NCBI GenBank assembly: GCA_017554385.1
Contig: JAFZIL010000067.1
Coordinates: forward strand, 1 to 55,933
Origin: Prevotella sp.
Lineage (GTDB): Bacteria; Bacteroidota; Bacteroidia; Bacteroidales; Bacteroidaceae
Direction: 5' to 3'
Length of the DNA stretch: 55,933 nt
Below the pieces are notes generated by a model, which was not told the DNA's origin, did no database searches, and was given only the letters and a program-made list of their open reading frames with translations. Positions 1 to 55,933 of the stretch are shown one piece after another. Position 1 is the first letter of the stretch. The number at the start of each line of letters is the position of its first letter. A program made the translations under genes and the position numbers.

Positions 1-285
1 CGTCTTCAGCGCAGCAGCGTTCATGGCCACGAGCACGTCGCACTTGTCGCCAGGGGTGTAGACCTGTCCGGCACCGATGTGCACCTGGAATCCGCTGACG
101 CCCGTCAGCGAGCCTTGCGGGGCGCGGATGTCAGCGGGATAGTCGGGAAATGTTGAGATACCATTGCCTACGGTAGCCGAGACCGTAGAAAAGATGTTTC
201 CGGCCAACTGCATGCCGTCGCCAGAGTCTCCTGAAAAACGCACGACCACCTGGTCAAGCTCTTTCACTTCTAATTTTTCAGCCAT
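1..285 (-). CDS. korA: 2-oxoglutarate:ferredoxin oxidoreductase alpha subunit, N-terminal part (partial)
   Basis: The visible 95 residues begin [20 protein letters not shown] and continue with [32 protein letters not shown] and [12 protein letters not shown]. This is the N-terminal gamma-type domain of 2-oxoacid:acceptor oxidoreductase alpha subunits. The family converts 2-oxoglutarate, CoA and oxidised ferredoxin to succinyl-CoA, CO2 and reduced ferredoxin in the cytoplasm, together with a TPP-binding beta subunit. The gene runs off the left edge of the window, so its C-terminal pyrimidine-binding domain and the beta subunit are not seen. It has its own promoter-like sequence upstream (327-357) and is separated from the rseP operon by a terminator. 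Confidence in the family is high; the choice of 2-oxoglutarate over another 2-oxoacid comes from likeness to Bacteroidota KorA. Confidence 0.9.
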
Positions 286-326
286 AGCTTTCTCTAAAAA
301 TAATACTTATTGAATATATTCGGGTG

Positions 327-357
327 CAAAGGTCGCAAACTTTAGCGAGATAGCAAA
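327..357 (-). promoter_or_regulatory. Putative korA promoter
   Basis: On the minus strand a TTTG (354-357) is followed after exactly 19 bp by GACCTTTG (327-334). This fits the Bacteroidota primary sigma pattern TTTG-N19-TAnnTTTG except for GA in place of TA. It lies about 40 bp upstream of the korA start. Confidence 0.45.
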
Positions 358-374
358 ACTTTTGGGCAAAAAAG

Positions 375-426
375 TAATCAAAAAAGCGAAGCGCATCCTC
401 AAAAACGATGTGAGGATGCGCTTCGA
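375..426 (-). terminator. Rho-independent terminator after rseP
   Basis: Read on the minus strand, a 15-bp perfect stem (arms at 411-425 and 387-401, core GAAGCGCATCCTCA and its complement) closes a loop of about 9 nt. It is followed by TTTTTT and a second T6 run. It lies 25 bp past the rseP stop and closes the tsaB-rseP operon. Confidence 0.88.
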
Positions 427-450
427 ATGGTCTGACTCTTATCGTAGAGA

Positions 451-1932
451 TTACATATAGCCCAACCAACGCAGGATATCGTTCAGGTTGGCCACGACCA
501 TGAGCAGAATCAGAATGCCGAAGCCTACGTATTCTGCCCGGATCATGAACTGGTCGGATGGCTTCCTGCCAGTAATCATCTCGTAGAAGAGGAAGAGCAC
601 GTGTCCGCCATCTAGTGCAGGAATGGGAAGGATGTTCATGAAAGCAAGGATGATGCTGAGGAAAGCCGTCATCTTCCAGAACATATACCAGTCCCAGACG
701 GGCGGGAACAGCGAGCCGATGGCTCCAAAGCCACCCAACGACTTCGCACCGTCGGCCGTGAAGACATATTTCATGTCGTCGACATATCCGGCCAAGACGT
801 TCCATCCATACTTGATGCCTGCAGGGAAGCTCTGGAAGAATCCGTACTCGGTGGTGACCGTTTCGAAATTGGCCATGGCCTTGTTGACAAAGCCCAACGT
901 CAGGCTACCATCCTGTTCTACATTGAGTACTGTCTGCAGGGTGTCGACCCTCGCGCTGTCGGTGCGTGCCACCACCATCTGTGCCGTACGCACCTTCATG
1001 CTGTCTTCGGCTGTCACGGCACCGGTCATCATGTCCTTCAAGCGTCCCAGCTCATAGATGAAATCATTATGGTCGGCAACCGCATGTCCGTTGATATTCA
1101 GGATTTTGTCGCCCACCTTCAGTCCCATCTTCTCAGCAGGAGTGCCTGGCACAATGCTATCGATGCTCATGGGCAACAAAGGTGCCACGAAACGCGGCTC
1201 CTCCTTAATCATGTTGAGCATATTCAAATCACCGGGAAGGGCGATACTCACTTCTTTTCCATCACGACGGACCTTCACCTCACGGGCCTTCGAAATATCA
1301 CGGAACAGGTCACCGCCATATTCCTTAAAAGCCTTGCCATCGGCACTCAGCAGGATGTCGCCGTCGTGGAATCCCAGCGCCTTGGCTTCAGTATTGAACT
1401 TCATGCCATAGCTCATGTTCTGAACGGGCAGATAGGTGTCGCCCCAGGCAAAGAGGATCATCGAGTAGATGAACAGCGCAAGCAGGAAGTTCACCAGCAC
1501 GCCTCCAACCATAATCAGCAGTCTCTGCCACACGGGCTTCGTACGGAACTCCCAGGGATGGGTCTCCTCACTCAGCTTCTGGTTGGTCTCGTCGATCATA
1601 CCGTCGATGGCGCAATAGCCACCCAGTGGTAGCCAGCCCAGACCGTACTCTGTACCCACATACTCCTTCTTCTTGGTCTTGACGACCTTGCCGTCATTAT
1701 CGGTCTCCTCAATCTCCTTTTCGGGCACTACCTCCGGGCTCAGCCTCAGCAGTCGGCGCACCCAGGTGTCGTAGGTGCTGAGGATATGGAACTTCGGATT
1801 GAAGAACAGATAGAACCTCGACACGCGTACCTTAAATAGCTTTGCGAAGGTGAAGTGCCCCAGTTCGTGGAGCAACACAAGCAGGCTGATAGCCAGCATG
1901 AACTGAAATAGTCTTATCAGAAAAATACTCAT
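451..1932 (-). CDS. rseP: RIP site-2 metalloprotease RseP
   Basis: This is an inner-membrane zinc protease that cleaves transmembrane segments, typically of anti-sigma factors. The first membrane helix carries the catalytic motif HELGH (H22, E23, H26). The C-terminal part has NILPIPALDGGH, the family's second zinc-ligand motif, inside further membrane helices. Between them lie two PDZ-like stretches, the clearer being around GTPAEKMGLKVGDKILNING. The 493 residues exceed the usual 440-450 because of a charged loop after the first helix (KEIEETDNDGKVVKTKKKEY), which other Bacteroidota RseP proteins also appear to have. It is the last gene of the operon, just after dxr; the gap is a 7-bp tandem repeat. 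No anti-sigma factor gene is visible nearby, so the substrate is unknown. Confidence 0.93.
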   Translation of the reverse strand: MSIFLIRLFQFMLAISLLVLLHELGHFTFAKLFKVRVSRFYLFFNPKFHILSTYDTWVRRLLRLSPEVVPEKEIEETDNDGKVVKTKKKEYVGTEYGLGWLPLGGYCAIDGMIDETNQKLSEETHPWEFRTKPVWQRLLIMVGGVLVNFLLALFIYSMILFAWGDTYLPVQNMSYGMKFNTEAKALGFHDGDILLSADGKAFKEYGGDLFRDISKAREVKVRRDGKEVSIALPGDLNMLNMIKEEPRFVAPLLPMSIDSIVPGTPAEKMGLKVGDKILNINGHAVADHNDFIYELGRLKDMMTGAVTAEDSMKVRTAQMVVARTDSARVDTLQTVLNVEQDGSLTLGFVNKAMANFETVTTEYGFFQSFPAGIKYGWNVLAGYVDDMKYVFTADGAKSLGGFGAIGSLFPPVWDWYMFWKMTAFLSIILAFMNILPIPALDGGHVLFLFYEMITGRKPSDQFMIRAEYVGFGILILLMVVANLNDILRWLGYM

Positions 1933-1968
1933 TTTTTATTCTTAACTCTTAATTCTTTACTCTTCATT
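1933..1968 (-). repeat. 7-bp tandem repeat at the dxr/rseP junction
   Basis: On the minus strand the units read AATGAAG, AGTAAAG, AATTAAG, AGTTAAG, AATAAAA and then the rseP ATG. The first units encode the last residues of Dxr (NEE) and its stop codon. The tract therefore runs from the stop of one gene to the start of the next. Confidence 0.7.
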
Positions 1969-3123
1969 AAGTAGCTCCGTTGCAATTCTTCTTGCCTCGG
2001 CATCGGTGGCCACGTAGTCATCGTAGGACGGCGACTTGACAAACGTGGTTCGCTCCATGGTCTCGGCTATGATGTCACCCATCTGCAGGAAGCGACAGCG
2101 GTCCTCGAGAAAGGCACGGTTCACAATCTCGTTGGCCGCATTGACGATACACGGCATATTACCCCCCCGGCGTATGGCCTCGTATGCCATGGCCAGGCAG
2201 CGGAACTTCTTAAGGTCGGGCTCGAAGAAGTCCAGGTGCTGGGCAGCAAACAGGTCGAGTCGCTTGCCGCTGAGCGATAGCCTCTGGGGGAACGAGAAGG
2301 CATACTGTATGGGCAGGCGCATGTCGGGCACGCCAAGCTGGGCCTTCACCGAGCCGTCCACAAACTGAACGGCACTGTGGACGATGCTCTGCGGGTGTAC
2401 CAGCACCTGTATCTGATCAGCCTCGACACCGAAGAGCCATTTCGCCTCGATCACCTCGAAACCCTTGTTCATCATCGAAGCCGAGTCGATGGTAATCTTC
2501 GCACCCATGTCCCATGTGGGATGGCGCAGGGCGTCGGCCTTGGTCACATGGGCAATCTCCTCCAACGACTTCGTGCGGAACGGGCCGCCCGATGCCGTCA
2601 GCAAGATCTTGTCGATCTCGTTCTCATCCTCGCCCACAAGGCTCTGGAAGATAGCCGAGTGCTCACTGTCAACAGGCAGGATGCTGGATCGGTATTCCTG
2701 CGACAGCTGACAGATAAGCTCGCCCGCCACGACGAGCGTCTCTTTGTTGGCCAGTGCAATGTTCTTGCGAGCCTTGATGGCATGGATAGTAGGCGAAAGT
2801 CCCGCAAAGCCCACCATGGCGGTGAGCACGATGTCGATAGGGTCGGCCTCGACGATTTCGTCAAGAGCCTTTGCTCCGGCATAGACCTTCACGTCGGGCA
2901 GATCCTGCATGAGGCTGCGCAGCTCATCGAGTCGCTGTTCATTAGCAATGACCACGGCAGCAGGATGATGCTTATGGGCCTGTTCGGCCAACAGTTCCAC
3001 CTTGTTGTTCGCTGTAAGGCAGTACACTTCATACAGGTCACTATGTTCCTCAATCACTTCGAGGGCCTGCGTTCCTATACTTCCAGTGGAACCGAGAATG
3101 GCTATTTGCTTTTTCCTTTTCAC
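1957..3123 (-). CDS. dxr: 1-deoxy-D-xylulose-5-phosphate reductoisomerase
   Basis: This enzyme makes 2-C-methyl-D-erythritol 4-phosphate with NADPH, the committed step of the MEP isoprenoid pathway, in the cytoplasm. The N-terminal Rossmann motif is AILGSTGSIGTQAL. Also visible are the conserved NKETLVVAGELI, LPVDSEHSAIFQ, SGGPFRT, HPTWDMGAKITIDSASMMNK and VHPQSIVHSAV motifs that hold the metal and substrate. The 388 residues match the usual family length. It sits between rimM (21 bp upstream) and rseP (24 bp downstream), the order known from Bacteroidales. The last three residues and the stop codon lie within a 7-bp repeat tract. Confidence 0.97.
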   Translation of the reverse strand: MKRKKQIAILGSTGSIGTQALEVIEEHSDLYEVYCLTANNKVELLAEQAHKHHPAAVVIANEQRLDELRSLMQDLPDVKVYAGAKALDEIVEADPIDIVLTAMVGFAGLSPTIHAIKARKNIALANKETLVVAGELICQLSQEYRSSILPVDSEHSAIFQSLVGEDENEIDKILLTASGGPFRTKSLEEIAHVTKADALRHPTWDMGAKITIDSASMMNKGFEVIEAKWLFGVEADQIQVLVHPQSIVHSAVQFVDGSVKAQLGVPDMRLPIQYAFSFPQRLSLSGKRLDLFAAQHLDFFEPDLKKFRCLAMAYEAIRRGGNMPCIVNAANEIVNRAFLEDRCRFLQMGDIIAETMERTTFVKSPSYDDYVATDAEARRIATELLNEE

Positions 3124-3144
3124 TATTCTTACTATTTATCTGTT

Positions 3145-3654
3145 TCACAATTCCAGCAAGCCTTCGGGCAAACGCATACTGATCTGGCGTTTGTCCTTGT
3201 CTATCTGGCTGATGAACTCGTCGGCAGCAGGAATCAGGCGCCCGTCGCTCAGCTCGAAGAGAATGTTGGCAGTACTGTCGTCGATATCGGCAATGCTGCC
3301 AACGACGGCACCTGTCTGTGCATCTACAATGCTGAAGCCCACCAGCACTGCTAACGAGATTACTTCGCTGTCATCGTCGGTCAGTGCCAACGGAAAGTAG
3401 ACGTCGCAGTTGGTCAGCTCACGGGCCCGTTCCTGTGTGTCCACGTCCTCGAACTTCACCAAGGCGGTCGAGTCGCTACGGAAACGGTATTCCTCTATGA
3501 AGAAGGGGACAAGGATGCCGTCGACATCAAGCACGAGGTAGTCGGCATCTACGCGGTCGAACACGTCGTCATCGAACATGAACGACACTTCGCCCTTCAC
3601 GCCGTGCGCCTTACCCAGACGGCCTATCTTATAGACTTCTTCTTTTCTTATCAT
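3145..3654 (-). CDS. rimM: Ribosome maturation factor RimM
   Basis: RimM binds ribosomal protein S19 and helps mature the 30S head. The N-terminal RimM domain is shown by YKIGRLGKAHGVKGEVSF; the C-terminal half has the PRC-barrel features LVGFSIVDAQTGAVVGSI and GRLIPAADEFI. The length of 169 residues is normal. The start codon follows a degenerate 9-bp repeat that fills the gap after murA. It is the middle gene of the murA-rimM-dxr-rseP run. Family assignment is secure. Confidence 0.94.
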   Translation of the reverse strand: MIRKEEVYKIGRLGKAHGVKGEVSFMFDDDVFDRVDADYLVLDVDGILVPFFIEEYRFRSDSTALVKFEDVDTQERARELTNCDVYFPLALTDDDSEVISLAVLVGFSIVDAQTGAVVGSIADIDDSTANILFELSDGRLIPAADEFISQIDKDKRQISMRLPEGLLEL

Positions 3655-3714
3655 TCATTTTTGGGGTTTAGGGCCAATTGGGCTCATGGGCCTCATGGAA
3701 CCAATAGACCTTAT
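3655..3714 (-). repeat. 9-bp tandem repeat at the murA/rimM junction
   Basis: Minus-strand units include CCCATAAGG, TCTATTGGT, TCCATGAGG and CCCAATTGG. The murA stop codon TAA lies inside the first unit and the rimM start follows the last. It belongs to the same C-C-C-A-A-T-T/A-G-G family as the tracts at 9490-9522 and 48780-48812. Confidence 0.65.
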
Positions 3715-5045
3715 GGGACGCGCTTGATGCAGGCACCCAGTGCGTTCAGTCTATCTTCTATGTGCTCGTAACCGCGGTCTATCTGCTCAATATTGTCGAT
3801 ACGGCTGGTGCCACGTGCACTCATAGCTGCAATGAGCAGGGCAATGCCCGCACGGATATCGGGGCTCGACATACGTCCGGCGCGGAGTTGCAACTTTCGG
3901 TCGTGCCCCACGACAACGGCACGATGCGGGTCACAGAGGATAATCTGTGCGCCCATGTCGATGAGCTTGTCGACAAAGAACAGTCGGCTCTCGAACATCT
4001 TCTGGTGAATGAGCACTGAGCCCCGGGCCTGTGTGGCCACGGTAATAAGCACCGACAGCAGGTCGGGTGTGAGTCCCGGCCACGGCGCGTCGGCCAGGGT
4101 CATAATGGTTCCGTCGATAAACGACTGCACCTCGTAATGGCGCTGATGTGGAATTACAATGTCGTCGCCCTCTACCTTGATCTTGACGCCCAAACGGCGG
4201 AAAGCATCGGGAATGCAGCCGAGATTCTTCAGCGACACATCCTTGATACGCACGCCTTCGCCTACCATAGCAGCCATGCCGATGAACGATCCCACCTCAA
4301 TCATGTCGGGCAGTATACGGTGCTCGGCACCGTGCAATTCCGTGACACCTTCGATGGTCAGGAGGTTCGACGCGATGCCACTGATGCGGGCACCCATGTT
4401 GTTGAGCAGATGACAGAGCTGCTGCACGTATGGCTCGCAGGCTGCATTATAGATAGTAGTTGTGCCGCGTGCCATGACAGCGGCCATGATGATATTAGCC
4501 GTACCAGTGACACTGGCCTCGTCGAGGAGCATGTAGGTGCCCTTGAGGGTGGAGGGTGAGGAGTGGAGGGTAGAGGGGCATGCGCTGATCTCATAGACAT
4601 CGCGGCCCTCGACGTGGTTGAAGCGTGCGCCCAACTTCTCGAAGCCCAGGAAGTGGGTGTCCAGGCGTCGGCGTCCAATCTTGTCGCCGCCCGGCTTCGT
4701 CACGATAGCCTTGCCCATGCGGGCCAGCAGCGGACCGATCATCAGCACCGAACCACGCAGCTGGGCACACTTGTGCACAAACTCGTCGCTCTCTAAGTAG
4801 TCCAGACGCAGTTCGTCGGCCTGGAACGAATAGTCGTTGGCCGACAGTCTTTCCACCTTCACACCCACGTCGCGCAGCAACTGTATGAGGTTCTGCACGT
4901 CGCGAATGTCAGGAATATTGCGCAAAGTGACCTTCTCCGAGGTGAGTAGCGAGGCACAGATGACCTCCAGGGCCTCGTTTTTCGCACCCTGCGGCCTGAT
5001 GATGCCACTCAGCAGGTGTCCACCTTCGATAATGAATGCAGCCAT
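3711..5045 (-). CDS. murA: UDP-N-acetylglucosamine 1-carboxyvinyltransferase (Asp-type active site)
   Basis: MurA transfers enolpyruvate from PEP to UDP-GlcNAc, the first committed step of peptidoglycan synthesis. I start it at MAAFIIEGGHLLSG, 10 bp after the upstream stop; a longer reading to 5093 would overlap that gene with a basic, non-conserved extension. The PQGAKNEALE motif (residues 19-28) and the catalytic loop KPGGDKIGRRRLD are clear. The loop residue that is Cys115 in E. coli is Asp121 here, as in the fosfomycin-insensitive enzymes of Mycobacterium and Chlamydia. About 10 residues (around 156-166, CPSTLHSSPST) look inserted between YEISA and LKGTYMLLDEASVTGTANI. They are encoded by a 7-bp repeat. 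Length is 444 residues against about 420 usual. Confidence 0.95.
   Translation of the reverse strand: MAAFIIEGGHLLSGIIRPQGAKNEALEVICASLLTSEKVTLRNIPDIRDVQNLIQLLRDVGVKVERLSANDYSFQADELRLDYLESDEFVHKCAQLRGSVLMIGPLLARMGKAIVTKPGGDKIGRRRLDTHFLGFEKLGARFNHVEGRDVYEISACPSTLHSSPSTLKGTYMLLDEASVTGTANIIMAAVMARGTTTIYNAACEPYVQQLCHLLNNMGARISGIASNLLTIEGVTELHGAEHRILPDMIEVGSFIGMAAMVGEGVRIKDVSLKNLGCIPDAFRRLGVKIKVEGDDIVIPHQRHYEVQSFIDGTIMTLADAPWPGLTPDLLSVLITVATQARGSVLIHQKMFESRLFFVDKLIDMGAQIILCDPHRAVVVGHDRKLQLRAGRMSSPDIRAGIALLIAAMSARGTSRIDNIEQIDRGYEHIEDRLNALGACIKRVP
4543..4580 (-). repeat. 7-bp tandem repeat inside murA coding sequence
   Basis: The minus-strand units are of the form CTACCCT, CCACTCC, TCACCCT, CCACCCT. 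This is the same CCACCCT family that fills the mreC/mreD gap at 52733-52777. Here the tract adds roughly ten residues to MurA while keeping the frame. Confidence 0.6.
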
Positions 5046-5055
5046 ATCAGTACGA

Positions 5056-5661
5056 TTACTTCTTTTTCTTACCTTTCTTCGATGCTGCACCATTGTCAGA
5101 AGGAACGCTCCTGGGCAGCGACAAGTGACTCAGGTTCAGCTGTATGACACCATCGGTCATGCGGGCAATGTCGTCGACCACCTTCTCGTCGTCAATCGAG
5201 CCATGTCCCCACAGCATGAGATCGCGCTTCATCTGGTTGGCCGTCAGACGGGCCAGCTCGTCGCGCTCATCGCCTTCGGGCATGACCTTCAGCTTCTCGC
5301 AAAGCTCCTCGACCAGCCTACCGTAATGGCGCAGACGTATGCTGGTCTGTGGCAAAGGCAGTGGTTCGGGCTTCGCATGGATCTTCTCGGCCTCGCTGAC
5401 ATCGTAGGGCCAGTCAATGTCGAGTTGCTGACGACTCATCAGGTACAGATGATCCCATAACGTCTGCTTGTAGTCGGCATTCGACTTGATCTGCGGCACC
5501 TTGGTCTCCATCAGCTTCACAATGGTCTTGGCACAGCGCAATCGCTCTTCCTTCGTAGGAAGGGCAATGGCCACCTCGATCATTTTCTGAATTTCACGGC
5601 CGTATTCAGGCAATTGCAGCGCCTCGCGCTGGGTGTTGTAGTCTAATCCTTGTATGTTCAT
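5056..5661 (-). CDS. DUF4290 family protein
   Basis: A 201-residue soluble protein beginning MNIQGLDYNTQREALQLPEY and rich in charged helices, ending in a lysine-rich tail (KKGKKKK). The N-terminal half (GREIQKMIEVAIALPTKEER, CAKTIVKLME) matches what I know of DUF4290, a Bacteroidota family of unknown function that is commonly encoded just before murA. No signal peptide, membrane segment or catalytic motif can be seen. It lies 10 bp before murA and after tsaB in one apparent operon. A role tied to cell-wall synthesis is only inference from position. Confidence 0.85.
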   Translation of the reverse strand: MNIQGLDYNTQREALQLPEYGREIQKMIEVAIALPTKEERLRCAKTIVKLMETKVPQIKSNADYKQTLWDHLYLMSRQQLDIDWPYDVSEAEKIHAKPEPLPLPQTSIRLRHYGRLVEELCEKLKVMPEGDERDELARLTANQMKRDLMLWGHGSIDDEKVVDDIARMTDGVIQLNLSHLSLPRSVPSDNGAASKKGKKKK

Positions 5662-5673
5662 TTTCTTCTTTGA

Positions 5674-5766
5674 AGGAAGTTAGGGGAAGTTAGAGGGAGT
5701 TAGGGGAAGTTAGGAGAAGTTAGGAGAAGTTAGGGGGAGTTAGGGGGAGTTAGGAGACATTAGAGA
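5674..5766 (-). repeat. 10-bp tandem repeat at the tsaB/DUF4290 junction
   Basis: Eight or nine degenerate 10-bp units of the form GGAAGTTAGG (plus-strand reading) fill the whole gap. On the coding strand they begin at the tsaB stop codon and end just before the DUF4290 start region. A short relative of the unit occurs at 29770-29787 on the other strand. Confidence 0.75.
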
Positions 5767-6458
5767 AGTTTACGCGGCATTTTTGCTACATAGTCCTTCA
5801 GGTAGAAGGGCTCAAAATAGGCCACGTCCTCAGTTTGTCCGCTAAGCAGCCTGCGCTCGGCCAGTGGCTGCATCCATCGTGCAACCGGCTCAACGCCTTC
5901 AATATAACGGGCATTGGGATGGTTGATAATCTCCATGCACTTAGCAGCACCGGGACCGAAGAAGCAGACAGGGCGCTCGTCGAGCCACTGACGGTAGGTG
6001 TCGGCATCGACCACGTCGGCCTGCACCTCCCTGAGGGGTCGCAAAGCCCGGTCGTAAAGGCCGGCATAGACCTCCATGCGACGGGCGTCGAGCATGGGGC
6101 AGAGCAATGTATTCTCGTCCATGTCGGGTTCGCGCAGCAGCACAGGCACGCAAAGCAGTTCGAGCGTGGGCACGGCTATAAGCTTCAGGTCACGGCCGTA
6201 GCAGATGCCCTTGGCCATCGACACACCAATGCGCAGGCCCGTATAGCTACCTGGTCCGCAGCTCACGGCAACAGCATCGAACGGAATGGCGTGGCTGTCG
6301 GTGAACGACATGGCCTCGTCGACCATCGAACCTAACCGTTCTGCAGCGGCACCCTTCTGGTCGGTACGCTCCTCTTCGTGATAGATGACCTGCGAATCCT
6401 CGCTCACAGCCACCGAGCACATGGCAGTGCTCGTCTCAATATGCAGTATGCAAGACAT
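5760..6458 (-). CDS. tsaB: tRNA threonylcarbamoyladenosine biosynthesis protein TsaB
   Basis: TsaB is the inactive ASKHA-fold partner of TsaD in making the t6A37 modification of ANN-decoding tRNAs in the cytoplasm. The N-terminus ILHIETSTAMCSVAVSED and the conserved VSCGPGSYTGLRIGVSMAKG segment identify the family. The latter lacks the metal-binding histidines of TsaD. The length of 232 residues is typical. It is the first gene of the minus-strand operon and is divergent from rluA, with a TAACTTTG promoter element upstream at 6494-6501. Confidence 0.93.
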   Translation of the reverse strand: MSCILHIETSTAMCSVAVSEDSQVIYHEEERTDQKGAAAERLGSMVDEAMSFTDSHAIPFDAVAVSCGPGSYTGLRIGVSMAKGICYGRDLKLIAVPTLELLCVPVLLREPDMDENTLLCPMLDARRMEVYAGLYDRALRPLREVQADVVDADTYRQWLDERPVCFFGPGAAKCMEIINHPNARYIEGVEPVARWMQPLAERRLLSGQTEDVAYFEPFYLKDYVAKMPRKLL

Positions 6459-6493
6459 CGATTTTACAATTGACTATTTTCGATTTTAAGGTG

Positions 6494-6501
6494 CAAAGTT
6501 A
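6494..6501 (-). promoter_or_regulatory. Putative -7 element of the tsaB operon promoter
   Basis: TAACTTTG on the minus strand fits the Bacteroidota TAnnTTTG element, 36 bp before the tsaB start. No good TTTG was found at the expected distance upstream, so only the -7 part is claimed. Confidence 0.5.
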
Positions 6502-6552
6502 CGCATTTTCCAGTCAATATATTGCGTTTTATCAGAAATTAACTGTTTTGTC

Positions 6553-6585
6553 TTGCTCATATATGCCCGATATTTCGTAATTTTG
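6553..6585 (+). promoter_or_regulatory. Putative promoter of the pseudouridine synthase gene
   Basis: TAATTTTG (6578-6585) fits TAnnTTTG, with a TTG 22 bp upstream (6553-6555). The ATG of the gene follows only 4 bp after the element, so the transcript may be leaderless or nearly so. Confidence 0.5.
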
Positions 6586-6589
6586 CAGC

Positions 6590-8020
6590 ATGACACTGAG
6601 ATTCCACCCGCTATCAACCGACATTGAACCACCCGTAAGGTTTAACGATCCTTTCGACTATGAGCCTCATCAGCTGTGTATCATGGCGGCTTCTCTCGTG
6701 CGCGCATATATAAAAAAGGTGGGACTGCATGAAGAAGGCAAGATGCTGGGCGTGCTGGTCTGCCGCCAATGCGACGGACAGTTAGGTTTCCTGGCGGCCT
6801 ACAGCGGTCTGCTGGCAGGGCGCAACGACTGGGAATGGTTTGTGCCCCCGGTGTTCGACGCCCAGCAGCCCGACGGTCACTTCAAGACCACCGAGCGCGC
6901 CATCTCGAGCATCAACGCCGAGGTACGTGTCCTTTCCGACTCTGCGGTGAATGGAGTACTGTCCTCGGAAACAGCGGCACAGATACAGGTACTGAAGCAA
7001 CAGCGCAAGCAGATGTCGGAAGAGCTGCAGCTATGGCTGTTCCGCCAATACCGCATGCTGAACGCACGCGGTGAAGAGAAAGACCTGGTCGAGCTATGGC
7101 GCGACTACCATCAGTCCGAGCGCATCAGGCGCAAATACCCACTACCTCCAGGAGGAACAGGCGACTGCTGTGCACCCAAGCTCCTGCAGTATGCCTACCA
7201 GCAAGGGCTGCAACCGCTATGCATGGCCGAGTTCTGGCAAGGCGAGTCGCCCCGGGGCGAGATACGCCACGAAGGCCACTACTATCCCGCCTGCCGGGGA
7301 AAATGCAAGCCAGTGCTGGAGTGGATGCTGCAAGGACTCGATGTCGAAACGGTGCCTGCCACACGTCTGGACACCGACACCTTACAACCAGAGATACTCT
7401 ATGAGGACAGTCAGATTGCAGTCGTAGTGAAGCCGGCAGGCTTGCTCGCCGTGCCCGGTCGTACCGGCGAACCGTCGGTGGCCTATCTGCTACGCCAGCG
7501 CTACCCCAAAGCCGAGGGTCCTCTGATTGTGCACCGTCTCGACATGGACACGTCGGGACTCATGGTCATAGCCCTGACCAACGAGGCCTACCACGACCTG
7601 CAACGCCAGTTCCTTGAACGCTCTGTGAGCAAACGCTACGTTGCCCTGCTACAGTCGTCATCCTGTATGTCGCGACTGAGAAGCAACCCGCAAGGCATTA
7701 TCAGCCTGCCCATGCTCCCAGACCCACTTGACCGTCCGCGACAAGTAGTCGACCTCGAACACGGCAAACAGGCTGTAACACGCTACGAACTGCTCTCGGA
7801 CGCCCTACCCCACCCCCGCGTGGCGCTCATTCCACTGACGGGACGCACCCACCAGCTGCGCGTCCACTGTGCCCATCCCGACGGGCTCGACTGTCCCATC
7901 CTCGGCGACCCGCTCTACGGCGAACGTGCCGAACGTCTCTACCTACACGCCGAACAGTTGTCGTTCCGCCACCCGTCGACAGGCGAAACGCTCACCTTTT
8001 CTTCACCGTCTCCCTTCTAA
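6590..8020 (+). CDS. RluA-family pseudouridine synthase with N-terminal extension
   Basis: The C-terminal half (about residues 265-470) is a RluA-type domain that isomerises uridine to pseudouridine in rRNA or tRNA. It shows ILYEDSQIAVVVKPAGLLAVPG, the catalytic IVHRLDMDTSGLMV with Asp318, and GRTHQLRVHCAHPDGLDCPI. The first 250 residues form an extra domain that contains a helical charged stretch (about 120-180) and several conserved Cys and His residues (CCAPKLLQYAY, HYYPACRGKC), as in other Bacteroidota members of this long subfamily. No S4 domain was recognised. It stands alone between the tsaB operon and the B12 locus. The RNA target site cannot be told from sequence. Confidence 0.9.
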   Translation: MTLRFHPLSTDIEPPVRFNDPFDYEPHQLCIMAASLVRAYIKKVGLHEEGKMLGVLVCRQCDGQLGFLAAYSGLLAGRNDWEWFVPPVFDAQQPDGHFKTTERAISSINAEVRVLSDSAVNGVLSSETAAQIQVLKQQRKQMSEELQLWLFRQYRMLNARGEEKDLVELWRDYHQSERIRRKYPLPPGGTGDCCAPKLLQYAYQQGLQPLCMAEFWQGESPRGEIRHEGHYYPACRGKCKPVLEWMLQGLDVETVPATRLDTDTLQPEILYEDSQIAVVVKPAGLLAVPGRTGEPSVAYLLRQRYPKAEGPLIVHRLDMDTSGLMVIALTNEAYHDLQRQFLERSVSKRYVALLQSSSCMSRLRSNPQGIISLPMLPDPLDRPRQVVDLEHGKQAVTRYELLSDALPHPRVALIPLTGRTHQLRVHCAHPDGLDCPILGDPLYGERAERLYLHAEQLSFRHPSTGETLTFSSPSPF

Positions 8021-8054
8021 AAAAAAGGAATAGAATAAAAAAAGAGGATATTTC

Positions 8055-8085
8055 TTTGTCAGTTCGAGAATTATCCGTAACTTTG
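8055..8085 (+). promoter_or_regulatory. Promoter of the cobalamin-riboswitch operon
   Basis: TTTG (8055-8058), exactly 19 bp, then TAACTTTG (8078-8085): a full match to the Bacteroidota consensus. Transcription would start about 8 bp before the riboswitch. Confidence 0.75.
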
Positions 8086-8095
8086 CAACGCATTA

Positions 8096-8262
8096 TGGTT
8101 CGTGTCCAAAAGCACGATTAAAAGGGAACCGGGTGAAAGTCCCGGACAGTCCCGCTGCTGTGAGTTGTCCTTCACAAGGAGCAAGCACAAAAGTCACTGG
8201 GAAACGAAGAGTACCGGGAAGACGCTTGCCACCAGACAACAAGTCAGAAGACCTGCCGTGTA
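8096..8262 (+). promoter_or_regulatory. Cobalamin (B12) riboswitch
   Basis: The segment shows the conserved core in order: GGGAACCGGGTGAAAGTCCC (8127-8146), then ACAGTCCCGCTGCTGTGA, then AAGTCACTGGG (8193 on), GGGAAGACGC (8217 on), and the B12-box-like AGTCAGAAGACCTGCC (8243 on). In this family cobalamin binding shuts off downstream expression, usually by hiding the ribosome-binding site or by termination. The segment to 8335 would be the expression platform; a hairpin with an A-rich loop region (GAAAACTTCCGTTTTC) is visible but no T-run, which suggests translational control. It controls the BtuG-like operon that follows. Confidence 0.93.
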
Positions 8263-8335
8263 TGCGAGAAAACTTCCGTTTTCGGTCTCTGGGGTTAGGC
8301 CGGGAAGTAGAATATTGAATAATAATCATTGAACA

Positions 8336-9505
8336 ATGAAGCCAATGCAAAGATTTGGTTTTCTGTTGTGCATCCTACTTATGTTGGTTGCCTGTCGCGA
8401 AGACGAAGACGTGGTACAGCCCACTGTCAGCGACGTAGGTAAGGATGCCGTCACCGACTATCGAGGCATGTACGTGCTCTGCGAGGGCAACATGGGCTCG
8501 AACAAGGCCACACTTGACTATCTGGACCTGCACACGGGTCAGTACTGGAAGAACATTTTCCCTTCACGTAATCCACAGCAGGTCATGGAGTTAGGTGACG
8601 TAGGCAACGACGCGCAGATTTACGGTTCACGGTTGTGGCTCGTCATCAACTGCTCGAACAAGGTCGAGGTATGTACCGCCGACTCGGCCCGTTCATTAGG
8701 CCATGTCGATGTACCCAACTGCCGCTACTTAGCTTTCGACGGAGGCTACGCCTACGTGTCGAGCTATGTTGGCGAGGTGGGGCAAAACTCTGTTTTAGGT
8801 AGCGTCTACAAGATCGACACGCTCTCCCTGAAGGTGGTGGGGCGCTGCACGGTGGGCTACCAGCCCGACGAACTCTGCGTGCTCGACGGCAAGCTCTACG
8901 TCTGCAACAGCGGTGGTTACCAGCCGCTCATGTCACCACCACAGGACTACGACTGTACGGTGAGCCAGATCGACCTGGCTACATTCCGTGAGGAGCGCAA
9001 AATCACGGTGGCCCCGAACCTGTTCCGCATCCAGGCCGACAGCCACGGACAGCTCTGGGTGACGAGCCGCGGCATTGACGACGACGAACAACCCATACCT
9101 TCGCGCCTCTACATGCTGGCCAAGGATGCTGCGGGACAGATGCAGGTTAGGGACTCCGTCGACCGCATCGTGTCCGACTTCGACATCGTGGGCGACACAC
9201 TCTATTTCTGTGGTTCCTCCATCAACGGTTCGAAGATGCTGCGCCACTACGGTGCCGTAGACACAAGGACGGCACAGGTAATCACCGACAGCCTGCTCAG
9301 CGAGGACGGCACGTGGAAGGTGCAGACACCATACGGCATCAAGGTACACCCACAGACGCGCGACATCTATCTGATGGATGCCACGAACTATGTATCCTCC
9401 GGCTATCTGCTCTGCTTCTCGCGCGACGGTCGCTTAAAGTGGAAGACATCTACCGGCGACATTCCCGGCCACGTTTGCTTTCTGAAGACCCCATTAACCC
9501 AATAG
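8336..9505 (+). CDS. BtuG-like cobalamin-binding surface lipoprotein (DUF5074/YncE-type propeller)
   Basis: A lipoprotein signal peptide ends in the lipobox LVAC (Cys20). The acidic DEDVV after the cysteine resembles surface-export signals of Bacteroidota lipoproteins. The rest looks like a seven-bladed beta-propeller, with repeated segments such as VSSYVGEVGQNSVLGSVYKIDT, CVLDGKLYVCNSGGYQP and GIKVHPQTRDIYLMDA. BtuG proteins of Bacteroides bind B12 very tightly at the cell surface and hand it to a BtuB transporter. The match to that family, plus the riboswitch directly upstream, supports the same role here. The last residues (PLTQ) and stop codon lie in a 9-bp repeat tract. No BtuB gene is in this operon within the window. 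Confidence 0.82.
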   Translation: MKPMQRFGFLLCILLMLVACREDEDVVQPTVSDVGKDAVTDYRGMYVLCEGNMGSNKATLDYLDLHTGQYWKNIFPSRNPQQVMELGDVGNDAQIYGSRLWLVINCSNKVEVCTADSARSLGHVDVPNCRYLAFDGGYAYVSSYVGEVGQNSVLGSVYKIDTLSLKVVGRCTVGYQPDELCVLDGKLYVCNSGGYQPLMSPPQDYDCTVSQIDLATFREERKITVAPNLFRIQADSHGQLWVTSRGIDDDEQPIPSRLYMLAKDAAGQMQVRDSVDRIVSDFDIVGDTLYFCGSSINGSKMLRHYGAVDTRTAQVITDSLLSEDGTWKVQTPYGIKVHPQTRDIYLMDATNYVSSGYLLCFSRDGRLKWKTSTGDIPGHVCFLKTPLTQ

Positions 9506-9522
9506 GCCCAATTAGCCCCATA
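9490..9522 (+). repeat. 9-bp tandem repeat after the BtuG-like gene
   Basis: Units run ATTAACCCA, ATAGGCCCA, ATTAGCCCC. A copy with one mismatch in 33 bp lies at 48780-48812 on the minus strand, after lpxH. In both places the tract spans the stop codon or directly follows it. Confidence 0.72.
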
Positions 9523-9528
9523 TAAAGA

Positions 9529-10668
9529 ATGAGTACGTGTATTATATATAAGTTTTGTTGGATAAGGATGTGGAGCATCCGGCCCATACTGCTGTCGACA
9601 GTCCTATGTCTGCTCGGACTCCACCTCTCCTTGTCTGAATGTCGGGCACAACAGATGACCGACGATGCCAACCACTCCGAATGGATTCTTGCCGTCGACG
9701 AATACTGTCCGGCACCAGGTCAGTTCGTAGGTCTGCTGCCGCCATACACCGATGGCGACACCCCAGAGGCTATGGCACAGAAATGTACGCGAGCCATCGG
9801 CGGTCCCATCGGTGCCACTGCCGAGGACGATATGGTCAGCATGATATCCTTAGGCTCGTGGGGCGGTTACGTGACATTCCATTTCGACCACTCTATCGCA
9901 AATATCGAAGGCCAACGCGACTTCTACATCGCAGGCAACGCCTTCGAAGGCTCCAGCGAACCGGGCATCGTCATGGTGATGAAGGACGAGAACCGCAACG
10001 GACTGCCCGATGACACGTGGTACGAGCTCAGCGGCTCGGCCGACGTGGACAGCGTGGGCAAGGTGCGCTATCAATATGAAGTGACGTATATAGCTAATAC
10101 GATGGATGACATTCCCTGGACTGACAACCAGGGACAGACGGGGGTCGTTCCTCGCAATCCTTTTCACGAGGACAACGAATATTTCCCGCTTTGGGTAGCG
10201 AGTCCGCTCACATTGAGCGGCACCCGTCTGCCCGATAATGTATATCTTGCCTCAAAACGCCCGAAGACCTATGCCATGCGCGCACTGCGCTATGGCTATG
10301 CCGACAACCTGGCGAACACCGACACCGAGGGATGTTCGTTCGACATCGGCTGGGCCGTAGATAATCAGCGACAGCCCGTCAGACTCGACTTCATCGACTT
10401 CGTGCGCGTCTACACTGGCACACTACAGGTGGTCAGCGCTGCCGTGGGCGAGTCGTCGACCGAGCTGCAGGGAGCACGCGACCTGCACCTGTCCGAATCA
10501 ATCGCCGCTATCGGCCATGCCACGGGCATTATGAAAAACGGGAATGACAAAAGCCTGAAAATCAACACCTGGCACGACCTCACAGGCCGCACCATGAACG
10601 GAAAACGGAAGGGGATCTCCATTGTCCGTCTAAACAACGGACAAATTCGCAAGATACTGATCAAATAA
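9529..10668 (+). CDS. Secreted surface protein of the B12 locus
   Basis: A signal peptide is followed by mature sequence from about QQMTDD; the start may instead be the Met at 9568 (MWSIRPILLSTVLCLLG). The central motif SLGSWGGYVTFHFDHSIANI, the ENRNGLPDDTWYELSGS segment and GNAFEGSSEPGIVMVMKDEN are typical of a Bacteroidota surface-protein family that often accompanies BtuG-like genes. I recall this association but could not check it. The protein ends with a 30-residue tail (DLTGRTMNGKRKGISIVRLN..GQIRKILIK) of the kind seen on seven other secreted proteins here. It probably helps to capture cobalamin at the cell surface; direct evidence is lacking. Confidence 0.7.
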   Translation: MSTCIIYKFCWIRMWSIRPILLSTVLCLLGLHLSLSECRAQQMTDDANHSEWILAVDEYCPAPGQFVGLLPPYTDGDTPEAMAQKCTRAIGGPIGATAEDDMVSMISLGSWGGYVTFHFDHSIANIEGQRDFYIAGNAFEGSSEPGIVMVMKDENRNGLPDDTWYELSGSADVDSVGKVRYQYEVTYIANTMDDIPWTDNQGQTGVVPRNPFHEDNEYFPLWVASPLTLSGTRLPDNVYLASKRPKTYAMRALRYGYADNLANTDTEGCSFDIGWAVDNQRQPVRLDFIDFVRVYTGTLQVVSAAVGESSTELQGARDLHLSESIAAIGHATGIMKNGNDKSLKINTWHDLTGRTMNGKRKGISIVRLNNGQIRKILIK

Positions 10669-10687
10669 CCTAATAAACAAAACTAAC

Positions 10688-13600
10688 ATGAAGAGAACAC
10701 TACAGTATTCACTTTTGTTGTTTCTTCTCTCGACGCTCATGCCGCTAACGGCCTGGGCCGACCGTGAGGTAAACCAACCACAGTTCGGCAAGCAGACCAT
10801 CGAGGTCGCTTCCGACGAAGTCATCACGTTCTACGACCCCTGGGGCACGGAGAACGTCATTGACAACAACTCGTACAACGCACAGTCGCTAACCGTGTTC
10901 AAGCCCGTCGAGGCAGACAAGTCGGTACAGATCACGTTCGAGACCATCGACCTGAACCAGTACAGCGCAAGCTATTACCTGTACATGAACCTCTATGACG
11001 GCATCGCCGACAGCGATGACAGCTTCACGTGGGCAACCACCACAAGCAGCATCTCGTCGTCGTCAAGCCTGTCAGGCATGCAGGGAACGCTGATTGCCGA
11101 GAAAATCAACAACGACAACAAACCCGCACTGCCTGCCGTCTACACCTCTGGCACAGCTGATGGGGCGTTGTCGGTTGGTTTCATGCACCGCAACTCGAAC
11201 ACATGCACCGGCTGGGTGGCCAAGGTCAAGGTGGTCACGTTAGAAAACATGACCATCACGGGTGCTGGTTCGAACTATGAGGGTGTGGAGGTTTCGCCCA
11301 CAACGAAGCAGAACGTACTGCTGGCCAATGCCTTCGTCACCGCTACCGGCGTGATGAATCCCGACCATGTGACTGCCATCGGCTTTAAGATGACGAAGAA
11401 CGAGAGCATGGTCGATCCCATGGCACTGAAACTCTTCAAGGGCGACACGCAACTCACCGCTACTGTTGAGGCCGACGGAGAAGACTTCAAGTTCGTCTGT
11501 GACGAAGCACCTGCCGACGGCACTACCACCTTCAGCATACGTGGCGACATCCTTAGCACGGCTGCCGTGGGCGCCAAGGTACAGATTGATGTAACGAAAG
11601 TTGCCACTACGCTCCAGCCTAACGGCATCAGTCCGTTCACGTCAGGAACAGCGGTCGAGGTGGTGAACCCCGCCATCGTGTTGATGACTGCTACACCACA
11701 GACCGTCACCGTGGGCGAAACGCCCTTGCAGTTCTACGATGAAGGCGGCAAGGACGGAAGCATCCAGGCCAAGACCAACGGACAGGTGACCTTCCTTTCT
11801 GCCGATGCCAACAAGAAGGTGATGGTCTCCTTCACGAAGAACGCCATCTGGCACGGCTCTTACTACAACCAGGAACTGCGCATCTATAGCGGTCAGGAGG
11901 TCAGCGCCGACAAGCTGATACGTACCCTTCAGCAGGGCGAGACGGCCATCGTTCGCTCTACCGCAGCCGACGGTTCGCTGACCGTGGTTCTCTATAGCGA
12001 CGCCTCTTCGACCACCGCTGCCGACGGCTTCGAGGCTGAGGTGAGTCTCTTCACACCGCAACCCATGGACTTCGACGGCATAACCACTGCCACAGCATCA
12101 TCCGAGACCGTCTGCGCAGGCGACCAGAACCAACCCGTCCTCGATATCACCGTCAAGGCCAAGAACACCGAGCCTGCCATGCAGGTAACAGCTATGAGCT
12201 TCACCACCAACGAGACCAACGAACAGATCACAGCCGCCACACTATTCTTTGGCAATAAGGTTGTAGGCACGACCGACGTACTCGGCAACGTGTTTGACAT
12301 CACACTCACCGAGCCACAGATGCTCGTCGAGGGCGACAATACCTTTACGCTGAGCTACACCATCAGCGACAATGCCCTCAACGGTCAGACCGTCAGTGCC
12401 AAGGCCGTCAGCGTCACTGCCCTTGTCAATGGCTCGGCAAAGACCGAGAGTGTGTCCGACGGTTCTGCCGTCGGCACCCGCACCGTCGACAACATCGTGC
12501 TCTCACAGGCCGGTCAGGGTACGGTGACGAAACGAGTCAACGGCTCCATCAACTTCAACACCAAGACGGCTTCCAGCTACAGCAGCTATTGCGAGGCCGG
12601 CACCGACACACGTACCAACGTCTTCGTACCTAAGCACGCTGGTATGGTCTGCCAAATCGACTTCTCGGAGTTCGAGGTACAGTACTCTTCAAGCAGCTAC
12701 GGCAACAAGTCGGTGTTCAAGATCTATGCCGGACAGGACACCACGGGCGAGCTGCTGTGGGAACTCAACGACAACAGTCAGGAGTCGACAGGTCCCGGGC
12801 AAATCGTACGCTCGACTGCTGCCGACGGTTCGCTGACCGTCGTGTTCAACCCCAACACCAGCTATAGCTATTATTACAAGGGCTTCAAGAGCACCGTCTC
12901 TGAATACCAGTCGAAACCGATGACCGTCACTACCATCGAGGCCACCCAGCCTACGACTGCCGACGTATCCATCGGTGCTGCCGAGCAAGACCTGCTCACC
13001 ATCAACGTGATGGCCGAGGGCAATATGGATGCACTCGCACTCAGCAGCATGAAGCTCAATCTGAAAGGCACCGAAGCCAACATCAGCAAGCTCTCACTTT
13101 GGCAGAACGAACAGAAGATGGCCGAGGCCGACGCTGCTGCCGAGGTGACACTAACGCTTGCCGAGCCTGTCATACTGAAGGAGGGCAACAACCTCTTTGC
13201 CGTAAAGGCCGACATCAGCAGCACTGCCACCGAGAACCAGGCCATCGATGCCCAGTTAGTCAGTGTGAACGTCGGTTCTGCCGACGTACCCGCCACCTTC
13301 GGCGACCCAGAGGGACAGCGCACACTGAAGAACATGATACTGCTGACCGCAGGCAACCACGGCACAATCAGTCTCGCACTTAACCAACAGACCAATATCT
13401 ATGACGATGGTGGCCCAGAGGGCGACGGTGCCGACGGTGTGGAGGCAACTATCACACTGGCTCCCAGCGGCGAGGCCGACTGCATACGCCTGACCGACCA
13501 GGGCTTCACCTTCAACTACACCGCCCACCTCTATATCTACGAGGGTAGCGAGGTCAACGACGACAAACTCATCAAGGATGTAACGGGCAGCAGTGCCAAG

Positions 13601-16600
13601 TTCGACCCCATCATCTCCGACGCAGCTGTCGACGGCGGCAAAATCACTATCAAGTACGTGGGTAAGGGCAGCTACACCCGTCCTAACTTTGCCATCAAGG
13701 CTGAAGGCTACAAGAAGACCGACGTCGTTGTGACTTCCGTCACCACTGAGGACATTAGCGTGAGCGAAGTACTGAAGGGACAGACCGATGTGAAGATGCT
13801 GAAGATTGCAGTAGAGGCAAAGGGTGAGCTGACACCTGCCACTATCACCTGCATTGCGGTCAACGGTTCTGCCGTTGACAACACCACCACAGCGGTCAAC
13901 GGTTCTGCCGTTGACACCACCTCTCCTGTCAACGCCTACCACATCTACCAGACGGGCACCGTAGCCTCGTTCTCGGCCAACGACGAGTTCAACGACAGCT
14001 ACACCATTAGCAACAGCGGCATCTACTACTTCTGGCTCACCTACGACGTGAAGCCCGATGCCACCGTAGGCCAGACCGCCACCGCCACCATCACCAGCAT
14101 TGTGGTCAACGGTTCTGCCGTTGACGTCAATTCTCCTGCCACCGCCACTATCACCGTGGCCAGCGGAAAGAGCGGTGACTACATAGTGGCTGCCGACGGA
14201 ACAGGCACCTACACCACGCTGCAACAGGCCGTCGACGACCTGGGTACTCTAGGCATGGATGGTCCTGTGACGCTGAAAGTGAAGGCAGGCACCTATAACG
14301 AGCGTGTGCGCATACCTTACATCAAAGGCATGGGTGCCGTGAACACCCTCACCATCGAGAGCCAGAGCGGACAGCGCGACGTGAAGATCAGTCACGACCA
14401 GTACACCTCTTCAGGTTACAGCGACGATCAGTACTCGAAGGTCTACGGTGTGGTGACGCTCTACGAGGCAAGCTACGTCACCCTGCGCAACCTCGAGATC
14501 ACTACCACCGACCACGGCTACGATGCCGTCGTGATGGTGAAGAACGAGAGCCGACACGTCACCATCGACAACTGCTACATCCACACCGCTACCACGACCA
14601 ACAACCAGCAAGACATCAACCTCATTGCTCACTATGCTCAGGACGAGGAGAACAAGAACAACGACTTCCTCACCGTCCGCAACTGTCTGTTGGAGGGTGG
14701 CTACATCGCCATCAACATGGGTGGAACGGGCTATGTAAGCCTGCCCAAGGAGGTTGGTGGCATCATCGAGGGTAACACCATCAAGAACCCAGGTTCGAAG
14801 GCCATCTACGTGATGGACGAATTAGGTGCGAAGATTCGCAACAACACCGTCATCATCGATGCCGATGCCGAGACGAAGATCAGCGTGGGCATCCTCGACC
14901 TGCAACTGCGCGACGCTCACGGTGAGTCACTCGAGATTACGGGCAACACCTTCAACGTGGCTCCCAAGACCTATGCTGCTGTGATGAACTTGCGCCAGCT
15001 GGAGGGTCAGGAAGACGCTCCCGTCATCATTGCCAATAACGTCATCAACCTGGCTTCGCTCAATGCCAGCTATGCAGCCTTCAAGCTCAACGGCAGCAAA
15101 GTAAAGAACGTGAACATCGCACATAACACCATCCGCATGACGGGCGCCAATGGAGGCGCTGCCTTCTGGGCTGCATCGAAGATCGAAGACGGATATGGCA
15201 ATGTCAACGTGGTGAACAACATCATTCAGAATGAGACCAGCGGCTACGCCGTCAACCTCTACAACGATGCCAACCTCGCTGACGACATGATCAAGTTCCA
15301 GAACAACGTGATGTACACCGCAGGCGAGACATTCTTCCGTGCCGCCTCGTCGACCTCGGGCGATTTTGCCGCCTTCGTCGCTGCCACTGGTGCCACCAAC
15401 TGCGTAAACAAGCAGGTGACATTTGCCGGCAACGAAATCCTCGAGCCTGAGAACACCCTCGACGGTGACCTGCTCACCGCCCTGCCGCTCGACTACGTCA
15501 ACACCGACATCACCGGTCGTGAGCGTCCCGCAGAGGGTCGCACCATCGGTGCCTACGAGTACGACGACTCTCCCCGTGTGGCTCCTTCGATGGCCGAAGG
15601 CTATCCGAAGGTGCAGAACATCGGCGAGGATGCTGCCACCGTCGTCGTGAAGAGCGACATGGCCGGAACAGCCTTCGTCCTTGTTCAGAAGAAAGATGTC
15701 GAGACTCCTGCTGCTGAAACCGTGATACAAAGCGACAAGAAAACGCTCGTCGGTGCCGACACCGAGGCAACTATCGCCCTCAGCGGCTTGGAGGCCGAGA
15801 CCGAATATGTGGCCTACGTCGTGCTCACCAACTCACGCAGCATGGCTTCTGAGGTGGCCGCCGTAGCCTTTACCACAAATGAAGCCCACGTCGACCCCGC
15901 CACAATGGACATCTGGATGAACAACGACCATGCCCACAAGACCACCATCGGTGAGGACGAGACAGCTACCATCTTCATCATGGGCATCGAAGGAGGCAAG
16001 GCACCCTTCACCCTCACCATGGCAACAGCCTACGGCGATGTGCTCGAGACCGAGGTCATTGATGAGGACGATGCCGAGGACTACATGGGCATGTTCGAGG
16101 TAGAGCCCACACAACCCACCGACTACATACTGACGCTCATCGACGCTCAGCAGAACGTGACCTGCGACACCCTGCGCGTCATCGTCACGGGTGCCGCCCA
16201 GATGGCCACCTTCGACGACCTCTGGTACGACAGCGACGAGGACGGCGAGTACGACTACATGTTCGGCCCGTTCTGGATGAACACCGTCACCGAGTCGTGG
16301 GGACAACTGAACTACAGCGGCTCATTCCTCAGCGGTTCGTACGCTTTCTACAACAACAACATGCCGGCATACGGCTCGTTCGACGGCTTCGCCTACTCTC
16401 GCAGCACAGCAACCACGTTCAGCAGCCTGACCTACGCTGCCGACCAGTTCAACGCTGTCACCGGCGGTGGCTACAACGGTTCGGAGACCTTTGCCGTGGG
16501 CTACGTGGGCTATAGCAACCTGCCTACCGTCGAAGTGCTCAACTGTGCCGACGGTGAAAAGGTCAGGGGCTGCTACGTCACCAACGACATGTATGTTGTC

Positions 16601-17104
16601 GATGCTATCCTCAACGGCGACGGTCAACAGAACGTCATCGATGCCAACGGACAGGCCTGTGCTCCCAACGAGGGATTCCATCAGGGCGACTACGTGAAGC
16701 TCACCGCCACTGGCTACGACAAGCAGGGCAATGTGACTGGCACCGCCGACTTCTATCTGGCCGACTACCGCTCTGCCAACGCTGCCGACCATTACTATCT
16801 GCAGGACTGGAAGTGGTTCGACCTGACACAGCTCGGCATCGTTAAGACTATCCAGTTCTCGATGACCGCTACGCGTCAGAATCAGTGGGGCACCACCACA
16901 CCGCTCTACTTCTGCATGGACAACTTCAACGACCCCGAGGCCGTCTCTACCGCCATCAGCAACACTGTGGTCAACGGTTCTGCCGTTGACGCCGCCCACC
17001 AGACCCGCTACAACACGGCAGGCCAGGCCATACCTTCGGCTCGTCGCGGCCTGAACATCCTACGCAGCAACGACGGCACCATCCGAAAGGTCATCGTCAG
17101 ATAA
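10688..17104 (+). CDS. Giant secreted beta-helix protein with C-terminal DUF4465 domain
   Basis: 2138 residues with a signal peptide (to about AWA-DREV). Four CUB-like segments start near residues 35, 338, 608 and 888 (motifs TPLQFYDEGG, LRIYSGQEV, FKIYAGQDTTGE, LYIYEGSEV). Spacers between them resemble the BNR/sialidase-like 'VEGDNTFTLSYTISD' module. From about 1160 to 1600 a right-handed beta-helix begins VAADGTGTYTTLQQAVDDLG, as in pectinesterases, and continues through VTLRNLEITT and VTIDNCYIHT. The last part (about 1838-2081) matches DUF4465. The tail is RYNTAGQAIPSARRGLNILR. I see no complete pectinesterase active site, so an adhesive or binding role is more likely. It is the last gene of the riboswitch operon. 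Six short palindromes with a TTCTG loop lie in its coding sequence. Confidence 0.75.
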   Translation: MKRTLQYSLLLFLLSTLMPLTAWADREVNQPQFGKQTIEVASDEVITFYDPWGTENVIDNNSYNAQSLTVFKPVEADKSVQITFETIDLNQYSASYYLYMNLYDGIADSDDSFTWATTTSSISSSSSLSGMQGTLIAEKINNDNKPALPAVYTSGTADGALSVGFMHRNSNTCTGWVAKVKVVTLENMTITGAGSNYEGVEVSPTTKQNVLLANAFVTATGVMNPDHVTAIGFKMTKNESMVDPMALKLFKGDTQLTATVEADGEDFKFVCDEAPADGTTTFSIRGDILSTAAVGAKVQIDVTKVATTLQPNGISPFTSGTAVEVVNPAIVLMTATPQTVTVGETPLQFYDEGGKDGSIQAKTNGQVTFLSADANKKVMVSFTKNAIWHGSYYNQELRIYSGQEVSADKLIRTLQQGETAIVRSTAADGSLTVVLYSDASSTTAADGFEAEVSLFTPQPMDFDGITTATASSETVCAGDQNQPVLDITVKAKNTEPAMQVTAMSFTTNETNEQITAATLFFGNKVVGTTDVLGNVFDITLTEPQMLVEGDNTFTLSYTISDNALNGQTVSAKAVSVTALVNGSAKTESVSDGSAVGTRTVDNIVLSQAGQGTVTKRVNGSINFNTKTASSYSSYCEAGTDTRTNVFVPKHAGMVCQIDFSEFEVQYSSSSYGNKSVFKIYAGQDTTGELLWELNDNSQESTGPGQIVRSTAADGSLTVVFNPNTSYSYYYKGFKSTVSEYQSKPMTVTTIEATQPTTADVSIGAAEQDLLTINVMAEGNMDALALSSMKLNLKGTEANISKLSLWQNEQKMAEADAAAEVTLTLAEPVILKEGNNLFAVKADISSTATENQAIDAQLVSVNVGSADVPATFGDPEGQRTLKNMILLTAGNHGTISLALNQQTNIYDDGGPEGDGADGVEATITLAPSGEADCIRLTDQGFTFNYTAHLYIYEGSEVNDDKLIKDVTGSSAKFDPIISDAAVDGGKITIKYVGKGSYTRPNFAIKAEGYKKTDVVVTSVTTEDISVSEVLKGQTDVKMLKIAVEAKGELTPATITCIAVNGSAVDNTTTAVNGSAVDTTSPVNAYHIYQTGTVASFSANDEFNDSYTISNSGIYYFWLTYDVKPDATVGQTATATITSIVVNGSAVDVNSPATATITVASGKSGDYIVAADGTGTYTTLQQAVDDLGTLGMDGPVTLKVKAGTYNERVRIPYIKGMGAVNTLTIESQSGQRDVKISHDQYTSSGYSDDQYSKVYGVVTLYEASYVTLRNLEITTTDHGYDAVVMVKNESRHVTIDNCYIHTATTTNNQQDINLIAHYAQDEENKNNDFLTVRNCLLEGGYIAINMGGTGYVSLPKEVGGIIEGNTIKNPGSKAIYVMDELGAKIRNNTVIIDADAETKISVGILDLQLRDAHGESLEITGNTFNVAPKTYAAVMNLRQLEGQEDAPVIIANNVINLASLNASYAAFKLNGSKVKNVNIAHNTIRMTGANGGAAFWAASKIEDGYGNVNVVNNIIQNETSGYAVNLYNDANLADDMIKFQNNVMYTAGETFFRAASSTSGDFAAFVAATGATNCVNKQVTFAGNEILEPENTLDGDLLTALPLDYVNTDITGRERPAEGRTIGAYEYDDSPRVAPSMAEGYPKVQNIGEDAATVVVKSDMAGTAFVLVQKKDVETPAAETVIQSDKKTLVGADTEATIALSGLEAETEYVAYVVLTNSRSMASEVAAVAFTTNEAHVDPATMDIWMNNDHAHKTTIGEDETATIFIMGIEGGKAPFTLTMATAYGDVLETEVIDEDDAEDYMGMFEVEPTQPTDYILTLIDAQQNVTCDTLRVIVTGAAQMATFDDLWYDSDEDGEYDYMFGPFWMNTVTESWGQLNYSGSFLSGSYAFYNNNMPAYGSFDGFAYSRSTATTFSSLTYAADQFNAVTGGGYNGSETFAVGYVGYSNLPTVEVLNCADGEKVRGCYVTNDMYVVDAILNGDGQQNVIDANGQACAPNEGFHQGDYVKLTATGYDKQGNVTGTADFYLADYRSANAADHYYLQDWKWFDLTQLGIVKTIQFSMTATRQNQWGTTTPLYFCMDNFNDPEAVSTAISNTVVNGSAVDAAHQTRYNTAGQAIPSARRGLNILRSNDGTIRKVIVR
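12456..16990 (+). repeat. Six in-frame palindromes with constant TTCTG loop
   Basis: Positions are 12456-12474, 13269-13287, 13859-13879, 13895-13915, 14105-14125 and 16970-16990. Each is a perfect 7- or 8-bp stem around the loop TTCTG. The last four have identical arms (GTCAACGG and complement) and encode VNGSAVD. The first two have different arms (CCGACGG, ACGTCGG) with matching changes on the other side, encoding SDGSAVG and NVGSADV. Confidence 0.8.
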
Positions 17105-17130
17105 CACGCTGACCGTCATTAGATAGCAAG

Positions 17131-17170
17131 CGCCTGCACAGCCACTCACAGCCGTGCAGGCACTTTTTTG
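17131..17170 (+). terminator. Rho-independent terminator after the giant gene
   Basis: Stem GCCTGCAC (17132-17139) pairs with GTGCAGGC (17154-17161) and is followed by ACTTTTTTG. It closes the B12 operon 27 bp past the stop codon. Confidence 0.82.
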
Positions 17171-17243
17171 TTAATAGATATAAAAAAAGAGGGCGTACTT
17201 GCAAAAAAAGCCTCATCAATGTGCAAATTTTCAAAAAAAATAA

Positions 17244-17251
17244 TATCTTTG
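17244..17251 (+). promoter_or_regulatory. Putative -7 element of the SusC/SusD operon promoter
   Basis: TATCTTTG fits TAnnTTTG about 100 bp before the first gene at 17355. No TTTG was seen at 19-21 bp upstream. The remaining leader (17252-17354) holds nothing else I recognise. Confidence 0.45.
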
Positions 17252-17354
17252 CACCGAGTATCACACCAACACAATGAAAACAAAGTGAATGATTATACCA
17301 TACAAAAAGAGGCAAAAATCTACAACATGATTATGAAAACAAAATATTACGCTT

Positions 17355-19706
17355 ATGAATAAGAAATCTTTACTTTTAGCCATCAACCTGTCGTTGGTCA
17401 TGGGAGCCAAGGCTCAAATGACCGACGTCACAACACAGTACATCACCAATCCCGGATTCGAGGATTGCGAGGCTGTGGAAATAACAGAATGCAAGGGATA
17501 TGGATCGGTAGTACATGGCAATGGCCACTGTCTGATGCTTGAATCAAGCGTTGCCCACGGCTATGACTATGCCGACCAAGGCTGGCAGTTGGAGTCGCAG
17601 AACACCAATGCCAACGGTGGTGTCGTAATCTACGGCAACAAAGTGCAGTATTCCAAGTCCGGATTCGAGGACGTGCCTGCCATAGGGCCTACCGACGCTT
17701 CCGGCACCAAGGCACTCTGCTTCTGCGGCAACAACAACCTCGTCTACAAGCAGCCCAACAGCGTTACCCTCCCTGCCGGCGCTTATAAGCTGACCGTCTA
17801 TGTCTATCCCTATAATGGAGCATACTCAACAGCACAGCCCACTACAAGAGTCAAGGACTTCACCGGCTTTGTGGATGTCAACGGCAATGAGTATTTTTCC
17901 CAGCACCGGACTTCCAACAAGGAGATCACCCTCAACAGCAACAGCTGGAACCAGGATGTCATCGAGTTTGAGCTGACAGAGGCAACGACGGGTAATTTCC
18001 AGGTGAGCTACGGCATACAGTATTTCCTCGTCATCGATGACCTGAAGCTGGAATACCAGGGAGGTGTCATCACTACCGCATTGGAGAACGTTCTGACCAA
18101 GGCCAACGCCCTGAACGCCTTGTTGCAGGATGAAGGTCTGACATCAGCCATCGCTGCGGCCCAGGCATTCATCGAGAATCCCACTACTCAGGACGATGTC
18201 GCCGCACAGGCCGAGGCACTCTATACGGCCATGAGCACGGCCTTGGCTGCTACTGCCAACGTACCGATGGACATCACGTCCGTCTACGTAGAGAACCCCT
18301 CCTTCGAGTCCGGGAAGGTCGATCCCTGGACATGGGGCAGTTCGACGGGTTCAGTCTGTGAGCCTGTCAACGAAGACTCCAAGCCCTATATCGACGGTAA
18401 GAACATCGTGGAATTTGCCCAGGCTGGCTCCAATGCCGTGTATCAGACCATTGGTCACCTGCCTGCAGGTTTCTATGCCCTCGATGCCAAGCTGAACAAA
18501 AAGGCAACCATGGTGCTCGGCAGCAACGAGACCGTTTGTCAGGGTGGCACCGAAGCCCTCTACCTGAACGTCCATCCCGCCGTTCTCAACTTTGCCGGTG
18601 GCGACCTGAAGATCGGCATCAAGGGAAACACTGCCTACAACGTTGATAAGTTCCGTCTTGTTTATGGAAAGGACGAGGCATCCCTGCTGCAGTTCCTGCT
18701 GACTGAGGTCAAGGCCGTCGCACAGGAAATCCTCGACAAGTCGGAGTATGTCAACGTGACCGGTGAGGAGCGCACCACCTTGCAGAACGCCATCGAAGGA
18801 ACCGACATCGAAGCCATCAACACGGCTGTCAACGACTTCGCTTCAGCCAAGGATGCCTACGACAGGTTTGAGAAGATCAAGGTTGCTGCAGCCACCTATA
18901 CCTCAGAGAACTATCCTTACGCAAAGGCCGAGACGCTGGAGCAGATACAGACGGCCCTGGCTGCAGAGGTAGCCACCCGTGCTCAGGCCATCGAACTGAC
19001 TACAGTCCTCACCGATGCTTGTATCAACGTCGTTTGGGAAAATGCCTATTGTGAGGGTGTCGAGAATACCGACTATACAGAGCGCATCATAGCAGCTAAC
19101 GCCAATGGCTCGGCTGTTAATTCGGCTTGGACTGTCAACAACGTCACCATCCGTACGCTGACCAACGGCAAGGCTTGGCTTGACAGAGCCGGCACCAGGG
19201 ACAAGGCCGTCTATGGAACGGCAGAATCCTACAGCTCCTCGAATACAGACCTTGTGGCATCGATGCAGCAGACCGTCAGTGACCTGCCTGCAGGCACATA
19301 CGTACTTTCTGTTAACATGATGGCCAAGAAAGACCTGCCTGTTGACATCCGTGTAAACAACAAGAAGGTGGCTACGTTCGTAGGCAAAGGAACCGTCACC
19401 AACGACAACTGGTACATGGTGGTATGCTCGTTCGAGAAAGAAGACGAGAATGCTCTCACGTTGCGCATCGAGGAGTCGGCTGGGCTGACCTATAAAGAGT
19501 GGTACGTCGAAGACTTCCACCTCTATCGCATCGGTGGAGGTGTCGACGGCATCCAGACAGCCAATGCTGGTATTCTCTCGTCCGACAACAGCGTCTACGA
19601 CCTGCAGGGCCGTCGCGTGGCACAGCCCGTCCGCGGCTTATACATCATACGCTCGGCCGAAGGACGCTTGCAGGGCAAGAACGGCAGGAAGGTCGTGATT
19701 AAGTGA
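17355..19706 (+). CDS. Secreted multidomain protein with carbohydrate-binding-like modules
   Basis: 783 residues with a signal peptide (MNKKSLLLAINLSLVMGAKAQ). Three segments begin with the pattern of family 4/9-like or lectin-like modules: ITNPGFEDCE near residue 30, VYVENPSFESGKVDPWTW near 310, and a final one around LVASMQQTVSDLPAGTYVLS near 630, with matching VDKFRLVYG and VEDFHLYRIGG ends. Helical spacers between them resemble FIVAR (LTKANALNALLQDEGLTSAI). No catalytic domain is visible. The tail VYDLQGRRVAQPVRGLYIIR..GRKVVIK is shared with neighbours. It is the first gene of the SusC/SusD operon and may bind the substrate or anchor to the surface; the ligand is unknown. Confidence 0.7.
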   Translation: MNKKSLLLAINLSLVMGAKAQMTDVTTQYITNPGFEDCEAVEITECKGYGSVVHGNGHCLMLESSVAHGYDYADQGWQLESQNTNANGGVVIYGNKVQYSKSGFEDVPAIGPTDASGTKALCFCGNNNLVYKQPNSVTLPAGAYKLTVYVYPYNGAYSTAQPTTRVKDFTGFVDVNGNEYFSQHRTSNKEITLNSNSWNQDVIEFELTEATTGNFQVSYGIQYFLVIDDLKLEYQGGVITTALENVLTKANALNALLQDEGLTSAIAAAQAFIENPTTQDDVAAQAEALYTAMSTALAATANVPMDITSVYVENPSFESGKVDPWTWGSSTGSVCEPVNEDSKPYIDGKNIVEFAQAGSNAVYQTIGHLPAGFYALDAKLNKKATMVLGSNETVCQGGTEALYLNVHPAVLNFAGGDLKIGIKGNTAYNVDKFRLVYGKDEASLLQFLLTEVKAVAQEILDKSEYVNVTGEERTTLQNAIEGTDIEAINTAVNDFASAKDAYDRFEKIKVAAATYTSENYPYAKAETLEQIQTALAAEVATRAQAIELTTVLTDACINVVWENAYCEGVENTDYTERIIAANANGSAVNSAWTVNNVTIRTLTNGKAWLDRAGTRDKAVYGTAESYSSSNTDLVASMQQTVSDLPAGTYVLSVNMMAKKDLPVDIRVNNKKVATFVGKGTVTNDNWYMVVCSFEKEDENALTLRIEESAGLTYKEWYVEDFHLYRIGGGVDGIQTANAGILSSDNSVYDLQGRRVAQPVRGLYIIRSAEGRLQGKNGRKVVIK

Positions 19707-19746
19707 AATTGGAATTAATAGACAATAATGAAAATTACATAGCACA

Positions 19747-20670
19747 ATGAAAACAATGATTTCCACTAAGAGACTGTTTGTTGCAGCAGCTATGCTGTTC
19801 ATGGTCTCATTACAGAGTTTTGCCGATTCTTTCAATAATGTCTGGGTGAAGGCCAGCGTCTATCCCGCAGGATCCGGTCTGGTGTTTGTCGACTGGTATC
19901 TTGACGACGTTAATCCTGCCCCCACATCAGAATTCAAGCGCTCCATCAACTTCGGAGCCAGCAACGCTTTCATCTATGCCGAGCCTGCCGATGGTTGGCT
20001 GTATGCCGGAGCCGCACGCGACATGAACCGCAGCGGAAAGTACGAGGCTGACACCGACAGGCAGATCCATGTCTGGTACAACTATTTCTTCACAGCTTTC
20101 TATGACCATAAAGAGTATATCGGTCAGAGCTCGACCGAGGCTATGGAACTTGCACAAGAGGCACTGGAGGAGATGACCCAACCCACCGACGAGGTGCTTG
20201 CCGTATTCACCAAGGGCGCTGTGGCCCGTCGTGCCGAAGGCGAAGAGCCATTTGGCTATGTCTTCTCCAGCAAGCTCTACAACGAGCCCGGTGACCAGGT
20301 CACGTTCTATGCCTATGGCGATGTTGACTCCAGAAACTCTCCCAATGTCTATTACAAGTTTGACAGTTGGCGCGATGCCAATGGCAACGAGGTAAGCAGA
20401 GACCGTGAGTTTACCATCACGGTAAAGGGGATGGAGGTCTACTATGCTCATTTCGTCAAGACGACGAAAGCCGAGTATCAGGCAAGCGAAAAGCTGCCCG
20501 ACCAGTTCAAGTTCGACTACAACAATAACGACTGGGACTTCTCCGGCATCAGTTCGGTCAGCGCCGACCGTGCAGCCAGCGGTGTTGTCTACGACCTGCA
20601 GGGTCGCCGTGTGTCTCAGCCTGCCAAGGGCGTGTTCATTCAAAACGGCAAGAAGATAGTTGTCAAGTAA
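19747..20670 (+). CDS. Secreted protein of unknown function with conserved C-terminal tail
   Basis: 307 residues with a signal peptide ending near SLQSFA-DSF. I do not recognise a named domain. The stretch VTFYAYGDVDSRNSPNVYYKFDSWRDANGNEV followed by FTITVKGMEVYYAHF resembles an InlB-type or bacterial repeat beta-grasp fold. The middle (about 90-160) is charged and probably helical. The tail VVYDLQGRRVSQPAKGVFIQNGKKIVVK is almost the same as that of the preceding protein. It sits 9 bp before susC, so translation is likely coupled and the protein probably belongs to the same uptake system. Confidence 0.65.
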   Translation: MKTMISTKRLFVAAAMLFMVSLQSFADSFNNVWVKASVYPAGSGLVFVDWYLDDVNPAPTSEFKRSINFGASNAFIYAEPADGWLYAGAARDMNRSGKYEADTDRQIHVWYNYFFTAFYDHKEYIGQSSTEAMELAQEALEEMTQPTDEVLAVFTKGAVARRAEGEEPFGYVFSSKLYNEPGDQVTFYAYGDVDSRNSPNVYYKFDSWRDANGNEVSRDREFTITVKGMEVYYAHFVKTTKAEYQASEKLPDQFKFDYNNNDWDFSGISSVSADRAASGVVYDLQGRRVSQPAKGVFIQNGKKIVVK

Positions 20671-20679
20671 TAGCATCCT

Positions 20680-23600
20680 ATGTTTAGAGTCAAATGTTTG
20701 CTGACAGCACTGTTCTTCGCCCTCCTTGCAGCAGCACAGACCAACACCGGCGATATCAGCGGCACCATTCTCGATGAGAACGGTGAGCCGCTGATTGGTG
20801 CGTCGCTGAAGCTGAAGATGAACGGACAGGGCACCGTCACCGACATCAACGGACATTTCCGGTTGTCTGCCTCTGCCCGTGGTGACGTGGTGACCATTAC
20901 CTATATCGGCTACGAGCCTCTGCAGATAGCCGTCGACCGGTTGGCCCAGACGAAGACTGTCCGTTTGCAGCCCGACAGGCGGCAGATTGAAGAGGTGGTG
21001 ATTACGGGTATGCAGAAGATGGACAAGCGCCTGTTCACCGGTGCCACCACGAAGATCAAGGCCGAAGAGGCGAAGATTGACGGTATGGCCGATATCAGCC
21101 GTTCGTTGGAGGGTCGTGCCGCCGGTGTATCGGTACAGAACGTCAGTGGTACATTTGGCACGGCACCGAAGATTCGCGTGCGTGGAGCCACCTCTATCTA
21201 TGGTAATTCCAAGCCGCTGTGGGTCATCGACGGTGTTATTATGGAAGACGTGACCGACGTCAGTGCCGACGACCTGTCGAGCGGTGATGCCGAGACGCTC
21301 ATCTCTTCGGCTGTGGCCGGCCTGAATGCCGACGACATTGAGTCGTTCGACATCCTGAAGGACGGTTCCGCCACCTCTATCTATGGTGCGCGCGCGATGA
21401 GCGGCGTGATTGTTGTCACTACCAAGAAAGGAAGGGCCGGCAAGACGCGTGTCGGATATACTGGCGAGTACACCCTGCGCATGCGTCCACGCTACAGCGA
21501 CTACAACATTATGAACTCGCAGGAGCAGATGGACGTCTATCAGGAAATGCTGGGCAAGGGATGGTTCAACTTTGCCGACAGCTACCGTGCAGCCAACAGC
21601 GGTGTCTTTGGCAAGATGTATCAGCTCACCAACGACTACGATGCCGCGTCGGGCACCTTCGCACTGCCTAACAACGAGGAGGCGCGCAATGCCTATCTGC
21701 GCGAGGCCGAATATCGCAATACCGACTGGTTCAAGGAGCTGTTCAGCAACAGCATACAGCAGAACCACTCAGTCAGCGTGTCGGGAGGAACAGACGACAT
21801 CAGCTTCTACGGTTCGCTCTCAGCGATGTACGACCCCGGGCGCTATCGTCAGAACAAGGTCGAACGCTACACGGCTAACATGAACACCTCAATCAAGATG
21901 TCGAAGCAGCTGACGCTGAACCTCATCAGCAACGGCTACTACCGCAAGCAGTGTGAGCCGGGCACCCTCAGCCAGTCGGTCGATGTTGTCGATGGCGAGG
22001 TGAAGCGCGACTTTGATATCAACCCCTTCAGCTTTGCACTCAACTCGTCGCGTACGATGGATGCCGACGAATACTATACGCGCAACTACGCTCCGTTTAA
22101 TATCAAGAACGAGCTCGACAACAACTACATCGACCTGAACGAGATCAGCATGAAGTTCCAGAGTGAACTGAAGTGGAAACCACTCCGCACGCTCGAACTA
22201 AGTGCGCTGGCCTCCATCACCTATCTCACCTCTACACGTGAGCATCAGATCAAGGACGAGTCGAACCAGGCAGAGGCCTATCGTGCTATGGGCGATGCCG
22301 TCGTCAGGCAGAACAACCCGTGGCTCTACCATAATCCCGACGATCCCTACGCACTGCCCGTCAGCATACTGCCCGAAGGCGGTATCTACGTGAAGAAGGA
22401 CAACAAGATGACGAGCACCGATTTCCGCTTCACCGCCTCCTGGAACGATGTGTTTGCCGATACCCATATCGTCAACCTCTTCGGTGGCATCGAGGCAGGT
22501 GCCATCAACCGGCAGATGAACTCCTTCGACGGTATTGGCCTGCAGTACAATAAGGGCGAGATGCCGTTCTATTCCTACGAGTTCTTCAAGAAGACCGTGG
22601 AAGAAAATGCCGACTACTATAGTATCTCCAAGACCCGAGGCCGCTCGGCTGCCTTCTTCGTCAACGGCACCTATTCCTATCAGGGCAAATACATCGTCAA
22701 CGGCACCTACCGCTACGAAGGCAACAACCGCTTAGGCCCGAGCCGCCAGGCTCGCTGGCTGCCTACGTGGAATGTCTCGGCAGCATGGAACGCCCACGAG
22801 GAGAAGTTCTTCGAGACGTTGAAGCCCCTGCTCTCCCACCTCTCGCTGAAGGCCAGCTACTCGCTGACGGCCGACCCGGGACCGTTGTGGGTGAGCAATG
22901 CCACCATCGTCATGAAGAACTACAAGCCCTACCGTCCCTTCACCAACATCAAGGAGACTGGTCTGAAGATTGAGGACATTGCCAACGAAGAGCTGACCTA
23001 CGAGAAAAAGCACGAGCTGAACCTCGGTCTCAGTGCCGGATTCCTTGACAACCGCATCAATGTGGAGTTCGACTGGTTCCGTCGCGACAATTTCGACCTC
23101 ATCGGTCCCTGCTATGTGACGGGCGTAGGCGGCTCCATAAGAAAGTGGGCCAACGTAGCCGACATGAAGTCGAACGGTTTGGAGCTGAGTATCTCCACGA
23201 AGAACATCCGTAAGAAGGACTTCAGCTGGGAGACCAATTTCATCTTCACCCACGTCACCACCGAGGTGACCAGTCTTGAGGCCGAGGCCGACATCAACGA
23301 TATGGTGAGGGGCAACGGTTTTACGCGGGTTGGCTATCCTCACCGTGCGCTCTTCTCCTTCCAGTTCGAAGGCCTCGACAACCACGGTCTGCCACAGATA
23401 CTCAATCAGGACGGTGTGGTGGTCAACGAGGGAGCTACCATCAACTTCCAGTCGCAGAATCTCGACAATCTCGTCTACGAGGGTCCCACCGAGCCTACTA
23501 CATACGGCAGCCTGGGCAACATCTTCAAGTATAAGGGATTCCGCTTGAACGTCTTCGTTACCTATTCCTATGGCAACGTGGTGCGTCTCTACCCCTCGTT

Positions 23601-24009
23601 CAAGAGCAGCTATTCCGACCTCTACGCTATGCCTAAGGAGTTCAAGAACCGTTGGATGGTGCCCGGTGACGAACTGAAGACCACCGTGCCCGTCATCCTT
23701 ACCAAGCGACAGGTGGAGGAAGACCCCAACATGAACATCCTCTACAATGCCTATAACAGCTCTTCTGAGCGTGTAGCCAAGGGCGACTTCATCCGTATGA
23801 AAGAGATGTCGCTGTCCTACGACTTCCCGAAGGCATGGCTCAAACCGCTGAAGGTCAGCGATCTCTCGCTGAAGATCCAAGCCACCAACCTCTTCCTCAT
23901 CTACTCCGACAAGAAATTGAACGGTCAGGATCCTGAGTTCGTCAACGCCGGTGGTGTGGCTACACCCATACCCAAGCAGTACACCCTTACCTTACGACTA
24001 GGGATTTGA
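20680..24009 (+). CDS. SusC/RagA-family TonB-linked outer-membrane transporter
   Basis: 1109 residues. After a signal peptide (MFRVKCLLTALFFALLAAAQ) comes a carboxypeptidase-regulatory-like domain (GTILDENGEPLIGASLKLK). Then follow the TonB box region IEEVVITGMQK, the plug (SLEGRAAGVSVQNVSGTFG, IRVRGATSIYGNSKPLWVID, DIESFDILKDGSATSIYGAR) and a long beta-barrel ending in TLTLRLGI. These are hallmark SusC motifs. It imports a ligand across the outer membrane together with the SusD partner that follows. The substrate is not evident: no glycoside hydrolase is in the operon. The metallohydrolase and DUF4302 neighbours are typical of SusC loci that are not classic polysaccharide loci. Confidence 0.95.
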   Translation: MFRVKCLLTALFFALLAAAQTNTGDISGTILDENGEPLIGASLKLKMNGQGTVTDINGHFRLSASARGDVVTITYIGYEPLQIAVDRLAQTKTVRLQPDRRQIEEVVITGMQKMDKRLFTGATTKIKAEEAKIDGMADISRSLEGRAAGVSVQNVSGTFGTAPKIRVRGATSIYGNSKPLWVIDGVIMEDVTDVSADDLSSGDAETLISSAVAGLNADDIESFDILKDGSATSIYGARAMSGVIVVTTKKGRAGKTRVGYTGEYTLRMRPRYSDYNIMNSQEQMDVYQEMLGKGWFNFADSYRAANSGVFGKMYQLTNDYDAASGTFALPNNEEARNAYLREAEYRNTDWFKELFSNSIQQNHSVSVSGGTDDISFYGSLSAMYDPGRYRQNKVERYTANMNTSIKMSKQLTLNLISNGYYRKQCEPGTLSQSVDVVDGEVKRDFDINPFSFALNSSRTMDADEYYTRNYAPFNIKNELDNNYIDLNEISMKFQSELKWKPLRTLELSALASITYLTSTREHQIKDESNQAEAYRAMGDAVVRQNNPWLYHNPDDPYALPVSILPEGGIYVKKDNKMTSTDFRFTASWNDVFADTHIVNLFGGIEAGAINRQMNSFDGIGLQYNKGEMPFYSYEFFKKTVEENADYYSISKTRGRSAAFFVNGTYSYQGKYIVNGTYRYEGNNRLGPSRQARWLPTWNVSAAWNAHEEKFFETLKPLLSHLSLKASYSLTADPGPLWVSNATIVMKNYKPYRPFTNIKETGLKIEDIANEELTYEKKHELNLGLSAGFLDNRINVEFDWFRRDNFDLIGPCYVTGVGGSIRKWANVADMKSNGLELSISTKNIRKKDFSWETNFIFTHVTTEVTSLEAEADINDMVRGNGFTRVGYPHRALFSFQFEGLDNHGLPQILNQDGVVVNEGATINFQSQNLDNLVYEGPTEPTTYGSLGNIFKYKGFRLNVFVTYSYGNVVRLYPSFKSSYSDLYAMPKEFKNRWMVPGDELKTTVPVILTKRQVEEDPNMNILYNAYNSSSERVAKGDFIRMKEMSLSYDFPKAWLKPLKVSDLSLKIQATNLFLIYSDKKLNGQDPEFVNAGGVATPIPKQYTLTLRLGI

Positions 24010-24035
24010 GAATTGAGAATTGAGAATTGAGAATT
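24008..24035 (+). repeat. Four perfect 7-bp repeats between susC and susD
   Basis: GAGAATT occurs four times without mismatch. It overlaps the TGA stop of susC at one end and abuts the ATG of susD at the other. The unit number therefore sets the stop-to-start distance. Confidence 0.9.
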
Positions 24036-25655
24036 ATGATTAGACTGAATAGAAAACTGCTTTGGGGGTTTGTCTGTTGCTGCATTACAGCAGCAACAAG
24101 TTGCGACAACTACCTTGACGTGCTGCCCGATGACAGGGCCGAGCTCAATTCTGAGGCTAATATCACGGAGTTGCTCACCAACGCATACCCGTTGACCAGC
24201 TACTTCATGGTAGCCGAGCTATACAGCGACAATACCGACCATTGCATCGGCAGCAAGAGCTATACCGCTTTTAATAATAGCGGAACGACCCTCCATGAAG
24301 AGGCCTCCAACTGGCAGGACATCCACGACAAGAACCAGGACAGTCCATACGCTATCTGGGAGAGCTGCTACAAGAGCATTGCCGCTGCCAACAACGTGCT
24401 CATCGCCATTGACAAGCTGGGCAACCCCGACCGTCTCAAGGCCCAACGTGGTGAGGCGTTGCTCTGTCGTGCCTATTGCCACTTCATCTTAGGCAACATC
24501 TTCTGCATGCCCTATAGCACGAAGACCTGCAACGAGGCTTTGGGCGTTACCTACATGCGTTCGGCCGAGACCTCGGTGTCGCCTGTCTACAGCCGTGGCA
24601 CGATGGCCGAGCTCTACCATAACATCGCTGTTGACATCGAGGAGGGCTTGCCACTTATCGACGACAACCTCTACAAGGTTCCCAAGTACCATTTCAACAA
24701 GAAGGCCGCGCAGGCGTTTGCCGCACGTTTCTTCCTGTATTACATGCAGGACGACAAGTCGAACCTCGACAAGGCCATCGCCTATGCCACACAGGCACTC
24801 ACCGCGTCGCCAACCGACATGATGCGCGACTGGAAGGCTTTGGGCAATCTGTCGGCAGGCAGTGCACAATACAACGCGTTCATCGATGCCAGCCAGAAGG
24901 CCAATCTGCTGATTGTCAGTGCCAACTCCTACTGGACCTGGATCTACGGCCCTACAGCAGTGGCCAAAGGCTATTGCCATTGTACCCGTATCTCCGATGC
25001 CGAGACCATCAACAGCACCGGTTTCTGGGGCACGAAGGAGAAGGTCTATATGAAGGCCACTCAGGTCAGCGGTTCACCCAAGATCACCTTCTACAAGATG
25101 GGACAGTATGTGGAATATACCGACATTGTCAACGGCAAGGGCTATCCCAAGATGATTGTGCCGGCCTTCACCACCGATGCGCTCATCCTCGACCGTGCCG
25201 AGGCCTACGCCCTCAAGGGCGACTATGCCAACGCCTATCAAGACCTCACTGTGTGGATGAACGCCTTCACCTCTAATGCAGGCACTGTCACTCCTGCCCA
25301 GTTGGAGACCACCTACGGTAGTACGAAGCCTTATTATACGCCTACTGCACCCACACCCAAGAAGCAACTCAACCCCGACTTCACCGTCAGTGCCGGTGAG
25401 CAGGAGAACCTGATCCAAGCTGTGCTCCACGCCCGTCGCGTCACCACGCTCCACGAGGGGCTACGCTGGTTCGACGTGAAGCGCTACGGCATTGAGATCT
25501 ACCGCCGCAATGTCGACGGTACGTTAGGTGACGGTAACATTAGTGTCTACGACACCATGACGAAGGACGACCCACGCCGCGCCATCCAGCTCCCGCCATA
25601 CGTTATAAACGCCGGCATTGAGGCTAACCCGAGGGAAGGGAAAAGTGAAGAGTGA
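24036..25655 (+). CDS. SusD/RagB-family nutrient-binding lipoprotein
   Basis: The start is ATG at 24036 directly after the GAGAATT repeats. The signal peptide ends in the lipobox ATSC (Cys23), followed by DNYLDVLPDDRAEL, a typical SusD N-terminus. TPR-like helical segments (ALLCRAYCHFILGNIFCMPY, KAAQAFAARFFLYYMQDD, DRAEAYALKGDYANAYQDL) and RRVTTLHEGLRWFDVKRYG identify the family. It forms the lid over the SusC barrel on the cell surface and binds the ligand. The C-terminus is odd: the last residues GKSEE and the stop codon come from a 7-bp repeat tract, so the natural end (after about IEANPR) may have been altered. Confidence 0.95.
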   Translation: MIRLNRKLLWGFVCCCITAATSCDNYLDVLPDDRAELNSEANITELLTNAYPLTSYFMVAELYSDNTDHCIGSKSYTAFNNSGTTLHEEASNWQDIHDKNQDSPYAIWESCYKSIAAANNVLIAIDKLGNPDRLKAQRGEALLCRAYCHFILGNIFCMPYSTKTCNEALGVTYMRSAETSVSPVYSRGTMAELYHNIAVDIEEGLPLIDDNLYKVPKYHFNKKAAQAFAARFFLYYMQDDKSNLDKAIAYATQALTASPTDMMRDWKALGNLSAGSAQYNAFIDASQKANLLIVSANSYWTWIYGPTAVAKGYCHCTRISDAETINSTGFWGTKEKVYMKATQVSGSPKITFYKMGQYVEYTDIVNGKGYPKMIVPAFTTDALILDRAEAYALKGDYANAYQDLTVWMNAFTSNAGTVTPAQLETTYGSTKPYYTPTAPTPKKQLNPDFTVSAGEQENLIQAVLHARRVTTLHEGLRWFDVKRYGIEIYRRNVDGTLGDGNISVYDTMTKDDPRRAIQLPPYVINAGIEANPREGKSEE

Positions 25656-25734
25656 AGAGTGAAAAGTGAAGAGTGAAAAGTGAAGAGTGAAAAGTGAAGA
25701 GTGAAAAGGGAAAAGTGAAGAGTGAAGAGAGAAT
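25644..25734 (+). repeat. Thirteen 7-bp repeats after susD
   Basis: Units are AGTGAAG or AGTGAAA, with AGGGAAA and AGAGAAT near the end. The tract begins inside the susD coding end. Its complement, TCTTCAC, is repeated four times 115 bp downstream inside the next gene's signal peptide. The sequence that follows (AATTTGCTTCCGC) recurs after the related tract at 26750-26777. Confidence 0.92.
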
Positions 25735-25775
25735 AATTTGCTTCCGCGATAGGTAGATTTGTTAAAGATTCAATT

Positions 25776-26750
25776 ATGAGTGATATAATAATGAACAAAG
25801 GGAAACGAAGCCTGAAGGTGATGATGAAGGGACTATGCTGCATAGTATTCTTCACGCTTCACTCTTCACTCTTCACTTCCTGTGCCGAGGACGATCTCGA
25901 TGCCACCAGCGTCATCAAGGACTCTACCCAGCCCAAGACCGCTTTCGACAAATGGTTGGACACACACTTTGTCCAGCCCTATAACATCGACCTGAAGTAC
26001 CGGCTCAATGACTACGAGACCGACTTTACCTATACGCTGGCACCTGCCGACATCGACAACTCCGTCAAGTTGGCACACATCGTGCTACACACCTGGCTTC
26101 AGGCCTACGACGAGGTGGCAGGCATGGATTTTACGCGGAGAATGGCACCTAAGGTCATCCAGTTCGTGGGCTCCGTGGCCTGGCAGACCGACAACAGTGC
26201 TATCATGGGACAGGCTGAGGACGGCATGAAGGTGACGTTCTTCGGCGTCAACCGTTTAGAGCTGTCGCGCTCCTTCCTCAACGACAACTATTTCCAGTCT
26301 ATGCACCATGAGTTCACCCACATCCTGGCACAGAGCAAGAACTTCGACACCGACTTCCAGCGTATATCCGAAGGACAGTACGAACCTGCCGACTGGTACT
26401 CTTCCGGCCGTACCGAGACTTACGCCCTCCAAAAAGGCTTCCTCTCCAACTATGCCATGAGCGAGTACAACGAGGACTTTGCCGAGACGCTGGCCTTCTA
26501 CCTTATCTACACCCCCGAGGAGTGGGACGCGAAAATGGCCATAGCCGACAATGTGGGCGATGACGAAGCGAAGGAGAAAGCCCTGAAGGCAGGTACCAAC
26601 GGCTCGGCCATCATCGGGCGTAAGCTCGCTATGGTGCGCAGCTACATGCGGTCAGCCTGGGACATCGACATCGACCAACTCCGCTCTGTCGTGCAGCGTC
26701 GCATGGACGAGGTGGTTACTGGCAAGGTGGAATTGGAAAAACAGGATTAA
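25776..26750 (+). CDS. Substrate-import-associated zinc metallohydrolase lipoprotein
   Basis: The 324-residue protein has the zinc motif HEFTHI (H178, E179, H182, counting from 25776) preceded by QSMH. This matches the lipoprotein family with HExxH that is found next to SusC/SusD pairs (TIGR04549, as I recall). It probably sits on the outer surface and cleaves peptide or similar bonds in the imported ligand; the third zinc ligand may lie in the following EGQYEPADWY stretch. The signal peptide ends in the lipobox LFTSC (Cys36), and its hydrophobic core is encoded by a 7-bp repeat. The start could also be the Met at 25791 or 25821; the nearer ones give a more usual signal-peptide length. Confidence 0.85.
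   Translation: MSDIIMNKGKRSLKVMMKGLCCIVFFTLHSSLFTSCAEDDLDATSVIKDSTQPKTAFDKWLDTHFVQPYNIDLKYRLNDYETDFTYTLAPADIDNSVKLAHIVLHTWLQAYDEVAGMDFTRRMAPKVIQFVGSVAWQTDNSAIMGQAEDGMKVTFFGVNRLELSRSFLNDNYFQSMHHEFTHILAQSKNFDTDFQRISEGQYEPADWYSSGRTETYALQKGFLSNYAMSEYNEDFAETLAFYLIYTPEEWDAKMAIADNVGDDEAKEKALKAGTNGSAIIGRKLAMVRSYMRSAWDIDIDQLRSVVQRRMDEVVTGKVELEKQD
25849..25876 (+). repeat. Four 7-bp repeats in a lipoprotein signal peptide
   Basis: TCTTCAC, GCTTCAC, TCTTCAC, TCTTCAC encode FFTLHSSLFT just before the lipobox cysteine. They are the exact complement of the GTGAAGA-type tract upstream (25644-25734). Gain or loss of one unit would shift the reading frame. Confidence 0.85.
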
Positions 26751-26777
26751 GTGAAAAGTGAAAAGTGAAGAGTGAAG
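26750..26777 (+). repeat. Four 7-bp repeats before the DUF4302 gene
   Basis: AGTGAAA, AGTGAAA, AGTGAAG, AGTGAAG start at the last base of the stop codon of the metallohydrolase gene. The following AATTTGCTACCGC matches the sequence after the 25644-25734 tract, which points to a duplicated junction module. Confidence 0.85.
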
Positions 26778-26841
26778 AATTTGCTACCGCTATGAATATA
26801 AAGAACCAGAATATGAAGCGAAGATTGGGAATGACGATGAA

Positions 26842-28164
26842 GTGGCTGTGCGCAGCATTCTTCATTCTTCATTCTTCATTTCATCCTGCACCCCCGAGGT
26901 GGAGAACGTCTTTGGCGAGACGGCCTCCCATCGTGTGGCCCAGCAGCTGAGCGACTATTACGCCATACTCGAATCGCAGCCCCAGGGATGGGTGCTCGAC
27001 TTCTACCCCTCCGACCGCATCGAGGGTGGAGTAGTCTATACCGCATGCTTCAAAGATGGTATGGTCACCATGGCCTGCGAACAGGACATCAACAATACCG
27101 ACATCTCAAAGAAGTTCACCAAAGGCACCGAAATGACCTCGGCCTACCAGATTGTCAGCGAGACGGGTGTCCTGCTCACCTTCGACACCTACAACCCGCT
27201 GTTCCACTACTGGTCGCAACCGTTCAAAGGCCACGCCAAGGGCTACGAGAGCGACTATGAGTTCACGTTTATCTCGGCATCTTCTGACTCTGTGGTGCTT
27301 CGTGGCAAGCGCTACGGCAACATGCTCCGCATGTATCCCCTGCCGCAGGCTGCTACCGACTACGTGAAGAAGGTGGCCGACATGCGCAGCGTGCTCACAC
27401 CCATCACCCGCAAGCGGGCTACCGTCGACGGCACCACCTATCCTGTCACGATGGCCTACAGCCTCTTCAGCTACGACCCTTCGACAGGCTCAGGGCAAGG
27501 CACTTCGACAGGCTCAGGGCAACGGTGCTCCATGCCCTTCGTCCATACTCCTGACGGCATCCGGTTCTACGAGCCGGTGACCCTTGGCGGCGTCAGCGTC
27601 AGCCAACTCACCTTCGACAGCGACAGCCAGGAACTTCGTTCTGCCGACGGTCGTTTCGTGCTGCCAAAGCCCACCACTATCGAACAGTCGTTCGTGGCTC
27701 CACAGACCCAGTGGCTCTTCTCCTACAAGGCCTCTTCGGGCACGCCCTCCGACATGTGCGACGAGCTGCTCTCCATCGTGACGCACTGTGCCAATGTCAT
27801 CAACAACGGATCGTGGGGCGAGAAGGTGCGTGAGCTCTACCTCGGTGCCAACATGGAGTCGTTTGCCAACGACCGCCACCGCTGGGTGTTAGGGTGGCAC
27901 ACCCGTCTCAGTGGTGCCATCGACTTCTACGTGGGCTATGCTGTCGACATGAATGTGGTCGATGCCGGGCGCCAGCTCGTCAGCATCCAGATGGTCGAGC
28001 CTGCCAACCTCTTCTCGAACTACGGCTACTGGCAACCCTTCGTCGACTTCGTGGGCAAAAACAGTCCCTACCTACTTTCCTTCGACAACGACGATGCCCC
28101 AAAGACCGTCACCCTCACCAGTGAGCGCGACGCCACGAAGTGGTTCAAGCTAAAGAAAAAGTAG
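26842..28164 (+). CDS. DUF4302 lipoprotein, signal peptide disrupted by a 7-bp repeat
   Basis: The body (SHRVAQQLSDYYAILESQPQ, GWVLDFYPSD, TFDTYNPLFHYWS) matches DUF4302, a lipoprotein family encoded beside SusC/SusD systems. As sequenced, the open frame needs a GTG start at 26842 and yields a short leader with the lipobox FISSC (Cys16). A much better signal peptide, MKRRLGMTMKWLCAAFFILH, starts at ATG 26813 but is in another frame and stops at 26950. The frame change lies in three ATTCTTC units at 26857-26877; a fourth unit would join the two parts exactly. This may be a natural off or low state, a sequencing error or true decay. Around residues 213-228 two STGSGQ units are inserted. The family's role is not known beyond import. 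Confidence 0.78.
   Translation: MAVRSILHSSFFISSCTPEVENVFGETASHRVAQQLSDYYAILESQPQGWVLDFYPSDRIEGGVVYTACFKDGMVTMACEQDINNTDISKKFTKGTEMTSAYQIVSETGVLLTFDTYNPLFHYWSQPFKGHAKGYESDYEFTFISASSDSVVLRGKRYGNMLRMYPLPQAATDYVKKVADMRSVLTPITRKRATVDGTTYPVTMAYSLFSYDPSTGSGQGTSTGSGQRCSMPFVHTPDGIRFYEPVTLGGVSVSQLTFDSDSQELRSADGRFVLPKPTTIEQSFVAPQTQWLFSYKASSGTPSDMCDELLSIVTHCANVINNGSWGEKVRELYLGANMESFANDRHRWVLGWHTRLSGAIDFYVGYAVDMNVVDAGRQLVSIQMVEPANLFSNYGYWQPFVDFVGKNSPYLLSFDNDDAPKTVTLTSERDATKWFKLKKK
26857..26877 (+). repeat. Three 7-bp repeats that set the reading frame of the DUF4302 signal peptide
   Basis: ATTCTTC occurs three times, followed by a partial ATTTC. With four units the ATG at 26813 would read through AAFFILHSSFFISSC into the mature protein. 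Confidence 0.85.
27479..27522 (+). repeat. Two copies of a CTTCGACAGGCTCAGGGCAA element inside DUF4302 gene
   Basis: Two identical 20-bp copies lie 24 bp apart (27479-27498 and 27503-27522) and add STGSGQ-type residues in frame. A very similar sequence is familiar as a dispersed repeat in many unrelated bacterial genomes. Confidence 0.8.
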
Positions 28165-28168
28165 CTCC

Positions 28169-28227
28169 CACACTCCTACACTCCAACATTTGTCCACACT
28201 CCTACACTCCCACACTCCTACACTCCT
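28169..28227 (+). repeat. 8-bp tandem repeat after the DUF4302 gene
   Basis: Units are ACTCCTAC or ACTCCCAC, interrupted by ACATTTGTCC. The reverse complement of this same pattern, including the ACAAATG part, lies at 45583-45622. Confidence 0.8.
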
Positions 28228-28259
28228 AAAAAAAATACTCATTAAAAATACCAACGACT

Positions 28260-29771
28260 ATGAAGAAACTCTTACTTTTTATGGTAATGACGCTGCTGGG
28301 CTTCACTGCTCAGGCAGCTGAAACGTCCGTTGCCCTCCCCGATGGTGTCGAGGCTCAGGAATACACCCTTGCCATCACCCATCGCATCTATCAGGCCGAC
28401 AACCAGTACACCGAGAGCAGCAAGGAGGTGACGGCCTACGTAGCCTTCGACGGCAACGATGTCTATCTTTCCGGATTGTCCTACTACTTCCCTGCTGCAT
28501 ACGTCAAGGGTACGTACTCCGACGTCGACGACCGCGTGACCTTCGAGTCAGGACAGTTCCTCGGATCAGACCAGTATGGTAACGAATACCTCACCAGCTA
28601 CGTCATAGAAGATGGAAAGGGCATCATTACCCCGTTCGTGTTCCTCTATGACCCCTACACGAAGTCGCTCACCTTCGACGGCTACTGCTACATCAGCGAG
28701 ACCAACGAGCGCAATGGCGGAGGCTTCTATGCCGACGTCGTCATGGCTACCTACACTCCTGGCGGCGTACCGCCCTTGGTGCCTGTCGAGGTGCCTGCCG
28801 ACCTCACCACCGAGGACTACCTGTTCATCGGCACCATGATGATCAACGAGCAGGACACAGAGGGTGCCTTGCAACTCGTCGAGGAGCCCTACGAGCGCCC
28901 GGTGAAGATTGGCTTCCACGGCGACAATGTCTATATGCAGGGACTCATCGAGAACGTGCCTGAGGGCTGGGCAAAAGCTACGAAGAACGCTGTCGGCCAG
29001 TATGTCATCCCCTCCGGTCAGTATCTCGGCTCCGTGCAGGCCTTCAACCTCACCTTCGACTATTTCATCTCCGGTGTAGGACGCAACAACCAGTTCATGG
29101 ACCTTACCTTCACCTTCAATTCCTCCACGAAGTCGTTCTCATGCAGTCAGACAATGGCTGCCACCAACAGCGACAAGAAGCCTGAATCCTATTTCTGGAT
29201 CAAGAACATACAGCTGAAGAAGATCACTGAGCGCGAGGCCACACCCGCCACACCACAGTTTACCTTCACACGCGAGCCTTCGCCCTACGGCAGCACCACC
29301 TGGTACTACGCCACCATCTTCGTGCCCATGACCGACACCGAAGGCGAGCCCATGTTGGGCGACAAGCTCTCGTTCATGTTCTACAACAAGAAGAACGGCA
29401 CCACTACACCCGTCACCTTCCACAAGGACAAGTACTACATGCTTCCGCAAGACATGACCGAGATTCCCTTCGGCTTCACCGACGGTCTTGAGATCGGCCT
29501 GCACGACATCTTCTTCGAGAAGATGGGCGAGGACGAGCTGAAGACCTGGGAAGGACTGGGACTGCAGAGCATCTATCGCGGCAACGGCGTGGAGCACCGC
29601 TCCGACATCTTCTGGTTCGACATGGCCGCCTTCTGGCAGTCGTTGGGCATCACCGTGTTGCAGAGTGACAAGACCGATAGCAACGCCATCTACAACCTCA
29701 GCGGTCAGCGCCTGCAGTCGCCCCGTAAGGGTCTGAACATCATTGGTGGACGCAAGGTTCTGGTGAAATGA
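28260..29771 (+). CDS. Secreted protein with internal duplication and conserved C-terminal tail
   Basis: 503 residues with a signal peptide (MKKLLLFMVMTLLGFTAQAA). Two copies of a beta-rich module are visible at about residues 60-115 (VAFDGNDVYLSGLSYYFP, ESGQFLGSDQYGNEYLTSY) and 216-272 (IGFHGDNVYMQGLIENVPEG, PSGQYLGSVQAFNLTFDYF). A third, Ig-like part follows from about 350. The tail is IYNLSGQRLQSPRKGLNIIGGRKVLVK. I know similar unnamed proteins only from Prevotella-like genomes; no catalytic motif is seen. It is the last gene of the SusC/SusD run, and its position suggests a surface role in the same system. Confidence 0.65.
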   Translation: MKKLLLFMVMTLLGFTAQAAETSVALPDGVEAQEYTLAITHRIYQADNQYTESSKEVTAYVAFDGNDVYLSGLSYYFPAAYVKGTYSDVDDRVTFESGQFLGSDQYGNEYLTSYVIEDGKGIITPFVFLYDPYTKSLTFDGYCYISETNERNGGGFYADVVMATYTPGGVPPLVPVEVPADLTTEDYLFIGTMMINEQDTEGALQLVEEPYERPVKIGFHGDNVYMQGLIENVPEGWAKATKNAVGQYVIPSGQYLGSVQAFNLTFDYFISGVGRNNQFMDLTFTFNSSTKSFSCSQTMAATNSDKKPESYFWIKNIQLKKITEREATPATPQFTFTREPSPYGSTTWYYATIFVPMTDTEGEPMLGDKLSFMFYNKKNGTTTPVTFHKDKYYMLPQDMTEIPFGFTDGLEIGLHDIFFEKMGEDELKTWEGLGLQSIYRGNGVEHRSDIFWFDMAAFWQSLGITVLQSDKTDSNAIYNLSGQRLQSPRKGLNIIGGRKVLVK

Positions 29772-29792
29772 AGTTAGAAGAAGTTATGTAAT

Positions 29793-29901
29793 GATAAAAA
29801 AATAACTTGGTACAAATAATTAATGGAACACGAAGATACGAAGATACGAAGTTTTTCGTTCTCGTGAAATAATCTTCCTTTCTTCGTTTCTTCGTGTTTA
29901 G
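29793..29901 (+). repeat. Dispersed repeat, copy A
   Basis: It starts GATAAAAAAATAACTTGGTA and contains ACGAAGATACGAAGATACGAAG facing CTTCCTTTCTTCGTTTCTTC, which pair to form a hairpin. Copies B (33875-34016) and C (43529-43668) are nearly identical over this stretch and have the same orientation. Copy A lacks the last 35 bp that B and C share. Confidence 0.9.
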
Positions 29902-29921
29902 GTAATTGATAATTTAGAACT

Positions 29922-32117
29922 ATGAAACTGAATAAAATATTTCTGAAAGCCCTCCTCCTCGTCATTGCTACAGGATGGGTGGGCAGTAGCTGGGCCGACA
30001 CAATGGTTGTCAACGGCAACACCATCGCTACCGGATGGACCAACGGTGGTGCGACAGGAAATTTCATAGCCAGTACTGGCAACGTGACATCGAAAAACAA
30101 TCCATTCTCAACGAGTACCGAGGGTCAGCTGTCCTCGGTCAACGGCTGGACGTGGTATTCACTTGTGTCCGACGATGCCATCACCCTATCCGCCGAGCAG
30201 TCGTTCGAGATAGGTGTAAAAGCCCTTAACAACTACGGTGCTGAACTGATCGTCAGATACTCGGCCGACGGCACCGAGTGGACGAATGCTGTCGACATCA
30301 CAACGGAGCTCCGCAGCAACGATGCTATGGCAGCCTTCAACACCCAGGTCGTCGACAACATCCCTGCGGGCAGCTATTACATACAGATCATAGGTAAAGC
30401 CATCCACATCAATTCCGTTGTCATCAAGGGCGAGGGTGTGGCCGTCACTACACCCGTCCTCATGGTATCGCCAAAGACCATCAGCTTCGGCTCGCTCAGG
30501 GCTAATGCCGAGGAGACCGTGACCGTGACAAACAGCGGCGTAGGCACGATGGATGTCACCATCGCTTCTGACAACACCACAGACTTCACCCTCTCGACAA
30601 CAACGCTGACAGGCATCGGCGAGGGCGAGTCGAAGACCTTCACCGTGACCTTCAACTATAACGCTGAGAGCTTAGGCGACAAAACCGCCAACATCACCGT
30701 CACCCCAAGCTACGATGCCGAGGCTGCTGTCACCGTCGTGGCTACCGCTACGGCTGCCAATGCCAACGTGTGGGAAGATTTCTCAGAGGGCATCCCCGCT
30801 ACCTGGTACAACGAGGACGGCTCGTGGCTCATCAACGTGCGCAACATGGAGGGTATGGCCAGCCCCGGCTACCAGTCTTCCGACGTACTGCGCACGCCGC
30901 GCCTCTATGCCGAGGCCGGTGAGGCCTTCGGCTTCGACGTGAAGGTGGTGGGCACCTACAGCTCGTGCATGGTGTCGGCCAGCTACTCTACCGACCGCGT
31001 GAACTGGACGAAAGCCGGCGACTATAAGACCGACGGCACCTACGCCATCGAGGCTCCCGCCGCAGGCTACTACTGGGTGCAGTTCACTGCCAACCAGTCG
31101 GGCATCGACAACATCACCGGCTGGACCGTTGCCGATCCTATCCATGATACCCGTCTCGGCACGGCGACCATCCCCGACAAGGGCATGGCCCACGGCACCT
31201 ATACCGCCAAGGTCGATGTGATGGAGCTGGGCGGCTCTGCCGAGACCATCAATGCCGAGCTCTTCTTTGGCGACCAGAAGGTGGCCGAAGAGACGGGCTT
31301 CCTCCTTGCCGGCAACCGCGACGAGACCATCACCCTCAGTTATACGCCGGAAGAGACGTTCAGCGGTGAGGTGTATATCAAGGTGTCGGGCGACGACATC
31401 GGCACGCTGCAGACCGAGAAGGTCACCGTGGCCATCACCGAGACGCCCTACGTGTTCGACGAGAACAGCGACGTGAACCCCGTTATCTCGACCAACAGCG
31501 TGGTCAAGGTGATATACACCGCACAGCCGGGATGGAACACTATCGTCATGCCCTTCTCGCTCAGCGGCTCACCCGCCTACATGAACACCATCTTCGGTGA
31601 GGGCTGGAAGGCCTATACCGTCGACACCTATGCCGACGGCATCCTCACCTTCAAGACCGTCACCTATCTGCCCGTCACCACGCCCCTGCTGGTCTATGCG
31701 CCCAACGCCGTGAGCCATCCCGAGGGCGTCTACCTGCAGAATGTGGCGGCAGGCTCCTACAACTGGGGACACAGCAACATCAGCAAGACCGTTGGCGAGA
31801 GTGCCACCTTCAAGGGCACCTTCGCTCCCATCGACGCACCCGCCCTCGACGGCAAGTTTATTGTCACAGCCAACGGCAAGCCCTACGCCTGCTATGCCGC
31901 CGCCTCGCTGAAAGCCTATCATGCCTACATCGAGATGGCCGAGGGTGCCAGCCTGAACGCCATCATCACCGACGGTGAGTACATCACCACCGACATCGAC
32001 TTCGTGCGTGCCTCGAATGCCGCCCCGCAGCCCGTCTACACCCTCAGCGGACAGCGCATCAGCACGGCAGGCAAGGGCATCTACATCGTAGGAGGCCGCA
32101 AGATTGTCGTGAAGTGA
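29922..32117 (+). CDS. Secreted adhesin-like protein with ASH/SPD-2 domain
   Basis: 731 residues with a signal peptide ending near VGSSWA. The first 160 residues form a beta-rich domain. An ASH (SPD-2, hydin) domain covers about 180-280 (VSPKTISFGSLRANAEETVT, TNSGVGTMDVTI). A segment like a cleaved-adhesin or MAM domain follows (GIPATWYNEDGSW, SSDVLRTPRLYAEAGEAFGF, YWVQFTANQSGIDNITGW). Then comes a long C-terminal part with WNTIVMPFSL and the tail VYTLSGQRISTAGKGIYIVGGRKIVVK. From about residue 180 onward it is closely similar to the protein at 37263-39578. It probably acts on the surface in binding; no enzyme motif is seen. Confidence 0.72.
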   Translation: MKLNKIFLKALLLVIATGWVGSSWADTMVVNGNTIATGWTNGGATGNFIASTGNVTSKNNPFSTSTEGQLSSVNGWTWYSLVSDDAITLSAEQSFEIGVKALNNYGAELIVRYSADGTEWTNAVDITTELRSNDAMAAFNTQVVDNIPAGSYYIQIIGKAIHINSVVIKGEGVAVTTPVLMVSPKTISFGSLRANAEETVTVTNSGVGTMDVTIASDNTTDFTLSTTTLTGIGEGESKTFTVTFNYNAESLGDKTANITVTPSYDAEAAVTVVATATAANANVWEDFSEGIPATWYNEDGSWLINVRNMEGMASPGYQSSDVLRTPRLYAEAGEAFGFDVKVVGTYSSCMVSASYSTDRVNWTKAGDYKTDGTYAIEAPAAGYYWVQFTANQSGIDNITGWTVADPIHDTRLGTATIPDKGMAHGTYTAKVDVMELGGSAETINAELFFGDQKVAEETGFLLAGNRDETITLSYTPEETFSGEVYIKVSGDDIGTLQTEKVTVAITETPYVFDENSDVNPVISTNSVVKVIYTAQPGWNTIVMPFSLSGSPAYMNTIFGEGWKAYTVDTYADGILTFKTVTYLPVTTPLLVYAPNAVSHPEGVYLQNVAAGSYNWGHSNISKTVGESATFKGTFAPIDAPALDGKFIVTANGKPYACYAAASLKAYHAYIEMAEGASLNAIITDGEYITTDIDFVRASNAAPQPVYTLSGQRISTAGKGIYIVGGRKIVVK

Positions 32118-32136
32118 TTCCCCTCCCCTCCATTGC

Positions 32137-32144
32137 TATCTTTG
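32137..32144 (+). promoter_or_regulatory. Putative -7 element before the ATPase gene
   Basis: TATCTTTG fits TAnnTTTG, 19 bp before the ATG at 32164. This suggests that the ATPase/DUF4276 pair has its own promoter with a short leader. No matching TTTG was found at the usual distance. Confidence 0.45.
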
Positions 32145-32163
32145 CACCATATTATTTCAATTT

Positions 32164-33213
32164 ATGTTAGACAGAATCATCATAGATGGGTACAAGTCTA
32201 TTAAACGGATAGACTTAATGCTTAGGCCGATAAATATTCTTATTGGCTCAAATGGTGTTGGTAAAACCAATTTTATATCTTTCTTCCGATTGGTTAATAA
32301 CATCTATGAGCAAAGGCTACAAAACTATACTATGCAAAACCGTGCAGAGTCTCTGCTGCACTATGGACTTAAACATACAAAAGAAATAAGAGGCTTTATG
32401 CAGTTCTCGGACAACGATTATTCGTTTTCTCTCCAGCCCCGTGATAACGGTTCCATGTTCTTGTCCGAGGAGAAAAGCAATTTTCAAGGAGGGGAATATG
32501 CAATTTCAAATGAGCCTGAAAGTCATATTAAGGATTCATCTATTATTGGTTATAATAGGAATCTTGATAGTTTCAGAATATATCATTTCCACGACACTAG
32601 TGTTGGTTCCCCACTTAGAGGTGATGCAGATGTCAATGATAATCGCATGCTTAAAACAGATGGAGCCAATTTGCCAGCTTTCCTATATCTGATGCAGCAG
32701 CAACATCCGAAGACAATGAAGCGCATTGAAATGACCATTCGTTCGGTAATGCCATATTTCGAGCGGTTCGACCTGCAACCCCTGCCATTTGGTGACAAGA
32801 TTAACTTGACGTGGAATGACGTCAACGCTCCTGATAAGTATTTCTCTGCCAACGATCTTTCAGACGGAAGTATTCGTTTCATGGCATTAGCTACACTGCT
32901 TATGCAACCTATTCTTCCCAAAGTCATTATTATTGACGAACCGGAATTAGGGTTGCATCCTGTTGCTATCACGAAATTGTCTGGTTTAATAAAGTCAGCT
33001 GCAGCAAGGGGATGTCAGATTATTATATCAACCCAGTCAGTCAATCTGATTAGTAATTTTGAGGCTGAAGATATTATTACTGTTGACCGCCAGAACGGCC
33101 AATCAGTATTCAACCGTCTTGACTCAAAGGAACTGGAAAAGTGGCTCAACGACTATACATTGGGCGATTTATGGACTAAAAGCATTATTAACGGTCAACC
33201 CAGAGAACTATGA
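32164..33213 (+). CDS. AAA-family ATPase of an ATPase/DUF4276 pair
   Basis: 349 residues, beginning LDRIIIDGYKSIKRIDLMLR, as in SMC/RecF/OLD-like ATPases. Walker A is GSNGVGKTN (residues 28-36). A signature-like stretch is LSDGSIRFMALATLL, and Walker B is VIIIDEPELGLHP (near 253-265), followed by the switch IIISTQSVNLIS. It overlaps the next gene by 4 bp (ATGA), so the two are translated together. Such ATPase plus TOPRIM-like pairs include known phage-defence systems (OLD, PARIS). This pair is A+T-rich compared with its neighbours and lies between related secreted-protein genes, which suggests acquisition. A defence role is inference. Confidence 0.85.
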   Translation: MLDRIIIDGYKSIKRIDLMLRPINILIGSNGVGKTNFISFFRLVNNIYEQRLQNYTMQNRAESLLHYGLKHTKEIRGFMQFSDNDYSFSLQPRDNGSMFLSEEKSNFQGGEYAISNEPESHIKDSSIIGYNRNLDSFRIYHFHDTSVGSPLRGDADVNDNRMLKTDGANLPAFLYLMQQQHPKTMKRIEMTIRSVMPYFERFDLQPLPFGDKINLTWNDVNAPDKYFSANDLSDGSIRFMALATLLMQPILPKVIIIDEPELGLHPVAITKLSGLIKSAAARGCQIIISTQSVNLISNFEAEDIITVDRQNGQSVFNRLDSKELEKWLNDYTLGDLWTKSIINGQPREL

Positions 33214-33887
33214 AGAGATTAGTATTTATTGTTGAGGGGGAGACTGAAGAGGCTTTCGTAAACACCATTCTCCGTCCGTATTTCCAAGGATGTGGGCTCT
33301 ATAATCCCGTGCAGTGTTTTAAAATCAAACATACTCAAGGAGGAATGCACAAGTATTCCTATGTCCGCAACGACGTACTTAACACCATATACGAGCATGA
33401 TGTCATCGTTACAACTATGTTTGACTTATATGCACTACCTCACAGCTTTCCTGGCTACGAAGAGTCACAGACTATTAATGACCATCTAAAGCGAGTTGAG
33501 TTCTTGGAAGCCAAAATGAAGGAAGATCTGGAACTGAGTCAAAATAGGCAGTTTAACAATTACATTCCTTACATCCAACTTCATGAATTTGAGGCATTGG
33601 TTTTTTCCTCACCCAATGGTTTCGAGGCCTTGTTTGAGGATAAAGAAATGAACTTTAAGGGTATTCGTGAGGTGATTGACACATTCCCCAACCCAGAGGA
33701 CATTAACGATTCACCTGAAACGGCTCCATCCAAGCGGATGCAAAAGCTAATACAGGGCTACAACAAAGTTACTTATGGTGTCAGCCTAATAGAGTATACA
33801 GGCATAGGCATTATTCTCAAAAAGTGCCCTCATTTTAAAGACTGGATTGAGAAACTTAAAGTATGTTTAGTGAAGATAAAAAAATAA
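33210..33887 (+). CDS. DUF4276 protein, putative TOPRIM-like nuclease partner
   Basis: 225 residues. The N-terminus LVFIVEGETEEAFVNTIL carries the acidic EGETE motif (Glu9, Glu11) of TOPRIM-like folds. TTMFDLYALPHSFPG and YIQLHEFEALVFSS are typical of DUF4276. These residues would bind metal in a nuclease. It starts 4 bp inside the ATPase gene. The last residues (KIKK) and the stop codon come from dispersed repeat copy B, so the natural C-terminus may have been slightly changed when the repeat arrived. Family assignment is fairly sure; nuclease activity is inferred from the fold. Confidence 0.8.
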   Translation: MKRLVFIVEGETEEAFVNTILRPYFQGCGLYNPVQCFKIKHTQGGMHKYSYVRNDVLNTIYEHDVIVTTMFDLYALPHSFPGYEESQTINDHLKRVEFLEAKMKEDLELSQNRQFNNYIPYIQLHEFEALVFSSPNGFEALFEDKEMNFKGIREVIDTFPNPEDINDSPETAPSKRMQKLIQGYNKVTYGVSLIEYTGIGIILKKCPHFKDWIEKLKVCLVKIKK

Positions 33888-34016
33888 CTTGGTACAAATA
33901 ATTAATGAAACACGAAGATACGAAGATACGAAGTTTTTCGTTCTCGTGAAATAATCTTCCTTTCTTCGTTTCTTCGTGTTTAGTTAAAATCATACCCACT
34001 TATTTTATACGATTAC
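33875..34016 (+). repeat. Dispersed repeat, copy B
   Basis: Same element as 29793-29901, with hairpin arms at 33909-33933 and 33956-33980. It extends through GTTTAGTTAAAATCATACCC to CGATTAC, an extension shared with copy C. It provides the stop codon of the DUF4276 gene. Confidence 0.9.
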
Positions 34017-34169
34017 TTAAGATGCAAATGACCCACGCGCTCGACCTTTGCTCGCTACCATAGGGACGCAAGAATTAATGGGCATTATATGTTAAAAGAA
34101 AAGGACTTAAACACGAATGAGCAGAATGGAAAAGTTGTCCATTGTTGTCCCTGTTGTCTGGAATAGAAA

Positions 34170-34394
34170 AAGGTGTGCCCCCCGCCCCCTTTACATGTAG
34201 ACACCTCGTATACAGATAGTTAGAGGGGGCACACCTTGCCTAAAAACGCGCCCCCGGTGTGCCCCCCCTCGAAATGTAGGGGCAGGCCCCGTGCCAGCCC
34301 GATTGCCCGTCAGGGCAAATGTCCGCGTTGATATCACTGTTTTCTGTGCCCCTATGGGGCATCGGGCTGGCACGGGGCCTGCCCCTACATTCGG
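34170..34394. mobile_element. Palindromic REP/MITE-like block
   Basis: A first inverted repeat has arms AGGTGTGCCCCC (34171 on) and GGGGGCACACCT (34225-34236). A second has a near-perfect 32-bp stem (34274-34305 with 34361-34392; arm begins ATGTAGGGGCAGGCCCCGTG). In its loop are two more hairpins (TTGCCC/GGGCAA at 34305-34320 and GCCCC/GGGGC at 34348-34360). The GC-rich arm resembles repeats seen in many bacterial genomes. No transposase is present. The rest of 34017-34590 holds no gene that I can support. Confidence 0.75.
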
Positions 34395-34534
34395 CCATGA
34401 AAACATGGTTATAATCAGGATTTTCGGGTATCATCGCAAGAACACGTCTTGACATAAATCAAAAAATCACCCCATTTTGTGCTCCTCTTTAAAGATTTTT
34501 AGGGAAAGATACGGCATATTTTTTCCAAATTCTG

Positions 34535-34542
34535 TAAATTTG
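34535..34542 (+). promoter_or_regulatory. Putative -7 element before the fibronectin-domain gene
   Basis: TAAATTTG fits TAnnTTTG, about 50 bp upstream of the ATG at 34591. The upstream half of the promoter is not clear. Confidence 0.4.
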
Positions 34543-34590
34543 TTGCTTACAAAAGCAATTGACAGACATAACATTAAAATACAAACAGAT

Positions 34591-36930
34591 ATGGAAAAGA
34601 TTATTAACTTATACTCAAAGAGCCTGCTCAGTAAGCTCGCTCTGATGGCCATCCTGATAGTTGGGGGGGGTAGTTCTGCATGGGCGGAAAGAAATATAAC
34701 TATCAGTGGAACGGGAACGACATCTGTTAAGTTCCCTTTTTATGGTACTTTAGCTAATTATACTCCTCTTCGCAGTCAATATATCATACCTAAAGCTAAT
34801 CTGACAAAGGTTCAGGGAGAAAGTATCTCCAAAATTAAATTATATTTTAGCGGAGCCAACAAATCTTGGGGAGATGCAACGTTTAAGGTATATCTAAAAG
34901 AAGTTGACTATACTACTTTTAGTTCATCAGAGTTCGCAGATTGGGCTACGCTAACAGAGGTCTATAGTGGTTCTCTATCCATTGACTCAAAGGGCGAAAT
35001 GCTGATTACATTTAATTCGTCATTTTCTTACACGAATGACAACTTGTTGATTGGATTTGACATGCAAACGCCAGGAACGAGCAATGGTCTTTCCTGTTAC
35101 GGAAATAACAGTACAAGTAATATTTCTATATACTCAAACTATAGTTCATATGCAGGGAAGGAATCAATCTCTAGAGATTCTTTTTTACCCAAAACAACTA
35201 TCTATTTTACGGGTACGGCAGAACCCACGTCTTTTTCCGCATCTGACATCACGTATAACTCTGCAACTCTGGGTTGGACAGCGGGAGAGACTGAAACAAA
35301 GTGGCAGATATATTACTCTACTACAAATGCTGAACCTGATGGAGAGGCATCTCTAACAATGGTAGAGACAACGCCTTCGAAAACCATTTCAGGACTATCA
35401 CCTGAAACTACATATTATGCTTATGTACGTGCATACATCAGCGAGAGCAACCAAAGCGATTGGGTAAGTACCTCGTTCACCACACTTGAACAATATCCCA
35501 TACCCACCGGCTTAGCGATGTCAAGCTATACCCCTACAACAGCCACCTTCGCGTGGACGAATGGAGAGGGAACAACACCAACAAGCTGGCAATTAAGGTA
35601 TTCTACTTCTTCAAGTTTTAATCCTTCAAATGATGAAGGAACTTTAATCGACAATATAAGCACAAACCCATATTCATTATCGGGCTTGACAGCAGAAACT
35701 ACTTATTATGCCTCTATCCGCGCCTGTTATGGTGGCAGCAATTATAGTAATTGGACAGATAAGGTTGAATTTACACCCAGTGATGAAACAGAAATTACAA
35801 TAAATGATGGAACTACGACAGGAGGATATGCTCCAATTTACGGCTCTTATACTAATAGTATAACAAGGACTCAATTAATTATTCCTTCCTCTTTGCTAAC
35901 AGGACTCAGAAACAGGCAAATAACCAAACTGACTTTCTATACAGCTGATGAATCGTCTTATAAGGATATAGATTGGGGTGTTGCCACCTTCGAAGTATAT
36001 ATAAAACCTATCAATAACACCTCATTTGGTTCGACAACACTAGAGAGCTGGGGAACGAAAGTTTACAATAGCGCTACGGTCTCGGTAAGTAATTATAAGA
36101 TGGAAATAACACTAAACACCCCTTATAATTACAGTGATGGCAATCTAATGATAGGTTTTAAGCAGACGGCAATAGGTTCATATAAATACGCTAAATGGAT
36201 TGGTGTTAGTGGTTCCTCTAATACTTTGTTGTATGGCTATGGGAATAATTCCAATAATAGGATAAATTTCAATCCTCAAATAACATTCACCACAAAAAGT
36301 ATAGTCACTGCCCCTGTACAAATAGACCTCAACGGCTACACCACATTCGCAAGCCCCTATCCTCTTGACCTGACAACCGCCAATCTTCCCTCAGGCCTGA
36401 AAGCATACAAGGCAGCTGTGGACGCAAAGAACAACAAGGTGCTGTTTACAGAAATCAACCAAGCTGTTCCTGCCAATACGGGTATACTGTTAGGAGGTAC
36501 AGCAGGCACGACCTATGCCATCCCTGTGGCTGCATCTGGTACTGCCCCTGAAGGAAATGCGTTCTGGGTGAACAGCACTGGTGGTACATTCAGTGCAGAG
36601 AGCGGCTATACCTATTACGGTATGAAGAAAGCGACCTCTGCCGAAGACCCGATAGTCTTTGCTACGTTTGCCCCTGGTTCTGTTGCCATTCCCTCCAACA
36701 AGGCTTATCTGCAAGTCGCGGACACCCCGTCTGGCCTGTCTCGCCAACTCGTCTGCGCGTTCAGCGACAACACAACAACAGCCATTGCCGAGATAGCCAA
36801 CAGGCAGAATGGCCAGAACAGCTATTTCAACCTTGCCGGCCAGCGCGTGGACGGTTCACGGTTGGTTAATGGTTCAGGGTTGAAGCCCGGCCTGTACATC
36901 ATCAACGGTAAGAAAGTGGTTATAAAGTAG
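34591..36930 (+). CDS. Secreted adhesin-like protein with two fibronectin type III domains
   Basis: 779 residues from the ATG at 34591, which gives the signal peptide MEKIINLYSKSLLSKLALMA..SSAWA; longer readings add an unlikely leader. A beta-rich module (about 32-210: FPFYGTLANYTPLRSQYIIP, ATFKVYLKEVDYTTF) recurs at about 400-570 (APIYGSYTNSITRTQLIIPS, ATFEVYIKPINNTSF). Between them are two Fn3 domains (TSFSASDITYNSATLGWTAG and TGLAMSSYTPTTATFAWTNG, each ending with TTYYA). The last 200 residues and the tail YFNLAGQRV..PGLYIINGKKVVIK have a higher G+C content than the first 570. The change in base composition suggests a mosaic origin. It probably binds at the surface. Confidence 0.75.
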   Translation: MEKIINLYSKSLLSKLALMAILIVGGGSSAWAERNITISGTGTTSVKFPFYGTLANYTPLRSQYIIPKANLTKVQGESISKIKLYFSGANKSWGDATFKVYLKEVDYTTFSSSEFADWATLTEVYSGSLSIDSKGEMLITFNSSFSYTNDNLLIGFDMQTPGTSNGLSCYGNNSTSNISIYSNYSSYAGKESISRDSFLPKTTIYFTGTAEPTSFSASDITYNSATLGWTAGETETKWQIYYSTTNAEPDGEASLTMVETTPSKTISGLSPETTYYAYVRAYISESNQSDWVSTSFTTLEQYPIPTGLAMSSYTPTTATFAWTNGEGTTPTSWQLRYSTSSSFNPSNDEGTLIDNISTNPYSLSGLTAETTYYASIRACYGGSNYSNWTDKVEFTPSDETEITINDGTTTGGYAPIYGSYTNSITRTQLIIPSSLLTGLRNRQITKLTFYTADESSYKDIDWGVATFEVYIKPINNTSFGSTTLESWGTKVYNSATVSVSNYKMEITLNTPYNYSDGNLMIGFKQTAIGSYKYAKWIGVSGSSNTLLYGYGNNSNNRINFNPQITFTTKSIVTAPVQIDLNGYTTFASPYPLDLTTANLPSGLKAYKAAVDAKNNKVLFTEINQAVPANTGILLGGTAGTTYAIPVAASGTAPEGNAFWVNSTGGTFSAESGYTYYGMKKATSAEDPIVFATFAPGSVAIPSNKAYLQVADTPSGLSRQLVCAFSDNTTTAIAEIANRQNGQNSYFNLAGQRVDGSRLVNGSGLKPGLYIINGKKVVIK

Positions 36931-37069
36931 TATTTAGGTCAAGAATCAGAGAGTTTATTCTTAAACATATAATTATCACGAATGGTCCATATAATTTTTC
37001 ATATAATATTAATGATAATTCATGGGTAATTAATGGTCATTACATGTTCAACTTAAAAAGAAACGAAGT

Positions 37070-37249
37070 ATGAAAAAGACATATATAATCCCTGAGTCGC
37101 TTGTCATTGACATTCATTTCAATCATTCACTGCTGTCCGGTTCTCCTATAGGTCAAATAAGTAATGACAATAATGACGAGATTAAAAATTCTGACGGCTT
37201 CGGTTCCCGTGATGCCGGATTCGACTTCTTTGACGATGATGACGACTAA
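37070..37249 (+). CDS. Small MKKTYI-family protein (59 residues)
   Basis: The sequence begins MKKTYIIPESLVIDIHFNHS, then LLSGSP, and ends in SDGFGSRDAGFDFFDDDDD. It shares the start, the central small-residue break and the acidic end with the 69-residue protein at 39601-39810. The type is common in Bacteroidota, often written MKK-x-Y-x-x-P, and has no known function. It has no classical signal peptide. It ends 13 bp before the start of the adhesin gene at 37263, so the two are likely cotranscribed. Whether it is a secreted peptide, a regulator or a precursor cannot be told. Confidence 0.7.
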   Translation: MKKTYIIPESLVIDIHFNHSLLSGSPIGQISNDNNDEIKNSDGFGSRDAGFDFFDDDDD

Positions 37250-37262
37250 CCCCCTAAACGAC

Positions 37263-39578
37263 ATGAAAACCAATGGTTTACATATCTGCAAGAGTCTGCT
37301 TAACAAGCTGGCTCTTGCTGCCTTACTGCTCGTTGGAAGCAGCAGTGCGGCTGTTGCTGATGAGCTGACGGTAAATGGAGGAGCTTCAAATACAAACAAA
37401 TATCTCCCGATTTATGTAGAAGGAGCGGCTACATTTAATGCAAAAGGTGAATACATCATTCCTAGCGATCTTTTAGAAAGCGTCAGTAATAAGAAAATCA
37501 CAAAGTTAAGTTATGACGTATATACAAAAGCTACTGCTACAGGCAATGCGACCTATTCGGTTTATTTAGACGAGGTAAGTAGCAATGTATATCCTCAGTC
37601 AGGCTATGATTATCTGAAGTCAAATTCTGCAATTCTTGTGTACTCAGGAGCATTAGATGCAACGGGTGAAACTATGGACATAGAGTTTACATCAGAATTC
37701 GTTTATAGTGGAACCCAGAATCTGCTCGTCCATATTGAATGTACTTCAACTGGCAGTGAAGGATATCCATACTTTAGAGGAAAGTCTGATTGGTCAAACT
37801 ACCGTGGACTTTATACAAGTAGCGCAACCGCAAATACGAGAAGCGCTTTCGTTCCTAAAACAACGATAACATACGAGGAAGCAACAAGTCAAACGAGTCC
37901 CAAATTGACTGTTTCACCCAGCACCGTAGCCTTTGGTAACCAGCGTGCCAATGAGACGCGGACAGTGACGGTGTCGAATACCGGTGTTGGCACGATGGAC
38001 GTCACGATAGCCAACGACAACACCACCGACTTCACTATCTCGGAGACATCGCTGACCAGCATTGGAGCAGGTGAGTCGAAGACCTTTACCGTGACCTTTA
38101 ACTACAACGCAGAGAGCCTTGGCGCGAAGACGGCAAATATCACGATTACGCCAAACTACGACGCTGAGGCAGCAGCCACAGTCGCTGTGTCGGCATACGC
38201 TGCCAATGCAGGCGTGTGGGAGGACTTCGATAGTGGTATTCCCTCGACATGGTATAACCAAAACGGTTCGTGGCTCAACAATGTGAAGGTCTACAACGGG
38301 CCAGACCTGGCAGGCATGGCCAGCCCAGGCACTAAGTCGAGCGACGTACTGCGCACCCCGCGCCTCTATGCCGAGGCCAATGAGGTGATCAGCTTCGATG
38401 TGCTGATTGGCGGTGCAACTTCATCCTACAAGATCAAGGCCGAATACTCCACAAACCGCACCAGCTGGACGAATATTGCCACATATACGGAGTCGGGCAG
38501 CCAGTCGTTTACAGCTCCTGCCACAGGCAACTACTGGCTGCGCTTTACGGGCTACCAGTCGGGTATCGATAACTTTAGTGGTTGGAGGATAGCCGATGCG
38601 ACCCATGAGGCTAAGCTCGGCACCGCCAGCATACCAACCACGGGCACTGCCTACGGCACCTATACCGCTTCTGTCAATGTGATGGAACTGGGAGGTAGCA
38701 ACGAGACCATCACGGCAGAACTATACTTCGACGACGTGAAAGTGGCCGAGCAGACGGGCATCGCCCTCAGCGCCAACTACGATCAGACTGTCAGCGTGAG
38801 CTACGAACCCACGACCGAAGGGACCTACAATGTCTATTTGAAAGTGTATGGAGACAACATCGAGCCTCTTATCACGAATTCGAAAAATGTCACCATCGCA
38901 GAGACCACATACGTTCTCGACGAAAACAGCGAGGATCATCCCACATGCAGCAATGCTGTTGTCAAGGTGAAGTATACCGCCCAGCAGGGTTGGAACACCA
39001 TTGTGATGCCTTTCTCACTGACGGACTCGCCTGCCTATATGAAAAGCCTGTTCGGTGAAGACTGGACGGCCTACGCAATCAACAAGTTTGAAGATGGAAA
39101 ACTCACCTTCAAGAAATCAGCCACAATGGCGCAGAGTACGCCTTACCTGGTCTATGCTCCTAATGCTACGGCCAATGCCGAGGGTGTCTACCTGAAGAAT
39201 GTCTCTATCTTCGGTTTCCAATGGACTAGCAACAACACCACCCAGACAAAGGGCGATGCTACATTCAAGGGCACCTACGCTCCTATTGCTGCTCCCGGCA
39301 TGGAAGGCAAGTACGGCATTACGAAGAAAGGTACGTTGGCCAAGGGCGGTAGCGGTGCCTCTATCAGGGCCTATCGTGCCTACATCGAGATAGCCGAGGA
39401 CGCGCCCCAGGAGATTCGTCTCTATGTAATCGACGACGACACGACCACGCAGATTGGCTCGCTCGTTCAGATGATGGAGGGTAAGGATAAGGCCGTCTAC
39501 AATCTCAGTGGCCAGCGGGTGCAGACAGCCACGAAGGGGCTCTACATCGTAGACGGAAAGAAAATTGTCGTAAAGTAA
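37263..39578 (+). CDS. Secreted mosaic protein with ASH/SPD-2 domain
   Basis: 771 residues from the ATG at 37263, giving the signal peptide MKTNGLHICKSLLNKLALAA..VAD; earlier starts overlap the small gene. Residues 33-210 (YLPIYVEGAATFNAKGEYII, ATYSVYLDEVSSNVY) match the beta-rich module of the protein at 34591. From residue 214 on, the ASH domain (VSPSTVAFGNQRANETRTVT), the MAM-like part (GIPSTWYNQNGSW, SSDVLRTPRLYAEANEVISF), WNTIVMPFSL and the tail VYNLSGQRVQTATKGLYIVDGKKIVVK match the protein at 29922. The DNA changes from A+T-rich to G+C-richer close to this join (about 37900). The gene looks like a fusion of parts of its two neighbours. Confidence 0.75.
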   Translation: MKTNGLHICKSLLNKLALAALLLVGSSSAAVADELTVNGGASNTNKYLPIYVEGAATFNAKGEYIIPSDLLESVSNKKITKLSYDVYTKATATGNATYSVYLDEVSSNVYPQSGYDYLKSNSAILVYSGALDATGETMDIEFTSEFVYSGTQNLLVHIECTSTGSEGYPYFRGKSDWSNYRGLYTSSATANTRSAFVPKTTITYEEATSQTSPKLTVSPSTVAFGNQRANETRTVTVSNTGVGTMDVTIANDNTTDFTISETSLTSIGAGESKTFTVTFNYNAESLGAKTANITITPNYDAEAAATVAVSAYAANAGVWEDFDSGIPSTWYNQNGSWLNNVKVYNGPDLAGMASPGTKSSDVLRTPRLYAEANEVISFDVLIGGATSSYKIKAEYSTNRTSWTNIATYTESGSQSFTAPATGNYWLRFTGYQSGIDNFSGWRIADATHEAKLGTASIPTTGTAYGTYTASVNVMELGGSNETITAELYFDDVKVAEQTGIALSANYDQTVSVSYEPTTEGTYNVYLKVYGDNIEPLITNSKNVTIAETTYVLDENSEDHPTCSNAVVKVKYTAQQGWNTIVMPFSLTDSPAYMKSLFGEDWTAYAINKFEDGKLTFKKSATMAQSTPYLVYAPNATANAEGVYLKNVSIFGFQWTSNNTTQTKGDATFKGTYAPIAAPGMEGKYGITKKGTLAKGGSGASIRAYRAYIEIAEDAPQEIRLYVIDDDTTTQIGSLVQMMEGKDKAVYNLSGQRVQTATKGLYIVDGKKIVVK

Positions 39579-39600
39579 CAAAGAAGGGAGGACACAAGCA

Positions 39601-39810
39601 ATGAAAAAGACTTATATTTCGCCTGTGGCGCAGACTGTCGTCGTTGTTACTGGACGAATGATTGCCTCATCCATCAAAGTCGATGGCGACAAAGCCGAGG
39701 TGGTCATAGATGACGAGGAGTATGACGAGCCCTTCAATTCCCGCAAGCACGGAAACGGTCGCAATGTGTGGGATGAGGAGGAAGAAGAAGAGAACTACAA
39801 CGGTTGGTAA
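39601..39810 (+). CDS. Small MKKTYI-family acidic protein (69 residues)
   Basis: Sequence starts MKKTYISPVAQTVVVVTGRM, then IASSIKVDGD, and ends in an acidic run WDEEEEEENYNGW. It is related to the protein at 37070-37249. An AGGGAGG ribosome-binding site lies 10 bp before the start. It follows the adhesin gene by 22 bp and ends before a hairpin terminator, so it closes that transcript. Function is unknown; the pair of small proteins that bracket the adhesin is noteworthy. Confidence 0.75.
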   Translation: MKKTYISPVAQTVVVVTGRMIASSIKVDGDKAEVVIDDEEYDEPFNSRKHGNGRNVWDEEEEEENYNGW

Positions 39811-39852
39811 TAGACTGAGTACAGGTAGTAATACCTCTATATTATAACGACT

Positions 39853-39894
39853 GCAGCTACAATCCCATTCGACTGTAGCTGCTGTTGTTGTTTT
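39853..39894 (+). terminator. Putative terminator after the small acidic protein
   Basis: Stem GCAGCTACA (39853-39861) with TGTAGCTGC (39874-39882), followed by TGTTGTTGTTTTG. The T-run is interrupted, so termination strength is uncertain. Confidence 0.6.
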
Positions 39895-39986
39895 GTGATA
39901 CCGGCTATGCTCTCCAGAGTTCGATATGGATTTTTGTGGCTCATCATATATTTTTTCTTAACTCTACATAAAAATGCTCAAATTTC

Positions 39987-40410
39987 CTTTGTATATCGGC
40001 ATTTCAGCGCATTTCAACTATACACAAACTCTACATAAACTATACACTAACCCTACACTATCTATACACTAACTATACATGGAAGAGGGCAAGAGGCGAC
40101 AAGTATACTGTTTGGTGTCACTAAGTATGTTGTTTAGCATCATCAAACATGCTGTTTTCGACATCAAGGAAGTATACTTGAGAATGCAAGGAAGTATTCC
40201 TGAGAACGCAAGGAAGTATTCCTGAGACCCACGAGAACTATTCTCGCTTGCCTCGAGAACTATTCTCGTTGAAATCATGTAGAGATAGTGTAGAGATAGT
40301 GTAGAGTTAGTGTAGAGTTTGTGTAGAGATAATGTAGAGTTTATGTAGAGTTTATGTAGGGTTGAAAACATTCAGATTACCTCTGTTTATCGATATTTCA
40401 GCGAATTTTA
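39987..40410. repeat. Phased 11/22-bp repeat and palindrome array flanked by direct repeats
   Basis: This gene-free stretch lies between convergent genes. From 40021 to about 40086 there are 11-bp units (TACACTAACTA type). From 40108 to 40283 there are eight abutting 22-bp units, and from 40284 to about 40360 more 11-bp units (GTGTAGAGTTA type), which are complementary to the left ones. Five hyphenated palindromes (for example CAAGGAAGTATTCCTG, CGAGAACTATTCTCG) are centred on successive 22-bp joints near 40173, 40195, 40217, 40239 and 40261. An imperfect direct repeat (GTATATCGGCATTTCAGCGC at 39991 and GTTTATCGATATTTCAGCGA at 40385) borders the array. Confidence 0.85.
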
Positions 40411-40429
40411 GTGTATAGATGTAGAGATA

Positions 40430-40469
40430 AACAAAAAAAAAACGGCTCCTCCGGAAATCCGGAGAAGCC
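40430..40469 (-). terminator. Rho-independent terminator of the nucleoside kinase gene
   Basis: On the minus strand the stem GGCT-CTCCGG / CCGGAG-AGCC (40444-40469, loop ATTT, one mismatch) is followed by ten or more T residues (40431-40442). It lies 25 bp past the kinase stop. Confidence 0.85.
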
Positions 40470-40494
40470 GGAAAGGCTGGAAGGGCAGGAAGGG

Positions 40495-42159
40495 TTAATA
40501 CTCGAATGAGGAACCTCCGAGGAACTCGCGGAGGAGCGAGGTGGGAGGTATCTGGTCTTCGGGGATGGGACGTATGTAGCCGAGGAACTTACGTAGACGG
40601 TAGGCCTCGGCATACTCGACGCTACTCTCGGGCACCTGCTCAAGGAGTGGTTCGGCCTGACGCTTGATGACAGCCAGCTCGAAGAGCATGGCGGTGTTGA
40701 ACATCTGGTCGGCATTCTCCTGATAGGGGAATATCCACTTGTTCTCACCTCGGCGCACGGAAGGCCAGCGGCGTATGGTCTCCTGTGCAGAGACACCGCG
40801 ATACTTGTGGTCGCGGATGATACGGCGCAACAGGCGGTTGTCGGTCGTAGGTACGTAGTTGTGGTTGTCAAGGAGTATTGTGGTCAGCGCTGAGGCATAG
40901 ACGCGGAACTTCTGCTCGTCAGGAATCTGAGCAGTGAGTTCGGGGTTCAAGGCGTGAATGCCTTCGACCACGAGGATCTCGTCGTCGTGCAGCCGCAGCT
41001 TGCGCCCGCTCATCTCGCTGCGGCCCTGCTGGAAGTTATAGCGTGGCAGCTCTACCTCCTCGCCGCGGAACAGCGCCTGCAGCTGCTCGTTGAGCAGCGG
41101 GATGTTCAGGGCGTGGATGCTCTCGAAGTCATAGTCGCCCGAGGCATCGCGCGGTGTCAGCTCGCGGTCAACGAAATAGTCATCGAGCGAGATGGGCACG
41201 GGCTTGATGCCATTGGTAAGCAGCTGTACGGAGAGCCGCTTGCAGGTGGTGGTCTTACCGCTGCTCGACGGTCCGGCGATGAGCACCATGCGCAATCCCT
41301 CCTTGCGTGCAATCTCGTCGGCAATTTTTCCTATTTTCTTTTCCTGTAGGGCTTCGGACACCTGTATGAGCAGGCTGGAGCGCCCAGAGTCGATGGCCTC
41401 GTTCAGGTCGCCGATGGTGCGCATGCCCAGAATGTCCTGCCAGCGATGATGCTCCTTGAAGATGCCGAACATCTTGTCCTGAGGCACCATCTCGCCCAGT
41501 TCGTCGGGTGTCTCCTGCGACGGAATACGCAGGAGCAGTCCGTCGTAGTATTTCTCCAGGCCGAAGAGATAGAGCTTACCCGTACTCGTGAGCAGCGAGC
41601 CATAGAAATAGTCGTAATAACTGTCGATATCGTAGACGGTAGTGAAGATGGCACCTACGGAGCGTAGCAGCTTTACTTTAGAGTGAGTGTGCAGGATGTC
41701 GAACATGTGGATAGCCTCTTCGGTGGTCACCTCGTGGCGGTGTACTGGCATGTTGGCGTCGATGATTTCCTGCATGCGACGTCTGATGTTACGGGCATCG
41801 TCGAGCGTCACAGGGCGACCGATGTCGAGGTCAACATAGTAGCCATTGCTCACGGGGATGTCGATAGCTACCTTGGCGGGCGAGTAGAGGTCGTGGACAG
41901 CCTTGCAGAGCACAAAGAACAATGTACGCGTATAGGCGCGAAGCCCACTGGGCGAGGTAATGTCGAGAAACTCCACCTCCTTGCGCTTGTAGATGCGGTA
42001 GTGCATACCCTCAATCTTGTTGTTCACACGGGCGCATATCGGACCATGCGCCATCTCTATCCCTGTCTGGCCAAACACCTCTTCGAGCGTTGCCCCCATA
42101 GGCACGCTGATGGAGGCTCCAGTGTTCTTACACTGTATTTTTACGGTTTTCTCTATCAT
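40495..42159 (-). CDS. Nucleoside (uridine-type) kinase with N-terminal TGS domain
   Basis: 554 residues. The N-terminus (KIQCKNTGASISVPMGATLE) is a TGS domain, followed to about 240 by a region like the second additional domain of threonyl-tRNA synthetase (HRHEVTTEEAIHMF). The C-terminal half is a P-loop kinase: GPSSSGKTTT (296-305), then VPISLDDYFVDRELTPRD and LPRYNFQQGRS, as in uridine kinase and phosphoribulokinase. The family probably phosphorylates uridine or cytidine in salvage. The kinase call is secure; the nucleoside is inferred. It lies 19 bp after the 42179 gene, so the two may form an operon. Confidence 0.88.
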   Translation of the reverse strand: MIEKTVKIQCKNTGASISVPMGATLEEVFGQTGIEMAHGPICARVNNKIEGMHYRIYKRKEVEFLDITSPSGLRAYTRTLFFVLCKAVHDLYSPAKVAIDIPVSNGYYVDLDIGRPVTLDDARNIRRRMQEIIDANMPVHRHEVTTEEAIHMFDILHTHSKVKLLRSVGAIFTTVYDIDSYYDYFYGSLLTSTGKLYLFGLEKYYDGLLLRIPSQETPDELGEMVPQDKMFGIFKEHHRWQDILGMRTIGDLNEAIDSGRSSLLIQVSEALQEKKIGKIADEIARKEGLRMVLIAGPSSSGKTTTCKRLSVQLLTNGIKPVPISLDDYFVDRELTPRDASGDYDFESIHALNIPLLNEQLQALFRGEEVELPRYNFQQGRSEMSGRKLRLHDDEILVVEGIHALNPELTAQIPDEQKFRVYASALTTILLDNHNYVPTTDNRLLRRIIRDHKYRGVSAQETIRRWPSVRRGENKWIFPYQENADQMFNTAMLFELAVIKRQAEPLLEQVPESSVEYAEAYRLRKFLGYIRPIPEDQIPPTSLLREFLGGSSFEY

Positions 42160-42162
42160 ATT

Positions 42163-42199
42163 TGTTATTGGTAACTGTTTATTGTTTATCGTTTATCGT
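42163..42199 (-). repeat. 7-bp tandem repeat between the CarboxypepD-reg gene and the kinase gene
   Basis: Minus-strand units ACGATAA, ACGATAA, ACAATAA, ACAGTTA run through the last codons (TINDKQ) and stop of the upstream gene, up to the kinase start. Confidence 0.75.
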
Positions 42200-43444
42200 C
42201 GGGAATTTCTTGATCAGTTTGTCAATGGCCTTGTCGAGCCGTTCGGAGGGCTCGATGATGTTATAGTCCTCCCAGAAGGCCGGGTCACGGAAGAAGTCGA
42301 CCTTGTCGAAGAAAGCGTCACGCTGGTCGAAGGAAGATTTTCCGGAGATTCCGGAGGGGCCGGACAATCCGGGTTTTCCGGAGGTTCCGGAGGTTCCTGT
42401 TACCGCCATCTCGCAGAAGGCAGCAAACGAGGTGGAGAAAAGTTTCCGCTTCCAGTCGCAGTTGAAGCGGAACGTAGTGCGCACATAGCTGATGCGCGTC
42501 ACTCCCTCGTCATAGCGATAGTCTATCAGGCATGACAGTTCCTTCGGACGGAAACGCACACCCACCGGCTTCCTCACCAGCATCATCGCGGTGGCCTTCT
42601 GACGGTCGCTCATGTCGAGCGTCAGCTCTGCCCGTGTGAAAGCCAGCGTCTCCTGATCTATATACAACTGGCCGTAGTAGAGCGCGTAGGGCTGCTCACA
42701 GCGAGGCCTGATGCTCACTACATACTGGCTGCGTTCGGCTATGGTAGTAGGCATCTCCATGGTCAGCTCGTAGTTGTCCAGCTCTTTCTTATTCAACAGG
42801 AGCTCAGTGTTCTTCACCAAGTCAAGCATCAGGGGTGCCACCGGGCCGCCCGTCACCTTCACGCTCAGCGTATCGCCCTTGCGCGGACTCAACAGCCGTC
42901 GTCCCTTGCGGATAGCCACAGCATCGCGACCCGTACCGTGGGTGTAACCCGTCTTGTACATATCGACGACACCCTCGGCAACACTGATGTAGTGCTGACG
43001 CTTCATGGTGGTCTCGCGGTAGAAACAGCTAAACAGCTCGGGCTGTCGGCTATAGTTCTGAGGTATCTTTCTAATGGCCGCCATCACGATTTCACGGGCA
43101 TTATCGGCCATCACCAGCACTTCCTGCAACTGTATCATCGTAGTATGCAGCTGAATACGGAGATTCTGCGCTGGAGCACTGATACGCTGTGACTTGTAGC
43201 CGACGTGCGACACCACGGCCGGCTCTCCCGCCACATCGTTTTTCAGCGTGAAGAAACCATCGTCGTTGGTCACCACTGACACACTGCCCCACGCTACGCT
43301 CGCCCCGACAACTGGCCGACCCGTTGACGCGTCGGTCACCGTGCCTCTCAGCACCATTGCCTGCGGCCATACTGCTACGGTCACGAAGAGCGCCACCAGC
43401 AGTAACATCAGCTTTCCAGATAGTCTCGTCATCATCAACCTCAA
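42179..43444 (-). CDS. Carboxypeptidase-regulatory-like domain protein
   Basis: 421 residues with a signal peptide (to about VAVWPQA). A CarboxypepD-reg-like domain follows at about 32-115 (LRGTVTDASTGRPVVGASVA, VVSHVGYKSQRI). The remaining part (EIVMAAIRKIPQNYSRQPEL, FSCFYRETTM) is typical of Bacteroidota periplasmic or outer-membrane-associated proteins of unknown role, some of which are annotated with DUF5686-like barrels. Here the barrel is absent and the protein is short. Near the end a 21-residue Ser-Gly-rich stretch (TSGTSGKPGLSGPSGISGKS) is encoded by seven 9-bp repeats. A TAAGTTTG promoter-like element lies upstream at 43467-43474. Function is unknown. Confidence 0.75.
   Translation of the reverse strand: MRLMMTRLSGKLMLLLVALFVTVAVWPQAMVLRGTVTDASTGRPVVGASVAWGSVSVVTNDDGFFTLKNDVAGEPAVVSHVGYKSQRISAPAQNLRIQLHTTMIQLQEVLVMADNAREIVMAAIRKIPQNYSRQPELFSCFYRETTMKRQHYISVAEGVVDMYKTGYTHGTGRDAVAIRKGRRLLSPRKGDTLSVKVTGGPVAPLMLDLVKNTELLLNKKELDNYELTMEMPTTIAERSQYVVSIRPRCEQPYALYYGQLYIDQETLAFTRAELTLDMSDRQKATAMMLVRKPVGVRFRPKELSCLIDYRYDEGVTRISYVRTTFRFNCDWKRKLFSTSFAAFCEMAVTGTSGTSGKPGLSGPSGISGKSSFDQRDAFFDKVDFFRDPAFWEDYNIIEPSERLDKAIDKLIKKFPTINDKQ
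42338..42400 (-). repeat. Seven 9-bp TTTTCCGGA-type units inside a coding region
   Basis: Plus-strand units TTTTCCGGA, GATTCCGGA, GGGGCCGGA, CAATCCGGG, TTTTCCGGA, GGTTCCGGA, GGTTCCTGT. Because 9 is a multiple of 3, the frame is kept and a collagen-like S-G-x stretch results. Confidence 0.85.
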
Positions 43445-43528
43445 CGTTTTCTGGTATTCTTGCCTGCAAACTTACAAAAAATTTTTGAATTAAACAACAG
43501 TCGTCACAAAAAAAACAGACATAGTGAT

Positions 43529-43668
43529 GATAAAAAATAACCTGGTACAAATAAATAATGGAACACGAAGATACGAAGATACGAAGTTTTTCGTTCTCGC
43601 CAAATAATCTTCCTTTCTTCGTTTCTTCGTGTTTAGTTAAAATCATACCCACTTATTTATACGATTAC
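43529..43668 (+). repeat. Dispersed repeat, copy C
   Basis: Same element as copies A and B, complete with the GTTTAGTTAAAATCATACCC extension to CGATTAC. It lies in the 400-bp divergent gap 43445-43844, upstream of both the minus-strand gene and the Na/Pi gene. The remainder of that gap holds the two promoters and a small inverted repeat around AACGGAGGCTCCGTT (43697). Confidence 0.9.
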
Positions 43669-43786
43669 ATAATAGAACGTGAGTATCCGTTTCGTCTGAA
43701 CGGAGGCTCCGTTGCGCTTGTACGAAGTATCGATTGTAGGACGGGGGCGTTGTTATCAGTTTTTCTTCCAAAAAAAACGAAAAAGC

Positions 43787-43817
43787 TTTGTCAATTGAAA
43801 TAAAATCGATAAATTTG
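43787..43817 (+). promoter_or_regulatory. Promoter of the Na/Pi cotransporter gene
   Basis: TTTG (43787-43790), exactly 19 bp, then TAAATTTG (43810-43817): a full match to the Bacteroidota consensus, 27 bp before the ATG. Confidence 0.72.
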
Positions 43818-43844
43818 CAAACGGAAACTAATTGAACACCATCC

Positions 43845-45575
43845 ATGTTAGTCATCTTTAAACTTCTCGGCTCGCTCGCCCTGCTGATGTTCGGTATGAA
43901 ATCGATGAGCGACGCCCTGCAGAAAATGGCGGGTCCACAGTTGCGCCACGCCTTGGGAGCCATGACCACCAACCGCTTCACCGGTTTGCTCACAGGTACG
44001 TTTGTTACGGCCTCGGTCCAGTCTTCAACAGCTACGACGGTGATGACCGTTTCGTTTGTCAACGCCGGCCTGCTCACCCTGGCACAGGCCATCTCGGTGA
44101 TTATGGGTGCCAACATCGGCACCACGCTCACGGCATGGATCATGGCAGCGGGCATGTCGTTCAACATCACCGACGCCATCTATCCGGCGTTCTTCCTCGG
44201 AATCGTCCTCATCTATATGAAGAGGTACCGTTTTATCGGTGACTTCCTCTTCGGTCTGTCGTTCCTGCTGCTCGGTTTAGGTACGCTGAGGATCACGGGC
44301 CAGGAAATGGACTTAGGCAACAACGAGGCCGTGATCAACTTCTTTGCATCGTTCGACCCTGAGTCGTTCCTCACCACCATCACCTTCCTGCTTCTCGGAG
44401 GCGTACTCACGTTCTGTGTGCAGTCGTCGGCAGCGGTCATGGCCATCACCATGATCTTGTGCTCGAGCGGAGCCCTGCCCATCTATCAGGGCATCGCACT
44501 GGTGCTTGGCGAAAACATAGGAACAACCATCACGTCGAACCTCGCAGCCATGTCGGCCAACACGCAGGCACGCCGTGCCGCCCTGGCCCACATGTTCTTC
44601 AATGTGTTCGGCGTGCTCTGGATACTGATTATCTTCCGTCCGTTCATCGACTTCGTCATCAACAGCGTCGTGGGAACAGGTGCCGAGATGATGGGCACCG
44701 ACATCAGCAAGACACCCATCGCACAGAAACTCACTATCACGCTGGCCGCCTTCCACACCTGCTTCAACGTGATCAACGCCTTCATCCTCATCTGGTTCAT
44801 CCCGCAGATTGAGAAGTTCGTGTGCTGGGTCATCAAGCCGAAGAAGCTGGACGAGGAAGAGGACTTCCGTCTGCACTTCATCACTGCCGGTTTCATGAAG
44901 ACCCCAGAGCTCTCGGTGCTCGAGGCACAGAAGGAGATACAGTCGTTCTCAGAGCGTATGCAGCGTATGTTCGGTATGGTGCAGGAACTGCTCGATGTGT
45001 CGGCCTCGAAGAACGACGATAAGAGTGGCAAGAGGGAGCAGGAGTTCAACAAGCTGTATTCGCGTATCGAGAAGTATGAGAGCATCAGCGACAACATGGA
45101 GCTGGAGATTGCGAAGTATCTGGAAAGCGTCAGCGATGCCCATCTCAGCGACGAGACGAAGGCGAAGATCCGCGCCATGCTGCGTGAGATTTCCGAACTC
45201 GAGTCCATCGGTGATGCCTGCTTCAACATGGGCCGTACCATTAACCGTAAGTTCGTGGCTAAGCAAGACCACTTCAACGAGCAGCAATATAACCACCTGC
45301 ACCAGATGATGAGTCTCGCCGACAACGCCCTGACGCAGATGAACCAGCTGATGCTGGGACGCAAGGAGTCGTTCGACGTGAACCGCACGTTCAACATCGA
45401 GAACGAAATCAACAACTACCGCAACCAGCTGAAGTCACAGAACATCAACTCGGTGAACAACCACGAATACACCTACGCCGAGGGTACCGTCTACATGGAC
45501 CTCGTCAACGAGTGTGAGAAGCTGGGCGACTATGTAGTGAACGTAGTCGAGGCACGCATGGGACTGAGGAGGTAA
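43845..45575 (+). CDS. Na/Pi cotransporter family protein with C-terminal PhoU-like domain
   Basis: 576 residues. The first 330 are membrane-spanning, with the inverted-repeat QSS motifs of the family: TASVQSSTATTVMTVSFVNA (near 56) and FCVQSSAAVMAITMIL (near 190), each preceded or followed by GANIGTT or GENIGTT. The C-terminal 230 residues are soluble and helical (QSFSERMQRMFGMVQELLDV, YESISDNMELEIAKYLESVS), as in PhoU. Members take up phosphate with sodium across the inner membrane. No pho regulator is nearby. The identity is clear; phosphate as the substrate is the family default. Confidence 0.92.
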   Translation: MLVIFKLLGSLALLMFGMKSMSDALQKMAGPQLRHALGAMTTNRFTGLLTGTFVTASVQSSTATTVMTVSFVNAGLLTLAQAISVIMGANIGTTLTAWIMAAGMSFNITDAIYPAFFLGIVLIYMKRYRFIGDFLFGLSFLLLGLGTLRITGQEMDLGNNEAVINFFASFDPESFLTTITFLLLGGVLTFCVQSSAAVMAITMILCSSGALPIYQGIALVLGENIGTTITSNLAAMSANTQARRAALAHMFFNVFGVLWILIIFRPFIDFVINSVVGTGAEMMGTDISKTPIAQKLTITLAAFHTCFNVINAFILIWFIPQIEKFVCWVIKPKKLDEEEDFRLHFITAGFMKTPELSVLEAQKEIQSFSERMQRMFGMVQELLDVSASKNDDKSGKREQEFNKLYSRIEKYESISDNMELEIAKYLESVSDAHLSDETKAKIRAMLREISELESIGDACFNMGRTINRKFVAKQDHFNEQQYNHLHQMMSLADNALTQMNQLMLGRKESFDVNRTFNIENEINNYRNQLKSQNINSVNNHEYTYAEGTVYMDLVNECEKLGDYVVNVVEARMGLRR

Positions 45576-45582
45576 GATTTTT

Positions 45583-45622
45583 GGAGTGCAGGAGTTCAGG
45601 AGTTCAGGAGTGTAGACAAATG
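45583..45622 (+). repeat. 8-bp tandem repeat between the Na/Pi and esterase genes
   Basis: GGAGTGCA, GGAGTTCA, GGAGTTCA, GGAGTGTA, then GACAAATG, whose ATG is the esterase start. It is the reverse complement of the family at 28169-28227, including the interrupting ACAAATG segment. Confidence 0.78.
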
Positions 45623-46441
45623 AAGCGAGGGGGTGTACTTTTTTGGATGATGACGGTCTGTATCGTGGGTGCATGGGCACAGTACGACCTGCTCTCGGCC
45701 AAGAAGGGTGTCGTAAGCGACGGCTATGATTTCTGGGTCTACACGCCCGAGGACTATTACTACTCGATGGAGCACACCCCGCTCATCATCTTCCTGCACG
45801 GTGCCAGCTGCTGCAGCAGCAACATGAACCGTTCGCTGCGCTATGGTCCAGTGGATGCCGTGAAGCGAGGACGTGACATCCCGGCACTTATCGTCACCCC
45901 ACAGAATCCGGGAGGTGCATGGAGTCCTAAGAAGCTGAACAACATCCTGGAGTGGATGAAGCAGAACTACGAGTTCGACCATCGGGCCGTCTATGTCTTA
46001 GGCATGAGTCTGGGTGGCTACGGCACGCTTGACTTCGCAGGTACCTATCCCGACAAGATTGCGGCTGCCATCGCCCTTTGCGGGGGTAGCACGCTGAAAG
46101 ACTACAGCGGACTGGGACGCCTACCGCTTTGGATTGTCCACGGAACAGGCGACCGGGCAGTATCGGTACGCGAGTCGCAGAAGGTGGTTGAGGGAATGAA
46201 ACGGATAGGAGCTACCGAGCGTCTGCGCTTCGACTGGATGCAAGGAGCATCGCATGGTGCACTGGCCCGTTTCTTCTATACGGGGAAGACGTATGACTGG
46301 CTGTTCCAACACCGTTTGGATGACCCCGACCGCAAGGTGAACACGATTATCGACATCACGAAAAGTGACCTCAACAATGCCTACGGCGACATCCAGAAAC
46401 GCGTTGACGAGTTGGAGATAGAATTAGCCAACGAGCAATAG
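45620..46441 (+). CDS. Secreted alpha/beta-hydrolase (esterase/PHB-depolymerase-like)
   Basis: 273 residues from the ATG at 45620, with a signal peptide MKRGGVLFWMMTVCIVGAWA. The fold and triad are clear: LIIFLHGASCCSSN (oxyanion region), nucleophile GMSLGGYGT with Ser130, acid HGTGDRAV with Asp178, and QGASHGALAR with His212. It resembles secreted carboxylesterases such as feruloyl or acetylxylan esterases and PHB-depolymerase-like enzymes of gut Bacteroidota. The substrate is unknown. Its 3' end overlaps the convergent gene at 46424 by 18 bp. Confidence 0.85.
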   Translation: MKRGGVLFWMMTVCIVGAWAQYDLLSAKKGVVSDGYDFWVYTPEDYYYSMEHTPLIIFLHGASCCSSNMNRSLRYGPVDAVKRGRDIPALIVTPQNPGGAWSPKKLNNILEWMKQNYEFDHRAVYVLGMSLGGYGTLDFAGTYPDKIAAAIALCGGSTLKDYSGLGRLPLWIVHGTGDRAVSVRESQKVVEGMKRIGATERLRFDWMQGASHGALARFFYTGKTYDWLFQHRLDDPDRKVNTIIDITKSDLNNAYGDIQKRVDELEIELANEQ

Positions 46442-48685
46442 GTTGCACACACGGGCCGTATCAAGTGCCCAATGATAGGTGAATGCCTCGTCGGCCTCCT
46501 CGGGAGTGCCTGCGAGGCTTTGTTTTTGAGCCTCAGCCCGCATCAGCAACAACTGGCCGATGGTGGGCTTTGAGCGTAGCCTGCGCAGATAGGCTGCTAC
46601 CGTCTGCGTGTTGACCGAGAGCACCGTCTGTCCGTCAAAAGGTATCTCGAGCCAGGTAATCTCGCGTGCTTCAACATCGAGCACACCGAAGATGAGACCT
46701 TTGGAAAGATTCGACTCATCTATGCGCACCATGTGGCTGACGGTCGACGGGTCGTAGGCCACGCCTGTCTCGTTGCTCACCTGCATGGGATAGCGCGAAT
46801 CCATCCATCCCACAACAAGTCCCGGCGACAGTTCGCCTGCACTATAGGCATTGCAGGTGAACACCACTTGCCGCACACCCGATGCCTGCAACTCGGGCAA
46901 CGACAGCTCGATGTATTCGGCAGTGCCGACATTGTCGGGAATCTCCCGAATATCGCCCGAATGCTTGGCACCTGGCACATCAAGGCTAAAGTAGGCACAG
47001 AGCACCGTCTCCTGGTCCTTCAACAGATGGCAGCTGAGATCCATGTCGAGCGGCTGGGCAGGGAGGTCGCGTCCCCATTGCATGAAGAGCCGCACACAGT
47101 CGCCCTCAATCTGAAAGCGTGTCCCTTGCAGAGCGCCTCCAACATCGTGGATGGTGGACGAACGATCGCCCACGGGCATGGGAATATCGAAGAGCTGCGG
47201 ATCAATATAGACCCTATTTCCGATTGGGGCCTGAGACTGTGCGAGGGTAGCATAGCGCCGTCGCATGGATTGCAGGAAGATGTCGTCCACGGCCTGCTGC
47301 ATGTATTGCAGCTGCCCGGCAGAGTAATGCTGCAGCAGAGGATGGGGTGGAATATCCTTCAGCGTGCCGCTCAACGGACGGGCTACACGGCTGCCTGTCG
47401 GGTCGAAATAGAGCTGTGCCTGTGCTGCGAGCGAGTACAGGAGGCGCGAGGGTATCTTATCGGCTACGGCACGGAAGGCTTCAATGACCTCATCAGCCCC
47501 ATAGCGTAGCATCGTAGAGAACAGACAGCGTGAGAAGAGACCGGGACGCTGTTGTAAAAGAGCGAGGACAGCAGCAGGGCTGTCGGAGTTTCGTGCGTGG
47601 TCTACTTGACCGGCCCATACGGTGTAGTCCTGACGATAGAAGCGGTCGAGCAACAGGCGCAGCTGATGATAGTCAGGATGGCGTGCATACTCAGCCAAAC
47701 GAAGTGCACGGATGAAGCGCACCCACATACGACGCTTGGGATGCATGGACTCGAGCTGGCTGTCGAGTGGCATGGTGAGACCGTTGAGCCACCGGGCCAC
47801 ACGGCGACACCACTGGCGATTGTACTTCAGCCGCAATTCCTGCCGGAAGGTAGCCTCATCGTCATCGTGCCCATCAGACAGTGAACGGTTGCGCCTACGG
47901 TTTTTCGCATGGACATATAATAAGGTATGTGGCTCTAAAAGCTGCAGGTGACCGGTGTGCTGATACCAAAGATAACGCATCACGTCCTGAGGCGAGGAGA
48001 AAAAACGGGCTGCCTCGTCGTCACGGCCTAAACTTACGAGTTCGTCGACAACCAGCATGCGCGTCTCTTTCATTGTAATTTCTACTGCCGGTAAAGGTCT
48101 GTTGGCAACAAGCAGCTTCAACGACTCACGCTGCGAGGCATCAAGAGGAACAGCTGATGACAGCAAATGGACGAAGTGCATGTCGAGATCGTGGTCGTCC
48201 CACAGTTGGAGAACCTTCAGCTTCGAACCCTGTCCTTTGTAGACAAAGCCTGCATCGGTCTTGAACGGGCGACCACAGAACGGACATCCCGTATAGCGTT
48301 CCAACGGGAACGTTCCATCGGGAATGAGGTGTCCGCATGGCAAGGTGGTGCCATTCAAGCGGATCTGGTCCTTCAGCAGATTGGCAATGTATGTGAAAAA
48401 ATGGTCGGCAGCACTCTCTCCCGTAGGCACCTGCCATCCCCGCACCAGTGCTGCCCAGTTCAGATGGGTACCCATCACACGATTCAGCACATCAAGCAGC
48501 TGCGCATACTCGTCGTCGGCAAGTGAACTGAGGGCATGCAACAGCTGCTCACTGACGGTAAAGCCCAGCTGGCGGAGCTCGGCACAAAGGGCAAGCGCGG
48601 CAGGTGTGGCCTCGGTTGCCGGCACTACGGCAGGAAGATAAAGGGCTTGTTGGCGCAGGGCGACGAGAAGCAGGTCTGTGTTCAT
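46424..48685 (-). CDS. Large protein of unknown function with zinc-ribbon/RING-like motif
   Basis: 753 residues from MNTDLLLVALRQQ (an earlier start at 48709 adds 8 residues). One recognisable motif is LPCGHLIPDGTFPLERYTGC followed by PFCGRPF: Cys117, His119, Cys134 and Cys137, four likely zinc ligands, as in RING or treble-clef fingers. It may be related to the prokaryotic RING-finger families described in bacteria, but I cannot confirm this. The rest is helical with basic stretches (HAKNRRRNRSLSDGHDDDE) in the middle and a beta-rich C-terminal half (QPLDMDLSCHLLKDQETVLC). That half recalls TerD/vWA-associated proteins in its description of an ideal beta layer, but I claim no match. No signal peptide is present. 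Confidence 0.7.
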   Translation of the reverse strand: MNTDLLLVALRQQALYLPAVVPATEATPAALALCAELRQLGFTVSEQLLHALSSLADDEYAQLLDVLNRVMGTHLNWAALVRGWQVPTGESAADHFFTYIANLLKDQIRLNGTTLPCGHLIPDGTFPLERYTGCPFCGRPFKTDAGFVYKGQGSKLKVLQLWDDHDLDMHFVHLLSSAVPLDASQRESLKLLVANRPLPAVEITMKETRMLVVDELVSLGRDDEAARFFSSPQDVMRYLWYQHTGHLQLLEPHTLLYVHAKNRRRNRSLSDGHDDDEATFRQELRLKYNRQWCRRVARWLNGLTMPLDSQLESMHPKRRMWVRFIRALRLAEYARHPDYHQLRLLLDRFYRQDYTVWAGQVDHARNSDSPAAVLALLQQRPGLFSRCLFSTMLRYGADEVIEAFRAVADKIPSRLLYSLAAQAQLYFDPTGSRVARPLSGTLKDIPPHPLLQHYSAGQLQYMQQAVDDIFLQSMRRRYATLAQSQAPIGNRVYIDPQLFDIPMPVGDRSSTIHDVGGALQGTRFQIEGDCVRLFMQWGRDLPAQPLDMDLSCHLLKDQETVLCAYFSLDVPGAKHSGDIREIPDNVGTAEYIELSLPELQASGVRQVVFTCNAYSAGELSPGLVVGWMDSRYPMQVSNETGVAYDPSTVSHMVRIDESNLSKGLIFGVLDVEAREITWLEIPFDGQTVLSVNTQTVAAYLRRLRSKPTIGQLLLMRAEAQKQSLAGTPEEADEAFTYHWALDTARVCNLLLVG

Positions 48686-48716
48686 AATGTTCGACAGGAA
48701 TGGGAACAAGGTAATG

Positions 48717-48761
48717 GGGGGACTAAAAACTTAAAAAAGTAAGCTGAGAAGTAAGTCCCCC
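48717..48761. other. Hairpin between lpxH and the RING-like gene
   Basis: Arms GGGGGACT and AGTCCCCC enclose about 30 nt rich in A. It has no T-run, so I do not call it a terminator. It may act as a processing or mRNA-stability element. Confidence 0.45.
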
Positions 48762-48779
48762 TTGACCTTGTGTGGTTAT

Positions 48780-48812
48780 TATGGGGCTAATTGGGCCTAT
48801 TGGGCTAATGGG
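48780..48812 (-). repeat. 9-bp tandem repeat after lpxH
   Basis: The minus-strand sequence matches the tract after the BtuG-like gene (9490-9522) at all but one of 33 positions. Confidence 0.75.
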
Positions 48813-48820
48813 ACTATAGG

Positions 48821-49585
48821 CTATGGCATGCTCTCGCCCTCAATGTATTGCGAAAGGAAGAGATGCTCTCCGTCGTAGACTACATAGGTGAACTGGTTAA
48901 TCCAGTCACCGAGGATGATCATCCGGGCCTTCTTCGTCAACTGCAGATCCACCTCGATGTGGCGATGTCCATAAATGAAGTAGTCAACGTTGCTGTGATA
49001 CTGTATGTATTTCTTCGTGTAGAGCACGAGATGCTCACGGTCTTCTCCCATATAGGCAGGCTCTTCACGACGCTGGTGCTTTAGCCGGGAATGCTTGGCC
49101 CAGTGCAGTCCGAACCATAGCCCCCAGCGGGGATGCAGAGACGAGAACATGATCTGGCAGACCCGGTTATTGAAGAGCCACTTCAGACACTTGAACTTCT
49201 TGTCCGGATCGCCAAGGCCGTCACCATGGGCAAGAAAGAATATTTTGCCATAGATCTCGGTGGTCAGCGGTTTCTTGTGCAGGATGACACCACACTCACG
49301 CTCCAAGTAGTCGTAGGCCCAAATATCATGGTTGCCCGTGAAGAAATGCACCTCGACGCCCATATCGGTAAGTTCCGACAGCTTACCGAGGAAACGGGTG
49401 AAGCCCTTGGGCACTACGTAGCGGTATTCATACCAGAAATCGAACATGTCGCCCAAGAGATAGACTGCGGCAGCCTTTTCCTTGATAGAGTCGAGGAAGC
49501 GAACCAGCCGCCGCTCTTGCATGCGACGGTGAGGGGTAGCAAGCGAGCCTAAGTGGGCGTCGGACAAAAAGTAGACATTCTTCAT
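48821..49585 (-). CDS. lpxH: UDP-2,3-diacylglucosamine diphosphatase
   Basis: This calcineurin-like phosphoesterase hydrolyses UDP-2,3-diacylglucosamine to lipid X, the fourth step of lipid A synthesis at the inner membrane. The metal motifs occur in order: SDAHLGS (Asp8, His10), GDMFDFWYEY, TGNHDIWAYDY, LAHGDGLGDPD and IYGHRHIEVD. The 254 residues fit the Bacteroidota form of LpxH. It follows the DUF59 gene, from which it is separated by a 7-bp repeat that ends at its own start codon. Confidence 0.88.
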   Translation of the reverse strand: MKNVYFLSDAHLGSLATPHRRMQERRLVRFLDSIKEKAAAVYLLGDMFDFWYEYRYVVPKGFTRFLGKLSELTDMGVEVHFFTGNHDIWAYDYLERECGVILHKKPLTTEIYGKIFFLAHGDGLGDPDKKFKCLKWLFNNRVCQIMFSSLHPRWGLWFGLHWAKHSRLKHQRREEPAYMGEDREHLVLYTKKYIQYHSNVDYFIYGHRHIEVDLQLTKKARMIILGDWINQFTYVVYDGEHLFLSQYIEGESMP

Positions 49586-49586
49586 A

Positions 49587-49621
49587 GATGAGAGATGAGA
49601 GATGAAAGATGAGAGATATGA
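49587..49621 (-). repeat. 7-bp tandem repeat between the DUF59 gene and lpxH
   Basis: Plus-strand units GATGAGA, GATGAGA, GATGAAA, GATGAGA, GATATGA. The tract fills almost the whole gap between the DUF59 stop (49628) and the lpxH ATG (49585). Confidence 0.85.
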
Positions 49622-49627
49622 TTACAT

Positions 49628-49945
49628 TCAGAATCCCAGTTCAATCCTTGCTTCTTCGCTCATCATTGACTGGTCCCAGACTGGCTCAAAGACGAGGTTG
49701 ATATTAGCCGAGCTAATGCCTTCGACACTCTCGACCTTGGTGCGGACATCTTCGAGGATAAAGTCGGCAGCAGGACAGTTGGGGGCAGTAAAGGTCATGT
49801 CGATGTCTACGGAACCATCGTCCTGAACATCAATTTTGTAAATCATTCCCAATTCGTAGATGTCAATGGGAATCTCCGGGTCATAGACGGTCTTCAGCAC
49901 GTCTACGATACGGCTCTCTATCTGGGTCTTTTCTTCTTGTGTCAT
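49628..49945 (-). CDS. DUF59/MIP18-family Fe-S assembly protein (SufT-like)
   Basis: 105 residues from MTQEEKTQIESRIV; a longer reading to 49999 adds a non-conserved leader past the promoter. The motifs TVYDPEIPIDIYELGMIYKI and MTFTAPNCPAADFILEDVRT are characteristic of MIP18-type proteins. These help to mature iron-sulfur proteins in the cytoplasm; the Cys in TAPNCP is the conserved one. It is the first gene of a short operon with lpxH. The family is secure and the exact client proteins are unknown. Confidence 0.88.
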   Translation of the reverse strand: MTQEEKTQIESRIVDVLKTVYDPEIPIDIYELGMIYKIDVQDDGSVDIDMTFTAPNCPAADFILEDVRTKVESVEGISSANINLVFEPVWDQSMMSEEARIELGF

Positions 49946-49969
49946 TATCTGTTGTTCAGTTATGTGGTG

Positions 49970-50000
49970 CAAAGTTACGAAAAGTCGAGAGCAAAACAAA
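49970..50000 (-). promoter_or_regulatory. Promoter of the DUF59-lpxH operon
   Basis: Minus-strand TTTG (49997-50000), exactly 19 bp, then TAACTTTG (49970-49977). It is 25 bp upstream of the start at 49945, which supports that start choice. Confidence 0.72.
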
Positions 50001-50156
50001 GAAAATTGTTTCTTTTTTTGCCGAGACGGAGTAAGTTCGCCGATTTATCGGCAAAGTTATGAAAAAAAACTGAGATTAGGCTTGACCTTTAATAATTTTT
50101 TATCAACACCACTAAAATTATCGGTCATTGACAATGGTCAATTCTTAATTATTTTG

Positions 50157-50164
50157 TAACTTTG
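50157..50164 (+). promoter_or_regulatory. Putative -7 element of the purH-mre operon promoter
   Basis: TAACTTTG, 45 bp before the ATG at 50210. No TTTG was seen at the standard spacing. Confidence 0.5.
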
Positions 50165-50209
50165 CAGCCCTAATTGCATATAACGTTATATATTTTTCTA
50201 ATTTTAGGT

Positions 50210-50803
50210 ATGGCAGAGTTGAAGAAAATAAAGACAGCTCTTATTTCCGTGTTTCATAAAGACGGACTTGACGATTTGTTGCGCAAGCTCAACGAAGAGG
50301 GCGTGAAGTTCCTTTCTACGGGCGGTACGCAGAAGTTTATTGAAGAACAAGGTTACGCATGTCAGAAAGTGGAAGACGTAACCACCTATCCTTCCATCTT
50401 GGGCGGACGTGTAAAAACGCTCCATCCCAAAATATTCGGTGGCATCCTGGGCCGCCGCGACAACGAGGGCGACCGCGAACAGATGGCCCAGTACGAAATT
50501 CCCGAGATTGACCTCGTCATTGTCGACCTTTATCCTTTCGAACAAACCGTAGCAAGCGGAGCCTCAGAGGCCGATACCATCGAGAAGATTGATATTGGCG
50601 GCATCTCGCTGATCCGTGCCGGTGCCAAGAACTTCAAGGACGTGGTCATCGTTCCTTCGAAGGCCGAGTACAGCTTGCTTCTCGACATCATCAACAAGCA
50701 GGGTGCAGCAACTACTATTGAGCAGCGCAAGGCTTTTGCAGCCAAGGCATTCGGCGTGAGCTCTCACTACGACACAGCAATACACAACTGGTTTGCAAAA
50801 TAA
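50210..50803 (+). CDS. purH: IMP cyclohydrolase (stand-alone PurH N-terminal domain)
   Basis: 197 residues from MAELKKIKTALISVFHKDGL. The MGS-like fold closes FAICAR to IMP in the last step of purine synthesis. Visible are LLSTGGT-type FLSTGGTQKFIEEQG, TYPSILGGRVKTLHPKIFGG, VDLYPFEQTVA and IDIGGISLIRAGAKNFKDVV. Bifunctional PurH is about 500 residues and carries AICAR transformylase in its C-terminal part; here the reading frame ends cleanly after the first domain (IHNWFAK). The transformylase must be encoded elsewhere. It lies 35 bp before mreB, and I recall PurH preceding mreB in other Bacteroidales. Confidence 0.9.
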   Translation: MAELKKIKTALISVFHKDGLDDLLRKLNEEGVKFLSTGGTQKFIEEQGYACQKVEDVTTYPSILGGRVKTLHPKIFGGILGRRDNEGDREQMAQYEIPEIDLVIVDLYPFEQTVASGASEADTIEKIDIGGISLIRAGAKNFKDVVIVPSKAEYSLLLDIINKQGAATTIEQRKAFAAKAFGVSSHYDTAIHNWFAK

Positions 50804-50835
50804 ATTGTAAATTGTAAATCGTCAAATTGTAAATA
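50804..50835 (+). repeat. 7-bp tandem repeat between purH and mreB
   Basis: Units ATTGTAA, ATTGTAA, ATCGTCA, then ATTGTAA offset by one base. It starts directly after the purH stop codon and ends just before the mreB ATG. Confidence 0.8.
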
Positions 50836-50838
50836 AGA

Positions 50839-51861
50839 ATGGGATTTTTTAGTTTCAGACAAGAGCTGGCCATGGACCTTGGCACAGCTAATACAATTAT
50901 CATCAGCAACGACAAGATCGTCGTTGACGAACCTTCGGTCGTAGCGCTGGACCGCCGTACCGACAAGATGATTGCCGTGGGCGGACAGGCTAAGATGATG
51001 TATGAAAAGACTCACGACAACATACGCACCATCCGCCCGTTGCGCGACGGTGTGATAGCCGACTTCTCGGCTTGTGAGCAGATGATGCGCGGTCTCATCA
51101 AGATGGTACATACAGGCCGTCACATCTTCTCGCCGTCACTCCGCATGGTCATTGGCGTGCCCTCGGGCTCGACCGAAGTGGAGTTGCGTGCTGTTCGCGA
51201 CTCGGCCGAGCATGCCGACGGTCGTGATGTCTACCTCATTTTTGAACCGATGGCAGCAGCTATCGGCATCGGCATCGATGTAGAGGCACCTGAAGGCAAC
51301 ATGATTGTCGACATCGGTGGTGGCTCTACAGAGATTGCCGTCATCTCATTGGGCGGCATCGTGAGCAACAACTCCATCCGCACGGCAGGCGACGACCTGA
51401 CAGCCGACATCCAGGAATACATGGCACGTCAGCACAACGTCAAGGTTTCTGAACGAATGGCCGAGCGTATCAAGATTAGCGTGGGTTCGGCACTGACCGA
51501 CCTTGGCGACGATGCTCCTGAGGACTATGTGGTCCACGGCCCGAACCGTATCACGGCTCTGCCCATGGCGGTGCCTGTATGCTATCAGGAGATTGCCCAC
51601 TGTCTTGACAAGACCATCGCGAAGATCGAGAACGCCGTACTCTCTGCTTTAGAGAACACGCCACCAGAGCTCTATGCCGACATCGTGAAGAACGGTGTCT
51701 ACCTTAGTGGCGGAGGCGCCCTGCTGCGCGGTCTCGACCGTCGTCTGCAGGACAAGATCAACATTGAGTTCCACGTGCCCGAGGATCCTTTGCACTCTGT
51801 TGCCAAGGGTGCCGGCATCGCCCTGAAGAATGTTGAGAGATTCTCGTTCCTGATGAGATAA
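50839..51861 (+). CDS. mreB: Rod-shape-determining actin homologue MreB
   Basis: 340 residues. MreB forms membrane-bound filaments that guide side-wall peptidoglycan synthesis. The actin-fold nucleotide motifs are present: AMDLGTANTIII (phosphate 1, about residues 11-22), VDIGGGSTEIAVISLGG (phosphate 2) and VYLSGGGALLRGLDRRL (adenosine). The N-terminus MGFFSFRQEL could be the amphipathic membrane-binding helix. It is followed 9 bp later by mreC. Confidence 0.97.
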   Translation: MGFFSFRQELAMDLGTANTIIISNDKIVVDEPSVVALDRRTDKMIAVGGQAKMMYEKTHDNIRTIRPLRDGVIADFSACEQMMRGLIKMVHTGRHIFSPSLRMVIGVPSGSTEVELRAVRDSAEHADGRDVYLIFEPMAAAIGIGIDVEAPEGNMIVDIGGGSTEIAVISLGGIVSNNSIRTAGDDLTADIQEYMARQHNVKVSERMAERIKISVGSALTDLGDDAPEDYVVHGPNRITALPMAVPVCYQEIAHCLDKTIAKIENAVLSALENTPPELYADIVKNGVYLSGGGALLRGLDRRLQDKINIEFHVPEDPLHSVAKGAGIALKNVERFSFLMR

Positions 51862-51870
51862 TACTTTTTC

Positions 51871-52731
51871 ATGCAGAACCTTTGGCAGTTCTTCACCCGT
51901 CATTTCCACTGGTTTCTCTTCCTACTACTGGAAGTGGCCAGTGGTGTGATGTTGTTCCAGTACAACAACTACCAAAGCAGCGTCTGGGTGTCGTCGGCCA
52001 ATCTGATGGCTGGAAAAGTCTATGAATTGCAGGCCAACATTGAGCAGTTCTTCTCTCTAACGAGGAACAACGAGGAACTGTCGTTGCGCAATTTCTATTT
52101 AGAGCGCCAGCTCGACCAGCTTCGTCGGCTTTACGCTGAAGAGACTGGCGACACCACGGCAGCCGAGCGAGCCGAACTTCAGGCACTCGCCCAGTACAAG
52201 CTTATCCCGGCGAAGGTCATATCGAGCACACTTGACCGCCCCGACAACATGATTACCATTGACAAAGGCAAAGTCGACGGTGTCAATCCCGACATGGGCG
52301 TAGCCTGTGGCGGAGGTGTGGTAGGAGTGGTCTATCAGGTTAGCGACCACTACGCGGTGGTCATCCCCGTGCTGAACAACAGCTCACGAATCAGCTGTGC
52401 CATTCGCGGACGCGGCTATTTCGGCTACCTCACATGGAAAGGCGGTGATCCTTCAATAGCCTATGTCGAAGACATTCCCCGACATGCAAAGTTCAAACGT
52501 GGGGAGTGGGTCGAGACCAGCGGCTACTCGAGCATCTTCCCTCACGGTATCTCCGTGGGGAAAATCTTGCAAGTCTACAATTCGCGCGACGGACTGAGCT
52601 ATCGGCTCAAGGTCCATCTGTCTACTGACTTTGGCTGTTTGCGCGATGTCTGTGTCATCAGCGACAGCGAGATTGGCGAGCGCCTGCGGCTACAGAACAT
52701 TGCTCGCGACTCGCTCAGCAAAACCCATTGA
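51871..52731 (+). CDS. mreC: Rod-shape-determining protein MreC
   Basis: 286 residues. One membrane helix near the N-terminus (FHWFLFLLLEVASGVMLF) is followed by a coiled coil (LTRNNEELSLRNFYLERQLD) and periplasmic beta domains (VDGVNPDMGVACGGGVVGVV, VETSGYSSIFPHGISVGKIL), as in MreC. It links MreB to the transpeptidase in the elongation complex. The motif FPHGISVGKI is typical. It lies between mreB and mreD; the gap to mreD is a 7-bp repeat. Confidence 0.94.
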   Translation: MQNLWQFFTRHFHWFLFLLLEVASGVMLFQYNNYQSSVWVSSANLMAGKVYELQANIEQFFSLTRNNEELSLRNFYLERQLDQLRRLYAEETGDTTAAERAELQALAQYKLIPAKVISSTLDRPDNMITIDKGKVDGVNPDMGVACGGGVVGVVYQVSDHYAVVIPVLNNSSRISCAIRGRGYFGYLTWKGGDPSIAYVEDIPRHAKFKRGEWVETSGYSSIFPHGISVGKILQVYNSRDGLSYRLKVHLSTDFGCLRDVCVISDSEIGERLRLQNIARDSLSKTH

Positions 52732-52732
52732 C

Positions 52733-52777
52733 CTCCACCATCCACCCTTCACCATCCACCATCCACCCTCCACCACT
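52733..52777 (+). repeat. 7-bp tandem repeat between mreC and mreD
   Basis: Units TCCACCA, TCCACCC, TTCACCA, TCCACCA, TCCACCC, TCCACCA. The tract fills the entire gap between the mreC stop and the mreD start. The CCACCCT unit recurs inside murA (4543-4580). Confidence 0.87.
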
Positions 52778-52780
52778 ATC

Positions 52781-53308
52781 ATGGCCATCGATACTCTCAA
52801 ACGGGCAGCCGTCTTCTTGTTATTATGTCTGGCACAGGCACTAGTGTTCAACAGAATCCAGCTTTTCAACTGCGCCACACCATTGCTCTATGTCTATTTT
52901 GTCATCATGTTTCCCCGCAACTATCCTAAGTGGGCGGTCCTGTTGTGGAGTTTCTCCATGGGACTGGTAGTCGACATGTTTGCCAACACGCCCGGTGTGG
53001 CTTCTGCATCGCTCACGCTTGTGGGGGCTTTACAGCCTTATCTGCTCGTACCCTTCCTTCCCCGAGAACCAGAGGCAAACCACATTTCTTCGGCCCGTAC
53101 GTTAGGATGGGGTAAGTTTCTCATGCTGACGCTTATCTGCGTTCTGCTCCACTGTCTGCTGTTCTTCACACTCGAAGCCTTTACCTTCTTCAACTTGGAG
53201 CACTGGCTTGAGTGCATTGGCGGCAGCACACTGCTCACCACATTACTCATCATGACTTTTGAAAGTTTCAGGGGAAGTGGCAGGTCCATTGCCCAGACAT
53301 CCATCTAA
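52781..53308 (+). CDS. mreD: Rod-shape-determining protein MreD
   Basis: 175 residues from the ATG at 52781; a longer reading overlaps mreC and runs through the repeat, so it was not chosen. Four or five membrane helices are visible (AVFLLLCLAQALVF, PLLYVYFVIMFP, LLWSFSMGLVVDMFANTPGV, FLMLTLICVLLHCLLFF). MreD works with MreC and MreB in cell elongation. The sequence family is variable, but position and topology make the call secure. Confidence 0.88.
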   Translation: MAIDTLKRAAVFLLLCLAQALVFNRIQLFNCATPLLYVYFVIMFPRNYPKWAVLLWSFSMGLVVDMFANTPGVASASLTLVGALQPYLLVPFLPREPEANHISSARTLGWGKFLMLTLICVLLHCLLFFTLEAFTFFNLEHWLECIGGSTLLTTLLIMTFESFRGSGRSIAQTSI

Positions 53309-53315
53309 GTAGCAA

Positions 53316-55169
53316 ATGAAGAAGGACTACGGTCTCGAAATCAGAAAATACGTCATTGGCTGCATGGCCATCCTGATAGTGACGGTCTACATCATCCGTC
53401 TCTTCACCCTGCAGATAACGAGTGAAGACTACAAAAAGAGTGCCGACTCGAACGCCTTCCTGAAGAAGGTCGAGTTTCCGTCGCGTGGTGTCATCACCGA
53501 CCGCAACGGCAAGCTGCTCGTCTACAACCAGCCTGCCTACGACATCATGGTGGTCATCAACGAGGCAAGGGACCATATCGACACCCTTGGTTTGTGCCAA
53601 GCCCTCGACATTACCCGGGAGGAGTTCCTGCAGCGCATGGCCAACATCATGGACCGCTCGAAGAATCCCGGCTACTCGCGATTCACCCAGCAACTTTTCC
53701 TCAGTCAGCTGTCCGACAAGGATTTCAGCATCTTCCAGGAGAAGATGTACCGTTTCCCCGGATTCTATGTTCAGCGGCGCAGCATACGCCAGTACCAATA
53801 TCCCTACGCAGCCCATGTACTGGGCGATGTGGCCGAAGTGTCGCCTGCCGATATTGAGAGCGACGACTACTACCAACCCGGCGACTATATCGGCAAGCTC
53901 GGTGTGGAGCGCTCCTACGAGAAGCAGCTGAGGGGCGAGAAAGGCATACAGATTCTGCTGCGCGATGCCCACGGACGCATTCAGGGCAGCTATCAGAACG
54001 GTGCCCTCGACACGCGACCCGTACCAGGCAAAAAGCTCACGCTCTCACTCGACCTCGAGCTGCAGGCGCTTGGCGAACGGCTCCTTGAAGGCAAGATCGG
54101 ATCTATCGTTGCCATCGAGCCCAAGACCGGCGAAGTGCTCTGCATGGTCAGTTCTCCTTCCTACGATCCGCGACTGATGACTGGCCGACAGCGCTCGAAG
54201 AGCCATCGTGAGCTGAGCCGCGACTCCTGGAAGCCCCTGCTCAACCGCAGTATCATGGGCCAATACCCGCCAGGCTCTACCTTCAAGACCACTCAGGCGC
54301 TCACCTTCCTCAACGAGGGCATCATCACCCCTGCCACGCCCTTTCCCTGCTACCACGGCTTCGTCTACAAAGGACTGCGCGTAGGCTGCCACGGCCACGG
54401 TTCTCCCCTACCCCTCATACCCGCCATCAGCACCTCGTGCAACGGCTACTTCTGCTGGGGACTCTATCACATGATTGGCAACAGGGCGAAATATCCCACC
54501 GTGCAGACAGCCATGAACACCTGGCGCGACTATATGGTCAGCATGGGCTTCGGCTACCGCCTCGGCATCGACCTTCCTGGCGAGAAGCGCGGACTCATCC
54601 CCAACGCCAATCTCTACGACAAAGCCTATCATGGCTCGTGGAACGGGCTCACCATCATCTCCATCGCCATCGGACAGGGCGAGGTCAACGCTACCCCCTT
54701 GCAGATAGCCAACCTCGCTGCCACCATTGCCAACCGAGGCTGGTTCATCACACCCCATGTCGTAAAGAAGATCGAGGGCGAGGAGCTCGATACCCTCTAC
54801 ACCAACCGCCGCAAAACTCTGGTCAAGCCTTCTGCCTACGACTACGTGGTCAGCGGCATGCGCTCAGCTGCCCTCGGAGGTACGTGTCACGCGCTGGCCC
54901 ACTACGACTTCATGGCTTGCGGCAAGACCGGTACTGCCCAGAACCGCGGTCATGACCACTCCGTGTTCATGGGCTTCGCACCGATGGACAACCCGAAGAT
55001 TGCCGTCGCCGTCTATGTGGAGAACGGCGGATGGGGTGCCACCTATGGTGTGCCCATCGGAGGCCTCATCATGGAGCAGTTTATCAATGGCCATCTCTCC
55101 GAGGCATCACAGAAGAAAGCAGAGGAGTTCCAGCACCGCCGCATAGCTTACGGATCAGCCGAAAGGTAA
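53316..55169 (+). CDS. mrdA: Penicillin-binding protein 2 (elongation transpeptidase)
   Basis: 617 residues. There is one N-terminal membrane helix (YVIGCMAILIVTVYII), then the dimerisation or pedestal domain (SRGVITDRNGKLLVYNQPAY, GVERSYEKQLRGEKG). The transpeptidase domain has the three active-site motifs: STFK (321-324), SCN (374-376) and KTGT (537-540). It cross-links side-wall peptidoglycan in the periplasm and is a beta-lactam target. It follows mreD by 7 bp. The usual next gene, rodA, is not found within the remaining window. Confidence 0.95.
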   Translation: MKKDYGLEIRKYVIGCMAILIVTVYIIRLFTLQITSEDYKKSADSNAFLKKVEFPSRGVITDRNGKLLVYNQPAYDIMVVINEARDHIDTLGLCQALDITREEFLQRMANIMDRSKNPGYSRFTQQLFLSQLSDKDFSIFQEKMYRFPGFYVQRRSIRQYQYPYAAHVLGDVAEVSPADIESDDYYQPGDYIGKLGVERSYEKQLRGEKGIQILLRDAHGRIQGSYQNGALDTRPVPGKKLTLSLDLELQALGERLLEGKIGSIVAIEPKTGEVLCMVSSPSYDPRLMTGRQRSKSHRELSRDSWKPLLNRSIMGQYPPGSTFKTTQALTFLNEGIITPATPFPCYHGFVYKGLRVGCHGHGSPLPLIPAISTSCNGYFCWGLYHMIGNRAKYPTVQTAMNTWRDYMVSMGFGYRLGIDLPGEKRGLIPNANLYDKAYHGSWNGLTIISIAIGQGEVNATPLQIANLAATIANRGWFITPHVVKKIEGEELDTLYTNRRKTLVKPSAYDYVVSGMRSAALGGTCHALAHYDFMACGKTGTAQNRGHDHSVFMGFAPMDNPKIAVAVYVENGGWGATYGVPIGGLIMEQFINGHLSEASQKKAEEFQHRRIAYGSAER

Positions 55170-55219
55170 CGGGTCACCGAAATAGCCCTTATTGAAAAGG
55201 CATCAATATCTGGTGCCAC

Positions 55220-55309
55220 ACCAAAACAAGTTGTTTTGGTTTTCAAAGAAGCATCCATCGCATCTCAATAAAGCCTGTTTCACAGACCAAAACAACTTGT
55301 TTTGGTCTG
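55220..55309. repeat. Two near-identical palindromes downstream of mrdA
   Basis: A 21-bp palindrome at 55220-55240 (arms ACCAAAACAA and TTGTTTTGGT) and a 27-bp one at 55283-55309 whose core is the same sequence in the opposite sense. Centres are about 66 bp apart. They could form hairpins in RNA or serve as a paired dyad binding site. The wider gap 55170-55786 holds these, the MITE below and a promoter element; I see no gene in it. Confidence 0.75.
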
Positions 55310-55383
55310 TTGGTAATAGTCTTTACTTCAATAATCGTGCGCGGAATAAGGAAAAAAAGTCGTTTCTTTGCACCATAAATAAT

Positions 55384-55596
55384 TGAGTCCACTTTAAAAA
55401 GTCAGGACATGAGAAAAAAAGGGGGAATAATCAATGCGCAGCCCCTCCCCTCCCTTGTAGGGGAGGGGTTGGGGTGGGGTGAGTATCTTATTCGCTATCA
55501 GGATATTACAGACCCCACCCCTGCCCCTCCCCTTGATGGGAGGGGAGTGGCTGCGCCATCGTGCGCGACAAGTCCTGACTATATAAAGTGGACTCA
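55384..55596. mobile_element. Fold-back MITE with 28-bp terminal inverted repeats
   Basis: Ends TGAGTCCACTTTAAAAAGTC and, on the other strand, TGAGTCCACTTTATATAGTC, each continuing with AGGAC-A/T-TG. Inside, GCGCAGCCCCTCCCCTCCC faces GGGAGGGGAGTGGCTGCGC, so nearly the whole 213 bp can fold back on itself. There is no transposase reading frame. The G-run core resembles repeats common in Bacteroidota genomes. Confidence 0.8.
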
Positions 55597-55642
55597 GTTA
55601 CTTAATATCTTCCCCAAATGCGGTTTTTTGAATTATTTTTTG

Positions 55643-55650
55643 TACCTTTG
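55643..55650 (+). promoter_or_regulatory. Putative -7 element of the last gene
   Basis: TACCTTTG fits TAnnTTTG. It is followed directly by a tight hairpin GCAGCC-GAAA-GGCTGC (55651-55666), which would be the 5' end of the transcript, and a structured GC-rich leader of about 130 nt. Confidence 0.5.
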
Positions 55651-55786
55651 CAGCCGAAAGGCTGCGAAAGGCTACGGGTAGGCGACCAGCGGTCGGGAAT
55701 GACTGCTCCCGCTCGGCTTTGCCGCTTGGCTTGTCCAAGAACCGCAGTTTTGGCCCCCGAAATTTCACATTTAATACGTATTTATT

Positions 55787-55933
55787 ATGGCAAGACCGAT
55801 TAAAGAAACACCCGTACTGAAAGGTAAAGACGTGGAGCGCTTCAAGTATAACCTTGAGCACCCTACGCCAGTGTCAGCCGAAGAAGTCACCAAGGCAAGG
55901 GAAACGTATGAGAAGTTTAAGCGCATAACCACC
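55787..55933 (+). CDS. Small conserved protein, N-terminal part (partial)
   Basis: The 49 visible residues begin MARPIKETPVLKGKDVERFK and continue YNLEHPTPVSAEEVTKARET before the window ends. I recall short Bacteroidota proteins with the MARPIKETP...L.GKDA.RF start. Some lie before toxin-like or acetyltransferase genes, which would make them antitoxin-like, but I am not certain of this. No membrane or signal sequence is present. The long structured leader upstream is unusual for so short a gene. Confidence 0.6.
   Translation, partial: MARPIKETPVLKGKDVERFKYNLEHPTPVSAEEVTKARETYEKFKRITT

Follow-up and report, generated by a model that had tools for sequence, protein, structure and literature searches.

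Short tandem tracts between and within genes of a Prevotella genome: probable members of families of small dispersed repeat elements

Tandem tracts and element-like matches in the window

The window, i.e. the whole stretch of 55 933 nt that was analysed, carries dxr, rseP, murA, a SusD-like gene, Peptidase_Mx1 and DUF4302 genes, mreB and mreC, and short tandem tracts lie at many gene junctions. Its bacterium is a rumen Prevotella. Arrays were called with Tandem Repeats Finder at a score of 30. A sequence-only reading had reported at least 13 gaps holding tandem units of 7–10 bp. An array was found at all 14 of the positions given, and all 14 were located between codirectional ORFs (the last one if the downstream start is the ATG at 52781).

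On the minus strand, 7-bp tracts occupy the dxr–rseP junction (1938–1968; array at 1940), the gap between the FeS_assembly_P and Metallophos ORFs (49586–49617) and a junction at 42165–42199, where the tract overlaps the 3' end of the upstream ORF. Upstream proteins had been said to end in residues encoded by the repeat, and this was seen for Dxr (ending in NEE), for the SusD-like gene and for the ORF at 42165. A degenerate 9-bp tract between the ORF at 3145–3654 and murA (3663–3719, minus strand; array at 3679, 2.4 copies, score 31) was the weakest of those listed. Other 9-bp junction tracts lie at 9489–9518 (plus strand; 71% matches, score 32) and 48780–48817 (minus strand). Eight copies of the 10-bp unit GGAAGTTAGG fill 5675–5754 (minus strand), and similar units were found at L089:2316, L112:18101 and L118:228. 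Inside murA, a 7-bp tract missing from the earlier list (4544–4577, minus strand) encodes the extra loop residues CPSTLHSSPST.

On the plus strand, a 7-bp AATTGAG tract (24006–24035) runs from a stop codon to AATTATGATTA, which contains the next ATG. Junction tracts with the 8-bp units CTCCTACA (28165–28228) and GGAGTTCA (45583–45611) and the 7-bp tracts TAAATTG (50801–50834, between the MGS/AICARFT N-part ORF and mreB) and TCCACCA (52734–52775, between mreC and the ORF from 52781) have the same orientation. Truncation of a gene by the tract at 50801 was ruled out: the MGS/AICARFT N-part is also a short ORF (199–233 codons) in 17 of the 19 other genomes of the genus that were searched, and the C-part lies elsewhere in most of them.

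Two element-like matches to covariance model R1 were obtained, each across a junction and the signal peptide of the next gene. The match at 25709–25875 (E 2e-5) covers the junction, the start codon and the signal peptide of the Peptidase_Mx1 gene. Its left arm is a plus-strand 7-bp AAGAGTG/AAAAGTG tract (25640–25733), within which the SusD-like gene ends, followed immediately by the inner motif AATTTGCTTCCGC (25735–25747, plus strand). The right arm, a complementary 7-bp tract (25850–25877, plus strand), encodes FFTLHSSLFTS near the N-terminus of the Peptidase_Mx1 protein. The match at 26752–26883 (E 1.7e-8) extends across the junction into the codons for the DUF4302 N-terminus. Here the left arm is an AAGTGAA tract (26749–26778, plus strand) containing the end of the Peptidase_Mx1 ORF, the inner motif AATTTGCTACCGC lies at 26778–26790 (plus strand) and the right arm is a roughly complementary 7-bp tract in N-terminal codons of the DUF4302 gene (26856–26880, plus strand). 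The right inner motif is degenerate in both matches. A short hairpin made of an 8-bp tract and its reverse complement is present in three dispersed copies (29830–29895, 33912–33977 and 43565–43630), and at 40016–40363 an 11-bp tract and its reverse complement flank 22-bp repeats.

Excess, placement and turnover of tracts

A genome sample of 674 kb, i.e. 22% of the 3.06-Mb genome of the window, was screened for tracts of periods 3–20 with a score of at least 12, in gaps of up to 600 nt, with dinucleotide shuffles as control. L116, a run of N, was kept in these gap and ORF counts and removed before the counts of stop-codon strand, unit sharing and the inner motif in 672 kb. Enrichment over shuffled sequence was clear: the 258 codirectional gaps held 41 tracts (1.7 in shuffles), the 60 convergent gaps nine (0 expected) and the 64 divergent gaps seven (0.5 expected). 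Periods 7 and 8 were commonest and periods 3–6 nearly missing; 7-bp tandem units were in excess, with a higher density in gaps than in genes. Confinement to gene junctions was not borne out, since 40 tracts were found across 250 of the 486 ORFs and none in their shuffles. In 50 kb of E. coli K-12, no tract of period 7–11 was detected; the two tracts found had periods 6 and 12.

Tracts had also been described as running from the stop codon of one gene to the start codon of the next. Each edge taken alone was at the random level: 23 of the 46 codirectional-gap tracts started at a stop codon (20.7 with random placement) and 15 of 46 ended at a start codon (15.7). Neither count exceeds what tracts about as long as their gaps would give. 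Only the joint placement stood, with 12 of 46 tracts starting at a stop and ending at a start versus 5.9 expected, a number reached in one of 2000 simulations. The link to the two codons has a simpler reading, namely stops in all frames of the unit and an ATG in one tract-end motif. A tract at a gene end supplies the stop because one strand of many units has a stop recurring in all frames.

Tuning of translational coupling by unit number had been proposed. Among 79 species, the dxr–rseP junction carried a tract in 24 (0.5 expected), and the distance between the genes ranged from −7 to 288 nt (median 94 nt with a tract, 30 nt without). This range, together with in-gene copies that cannot serve coupling, speaks against the proposal, and a coupling device as the main role was rejected since distance, presence and unit are all unconserved at this junction.

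Within a genome, 3.7% of the 7-bp unit pairs at unlinked sites were identical, and between genomes 1.8% (0.6% and 0.4% after letter shuffling). The corresponding values were 8.8% and 1.2% for 8-bp units (shuffled, 0.6% and 0.1%), 2/22 and 0/250 for 11-bp units (shuffled, 0) and only 1/76 and 12/1874 for 9-bp units (shuffled, 0). Sharing between genomes could come from a bias in which units can arise. At orthologous sites of different species the tract was present, absent or made of another unit. Unit numbers compared among relatives, with one genome per species, also differed; for example, CTTTAACTCCT is repeated about seven times in L059 versus three times in the related species L063, with flanks 87–91% identical. 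In L031, complementary heptamer arms flank a core that is found without arms in its relative L033. These differences in presence, unit and unit number, and the excess at dxr–rseP, agree with the suggestion of a genome-wide process that creates or spreads tracts. The compared loci gave no case of an insertion whose empty site was near-identical (best DNA pair 90% identical), so movement is inferred.

Palindromic elements and copies in coding sequence

Many tracts correspond to the arms or half-arms of palindromes about 100 bp long, [AGTGAAG]n-AATTTGCTNCCGC-loop-GCGGNAGCAAATT-[CTTCACT]n. The elements measure about 100–130 bp around the inner motif and form a stable stem-loop. Their arms come in several units and both arms covary. 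The core of the inner motif, TTTGCTNCCGC, had 14 copies in 672 kb (1.4 expected), 13 of them within 60 bp of a tract. The 13-bp inner motif had 58 copies in the genome of the window and was present in 28 of 60 genomes of the genus (at least five copies in 16, maximum 64); a reversed-pattern control gave 0 or 1 per strand. A heptamer tract directly precedes the motif at 22 of 33 fetched sites, the other 11 having no tract. Single copies in motif-poor genomes, mostly without a tract, look like chance occurrences.

Matching tracts of the same period were inverted in 31 of 37 pairs 10–300 bp apart versus 30 of 76 pairs more than 2 kb apart (Fisher test, near versus far, p 8e-6). Search hits duplicating the window's own genome (L001, L122, L152, L223, L253, L314 and L339) were removed before element candidates were taken. 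There were 24 candidates, of which 14 had arms identical at 16 or more of 25 positions. In the alignment of these 14, eight of them from one genome, a 39-pair stem was obtained with 91.9% of cells paired, and 17 cells were changed on both sides versus 7.2 in shuffles (0/500). In the same set, again with eight rows from one genome, pairs changed on both sides gave no clear excess (9 versus 6.0 shuffled, 39/500) and pair types none (19 versus 19.3 shuffled, 336/500). Folding z values were −3.7 to −12.5 for four armed elements and +0.6 for a half element. Many 8-, 9- and 10-bp tracts have neither a partner arm nor an inner motif.

Tracts within genes occupy loops of MurA, CysS, IspG, sigma-54, XseA and a helicase, and in orthologs the loop has no tract or one of a different unit. 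Of 29 CysS orthologs, 15 carry a tract in the loop, built from at least five different units; for the IspG loop the count is 6 of 24. Only one of 29 orthologs has a tract at the MurA loop, most having none, and one of 29 at XseA site 1, with a different unit. Structure prediction shows the MurA insert, at low confidence, as a loop that lies between two strands (residues 174–179, pLDDT < 50). The tract at XseA site 2 stands in place of other sequence with no change in length, and the CysS and helicase stretches with a tract are not longer than in orthologs; overwriting or slippage therefore fits these three sites as well. The units CTCTCAA, TCAATGG and CCAACAG at the CysS site could have changed by evolution in place.

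In the related genome G034, four coding copies share one reading frame, SEE[LF]RVKSEEFA; a stop codon is avoided in these four and kept in four non-coding copies. In elements with AGTGAAG- or TGTAGAG-type arms and in model matches with AAATGAG-type arms, the arms stay matched and the frame open. Seven of 11 covariance-model matches sampled in the window's own genome lie wholly inside ORFs. By count there was no hot spot at signal peptides: a tract fell in the first 150 nt of 11 of 370 own genes, versus nine in a mid-gene slice.

Origin of the tracts and comparison with known systems

The junction tracts probably belong to families of small dispersed repeats in Prevotella (genus in the wide sense), of which they are the intergenic portion. 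An element of this kind would consist of a tandem tract of 7–11-bp units, alone or as two complementary arms around an inner motif, and its copies would insert at new places. Either strand would be tolerated in gaps and at gene ends, and inside genes only one that reads open. After insertion, an arm may be lost, or unit number and sequence may change by replication slippage. An arm at a gene end would supply the stop, and the tract-end motif AATTATGATTACC and the pyrimidine arm may in places now serve as a start codon and the core of a signal peptide. Most likely, the element is selfish or neutral, tolerated and at times domesticated, and is not a coupling device.

Local polymerase slippage, by which each tract is born in place from a chance short duplication with a polymerase-favoured period near 7, is a real though minority possibility. 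Shared units would then reflect biased sequence preference, and gaps and loops would merely tolerate the result. In many bacteria, long-unit repeats have period 7 more often than expected, and slippage is the cause proposed for this (MacGregor 2015; Rehm 2015). In addition, copy number varies between species and some tract sites show no length change. Slippage leaves unexplained the constant 13-bp motif, the complementary arms within 300 bp and the single frame with its stop-avoiding changes; moreover, at seven tract-free orthologous sites the site's own unit was no commoner than other units. It may still account for tracts without a motif or partner arm. A dedicated copying process seems doubtful to us; it would write short tandem arrays into new sites and use the first arm as the template of the second through hairpin-primed (snap-back) synthesis. 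With arm copied from arm, a single inner motif could be combined with any unit, and palindromes that keep their core and exchange their tandem arms would be built and spread in a new way. The L031 and L033 pair, and the elements and model matches whose arms stay matched across unit types with an open frame, speak for it.

That the tracts are selected regulatory spacers, tuning coupling or insulating genes through three-frame stops and an unstructured leader, is quite improbable. In the window's own genome, among units with stops on one strand, sense-strand stops prevail in codirectional gaps (18 versus 6, p 0.02; tracts at edges without two flanking genes were counted separately), exactly gap-filling tracts are in excess, the half element is unstructured, and MacGregor (2015) proposed translational control for TAACTGA repeats. 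Against this, presence, unit and length are unconserved at orthologous junctions, the same repeats occur within genes, and start and end positions singly match random placement. The sense bias can come from gene ends tolerating stops, and it was absent from a small sample of gaps in the single-contig genome G345 (5 and 5); in a small gene sample of the single-contig genome G117 the orientation rule was absent too (4 and 2, the opposite way), and both samples count against the element reading. The genome of the window is a fragmented metagenome bin (98 contigs, 81% complete) and some tracts are located at contig ends, but misjoined or collapsed short repeats are hardly credible as their source: like tracts occur in named isolate records (e.g. 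L027) and in both single-contig genomes, and they lie within conserved gene order and open reading frames.

As a candidate mover of the dispersed elements, a RAYT was considered, the Y1_Tnp family being the one covered. A Y1 gene of this genome is flanked by GTAG palindromes, and the inner motif holds GGTAGC on one strand. It is an unlikely mover: the gene's own palindromes differ in sequence from the elements, and Y1 count correlates weakly with motif count (rho 0.26, p 0.04). In genome G032 (97% complete), 13 motifs were counted without any Y1 match.

Dispersed elements would account for unusual peptides such as SSLFTLHSSL and EELRVKSEE in predicted proteins, for the resemblance of start regions and signal peptides among genes that are not related, and for the rapid change of intercistronic gaps. 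Tracts in loops of essential enzymes, with units differing by species, amount to a natural insertion scan of conserved proteins, and in-gene tracts let the idea of selfish DNA within coding sequence be tested in an abundant gut and rumen genus. More generally, the elements are a test case for the spread and tolerance of small repetitive DNA. With motif, arms and reading frame defined, the origin and spread of bacterial heptamer tracts are now testable.

Literature searches, with most subscription journals beyond their reach, gave no description of such elements in Prevotella among the matches listed. Non-coding satellites transposed in prokaryotes (Leptospira, Methanocella) are reported as rare (PMC6749651); they share the spread of tandem families across a genome, but their units are long and those of Prevotella only 7–11 bp. 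REP/REPIN sequences with their RAYT (Y1) are likewise short inverted pairs in many dispersed copies, and a Y1 gene is present here; they differ in that its palindromes have another sequence and motif count tracks Y1 count weakly. The complementary arms are terminal inverted repeats as in MITEs. BrickBuilt, a MITE of Porphyromonas gingivalis with 19 copies in one strain, also has a Bacteroidota host and tandem repeats within a small inverted-repeat element; however, its unit is 23 bp, it is always intergenic and its abstract gives no complementary tandem arms.

Heptamer repeats (TAACTGA, STRR, LSSR) occur, according to MacGregor (2015), in some Bacteroidetes as well as in Beggiatoaceae and Cyanobacteria, and many lie immediately 5' of a start codon. 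There, every frame of the TAACTGA-type forward strand contains stops and this strand overlaps gene ends, the reverse strand occurs in ORFs, and 7-nt indels separate strains. Period 7 and its excess are common to the Prevotella tracts. One unit was studied there, whereas Prevotella has many units of periods 7–11 with no dominant one, inverted pairs, an inner motif and tracts in interior loops of core enzymes with units differing by species. The Rickettsia palindromic elements (RPE) are palindromes of about 105–150 bp with a stable stem-loop (PMC2229807, PMC10969869); they occupy gaps and also, in frame, conserved protein genes, where they encode a conserved peptide. The Prevotella elements are also palindromic with a stem-loop and lie in gaps and in frame with a common peptide. 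The host phylum differs, the closest named relatives of the window's genome being Prevotellaceae and not Rickettsia; the Prevotella stem is made of tandem heptamers, with several families of arm units around a constant inner motif, and half elements and bare tracts outnumber full palindromes in the own Prevotella sample. The Prevotella elements may work like RPE joined with heptamer repeats, a likeness of form that need not mean membership in either family.

Tandem tracts across genomes

The source genome comprises 3.06 Mb in 98 contigs, of which the window is contig C64, and its closest named relatives by Dxr protein comparison are rumen Prevotella and Xylanibacter genomes. Together with the window, the stretches taken as the own sample amount to 674 297 bases, or 22% of the genome. 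ORFs came from a simple longest-ORF caller, which makes gene starts rough. The name Dxr is assumed from the sequence-only reading, and CysS is a presumed identity. The identity of MurA was backed by relatives with solved structures, and the remaining gene names are Pfam-based. An ORF at window 50174–50803 contained MGS and, of AICARFT, just the first 60 positions; this N-terminal part was also a short ORF in 17 of the 19 other genomes of the genus searched, and purH seems to be split in this genus.

The sequence-only reading had listed 14 junctions between codirectional genes as filled by tracts of 7–10 bp units and had suspected a genome-wide process. Tandem Repeats Finder detected an array at all 14 junctions (those at 3655 and 9490 being weak), and each array lay between codirectional ORFs. 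The proposed enrichment over shuffled sequence was recovered in the own sample, with 41 tracts in 258 codirectional gaps against 1.7 expected from dinucleotide shuffles. Tracts were also present in convergent gaps (9 in 60), in divergent gaps (7 in 64) and in coding sequence (40 in a sample of 250 of the 486 ORFs; 0 expected). When restricted to periods 7–11, the counts were 46 for codirectional gaps and 62 for ORFs. The 80 loci sampled from relatives (1.30 Mb) contained 277 tracts versus 3 in shuffles, with periods of 7 (89 tracts), 8 (45), 9 (40), 10 (2) and 11 (13); none of the 277 had period 4 or 5. At least one tract of period 7–11, or of a multiple thereof, was present in 64 of these loci, and a 50 kb stretch of E. 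coli K-12 had no period 7–11 tract. Both the existence of the tracts and the genome-wide nature of the process are upheld; the recurring entities are better regarded as small repeat elements that have tandem arms and are found also in frame within genes.

The own genome is rich in tracts: the density for periods 4–22 was 26.6 per 100 kb. Two single-contig genomes of the genus were also sampled and gave 16.0 and 11.8. Short direct matches of period 22, which the script did not reduce to period 11, numbered 12 and 13 in the samples of the single-contig genomes G345 and G117 (L183–L222) and 17 in the own sample; they fall outside the 7–9 bp vocabulary.

For units of 7 and 8 bp, identity exceeded that expected from letter shuffling, both within a genome and between genomes. 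Outside the genus, the AGTGAAG/AAGTGAA family was patchy; across the order it was present in 14 of 149 genomes (own genome counted). The 8-, 9-, 10- and 11-bp families all recurred at unlinked sites. Six near-identical copies of an 8-bp tandem-arm hairpin, ACGAAGAT, were found in the own sample: three with conserved flanks in the window (29830–29895, 33912–33977 and 43565–43630) and others at L090:5056, L097:4461 and L111:55. The 10-bp GGAAGTTAGG was present at four loci. An 11-bp tract and its reverse complement surrounded 22-bp repeats at window 40016–40363, with a similar inverted pair at L097:11965–12407. GC-rich inverted 11-mers (GGGGAGGGGTT and CCCCACCCCTG) were located at window 55460–55533. 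Similar GC palindromes were seen by eye in XseA, IspG and helicase loops of other species (L255, L260, L278, L325 and L352).

The palindromic element

AGTGAAG-type tracts tend to terminate in AATTTGCTNCCGC. The own sample contained 14 occurrences of its core, TTTGCTNCCGC, against 1.4 expected, and 13 of these were at most 60 bp from a tract, in both gaps and genes. The 13-mer AATTTGCTNCCGC had 58 copies in the own genome and was present in 28 of 60 genomes of the genus (own genome counted), with at least five copies in 16 and a maximum of 64; the pattern read backwards gave 0 or 1 per strand. Among fetched copies, 22 of 33 distinct sites directly followed a heptamer tract; single-copy genomes mostly had no heptamer tract at the motif. 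Inverted pairs separated by tens of bases were numerous among the motif positions listed. The complete element was present in eight copies in a related genome (G034) as [AGTGAAG]n-AATTTGCTNCCGC-loop-GCGGNAGCAAATT-[CTTCACT]n. Four of the eight lay within ORFs of 380–709 codons in a common frame, encoding SEE[LF]RVKSEEFA, with L or F at the position of a stop in the four other copies. A similar peptide reading is given by the own-genome copies in xseA, which have TGTAGAG arms, and in the helicase gene, and by those of other species at L316 and L362.

Pairing of arms is supported by a general test of tract pairs that share a period and have matching units: at 10–300 bp, 31 of 37 were inverted, versus 30 of 76 beyond 2 kb (Fisher P = 8e-6), six of the 31 being copies of the single ACGAAGAT hairpin. 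Fourteen full elements, eight from G034, were aligned. In the 39-pair stem, 91.9% of cells were paired and 17 cells were altered on both sides versus 7.2 when shuffled (0/500 shuffles as high). Pairs with two-sided change (9 versus 6.0; 39/500) and pair types (19 versus 19.3) in this alignment did not clearly exceed the shuffles. The covariance model derived from it gave 11 matches at E ≤ 0.01 in the own sample, including two training copies; seven were wholly within ORFs. Two of these 11, termed element-like matches here, were in the window (25709–25875 and 26752–26883). G345 and G117 gave five matches at E < 1e-3 (one a training copy), the 80 loci of relatives two at E < 1e-4 and three weaker, and the E. 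coli stretch none.

Tracts within genes and at orthologous junctions

Thirty-five tracts of the own sample were deep within ORFs of at least 150 codons. Where just one strand of the unit contains a stop codon, ORF tracts (among the 62) took the stop-free reading in 39 cases and not in 6 (P = 5e-7); in codirectional gaps, the stop strand was sense in 18 and not in 6 (P = 0.02). This bias was incompletely repeated in the small samples of G345 (genes 7 versus 1, gaps 5 versus 5) and G117 (genes 2 versus 4, gaps 3 versus 1), results that touch a side point of the element reading. Ten proteins picked from the 35 sites were named by Pfam as exonuclease VII large subunit, sigma-54, GcpE/IspG, M20 peptidase, glycosyltransferase, outer-membrane efflux protein, GH97, polysaccharide biosynthesis protein, radical SAM protein and AAA helicase.

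Seven sites in six genes were each compared with 24–29 orthologs. Relative to the ortholog median, the aligned stretch was longer by 9 residues in MurA, 8 in sigma-54, 16 at XseA site 1 and 6 in IspG; CysS, XseA site 2 and the helicase right arm had no extra length. In xseA at L096:8858–8889, a heptamer tract replaces about 31 coding bases, with a length equal to that of most orthologs. The CysS loop carried a 7-bp tract in 15 of 29 orthologs, with at least five unit kinds. The IspG loop reached the threshold in 6 of 24, for example with AATTCTC (L345), AAAGTTC (L353) and a full palindrome (L362); 9-bp CTAGTCTGA-like stretches were seen by eye only in L341, L344 and L360. The MurA loop contained another heptamer in one of 29 orthologs (L149) and aperiodic inserts in a few more. 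Structure prediction for MurA (mean pLDDT 81) placed the tract residues between strands 166–171 and 187–189; pLDDT was below 50 for residues 174–179. At tract-free orthologous sites, the own unit was no commoner than the genome's other units (one mismatch allowed).

The dxr-rseP junction was examined in 79 species. A tract was present in 24, where 0.5 was expected, and its unit, of period 7, 8 or 9, took many forms; the gap ranged from −7 to 288 nt, the median being 94 in species that have a tract and 30 in the others. In 38 tract comparisons between related loci (flanks 79–96% identical), some tracts were ordinary coding repeats. The unit was kept with a different copy number (L059 versus L063), replaced (L059/L063 at 7115, L031/L033 and L014/L016), matched by a similar tract (L034 versus L044) or had a tract-free short gap as counterpart (L026/L002 and L020/L010). 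At L031:13824–13930, complementary heptamer arms flank a conserved core on both sides; the relative L033 is without arms.

Gene ends and likeness to known repeats

A unit that contains a stop codon and has a period not divisible by 3 shows the stop in all frames, so a gene can be terminated by an arm at its end. The upstream stop was overlapped by 16 of the 46 gap tracts in the own sample. Of 16 occurrences of a second end motif, [AT]TATGATTA[CT], eight followed heptamer tracts, and the ATG of six of the eight opens an ORF of more than 500 codons; these six are confined to two operon regions (L102 and L104). Consecutive genes in these regions share the start TTATGATTACCAAGAA (MITKNIK), in most cases behind a heptamer tract; it looks as though one start region had been copied from gene to gene along the operon. 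Some N-terminal stretches (e.g. FFTLHSSLFTSC) are encoded by pyrimidine arms and look like signal peptides. In the window, each element-like match has its two arms on either side of the start codon of a gene with a signal-peptide-like N-terminus. We infer that arms may have been domesticated as starts and signal peptides.

A Y1 transposase-like gene at L097:2367–2930 (minus strand) has the GTAGGGGCAGGCC palindrome on both sides and resembles a REP pair with its RAYT. In behaviour, the Prevotella elements resemble Rickettsia palindromic elements (PMC2229807, PMC10969869), and the TAACTGA repeats, whose stop in all frames was already noted, have a similar heptamer biology (MacGregor, 2015).
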